Program-made: the position numbers and the translations under genes
Notes under the pieces: model-generated
What the model was told of the DNA's origin: nothing
The model's input: only the letters and a program-made list of their open reading frames with translations
Database searches by the model: none
Source: Planctomycetaceae bacterium
GTDB taxonomy: Bacteria > Planctomycetota > Planctomycetia > Planctomycetales > Planctomycetaceae
NCBI GenBank assembly: GCA_029259875.1
Contig: JAJDEK010000128.1
Coordinates: 1 to 14,505, forward strand
Length of the DNA: 14,505 nt
Direction: 5' to 3'
Part shown: one piece after another, positions 1-14,505 of the stretch
Position numbering within the stretch: position 1 is the first letter of the stretch
Layout of the letters: the number at the start of each line of letters is the position of its first letter

Positions 1-803
1 ACATCCGTCAATGCAAAGCGGTTAAAAAACACGCATGATAAGGTGAACAAGATTAGTCCAAAAATGATGTTGCACCAAAATGGTATTCCCCAGGGAGAAG
101 CACTGAATCCTGAGGTGAGGACTAAGTTAATTTGACTCAAAATAGAAACTTGACTACGCCAGTCAAATACCTGTTCGATTGAATTGGCTATCATCGTTCC
201 TTGTGACATCCAATTTTGATCCAGCATTATTTGGAATATCCACTCTAATAATGGAGCACCTAAAAAAAAGAACACCAGAGCTAACACAACTAGAGTCGAT
301 GCAGAACGGGATCGTGCACATACGACAGAACAGAGAAGTCCCAGATTGGCTAGACAAAACAAAAATGCAGCTAATGCAGAATAGACAGCAATCACTTGCG
401 ATAAAGTGACACCGCCTAATGTAATCGATAGTAATGTAAACGGGAATTGAACTGACAACAACAAAAGAGCAGATACCAATCGTGGCAAAGATTTTCCCAA
501 CATGAGCGAAATGGGATTTACTCCCGCCATCAAGAGCAAGCCAATGGTTTGTTCTTCTTTTTCTTCAGTAATTGCAGTCGCAAAGATACTAATCCCTGCC
601 ATTAAAATAAAGACAAAATTAAGATAAATGATTTGTGTAAATAAAATCAGTCCACCGGCGCCGAAGGCTTGACTTGTCAGATGGGCCGACATTAAAAAAA
701 ACAGAATCATGACAGCAAACAGAAAACGAAACAAGTGCGTTCGTGTCAAACGAAAGTCGACACACAAAGCGCGATTGAACAGTGCAAACGTACCTTGAAA
801 CAT
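1..803 (-). CDS. ABC-2 type transporter permease, module copy 2 (3'-truncated by window edge)
   Basis: Membrane subunit expected to pair with the ATPase encoded just upstream. The frame opens with ATG at 803-801, sharing bases with the ATPase stop (TAATG), and stays open for 267 codons to the window edge, so the C-terminus is missing. A strong ribosome site (AGGGAG, 811-816) sits 7 bases upstream. Hydrophobic segments lie near residues 24-41, 52-74, 108-128, 136-160, 170-190 and 240-260. The stretch ITEEKEEQTIGLLL (about residues 78-91) is the typical ABC-2 coupling region, and it is followed by a conserved LGLLCS segment. Both align with the permease at 3671-5539 (ITQEKERNSLGLLL and LGVLCS), so the two are paralogues. 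The full protein may, like its paralogue, contain a second permease half beyond the edge; that cannot be seen here. Family assignment is secure; substrate is unknown. Confidence 0.88.
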   Translation of the reverse strand, partial: MFQGTFALFNRALCVDFRLTRTHLFRFLFAVMILFFLMSAHLTSQAFGAGGLILFTQIIYLNFVFILMAGISIFATAITEEKEEQTIGLLLMAGVNPISLMLGKSLPRLVSALLLLSVQFPFTLLSITLGGVTLSQVIAVYSALAAFLFCLANLGLLCSVVCARSRSASTLVVLALVFFFLGAPLLEWIFQIMLDQNWMSQGTMIANSIEQVFDWRSQVSILSQINLVLTSGFSASPWGIPFWCNIIFGLILFTLSCVFFNRFALTD

Positions 804-1774
804 TAACGAACTCCCTGCTCTGTTAAATCTAAAAACGCCTGATTCAAATGTTTCTTGTCTCTTTGGAAACTTTCAATTGATCCTTGTAATTCAATAATTT
901 TGGACAATAGATTCCCTGTTGTGGTGAGGGTCGCATCAAAGGAGATTCGAAGTTCGCGAGGCTTTCCAGTTTTTTCCACATTCATCACTCCTGGTTCACT
1001 CGCTAGTGATTCGACTAAGCCTTCCACTTCTGAGTCCAATGTGAGTTTATAACAGGGATGTTCCTGCTCATGCGTTAATAAACCATCCATGGTACCACTA
1101 TATTTCACCTTTCCACGATCAATAATCGTGACACTATCACATAGTTCAGCCAACTCACTAAGAATATGGGAACTGATAAAAATAGTTTTCCCCATCCGCT
1201 TCAGTTCCTGCAATATTTCCATTAGTTCAATACGCGCTCGAGGGTCGAGACCCGAGGCTGGTTCATCCAGTAGTAATAAATCCGGATCGTTAACCAAAAC
1301 GCGAGCTAAGCTGACGCGTTGCTGCATCCCCCGTGATAACCCACTGATCAGTGAATCTTTTCGGCCATCCATATCCGTTAATGTTAGGACATCATTGATT
1401 ACCTGATCGCGCTGCTCCAAACTCAATCCGTAAGCTGCCCCAAAAAAATCCAGATATTCATAAACTGTCATTTGGCGATATGTACTAAAGTGATCGGGCA
1501 TAAAACCAATACGTTTACGAATTTCTTTCACTGAAGAATTGACATCATTTCCAAAAACCTCCACTTTACCGGCCTGGGGGCGCAATAAAGTACAGATTAT
1601 TTTCAGTGTTGTTGTTTTTCCTGCGCCGTTCGGACCTACAAATCCATGTAGAGATTTTGGCTGGACTTGAAAACTCACTCCTTGCAAAGCACGATGGCCT
1701 TTAAAGGAATGAGAAATATTTTGAATATCAATCACAGGTTCACTTAGAAACAGCTCATTCATTTTTACTGTCAT
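803..1774 (-). CDS. ABC transporter ATP-binding protein, module copy 2
   Basis: Nucleotide-binding subunit (323 residues) of an ABC-2 type exporter, acting on the cytosolic face with the permease that follows. Visible motifs: Walker A GPNGAGKTT (47-55), signature LSRGM (146-150), Walker B LLLLDE ending at D170/E171, D-loop SGLD, and the H-loop histidine H203. The Q-loop position carries Asp (FMPD, D94) instead of Gln. Residues from about 225 to the end form the small C-terminal domain common in ABC-2 drug/Nod/Gld-type ATPases. The core is closely similar to the ATPase at 5536-6483, with DEPASGLDPRARIE identical in both. The start at 1774 overlaps the preceding gene by 20 bases, with GGA about 9 bases upstream; Met5 at 1762 is a possible alternative. 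The stop overlaps the permease start (TAATG), implying coupled translation. Confidence 0.95.
   Translation of the reverse strand: MTVKMNELFLSEPVIDIQNISHSFKGHRALQGVSFQVQPKSLHGFVGPNGAGKTTTLKIICTLLRPQAGKVEVFGNDVNSSVKEIRKRIGFMPDHFSTYRQMTVYEYLDFFGAAYGLSLEQRDQVINDVLTLTDMDGRKDSLISGLSRGMQQRVSLARVLVNDPDLLLLDEPASGLDPRARIELMEILQELKRMGKTIFISSHILSELAELCDSVTIIDRGKVKYSGTMDGLLTHEQEHPCYKLTLDSEVEGLVESLASEPGVMNVEKTGKPRELRISFDATLTTTGNLLSKIIELQGSIESFQRDKKHLNQAFLDLTEQGVR
811..816 (-). promoter_or_regulatory. Ribosome binding site for the truncated ABC-2 permease
   Basis: Read on the minus strand this is AGGGAG, placed 7 bases before the ATG at 803-801 and lying inside the end of the ATPase gene. Together with the TAATG stop/start overlap it fixes the permease start. 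Confidence 0.7.
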
Positions 1775-3671
1775 TCTTTTTTCCAGGTAGTGCTAATTCA
1801 TTAGCAAATAGAACACGCCCTTGTTGTGCCCCTTGTACGTCCGTCTTAAGCTTAAATTCATCGGGAAGATCACAATAAATAAACAATTGCAGCCGAGATA
1901 AGTCACCTGTGAAATTATTCAGATGACGGCGTTTTTCGATGTTTAGTTTTTTCAAAACGAGCCTTTCATACAAACTTTCATAGATTTTGGAAGGCTCTTG
2001 CTCTTCGTCCCCATAGCTAAACCGAGGCGCAGTAAGTGTATCTGAGTCTAAATATGATCTCCATGCGGAAAGTGGTGAGCGTTTCTTACCAAGTACCAAT
2101 AATGTGTTGCCTTCCTCTTTGGATTGTTTGAGGTCGTACAAAACGCGACCGTGCAATACTTGAATTCGCGTAATATTTTCAGGCAAAGGCGATCCTACCA
2201 GTATCGCTAATGCATCCAGGATTGAGTCTTTTTCAATCTTATAGTCGATTACCTCGAAGTCCTGCCTCTGGTAGGGAGACTTTATTCGATACATGAAACG
2301 TCGATCAGAAAATGGTGGGATATCTACAACGAACCCACCACCCACACCATTAAAAATGCGTCCGCGTATTTTCTCTGTTTCTTGAGCAGTCGTAAAGATG
2401 ACACCCTCGCCCATCGCAGAAAACTGATATTCAGCACCGTCTGTCACGAAGGAATTGATCCAACAAGTCAAATCATATTGACCATCTTGAAGAGGCTGTG
2501 CGATGATTAAACTATTCATTGTTGTGGTTTCACCATAACCACGTTTTCCAATACCCCAAAATATCGTACTGAAGAGTGCCACAGCGACGAATAGGAATAG
2601 TAAAGAATTACGATATCCTTTTTGTCTTTTATTAAACAAATAGCATCCAGGATAAATCACAAAAATATATACAAAAGTCATCAGATAAATCATTACCCAA
2701 TTGTGTTCAGGTCGGGTCATATCGGAGAGCTTTTGCAGAAAACCGATGTTGGTATCTCCAAATTGGTAGTCATTATTTGTTTGATTATTTGTATTCCGTT
2801 TTTTTTTCTTTTCTTTTAATGGCTGGGATACATCAATACCTGCTAATTCCATCGCATGTACTTTTTCAATTTCGAGTAATAGCTTTTCTTTATTGAGTTC
2901 CTTCAGTTTCCCTGCATGACGAATGACAAGTCCTGCACCAACGCGGAAATATTGAAAGGGGGCATTCAGCTCATTCATTGTTGAAGAAAATATCAGGTTT
3001 GCACCTGAAGAATCTGGAAGCAAATGCAGAACTCCTCCTTGATAGAGCCAATCCATAAATGAACTTCTACGCGCAGCTTCCCAGCGTTTGGGAACATGAT
3101 CTAAAATCACTTCAGCTAAAGAATCAGTAGCAGTCACTGAAGGAGGGAATAGTTCTTCAGGAAATTGTTTGAAATGGCTTCCACTTCGCGAAAGTGCGTC
3201 AAGACTGGTTAAGATAATACGTGAAGGATTACGAGTCGCATTCTCATTAGCAGGGGAGACATTCCTTCTACTGGAAATTTTACGGCTATATATAGAAGCT
3301 GGGCCCCAATTAAGGGACCAGTTATTCTGACCTTGATCAATAATATAGGGGTAAAACTGAACCCATTTTGAACTATAGGGTGTCAGGTATACTTTACGAA
3401 TAAGTGGGGCCCCCACTTTAGAGCCGTTAAATTGTTGCCGATTCAATAACATCACTTCATCAAATACTTCGGGAGTGTTATTACTCAATAGAAGTGAGAG
3501 CGGAATCATCTTTTGTTGTGTTGACTGATTACCAAATCCCCAAATCACTTCTTCTATTTCAAGTGCATAAATTGACGATGGCAAGCAAAGCAATAAAGCA
3601 AGACAGCCAACATTGAGTAATTGGTGTTTGAGCAGTCTATTCAGATTTTTTATGAATGAATATTGAGTCAT
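1755..3671 (-). CDS. Exported two-helix membrane protein, partner of ABC exporter (module copy 2)
   Basis: Protein of 638 residues with no family I can name firmly. An N-terminal signal sequence (hydrophobic about 20-36, likely cut after SIYA) leads into an exported domain of about 290 residues. Around 190-230 this has a weak glutamine-amidotransferase-like pattern (DWLYQGG then LHLLPDSSG). A Lys/Asn-rich linker (LKEKKKKRNTNN, about 285-296) follows. Two membrane helices (about 324-345 and 356-373) are joined by a basic loop (NKRQKGYR), then comes a second, probably exported, domain of about 265 residues. This layout matches the protein at 6528-8708, which also precedes an ATPase-permease pair, so it is likely its diverged paralogue. 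The role may resemble GldG-type auxiliary proteins of ABC exporters; that is inference. The ATG shares one base with the upstream stop (TAATG) and no ribosome site is obvious, so translation is probably coupled. An A9 run lies in the linker. Confidence 0.85.
   Translation of the reverse strand: MTQYSFIKNLNRLLKHQLLNVGCLALLLCLPSSIYALEIEEVIWGFGNQSTQQKMIPLSLLLSNNTPEVFDEVMLLNRQQFNGSKVGAPLIRKVYLTPYSSKWVQFYPYIIDQGQNNWSLNWGPASIYSRKISSRRNVSPANENATRNPSRIILTSLDALSRSGSHFKQFPEELFPPSVTATDSLAEVILDHVPKRWEAARRSSFMDWLYQGGVLHLLPDSSGANLIFSSTMNELNAPFQYFRVGAGLVIRHAGKLKELNKEKLLLEIEKVHAMELAGIDVSQPLKEKKKKRNTNNQTNNDYQFGDTNIGFLQKLSDMTRPEHNWVMIYLMTFVYIFVIYPGCYLFNKRQKGYRNSLLFLFVAVALFSTIFWGIGKRGYGETTTMNSLIIAQPLQDGQYDLTCWINSFVTDGAEYQFSAMGEGVIFTTAQETEKIRGRIFNGVGGGFVVDIPPFSDRRFMYRIKSPYQRQDFEVIDYKIEKDSILDALAILVGSPLPENITRIQVLHGRVLYDLKQSKEEGNTLLVLGKKRSPLSAWRSYLDSDTLTAPRFSYGDEEQEPSKIYESLYERLVLKKLNIEKRRHLNNFTGDLSRLQLFIYCDLPDEFKLKTDVQGAQQGRVLFANELALPGKKNDSKNE
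2799..2807 (-). repeat. Coding A9 homopolymer in Lys/Asn-rich linker
   Basis: Nine consecutive T on the plus strand, giving nine A in the message within AAG AAA AAA AAA CGG of the gene at 1755-3671. It is a potential slippage site just before the membrane helices. Confidence 0.9.
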
Positions 3672-5539
3672 TATTCTGAACTAAAAATAGGTTGGTCACT
3701 GACTGGAATTTTGGTATCTCGCGAGAAATGGATATCCTGATCACTCAAGCGGCCTAAGTTCTCATCGATGTGATTAAGACACTGAGATCGAAACAACAAT
3801 AAACACCCACCATAAATGATAGTATTGACCAGTAGAGGAATCCAGGGGGTACCAAACTCATGAAATTCCGCAATTTCATTAATGACCACAAATGAGGCCG
3901 GGCTCAGAAATAAGCCATAGATGATCGAGTCTTCGTCAAATGACGGATTCAACATAAATATAGGGAACGCTAGAATAAACGGTAGAATACACCAAACGAT
4001 AATCAAGCCTAATGCAGTAAGAATGGCCTTGGTTTGTGATTTCACTTTCATGCCGATCCAGCAGAATAACCAAATCAACATTGGCAGATAGATACTAAGT
4101 GTGATCAACGATCCGACGAGATAGGCAAACCATTGAAGGGCATATTCATTTCGATAACCCGAAGCGATATAGGAATACTCCCATTTCCACCAGGTTTCAA
4201 ATAACACAATCGTTAACAGAGGAATCAATAGTACCAGACACAAACGCTTCACGCCGGCGATTTTCTGACGCAATAACTCTTTTCCCGAAATGGGCGTTGT
4301 TAATAGCACATCCAATGTTTCATGTGAGCGTTCACCAGAAATCAAACTGGTCGCTGAAACTGCTAACAATAATACCGTCAAGCCCCAAACAAGCCATAAT
4401 AAAATGACTGCCCCGTCAACGACAGGACGTGGGCTACCGGTCGCGATAAGAACACATATAAAAAGTATCGGAACTTCAAGTGTCACCAAAATCCGAAACA
4501 GATATCGGAACGTTCCCAGAGACTTTTTAGAGGTTTCACGCCAGGCAATCGGTGCGAATTCGGGTAATTGTATTTGTTCTTTTACCAGTACAATTCCGCG
4601 AGTAACACGATTATTATTGATCTTGCTAAATACTCGATCCAACGATTTGAATAAATTCAATAAATAATTTCGTGCGGGAAGAAAAGCACGTCGTACCAGA
4701 AAATAGTGAGCAAAAATCAGAAACATAAATGTTGTGATCATAATCGGGATACTAAAAACGAATACACTGAAAACCGAAGCTGCACCTCCCCTCATGGAAA
4801 AGCGATCAAACCAGTAAGGCCCAAACATGATGAAACAGAGTTCCTCACCACCTCGATTGAAATAATTAGCTAAATACGGAGCTCCTTGTAGTGACCTTGA
4901 AATTGATCTTAAGAGATCTCCAAAATAGAACAGGTTTAACCCGTATAGAATACCTAGCCCAAACAGCATAAAAAAACCAACAACGTAAGTTGCAATAAAG
5001 GCTGATACCGTTGTGCGACAGAAGCTTGAGCATAACACTCCTAGCGCCGCGACCTGGAGCATGGTGATCAACAATAACCAGAGTGCGTTGATAAACATGG
5101 CCAGCGATACACCGCCCAGCGAATAGGCAAATGCTAATATTGGAAGCCCCAACATTAAAAACGTAATCATCGTGATTAAACGTCCCAGATATTTTTCCAG
5201 AATGATTGTGGAAGGGCTTAATCTGGTAATTAATAACAGTCCCAGGCTATTTCGTTCTTTTTCTTGAGTGATAACGCTACAAGTGATCGCAGGCAGAAAA
5301 AGATAGATCGCAGTAAATTGCAAATAAACCATCGATTCAAATATTTGGCGCCCGCGCCCAAGAATGGCCATTGGGTTATTTTGAAGGCCTGATATTGATT
5401 CGAGATAAATAAAACCGACAAATCCCAGAAATAGTAGTGCGTAGATCGTCCTGATAATATAGGTCCGCCGGCGATTTGCCATTTCCGCTAATTCTTTGGC
5501 TAATAGCGGAAGGCTGACTTGGAATTTCCTCATTTTCAT
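3671..5539 (-). CDS. ABC-2 type permease with two fused halves, module copy 1
   Basis: Membrane component (622 residues, about a dozen hydrophobic segments) of an ABC exporter, twice the length of a typical single ABC-2 half-permease. The start ATG at 5539 overlaps the ATPase stop as ATGA, with GGGAAG 5 bases upstream. The N-terminal half carries TQEKERNSLGLLLITRLS (from residue 91) and the C-terminal half carries SGERSHETLDVLLTTPIS (from residue 401). The 29-residue segments 91-119 and 401-429 align without gaps with about 8 identities, including E, L, T, S, K and G positions. The protein is therefore an internal duplication, with a hydrophilic link around 295-340. The two halves may form the complete transmembrane pore as a pseudo-dimer; this is inferred. 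It is paralogous to the truncated permease at 1-803. The stop shares a base with the next gene's start (TAATG). The transported substrate cannot be told. Confidence 0.92.
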   Translation of the reverse strand: MKMRKFQVSLPLLAKELAEMANRRRTYIIRTIYALLFLGFVGFIYLESISGLQNNPMAILGRGRQIFESMVYLQFTAIYLFLPAITCSVITQEKERNSLGLLLITRLSPSTIILEKYLGRLITMITFLMLGLPILAFAYSLGGVSLAMFINALWLLLITMLQVAALGVLCSSFCRTTVSAFIATYVVGFFMLFGLGILYGLNLFYFGDLLRSISRSLQGAPYLANYFNRGGEELCFIMFGPYWFDRFSMRGGAASVFSVFVFSIPIMITTFMFLIFAHYFLVRRAFLPARNYLLNLFKSLDRVFSKINNNRVTRGIVLVKEQIQLPEFAPIAWRETSKKSLGTFRYLFRILVTLEVPILFICVLIATGSPRPVVDGAVILLWLVWGLTVLLLAVSATSLISGERSHETLDVLLTTPISGKELLRQKIAGVKRLCLVLLIPLLTIVLFETWWKWEYSYIASGYRNEYALQWFAYLVGSLITLSIYLPMLIWLFCWIGMKVKSQTKAILTALGLIIVWCILPFILAFPIFMLNPSFDEDSIIYGLFLSPASFVVINEIAEFHEFGTPWIPLLVNTIIYGGCLLLFRSQCLNHIDENLGRLSDQDIHFSRDTKIPVSDQPIFSSE

Positions 5540-6483
5540 GCGGTCTTCCCTTCCGTTAACTTCATGAACACCGTTTCCATGTCCATCGCTTCCGCCTGAA
5601 ACATGCGAATCTTTGCGCCAGTGGCTGCAATCTTTGCATGCAGATCTTCAACAGCCAATCGATCTTCCTGCAACTGAATTGCCAGGCGATCTGCTTGTGC
5701 GGTAACAGATTTCACACCATCGATATCTTCAATTTTTTGGCAAATACCATTCATGTCACCTACAACCTGAACATGAATGATGCGGCTTAATTCCAGACGT
5801 TTATAGATATGATCTAACGACCCCTGAGTGACAAATTGCCCGGCTTCAATAATTCCAATACTGGTACAGAGCTGCGACAACTCGTGTAGAATATGACTGG
5901 AAATGATAATGGTCTTTCCCATTTCCTTTAATGCAACCAAGAGCTCGCGAACTTCAATTCGAGCGCGAGGGTCCAGTCCACTAGCTGGTTCATCGAGCAA
6001 TAATAAATCGGGGTCGTGAAGTAAGACCCGCGCCAATGCCAAACGCTGTTTCATACCACGTGACAATGAATCAACGGGGGCATCTATTTTTGCAGTCAAG
6101 TCTGTCAGTTCCAGAACATCGTTGACAATCGCTTTTCGTTTTTTTCGATCAATACGATAAGCGGCTGCGAAAAAATGTAGATATTCCCGGGCTGTCAAAT
6201 CTTCATATACACCGAAAAAATCCGGCATATAGCCGATCATCTCTCGAATCAAATGCGGAGCCTTTCCAACGGAAATCCCATTAATTTTGACCGACTGACA
6301 GTCATAGTCACGCTGTAAAGTCGCCAATACTTTGATTGTGGATGACTTGCCGGCACCATTGGGACCGATGAAACCAAAGACTTCTCCTTTCGGAATGGAA
6401 AAGGAGATGCCTTTGACGGCTTCGTACGTTCCGTAACGGACCCACAAATCTTTCACTTCCACCATGGGAGGTTGTATGCTCAT
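5536..6483 (-). CDS. ABC transporter ATP-binding protein, module copy 1
   Basis: Cytosolic ATPase (315 residues) driving the ABC-2 permease that follows. Motifs: Walker A GPNGAGKSS (40-48), signature LSRGM (140-144), Walker B LLLLDE with D164/E165, D-loop SGLD (168-171) and H-loop H197. The Q-loop position is Asp (YMPD, D88), as in the second ATPase of the cluster. Residues from about 215 form the C-terminal accessory domain usual in this ABC-2 class. The stop and the permease start overlap as ATGA, a tight coupling typical of an ATPase-permease pair. The gene follows the longest gap of the window (44 bases), which contains a 24-base imperfect palindrome. The ribosome site is weak (AAAGAAGAA about 11 bases away), so the ATG at 6483 is likely but Met7 remains possible. 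Confidence 0.95.
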   Translation of the reverse strand: MSIQPPMVEVKDLWVRYGTYEAVKGISFSIPKGEVFGFIGPNGAGKSSTIKVLATLQRDYDCQSVKINGISVGKAPHLIREMIGYMPDFFGVYEDLTAREYLHFFAAAYRIDRKKRKAIVNDVLELTDLTAKIDAPVDSLSRGMKQRLALARVLLHDPDLLLLDEPASGLDPRARIEVRELLVALKEMGKTIIISSHILHELSQLCTSIGIIEAGQFVTQGSLDHIYKRLELSRIIHVQVVGDMNGICQKIEDIDGVKSVTAQADRLAIQLQEDRLAVEDLHAKIAATGAKIRMFQAEAMDMETVFMKLTEGKTA

Positions 6484-6496
6484 TGGTATGTAAATT

Positions 6497-6520
6497 CTTC
6501 TTTATATTAATAGTAAGAAG
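6497..6520 (-). promoter_or_regulatory. Imperfect palindrome between exported protein and ABC ATPase genes
   Basis: On the minus strand CTTCTT and AAGAAG flank an AT-rich centre built around TATTAATA; 20 of 24 positions are self-complementary. It lies in the only gap over 35 bases, directly upstream of the ATPase at 5536-6483. It could be a regulator site or a weak RNA hairpin. No U-run supports a strong terminator, and no convincing -35/-10 pair is visible. Confidence 0.3.
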
Positions 6521-6527
6521 TGGTGAT

Positions 6528-8708
6528 TTAAGTTTCTTTAACGATAAACTGCCGATAGATCGTGTCTTGGTCATTTCCGGGAACATAAACGACAACTAAC
6601 CATTGCCTGGAATCAGAAGGATCCAGAATACTCAAGTCTTCATAATTTTTACCACCAGATGGTGATGTTTGTGAAACAATTTGAAAAAGTCCGTTTTGAT
6701 TGCGTACGCACAGATCATCCATAAAGCTATGTCGCTCTTGTTTCTGATTCCCATAATACTGCTGGTTGTTCTGTAAAAACTCGTTAAATAGTGCGTAGTC
6801 TTTCGCCGAACGGTAATTATTCCTGTTTCGCGGATAATCTTCTTCTGTAAAGAGCGAATATTTTTTGACTTCGCCATTCTTCTGACCCTGGTAAATCAGT
6901 ACTTTAACTCGTTTTCCGAAAGCAGTTTTGATTTGTTCTCTGAGTTTTACGCGACCTTGATGCGACTTGAGTTGATTCACTTTGATAGAAGACCAGTCAA
7001 AGTTTGCTTGTAAATCCTCTGGATAATTCTGAATCATGCGATTCAGTTGAGGTGTCCATTGAGGCATCAGTTGAAAAACTGAGTATTGCGTGGGAATCGT
7101 TCCTGAATAAAAGGGTGGGCCTACTAGAGACTGAACTCTGTTACGCGAATACATATTATAATTTTGTGTCATCCCTAATTCCGTATGATTCAAGGGAGTG
7201 AAAAGTCCGGATTTGACTTTCGTTTCAATTTTTTGGTAAGAACCAGTGAATAACAATTCAATTTGATTTTCCTTAACAGGATTTCCCTGAGTATCTAAAT
7301 CATGAATTGTCAGTGTTTTTCGTTCATAGGATGTCTGCATATAATAATCAGAGACGACAAATGCAAAACCCGCACAAAATATTGAAATTAATGGAAATGT
7401 GATCCAGGTAAATCGCCGTAACCCAAATTTTCCTAGAATAAAATATTCACCCGGACCAATAATCAGCACATAACCCAACAGAATTGTTGTAATAATCCAA
7501 GAAGGAACAATCCGCATTTCCGCAGGCATTAAGTCAGTGACAACCGCTCCCCCTGTATAGATCGGTCGATAATTCAGGTTAAGAATTTCATTAGCCGAAT
7601 AAGAATTTATGTTGGAATAGCGTGTTCTTTTTTCTCTCATTAGAAATGAATTGACCAGTGTTTGATAATCCCACTTTTTTTCTTTCTCGAAATATTTTCT
7701 TTGTGATTCTCGTAGCTTCCATAAAAAAAAGGGAATTTGATTCAGATTAGCAGGAGTAAGGCTTTTCTCTTCCAGTGCATCTGACAAAACTATCACACTC
7801 CTGCCCCAACCAGTTCGTTGAAACCAGATCTGTTCCGTCTGATCAATTACAAGCTTACCCTCTGAGTCGATTAAAAAGGGCGCCGCATTTTTGCCTTCAA
7901 CAAGGTTGTTCATAAACTGAACTTGTTGTTGTTCCAATACAGAACCAGCAAGTAAGCATAAACTTCCTCCTGATCTGACCCATTGATAAATCGCTTTCAA
8001 GTGACGTGATTCCAGTTGTTCAAAACCACGTGCTGTAATGACAAGAATGTCATACTGATGACAATCGATCGGCAATTGTGGGAACTCAGGAGGCGGCAGA
8101 TGAATGGAAACGGTTTTCACGCTTAAAGACAGTGGTTGATTTCTTAATAAAGCCACATTGGGAATCGTTTGTTTGAGTGCATTAATATCAAGTTGAATGG
8201 GCTCTTTGGGACTGATTGACTCAAAGTCTAAGCGTTCTAAAAATTCCTTTAAGTCTTTCGATAGGATAACATCAAATGGGTCGCAGACTCCAACGGCAAA
8301 CGTTCTATGAAAACGTCGCCCGACTCGTAATGTATATTCATCTTTAAAGTCGTACTGCTGGTTTGGAGTCACAAAACTGAGTTTCAATTTAATCTCAGAA
8401 TAGGGATTATCCACTTTGATGGGTGGCAGCATCATTGGTATTTCATGAAAGCCCGCATGCATTGCGACATCATGCGACTTGAACGTGCCGTATTTTTCGA
8501 GGCCATCATGCGCTGTGACCAGAAAGTATCCTTCTAATAACCCCGTCGAAGACACGGAACATTGCCAGACAAACGCCACCGGGCCATCACCTTTGGGAAA
8601 TTGTGTAGGCTGCCGAATATCAACCGTTAAGGGAAATGTCTGCGCAGACAGAACTCCGGGAGCTAAAAAGAAAAACAACCAAAAATAATGCAGAACTTTC
8701 TGGATCAT
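6528..8708 (-). CDS. Exported two-helix membrane protein with glutamine-amidotransferase-like domain, partner of ABC exporter (module copy 1)
   Basis: Protein of 726 residues that I cannot assign to a named family. A signal sequence (about 5-22, likely cut after LSA) precedes a beta-rich exported region. Residues 218-260 read YDILVITARGFEQ, then IYQWVRSGGSLCLLAGS, the pattern of a class I glutamine-amidotransferase-like fold seen in planctomycete DUF4350/DUF1355-type proteins. No catalytic Cys elbow is visible. Two membrane helices (about 402-420 and 434-452), joined by a short basic loop (GKFGLRR), are followed by a second soluble domain of about 270 residues, probably outside. The gene sits 30 bases after the BatA-like gene and 44 bases before an ABC ATPase. 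Its twin at 1755-3671 holds the same place in the second module. It is probably a dedicated partner of the exporter, comparable in position to GldG-like proteins, by inference only. Only a distant GGAAAG precedes the ATG. Confidence 0.85.
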   Translation of the reverse strand: MIQKVLHYFWLFFFLAPGVLSAQTFPLTVDIRQPTQFPKGDGPVAFVWQCSVSSTGLLEGYFLVTAHDGLEKYGTFKSHDVAMHAGFHEIPMMLPPIKVDNPYSEIKLKLSFVTPNQQYDFKDEYTLRVGRRFHRTFAVGVCDPFDVILSKDLKEFLERLDFESISPKEPIQLDINALKQTIPNVALLRNQPLSLSVKTVSIHLPPPEFPQLPIDCHQYDILVITARGFEQLESRHLKAIYQWVRSGGSLCLLAGSVLEQQQVQFMNNLVEGKNAAPFLIDSEGKLVIDQTEQIWFQRTGWGRSVIVLSDALEEKSLTPANLNQIPFFLWKLRESQRKYFEKEKKWDYQTLVNSFLMREKRTRYSNINSYSANEILNLNYRPIYTGGAVVTDLMPAEMRIVPSWIITTILLGYVLIIGPGEYFILGKFGLRRFTWITFPLISIFCAGFAFVVSDYYMQTSYERKTLTIHDLDTQGNPVKENQIELLFTGSYQKIETKVKSGLFTPLNHTELGMTQNYNMYSRNRVQSLVGPPFYSGTIPTQYSVFQLMPQWTPQLNRMIQNYPEDLQANFDWSSIKVNQLKSHQGRVKLREQIKTAFGKRVKVLIYQGQKNGEVKKYSLFTEEDYPRNRNNYRSAKDYALFNEFLQNNQQYYGNQKQERHSFMDDLCVRNQNGLFQIVSQTSPSGGKNYEDLSILDPSDSRQWLVVVYVPGNDQDTIYRQFIVKET

Positions 8709-8738
8709 AAAGGCAGATTCTCTCTTTCCTTGAGTTAT

Positions 8739-10622
8739 TTACGCAGGGATTCCAGTAGGACGACGCTGAAAATACCACCACTCTAACAACAGTAATACAA
8801 ATGCAACAAATGCAAACTCACTCCAAAGCGGCTTATCACTGTCAACTTGCGTTTGCGCTGCAGAGACTGGCACTTCACTAAACTGAATCTCGTCAATGGA
8901 AACGAGGGATGTCTCCAGGGGGTTCAATAAACTTACACTAATTTCATCTGATTTCGCACCTTCACCACTTATCAGGTATTTACCCACGTGCAAGGCAGCA
9001 ACACCAGACACAATTCCATTTTTGTTACTTTCAGCACTTAGTTGTTTTCCATTGGGTGCTTTGATTTTGTATTTTTTTTCTGGCACATATTCGACGGTAG
9101 GTAAGAGAGGCGTTGCAGAGGCCTGCACTTCTGCGATTCCAGCCTCCTGTAAAGTAAGCTGTATTAAATTAGAAACCATAATCGGAAAACCAACACGGTA
9201 AGGCATCGTTGAACGATCGGTGTTGAATAAAAAGTAAAACTCCAGCCCGTCCGAATTTCGTTTTTGTAATAAAAGTGGCCCCAATCGACCATGAATTAAA
9301 ACTTCATATCCTAATTCTTCCAGATTCTCAACTTTTGCGTTCTCTGCCCAAACAGGCTGCTCTGTAATTTGCACATCACCCAGCTCTACGTGCCTCAATA
9401 AAGCGGAACTACGATTCCAGTCTACGACATCTGTTAAATTGACTTCGAGTAAAACATAGCTTTTTAAATCATCAGGCACAAAACCGACTCCCAGTTTTAC
9501 CAAAGCCTGTTTGTCCATATTTTTCTCATAGGAAGAAATGACCAAGTCATATTCCGGAGGTCCCGCAGCGCCATCCTGTTCGGGATACAATACCAGATCT
9601 TTGTTTTCTCCTAACGCATAACGGTAACTCGTGAGATCAGGATCAATGAAAACTAACAACGACCGTGATTGAGGAATGTTGAGAAAGGCGCGATTATCTG
9701 AAAGCAAACTGTCATAGGTGCCAGGAATCAGAATGGCTTCCAGAGAAGACTTCTTATCGGCACTAATAGAAAATTCCAAGCGTTGTGAATCTCCCTTACC
9801 CAATACGATTTCCTCTTTAGCAATACTCTGCCTATCTTGTAACAATTCTACTGTGACAGGGCTTTCATTTTTTTCAGAGTTTTCAACGCGTATAAAGACA
9901 TCCCAGTTTCCAGTTTGATTTTTTCGTGCATTGAAAGAGGTAATTCCAACATTCGATCCCGCTGTTGGGAGCATCTGGTAATTTAGTTCAAAAGGAAGAT
10001 CAAAATCTACTTCCTGGGGAAAATTTCCATCTGAATAAAAGAGTACCGTTTTAATCGGCACTGTCCTTGAAAGGGCTTGTGTCATCCGTAAGGCATCTTC
10101 CAGATTACTTGGTACATCATCTACCGTTAATCCAGCAAGCGACTGTTTAAGAATGCGCTGATTATCCGTAAAGTCAGTCAATCGACGTGCTGTCGAGCCA
10201 ACAGCAACTAAGGAAACACGTTGATCGGGAAGTAAATTATCAATAATTTCAGTGACACGTTCCTTCGCGAGTTCCAAGCGTGATTCTTTTGTTTCAGGAT
10301 CCGTTGCCGCCATACTGGCAGAACAATCAATCAGAATTGGCAAATATTCCGCCCGCTCCGCTCCGCTCTGAATATAGGGTTGCATCAATGCCAGAACTAA
10401 GAACAGCAGCAACAAAATTTGTAGCAACAGCAAGATACTACGTTTGAATTTTTGAAATGGCGAATTAACACGACGGTCGTTGATTACTTGGCTCCAAAGC
10501 GCCAGTGAAGGAACACTTTTATGGGGCCGCTTTAATTTCAAAAAATAAAAGACCACCAATGGTAACAGCAATAACAGGTACCAGGCCCCCGGAAGGGAAT
10601 AAAAGCCAGGCCAATAATTCAT
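8739..10622 (-). CDS. BatA-like membrane protein with VWA domain
   Basis: Membrane VWA protein (627 residues) of the aerotolerance-operon (BatA) type. The N-terminal BatA region has two helices (about 12-28 and 62-80) separated by a basic cytosolic loop (KLKRPHK...KFKR). A VWA domain follows with an intact metal-site motif DCSAS (99-103) and a downstream YSDG strand. A long region of about 330 residues comes next, including a YDLVISSYEK segment that may be another degenerate amidotransferase-like fold. A last helix (about 602-618) ends in a basic tail. Charge distribution suggests the VWA domain lies outside the cytosol. The ATG at 10622 overlaps the DUF58 stop as ATGA and has AAGGG 8 bases upstream. 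A GTG at 10631 (three residues longer) is also possible. Family knowledge links such proteins to MoxR ATPases in envelope stress or complex assembly; the partner here is not proven. Confidence 0.9.
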   Translation of the reverse strand: MNYWPGFYSLPGAWYLLLLLPLVVFYFLKLKRPHKSVPSLALWSQVINDRRVNSPFQKFKRSILLLLQILLLLFLVLALMQPYIQSGAERAEYLPILIDCSASMAATDPETKESRLELAKERVTEIIDNLLPDQRVSLVAVGSTARRLTDFTDNQRILKQSLAGLTVDDVPSNLEDALRMTQALSRTVPIKTVLFYSDGNFPQEVDFDLPFELNYQMLPTAGSNVGITSFNARKNQTGNWDVFIRVENSEKNESPVTVELLQDRQSIAKEEIVLGKGDSQRLEFSISADKKSSLEAILIPGTYDSLLSDNRAFLNIPQSRSLLVFIDPDLTSYRYALGENKDLVLYPEQDGAAGPPEYDLVISSYEKNMDKQALVKLGVGFVPDDLKSYVLLEVNLTDVVDWNRSSALLRHVELGDVQITEQPVWAENAKVENLEELGYEVLIHGRLGPLLLQKRNSDGLEFYFLFNTDRSTMPYRVGFPIMVSNLIQLTLQEAGIAEVQASATPLLPTVEYVPEKKYKIKAPNGKQLSAESNKNGIVSGVAALHVGKYLISGEGAKSDEISVSLLNPLETSLVSIDEIQFSEVPVSAAQTQVDSDKPLWSEFAFVAFVLLLLEWWYFQRRPTGIPA

Positions 10623-11524
10623 CTGACCCACCCTTTCCGCCTCAGTAAATCAAAGACGACATGTTCCAGTGTATCACCACTGTTGGTCATTAGAAATCGC
10701 CCGGAACGCTGCCGACAGAGCATTGACAGATGGTCTTCTAATAAAACACGATGTTCATGGTACAGTCCCAGTAAATCTCCCGCCGAAGAGATATCCAGAG
10801 TCTGCCCTGATTCGCTATCAACCAAACGTAAATCACCATTGATTTCCGGGTTGATCTCAGAGGGAGCTAATATTTGAACTCCAAACAATTCCAAGCCTGC
10901 GCTAAAGAGCATATTAAAAGGGCGCTGTAAATCGCCAAAGGATTCATAATCGGAGAGAACAATGGCAACTCCGCGTCCACGATGTGAACGTAAGACATCT
11001 TCGACTGCTGATTCAATCGGAGAATTACCACCGACTTCGATCGAAGACAGGAAGTCAAATAAACGCTTCATACTAATTCGACCAGTACAAGGCGATAAGT
11101 TAACGGGGCGTCCCCCTTTGTGATTGCAGGAATAGGCGCTTACTTTTTCAAAGTTCAAGAGTCCCATCACACCGAAAGCTGCGGCCAATTGCTTACAACG
11201 CAAAAACTTGTCCTCATAATCCATGGAAGAAGAGGCATCTATAATCAGCACCACATGCATTTCTTCTTCATGCTGATATTGCTTCATGAACGGTTTGTTT
11301 AATCGGGAAAAAATGTTCCAATCAATATAACGCACATCATCACCGGGAACATAGTTCCGATAATCTGAAAATTCTGTGCTGGTTCCTCCTTTGCCGGAAA
11401 GGTGCTCACCACGACTACGATTCGTCAATCGTCGCGTTGGATTTAAACGTAATCTCTCCAACATTGATAACGTTTTGTTATCAAACAAAGCAGTATATTG
11501 ATTTACTTGAGTTCCCTGAGACAC
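10619..11524 (-). CDS. DUF58 domain protein (short, soluble, VWA-like)
   Basis: Cytosolic protein of 301 residues, the usual genetic companion of MoxR ATPases. The DUF58 signature is clear: EFSDYRNYVPGDDVRYIDW (51-69), then a conserved basic/aromatic stretch and HEEEMHVVLIIDASSSMD, where DASSS (96-100) is an intact VWA metal-site motif. No membrane helix is present, so this is the short form rather than the roughly 400-residue membrane-anchored form. The start is GTG at 11524, six bases after the MoxR stop, with AAGGA (11535-11539) 10 bases upstream inside the MoxR gene. The stop overlaps the next start as ATGA. It is likely a MoxR client or adaptor linking the ATPase to the membrane VWA proteins; that role is inferred from gene association across bacteria. 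Confidence 0.94.
   Translation of the reverse strand: MSQGTQVNQYTALFDNKTLSMLERLRLNPTRRLTNRSRGEHLSGKGGTSTEFSDYRNYVPGDDVRYIDWNIFSRLNKPFMKQYQHEEEMHVVLIIDASSSMDYEDKFLRCKQLAAAFGVMGLLNFEKVSAYSCNHKGGRPVNLSPCTGRISMKRLFDFLSSIEVGGNSPIESAVEDVLRSHRGRGVAIVLSDYESFGDLQRPFNMLFSAGLELFGVQILAPSEINPEINGDLRLVDSESGQTLDISSAGDLLGLYHEHRVLLEDHLSMLCRQRSGRFLMTNSGDTLEHVVFDLLRRKGWVR
10631..10635 (-). promoter_or_regulatory. Ribosome binding site supporting the BatA-like start
   Basis: AAGGG on the minus strand, 8 bases before the ATG at 10622-10620, which overlaps the DUF58 TGA as ATGA. It favours ATG over the GTG at 10631-10629, although a GAGG 8 bases before that GTG keeps the alternative open. Confidence 0.5.
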
Positions 11525-11530
11525 CTAAGA

Positions 11531-12547
11531 TCAATCCTTTTCTGGTAATTCTTTGCAGTTCTGTTCGATCAAATCAGTCACATTGATATTTTCTGCCTGA
11601 CCATCGTAATTCATGAGCACCCGGTGCTGGAGTACTTCATTGGCAAAATAGCGAATATCTTCAAACGCAACATGTGCCCGCCCTTCACTGAGAGCACGAA
11701 CGCGTGCTGCTTTGACTAAAGATTGTGCGGCACGCGGACTGGCGCCCCAATGGATAAAACGCCGGACCTCTTCGCTGGCAAAGTCTGTTCCGGGATGTGT
11801 GGAGAGCACCAACCGAATGGCATAGTCTCGGATCGGTTCGACGACAACGACTTTTTCCAACAAATTTCGTAGTTCGAGAATTTGCTCACTGTTTAACAAT
11901 TTTTTCAATTCTACTGGCTGTCTCAGAATGGTTTGCTGCACAATTGTGTTGAGTTCAGCCCGATTTGGAAATGGGACGTTTACTTTAAACATAAAACGAT
12001 CCAACTGTGCTTCGGGTAATGGGTAAGTCCCTTCCTGTTCAATGGGATTCTGTGTTGCCAGCACAAAAAATGGTTGATCAAGTCGATACTGTGTTCCTGC
12101 GGCTGTGACAGTCCCTTCCTGCATTGTTTCCAATAAAGCAGACTGCGTTTTGGGGGAAGCGCGGTTGATTTCATCGGCTAACAAGAGTTGAGTGAAAATC
12201 GGTCCCTTTCGGAATTCAAACCGATAAGTGCCCGTCTCATCGGTATTCATAATATTGGTTCCAATAATATCAGCCGGCATTAAGTCAGGCGTAAATTGAA
12301 TCCGCTGAAAGTCTAATTCTAATACCCTTGAAAGCGCTTTTACCAATTCTGTTTTTCCCAGTCCTGGAACGCCTTCCAGTAAAACATTCCCTCCACAGAA
12401 CATCGCATATAATGTTGATTCGACAACCCGTTTCTGGCCAATAATCATACGGCCGACTTCAGAACGAACTTCATCAAACACCTTTTTAAAATGGTCCGCT
12501 TCAGCCTGCAATACTGCAGGTTCTTCAGTTACTTCTGGCTGGTTCAT
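11531..12547 (-). CDS. MoxR family AAA+ ATPase
   Basis: Cytosolic AAA+ ATPase of 338 residues with chaperone-like roles in maturing or remodelling protein complexes, usually together with VWA-domain partners. Motifs are complete: Walker A GVPGLGKT (59-66), Walker B LLLADE (121-126), sensor 1 Asn in ATQNP (N167), arginine finger in QLDRF (R184) and sensor 2 in GASPRA (R272). The C-terminal lid domain is of normal length. The ATG at 12547 has a good ribosome site, GGAGAG, 6 bases upstream. The gene lies 29 bases after a VWA membrane protein and 6 bases before DUF58, the classic MoxR-DUF58-VWA order. It is the likely energy source for the VWA part of the cluster; whether it also affects the ABC exporters is unknown. 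Confidence 0.97.
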   Translation of the reverse strand: MNQPEVTEEPAVLQAEADHFKKVFDEVRSEVGRMIIGQKRVVESTLYAMFCGGNVLLEGVPGLGKTELVKALSRVLELDFQRIQFTPDLMPADIIGTNIMNTDETGTYRFEFRKGPIFTQLLLADEINRASPKTQSALLETMQEGTVTAAGTQYRLDQPFFVLATQNPIEQEGTYPLPEAQLDRFMFKVNVPFPNRAELNTIVQQTILRQPVELKKLLNSEQILELRNLLEKVVVVEPIRDYAIRLVLSTHPGTDFASEEVRRFIHWGASPRAAQSLVKAARVRALSEGRAHVAFEDIRYFANEVLQHRVLMNYDGQAENINVTDLIEQNCKELPEKD

Positions 12548-12553
12548 ATTGCT

Positions 12554-12559
12554 CTCTCC
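12554..12559 (-). promoter_or_regulatory. Ribosome binding site for MoxR
   Basis: GGAGAG on the minus strand, with a 6-base spacer to the ATG at 12547-12545, within the 29-base gap after the preceding stop. Confidence 0.7.
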
Positions 12560-12576
12560 GCAGAATAAAATTCGTA

Positions 12577-14505
12577 TTATTTTTCGTCTTCAGACTGTCG
12601 TCTTCGTTTGAGATCCAGTAATCGACCGGTTGTGGTTGCATTATCACCTGAATCAGCGGCTGGTTTGGCACCTGGAGGATTTGTTGTTTTGTCTGTCTTT
12701 TTCTTTTGGGCATTTTCTGTTTGTGAATTTGGTCTGGTTGATTTTTGCTTTTGTTCTTGCAATTTAGAAATCGTGGATTGAGAAGTAATCTGCTCTGCGA
12801 TACTCGAAGAATTCGCCTTGCGTAAATCCAGTTCTTCGACAACACCTTGTTTACGTTGCAGCAATGCCCCCATTGTTGCTGTACTTGCTTTTTGTTCTGA
12901 ACCGAACCCAAACCAGCTTTTGATTACGTACCAATCAAGTTGAACGCGTCTGATGCCAACATCCAATGGCACTAAAATGGCCAAGGCGATCAGAAACCAG
13001 TCAAACACAGGATTCGAACTTTGTTTGGGCTCTCGACGTCCATAAATCACTTCCGCCGCGTTTTCTGGATTCAGTTTCTCTCCCCCCGTTTTTTCAGCAA
13101 TCTCTTCCAGCACGATGGGGTTCGAACGGAAACGTAGAAATTCTGGAGAATAGGGAACGATGAAACCACCATTAGTATGATCTTCGCGGTCTCCTGATTT
13201 CCCAATCGCCATCACTTGATAGCGTCCTTTCCCCCATAGAGGAACTGAAGCCTGGTACCGGCGGGGGCTGACTTGTTTAAGTACAACCGTTTCTTGTTTG
13301 TCGTGAGGGCCTGAAATACGAGCCGCCACATTCAGAAACGATTCTTCAGGATGAAAATCTTCCACCATAATCGTGGCATTGTTCCCATTGGTGTGGCTCC
13401 ACATTTTGAGATGTGCTTGTTTCTGAACACGCGAGATTTTAATCATCAACTGCTTAACAAACGCACTATAGTGATCCCAATTCACCCAATCAGCGCCCCA
13501 GTTGGGGGATAAATCAGAAGTGAATGCAGCCGTTGTTCCTAGTCCATAACGCCAGAATGCCAAGACAGGGTCAATATCGCCTTCCGCTTCTTTCTTCTCT
13601 GGCGCGTTCAAAACACCTTCTGCCCTGGATTTGATCGTGGTTAATACATAACCATGTAGTGGCGGTATTTCCTGAACCCCTTTCAGAACGGAAGAAATCA
13701 TTCCTACTTCGGGGGTAATCGTTTCGTTTTGAATCATACTCCGTTTCAGAGTTTTCGACTCTTTAATAAAAATCGAAGGCAACTGATTTGGGTCGGACGG
13801 AAAATAATAACGTCCCCCTGTCGCGCCTGCGATGCCACGCATCGTTGAGATATCACGGCCTCCATGCGGAAAGACCGCAACCATTGACACGCTGACTTTA
13901 TTCTTGACAAATCGGCCGATCAATTTAGGAGAGGGTGGCTGTGGATCGCCATCTGAAATAATAATCATGTGCTTTGTGGCCGCATCACTTTTGATGAGAC
14001 CTTCCAGCCCTAATCGCATCGTGTTTGCAAAGCTCGGCATGTCGCCAATTTGTGCACCGTTAATTTTGGGTACCATTTTCTCATAATCACCGGCAGGCAT
14101 CAGGTCAACTAACCACTTTTCGCCTCCCATGTAATCATAGACTAATACACCTACTTCATCCTGCGCTCCTAGCACTTTGATCGCCTGTTTTGTGATCCGC
14201 TTACCCCAGGTATTCCCTTCTGGAAATTCACAGGTATGCAAAATGATGGCAAGGGCGCCTTTGGGGAGCACTTTCTTTTTTGTGATATCCATTGTCACAG
14301 GTAGCGCATCTTCGATGACGGTCCGATGATATCCCCCCGGCCCATAACTATTTTCCCCCCCCACCATCATGAATCCAATTCCCTGATTGAAGATGGAATC
14401 ATGAACAGCCTTTAATTGAATCACATTAAATTCGTCGGCGGGCACATTTACGAACATAATGGCATCGTAAGGCATCAAAGACAGCGAATCACCGGGAAAC
14501 TCATA
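12577..14505 (-). CDS. Membrane protein with glutamine-amidotransferase-like and degenerate VWA domains (5'-truncated by window edge)
   Basis: The frame is open to the window edge (642 residues visible). The TTG/ATG near 14478 is internal, because coding sequence for the same domain continues upstream of it. Residues 12-70 form the C-terminal part of a class I amidotransferase-like domain (YDAIMFVN, MMVGGENSYGPGGY, DALPV), as in planctomycete DUF1355-type proteins. A VWA domain follows from about 82 to 245. It has ISDGDP (182-188) and GDMPSF (154-159), but the metal-site motif DxSxS reads HTCEF (90-94), so classical metal binding is unlikely. A mixed region to about 495 follows, then a membrane helix (about 502-519) and a charged, low-complexity tail of about 120 residues, probably cytosolic. 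Planctomycete relatives usually have an N-terminal BatA-like membrane and VWA part, which would lie outside this window. The gene precedes MoxR by 29 bases and is probably its partner. Confidence 0.9.
   Translation of the reverse strand, partial: YEFPGDSLSLMPYDAIMFVNVPADEFNVIQLKAVHDSIFNQGIGFMMVGGENSYGPGGYHRTVIEDALPVTMDITKKKVLPKGALAIILHTCEFPEGNTWGKRITKQAIKVLGAQDEVGVLVYDYMGGEKWLVDLMPAGDYEKMVPKINGAQIGDMPSFANTMRLGLEGLIKSDAATKHMIIISDGDPQPPSPKLIGRFVKNKVSVSMVAVFPHGGRDISTMRGIAGATGGRYYFPSDPNQLPSIFIKESKTLKRSMIQNETITPEVGMISSVLKGVQEIPPLHGYVLTTIKSRAEGVLNAPEKKEAEGDIDPVLAFWRYGLGTTAAFTSDLSPNWGADWVNWDHYSAFVKQLMIKISRVQKQAHLKMWSHTNGNNATIMVEDFHPEESFLNVAARISGPHDKQETVVLKQVSPRRYQASVPLWGKGRYQVMAIGKSGDREDHTNGGFIVPYSPEFLRFRSNPIVLEEIAEKTGGEKLNPENAAEVIYGRREPKQSSNPVFDWFLIALAILVPLDVGIRRVQLDWYVIKSWFGFGSEQKASTATMGALLQRKQGVVEELDLRKANSSSIAEQITSQSTISKLQEQKQKSTRPNSQTENAQKKKTDKTTNPPGAKPAADSGDNATTTGRLLDLKRRRQSEDEK

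Follow-up and report, generated by a model that had tools for sequence, protein, structure and literature searches.

A planctomycete gene cluster of MoxR/VWA genes and two ABC-2 modules as the putative centre of a cell-envelope operon

Genes of the locus and their products

The window, i.e., the whole stretch of 14,505 nucleotides analysed here, is one entire contig (G000:C33) of a Gimesia-related metagenome-assembled genome (MAG). Its first and last genes are truncated at the contig ends and, since the reading frames are open at both of them, the ends of the window are not those of the operon. According to the open reading frame listing, ten large frames occupy it, all on the minus strand (Table 1); the original prediction was right about the common strand but counted nine genes. 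The predicted spacing of 44 bases or less is exact, as the junctions range from -20 to +44 bases: VWAgat-MoxR +29, MoxR-DUF58 +6, DUF58-BatA -13, BatA-P1 +30, P1-A1 +44, A1-M1 -4, M1-P2 -1, P2-A2 -20, and A2-M2 -1. A scan of the window gave 17 promoter-like sites where 30.7 were expected; the site at 3699-3670 (minus) falls at the M1/P2 junction. Sites resembling terminators were in excess (21 against 12.4 expected, sd 4.0); none lies in any intergenic gap of the window, and one (10630-10607, minus) sits over the DUF58/BatA overlap. A search of the window against Rfam gave no match.

Table 1. Genes of the window, listed in the direction of transcription
Gene and product	Position	Strand	Remarks
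VWAgat, VWA + GATase1-like membrane protein	12577..14505	-	5' part missing; 642 of ~1015 aa
MoxR-type AAA+ ATPase	11531..12547	-	PF07726 AAA_3 + AAA_lid_2
DUF58 protein, VWA-like, DxSxS motif	10619..11524	-	PF01882
BatA-type membrane VWA protein	8739..10631	-	PF07584 BatA, PF13519 VWA_2
P1, exported partner of ABC module 1	6528..8708	-	
A1, ABC ATPase, module 1	5536..6483	-	PF00005
M1, ABC-2 permease, module 1	3671..5539	-	PF12679
P2, exported partner of ABC module 2	1755..3671	-	
A2, ABC ATPase, module 2	803..1774	-	PF00005
M2, ABC-2 permease, module 2	3..803	-	PF12698; 3' part missing; 267 of ~519 aa

The labels first given to the MoxR, DUF58, and BatA/VWA proteins and to both ABC ATPase/permease pairs agree with Pfam. 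VWAgat matches PF07090 (49.7 bits, cut-off 27), and in the Gimesia genome G003 its full-length relative (1015 aa) includes a VWA domain, N-terminal hydrophobic segments, and a single such segment close to the C terminus. MoxR (PF07726 AAA_3, 211.8 bits) has intact motifs, GVPGLGKT as Walker A and LLLADE as Walker B, and matches PDB entry 2r44 (E 2e-84). The DUF58 protein (PF01882, 90.2 bits) carries DASSS at residue 96 and, like MoxR, has no predicted membrane helix. BatA (PF07584, 42.1 bits; PF13519 VWA_2, 54.4 bits) carries DCSAS at residue 102 and has two N-terminal transmembrane helices, 9-34 and 61-91 in a scan of the G003 ortholog; our own reading of the sequence suggests that it may have a further, C-terminal one, which the scan did not call.

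Downstream, the genes encode two paralogous ABC-2 modules, in each of which an exported partner (P) is joined by an ATPase (A) and by a large permease (M). Both ATPases possess complete nucleotide-binding motifs, as in ABC-2 transporters: A1 (PF00005, 94.2 bits) has Walker A, the signature LSRGM, and Walker B, and A2 (PF00005, 115.5 bits) likewise has Walker A, signature, and Walker B. They are about 41% identical (cross-matches in G003) and fall into separate clades, A1 with 35 other A1 rows (SH-aLRT 97) and A2 in a clade of 37 rows (SH-aLRT 100). The permeases belong to ABC-2 families; M1 matches PF12679 (66.7 bits), with about 13 hydrophobic segments in the G003 ortholog, while M2 matches PF12698 barely above the cut-off (31.7 against 31.6 bits) and is 82% identical to the initial 267 residues of the G003 protein. 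The exported two-helix partner foreseen for each exporter fits P1 and P2, whose G003 orthologs show an N-terminal signal or anchor helix plus two membrane helices. P1 consists, in this order, of an Ig-like domain, an alpha/beta domain, a transmembrane hairpin, and a C-terminal domain, and P2 has a similar architecture. Foldseek matches of both lie mainly over the N-terminal Ig-like domain and barely cover the alpha/beta and C-terminal domains; a PDB sequence search returned nothing for P1, P2, or M1. A third P-A module is placed away from the core in all 11 loci inspected.

Conservation and extent of the cluster

The four complete Gimesia genomes that were mapped (G003, G014, G001, and G010) all have the ten window genes in identical order, and the arrangement is therefore not due to chance. 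From MoxR to A2 the cluster is co-linear in 14 genera including Gimesia, one of which (g21) lacks an M2 match. Outside Gimesia, MoxR is linked to DUF58 in 25/25 genera, DUF58 to BatA in 32/34, BatA to P1 in 23 of the 31 judgeable, P1 to A1 in 23/27, M1 to P2 in 16/25, and P2 to A2 in 28/28. In these counts a genus is linked if any of its loci is, a junction is judged only with a match or 4 kb of sequence, and the loci were picked for carrying DUF58, A1, or A2, so that weak P1 homologs may escape. As a control, the TIM-barrel gene that follows M2 in Gimesia was found there in 0/14 other genera and was rejected as a cluster member.

The cluster is not uniform. In three of the eight genera without the BatA-P1 junction (g8, g14, and g59), P2-A2-M2 directly follows BatA, and no A1 match was obtained at the threshold used in g8, g14, g47, g49, and g66. 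The MoxR/VWA and ABC blocks are apart in g2, g5, g41, g42, g63, g66, g71, and g73; VWAgat is also away from DUF58 in g41 and g66, and P1 remains beside BatA with A1-M1 elsewhere in g2, g5, g42, and g71. Most parts are retained where the cluster is broken up. On the family tree full members are scattered, with six changes between full and not full and three between split and not split, counted over 40 rows including four outgroup rows; 14 of the 54 loci with DUF58 and BatA were left out, among them G104core, whose contig stops immediately behind BatA, and G100 and G188, whose contigs stop at or just behind M1, and G096 was scored as not full for its missing P2. In 170 genomes, DUF58 and A2 are both present in 109, DUF58 only in 11, A2 only in 13, and neither in 37 (Fisher test, uncorrected for kinship), and contig breaks leave 37 DUF58-A1 and 59 DUF58-A2 rows undecided for linkage. 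The claim of one combined set thus holds as a conserved cluster, since the blocks are not separate in most relatives, but not for the eight genera in which they lie apart.

The set originally described is incomplete, as in the four Gimesia genomes the run continues upstream with genes whose products are an EF-hand protein, a membrane protein with a coiled coil, a solute-binding protein (SBP), a permease, and an ABC ATPase that carries a fused NHL propeller; the last three make up an importer-like ABC system. The ATPase and the propeller share one frame in 13 genera of the family and in three distant genomes, which is the state in most genera judged. In g41, g43, g44, and g76 the NHL gene is not fused to the ATPase gene, and in other orders it is a separate gene adjoining VWAgat. 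A triple fusion that also includes the permease was hinted at by long frames in G023 and G099 and rejected, the permease not being in frame. The Gimesia SBP is related by sequence to Fe3+-family binding proteins, and an acidic motif, TDTDD (26) or TDSDD (1), is kept in 27/27 SBPs. The EF-hand gene was found in only three genera outside Gimesia and was not seen in g14, g44, and g68, in which upstream sequence is present. No ATPase-NHL gene was recovered in the window's own MAG (74% complete), so its upstream half is taken from the relatives. The cluster is old and long, and the window is its middle.

Similar gene sets are found in other families of the phylum. Outside the class, four genomes (G387, G328, G215, and G456) carry VWAgat-MoxR-DUF58-BatA-P1-A1-M1 together, and three of them also have the SBP, permease, and ATPase-NHL genes. 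Among the matches listed outside the family, VWAgat and an A-type ATPase lie at most 20 kb apart in at least 15 of the 77 genomes with both, and the adjacency extends to at least 11 families; 17 of the 18 listed pairs, several from one genome, are on the same strand. Among the 15 distant genomes listed, the ATPase is downstream of VWAgat, as in the window, in nine, and only upstream or on the opposite strand in six. Within the class, 14 loci of other orders were inspected: NHL-VWAgat-MoxR-DUF58-BatA is present in seven and DUF58 alone in three, and none has an A1/A2-type match within the available sequence.

A putative envelope apparatus and its alternatives

Since the cluster has been kept together across many planctomycete genera, a shared cell-envelope machine appears likely, and the window probably, although far from certainly, represents the middle of a long operon that encodes one such apparatus. 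We infer the joint function of the MoxR/VWA and ABC parts from sequence. On a positive-inside reading, the VWA domains of BatA and VWAgat would lie in the periplasm, and MoxR could pull on or remodel the BatA/VWAgat scaffolds by way of DUF58 and of VWAgat's cytosolic tail. These would contact P1, and P1/P2 might transmit force to the ABC-2 modules or take it from them, and the modules would serve the upkeep or assembly of the envelope as ABC units of a mechanical or exporting kind. Ligand sensing or import by the SBP-permease-ATPase-NHL part may gate the machine. A bolder and rather doubtful extension is a trans-envelope machine present in much of the phylum, with four ATPases in one assembly: the MoxR AAA+ ring, the importer-type ABC ATPase with a ligand-reading NHL propeller fused to it across the membrane, and the two ABC-2 ATPases, whose modules would act on the periplasm via P1/P2. 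In this assembly the membrane VWA/GATase-like proteins would provide a common scaffold, with P1 as the subunit coupling AAA+ and ABC parts.

Conserved order can also arise from shared regulation alone, and a cmd/Bat-type envelope-stress unit and two ABC-2 exporters might simply answer one signal and act independently. This is a minority possibility in our estimate. The ABC modules are separable from the MoxR/VWA core, which counts against one machine: other orders have the core without ABC genes, P-A modules occur alone, and the blocks are apart in eight genera. Independent action fits less well with the VWAgat-A adjacency in at least 11 outside families, with the retention of most parts where the cluster is split, and with the four genera in which P1 stays beside BatA while its ABC pair is elsewhere.

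A rather improbable alternative, likened to MxaRSACKL, NorQD, and NosDFY, is the maturation of a periplasmic metalloenzyme, in which MoxR/VWA would open the target and metal or cofactor would be supplied by the ABC parts, with the SBP and the EF-hand protein in charge of metal handling. The iron-family kinship of the Gimesia SBP, the conserved acidic motif of the SBPs, and the EF-hand protein point in this direction, as does NorQ-NorD, which is reported to insert metal through remodelling. The genes conserved outside Gimesia, however, include no candidate target enzyme, and the EF-hand gene is as sparse as noted above. Ferric-binding SBPs have a tyrosine pair, which is not conserved at the acidic motif. 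Still more improbable is a secretion or gliding-type system, with A/M/P as a MoxR-assembled exporter of protein or polymer, like GldAFG or the archaeal MoxR-vWA-DUF4350 complex. The archaeal prediction, as far as the source is available, holds the same three partner types (PMC5898192), and some P1 and P2 homologs match DUF4350 weakly; against it, the cluster has no conserved cargo gene, the ATPases fall far under the GldA cut-off, and P1/P2 show neither a PF09822 match nor profile similarity to five planctomycete PF09822 proteins.

Few clients of the MRP/BatA branch are known. The present cluster would make this old question directly testable: it ties a MoxR chaperone to ABC modules in an order kept across more than 12 genera, and a fused gene flanks the opposite side. 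The candidate clients that it offers are P1/A1/M1, P2/A2/M2, and SBP/permease/ATPase-NHL.

Comparison with known systems

Open-licence literature listings and the opening parts of abstracts contain no description of the combined operon. GldA-GldF-GldG of Bacteroidota likewise co-encodes a GldA/DrrA-like ATPase, an ABC-2 permease, and an exported partner, and the original prediction spoke of Gld/Nos-type operons. This label is too specific, because P1/P2 miss PF09822/GldG and the ATPases score 216.6 and 215.1 bits with the GldA model, whose cut-off is 402.6. With the GldF model, M1 reaches 45.1 bits (cut-off 288.5) and the truncated M2 has no match; the permeases here have 519-622 aa, as opposed to the 240 positions of that model. 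P1/P2 were rejected as GldG, as neither they nor their homologs match PF09822 and hhalign, run against a profile built from five planctomycete PF09822 proteins (five of the eight loci tried, out of 12), returned E values of 0.3 and 0.51. A PF09822 protein is encoded at a separate locus of the same genome.

MoxR-vWA-beta-propeller ternary systems also cluster the three components (Kaur et al., 2020; PMC7159879). In the available parts of that description the propeller lies within the vWA protein, whereas here the NHL propeller is on its own gene or on the ABC ATPase, and no propeller domain matched in BatA, DUF58, or VWAgat. MoxR passes the cut-off of PF20030 (32.6 bits against 27), but this assignment was rejected, since the architecture differs and AAA_3 fits MoxR far better.

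The closest experimental relatives are the cmd operon of Rhizobium leguminosarum (cmdABCD, RL3499-RL3502) and the Bat operons of Bacteroides, Leptospira, and Borrelia. Accessible portions of the literature report that cmd mutants show envelope and morphology changes, that the MRP-type MoxR protein RL3499 is important for intact membranes and for morphology, and that MoxR-VWA operons occur widely among bacteria and archaea (PMC3893208; PMC5700661); NorQ is described as remodelling the VWA partner of a membrane enzyme. As in cmd and Bat operons, MoxR with intact Walker motifs, the adjoining DUF58, and membrane VWA proteins stand in one operon. The ABC modules and the SBP/permease/ATPase-NHL part distinguish the present cluster, going unmentioned for cmd/Bat in the same portions, and, unlike in Bat operons, Pfam matched no BatD or TPR among the window genes.

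The closest concept is the archaeal MoxR-vWA-DUF4350 complex, arCOG01314, which comprises a MoxR/GvpN-family AAA+ protein, secreted vWA proteins, and a membrane-anchored, flavodoxin-like DUF4350 protein, and is predicted to serve secretion or membrane remodelling (Makarova, Galperin, and Koonin, 2015; PMC5898192). The available text of that work names no ABC ATPase or permease as a part and gives the DUF4350 protein one C-terminal transmembrane helix. Here, by contrast, P1 and P2 come with their own ABC pair, and their homologs match DUF4350 weakly: PF14258 was found in 5/25 P1 and 4/52 P2 homologs (best E 0.0069 and 0.00059, respectively) and in neither of the window's own proteins. The cluster may help to connect the archaeal MoxR-vWA-DUF4350 prediction with ABC systems.

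Gene run and upstream extension

The window is contig 33 of an assembly of 3.6 Mb (74% complete), and its ORF listing contains ten genes in an unbroken run, all on the minus strand. In order of transcription, and as assigned by Pfam, these are VWAgat (a membrane protein with VWA and GATase1-like domains, cut by the contig end), MoxR, DUF58, the membrane VWA protein BatA, and two modules of an exported partner, an ABC ATPase and an ABC-2 permease: P1, A1, M1, P2, A2 and M2 (cut). In the relative G003, the full lengths of VWAgat and M2 are 1015 and 519 aa. The successive junctions measure +29, +6, -13, +30, +44, -4, -1, -20 and -1 bases; the original prediction of a same-strand run with short gaps is borne out in a stronger form than was claimed, with ten genes and a largest gap of 44 bases. 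The motif check shows intact nucleotide-binding motifs in MoxR, A1 and A2, as well as DxSxS in both DUF58 and BatA. A site scan of the window found no terminator-like sites inside intergenic gaps; one covers the DUF58/BatA overlap, and the M1/P2 junction carries a promoter-like site. Terminator-like sites are commoner than in shuffled sequences (21 vs 12.4, sd 4.0), and over the whole window these hairpins are mostly intragenic and on the coding strand.

Mapping of four complete Gimesia genomes shows that VWAgat is preceded there by five more genes (see the table), among them a solute-binding protein (SBP) and an ABC ATPase that carries a fused NHL propeller (ATPase-NHL). In G003, the genes from the charged protein through VWAgat overlap by 4 bases at each of their four junctions. 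Further upstream, a DUF1549/DUF1553 gene adjoins a divergently oriented gene, and therefore the operon promoter probably lies between these two. No ATPase-NHL gene was recovered from the window's own 74% complete assembly, so that the upstream half for this organism rests on G003, whose VWAgat is 94% identical to that of the window across 642 shared residues. By sequence comparison, the SBP has relatives among the ferric-family binding proteins. Because it carries the motif TDTDD (26 loci) or TDSDD (one locus) in 27 of 27 loci, with variable flanks, its ligand may be other than ferric iron.

Upstream genes and related loci (G, genome; C, contig; L, mapped locus; G000, the window's assembly)
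Feature	Location	Remarks
Five-gene upstream stretch	L037:173-7914 (G003)	Equivalents: L039-L044, L143, L145, L154-L156
EF-hand protein		First of the five in order of transcription, Gimesia
Charged membrane protein		Second; N-terminal hydrophobic segments, long charged stretch; DUF4175 only at E 0.049
SBP, membrane-anchored	L037:3543-4583	Third
Permease		Fourth; 11 segments
ATPase-NHL		Fifth; 613-660 aa
DUF1549/DUF1553 gene	L178:14507-16171	5' of EF-hand gene in the four Gimesia genomes
Divergent PQQ-propeller/malectin gene	L178:9621-13958	1445 aa
Second P2-M2-like pair	L094, L095, G000:C17:340-3363	Gimesia; 29-35% identical
PF09822 (GldG-type) protein	G000:C37:7440-8348 (L206)	Elsewhere in the window's genome
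ABC ATPase match	G000:C37:5474-6085	Contig of the PF09822 protein
P2 match with one TAG	G004:C55:54820-56682	Pseudogene or assembly error
P2 match in two pieces	G011:C404:6800-8657	Pseudogene or assembly error
Merged M1 match far exceeding one gene	L103 (G091), L122 (G173), L107 (G080), L061	L061: tandem pair of M1-like ORFs
Second VWAgat paralogs	G040:C10:3242834, G049:C57:381403	Other orders of the class

Conservation and breakage within the family

At the thresholds used, 120 of 170 family genomes carry an ortholog of DUF58, 113 of A1 and 122 of A2. Of the 170, 109 genomes have both DUF58 and A2, 11 have DUF58 without A2, 13 have A2 without DUF58, and 37 lack both (Fisher test, uncorrected for kinship). 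DUF58 is linked to A1 in 59 genomes (20 genera) and to A2 in 43 (19 genera), and lies on one contig with them yet unlinked in 5 and 7, respectively; a further 37 and 59 genomes, with the genes on different contigs, count as neither.

Junctions were counted over 86 loci from 37 genera, and the following figures refer to genera outside Gimesia. Upstream, linkage was found for EF-hand/charged protein in 3/3, charged protein/SBP in 7/7, SBP/permease in 11/11 and permease/ATPase-NHL in 12/13; in the core, for ATPase-NHL/VWAgat in 24/25, VWAgat/MoxR in 23/25, MoxR/DUF58 in 25/25 and DUF58/BatA in 32/34. Within module 1, P1/A1 is linked in 23/27 and A1/M1 in 26/30; M1/P2, between the modules, in 16/25; and within module 2, P2/A2 in 28/28 and A2/M2 in 27/31. 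The composite operon claimed at the outset is kept as a cluster across genera of the family: BatA/P1, where the core meets module 1, is linked in 23/31 vs 0/14 for M2 and the TIM-barrel gene, the first gene beyond, a control indicating that a neighbour outside the unit is not retained. MoxR through A2 appear in identical order in 14 genera including Gimesia (g21 without an M2 match). In the two mapped loci of the second P2-M2-like pair (L094, L095), no A1 or A2 match lies beside it.

Some genera have broken clusters. A1-M1 lie elsewhere in g2, g5, g42 and g71, with P1 still behind BatA; in g63 and g73, P1 is beside A1 and apart from BatA; g8, g14 and g59 have P2-A2-M2 directly after BatA; and in g41 and g66 even VWAgat is distant from DUF58, g66 giving no A1 match in the threshold search. 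g57 counts as neither broken nor intact, since its core contig stops just past BatA and a separate contig starts with P1-A1-M1. Since A1 of split and intact genomes falls in one clade (36 rows, SH-aLRT 97) and A2 in another (37 rows, SH-aLRT 100), the copies of split genomes are orthologous to those of intact operons; one A1-labelled row (G020c) groups with a third paralog. Mapped onto a 40-row tree of DUF58+BatA, the full arrangement requires 6 changes and the split one 3; in another such tree, full members are placed both near the base (G089) and within a mostly split clade (G099). We read this pattern as an old full operon that was broken several times, independent rebuilding of the same order being less likely.

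Distribution beyond the family

In other orders of the class, NHL-VWAgat-MoxR-DUF58-BatA was found in 7 of 14 loci, the others being partial, with DUF58 alone in three; none of the 14 has an A1/A2-type match, and the flanking genes of the G041 locus include an aspartyl-tRNA-synthetase-like gene. A third A paralog shares about 45% identity with A1; both in Gimesia and in other orders it is found apart from the core genes (L083-L093), adjoined by a weak P1-like match in 10 of 11 loci. The NHL gene is a separate frame in other orders and several distant genomes. ATPase and NHL share one frame in 13 family genera (g1, g5, g8, g14, g16, g19, g42, g52, g59, g66, g68, g71, g72) and in the distant genomes G387, G328 and G215, and are unfused in four family genera (g41, g43, g44, g76).

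Among 294 genomes sampled from the phylum, VWAgat was detected in 171 and an A-type ATPase in 117, at the thresholds used. Outside the class, the order from VWAgat to M1 recurs unchanged in G387, G328, G215 and G456, and three of these four also have SBP, permease and ATPase-NHL. For G193, G224 and G282, an A match (47-49%) and M-like matches come after VWAgat-MoxR-DUF58-BatA. Among the matches listed, VWAgat and A lie within 20 kb in 15 of the 77 genomes outside the family that have entries for both (11 families), where hand arithmetic gives a chance expectation of about one genome; 17 of the 18 pairs are on the same strand, and A is downstream as in the window in 9 genomes, the remainder being upstream or on the opposite strand.

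Proposed function and known systems

That the genes belong to one conserved cluster is well supported. The original prediction also suggested that they may form one envelope machine, an interpretation supported in part: the shared cluster stands on the junction counts across genera, and every physical step is inferred. Such a machine is still the best reading. In it, MoxR and DUF58 would act upon the membrane VWA/GATase-like proteins, to which P1 and P2 would link the ABC-2 modules; a ligand might be sensed or supplied by the importer-like part made of SBP, permease and ATPase-NHL.

Three described systems give this reading a footing. The MRP-type MoxR protein RL3499, from the operon cmdA-D, is reported as required for membrane integrity and morphology (PMC3893208, PMC5700661). 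For the pair NorQ-NorD, the VWA domain is described as reaching into the NorQ pore with a finger, and torsion of the NorD linker has been proposed to permit metal insertion. In archaea, Makarova et al. predicted a MoxR-vWA-DUF4350 complex for secretion or membrane remodelling (PMC5898192). Searches of the open-licence literature yielded no described function for the combined operon, which is a variant of the MoxR-VWA operon.
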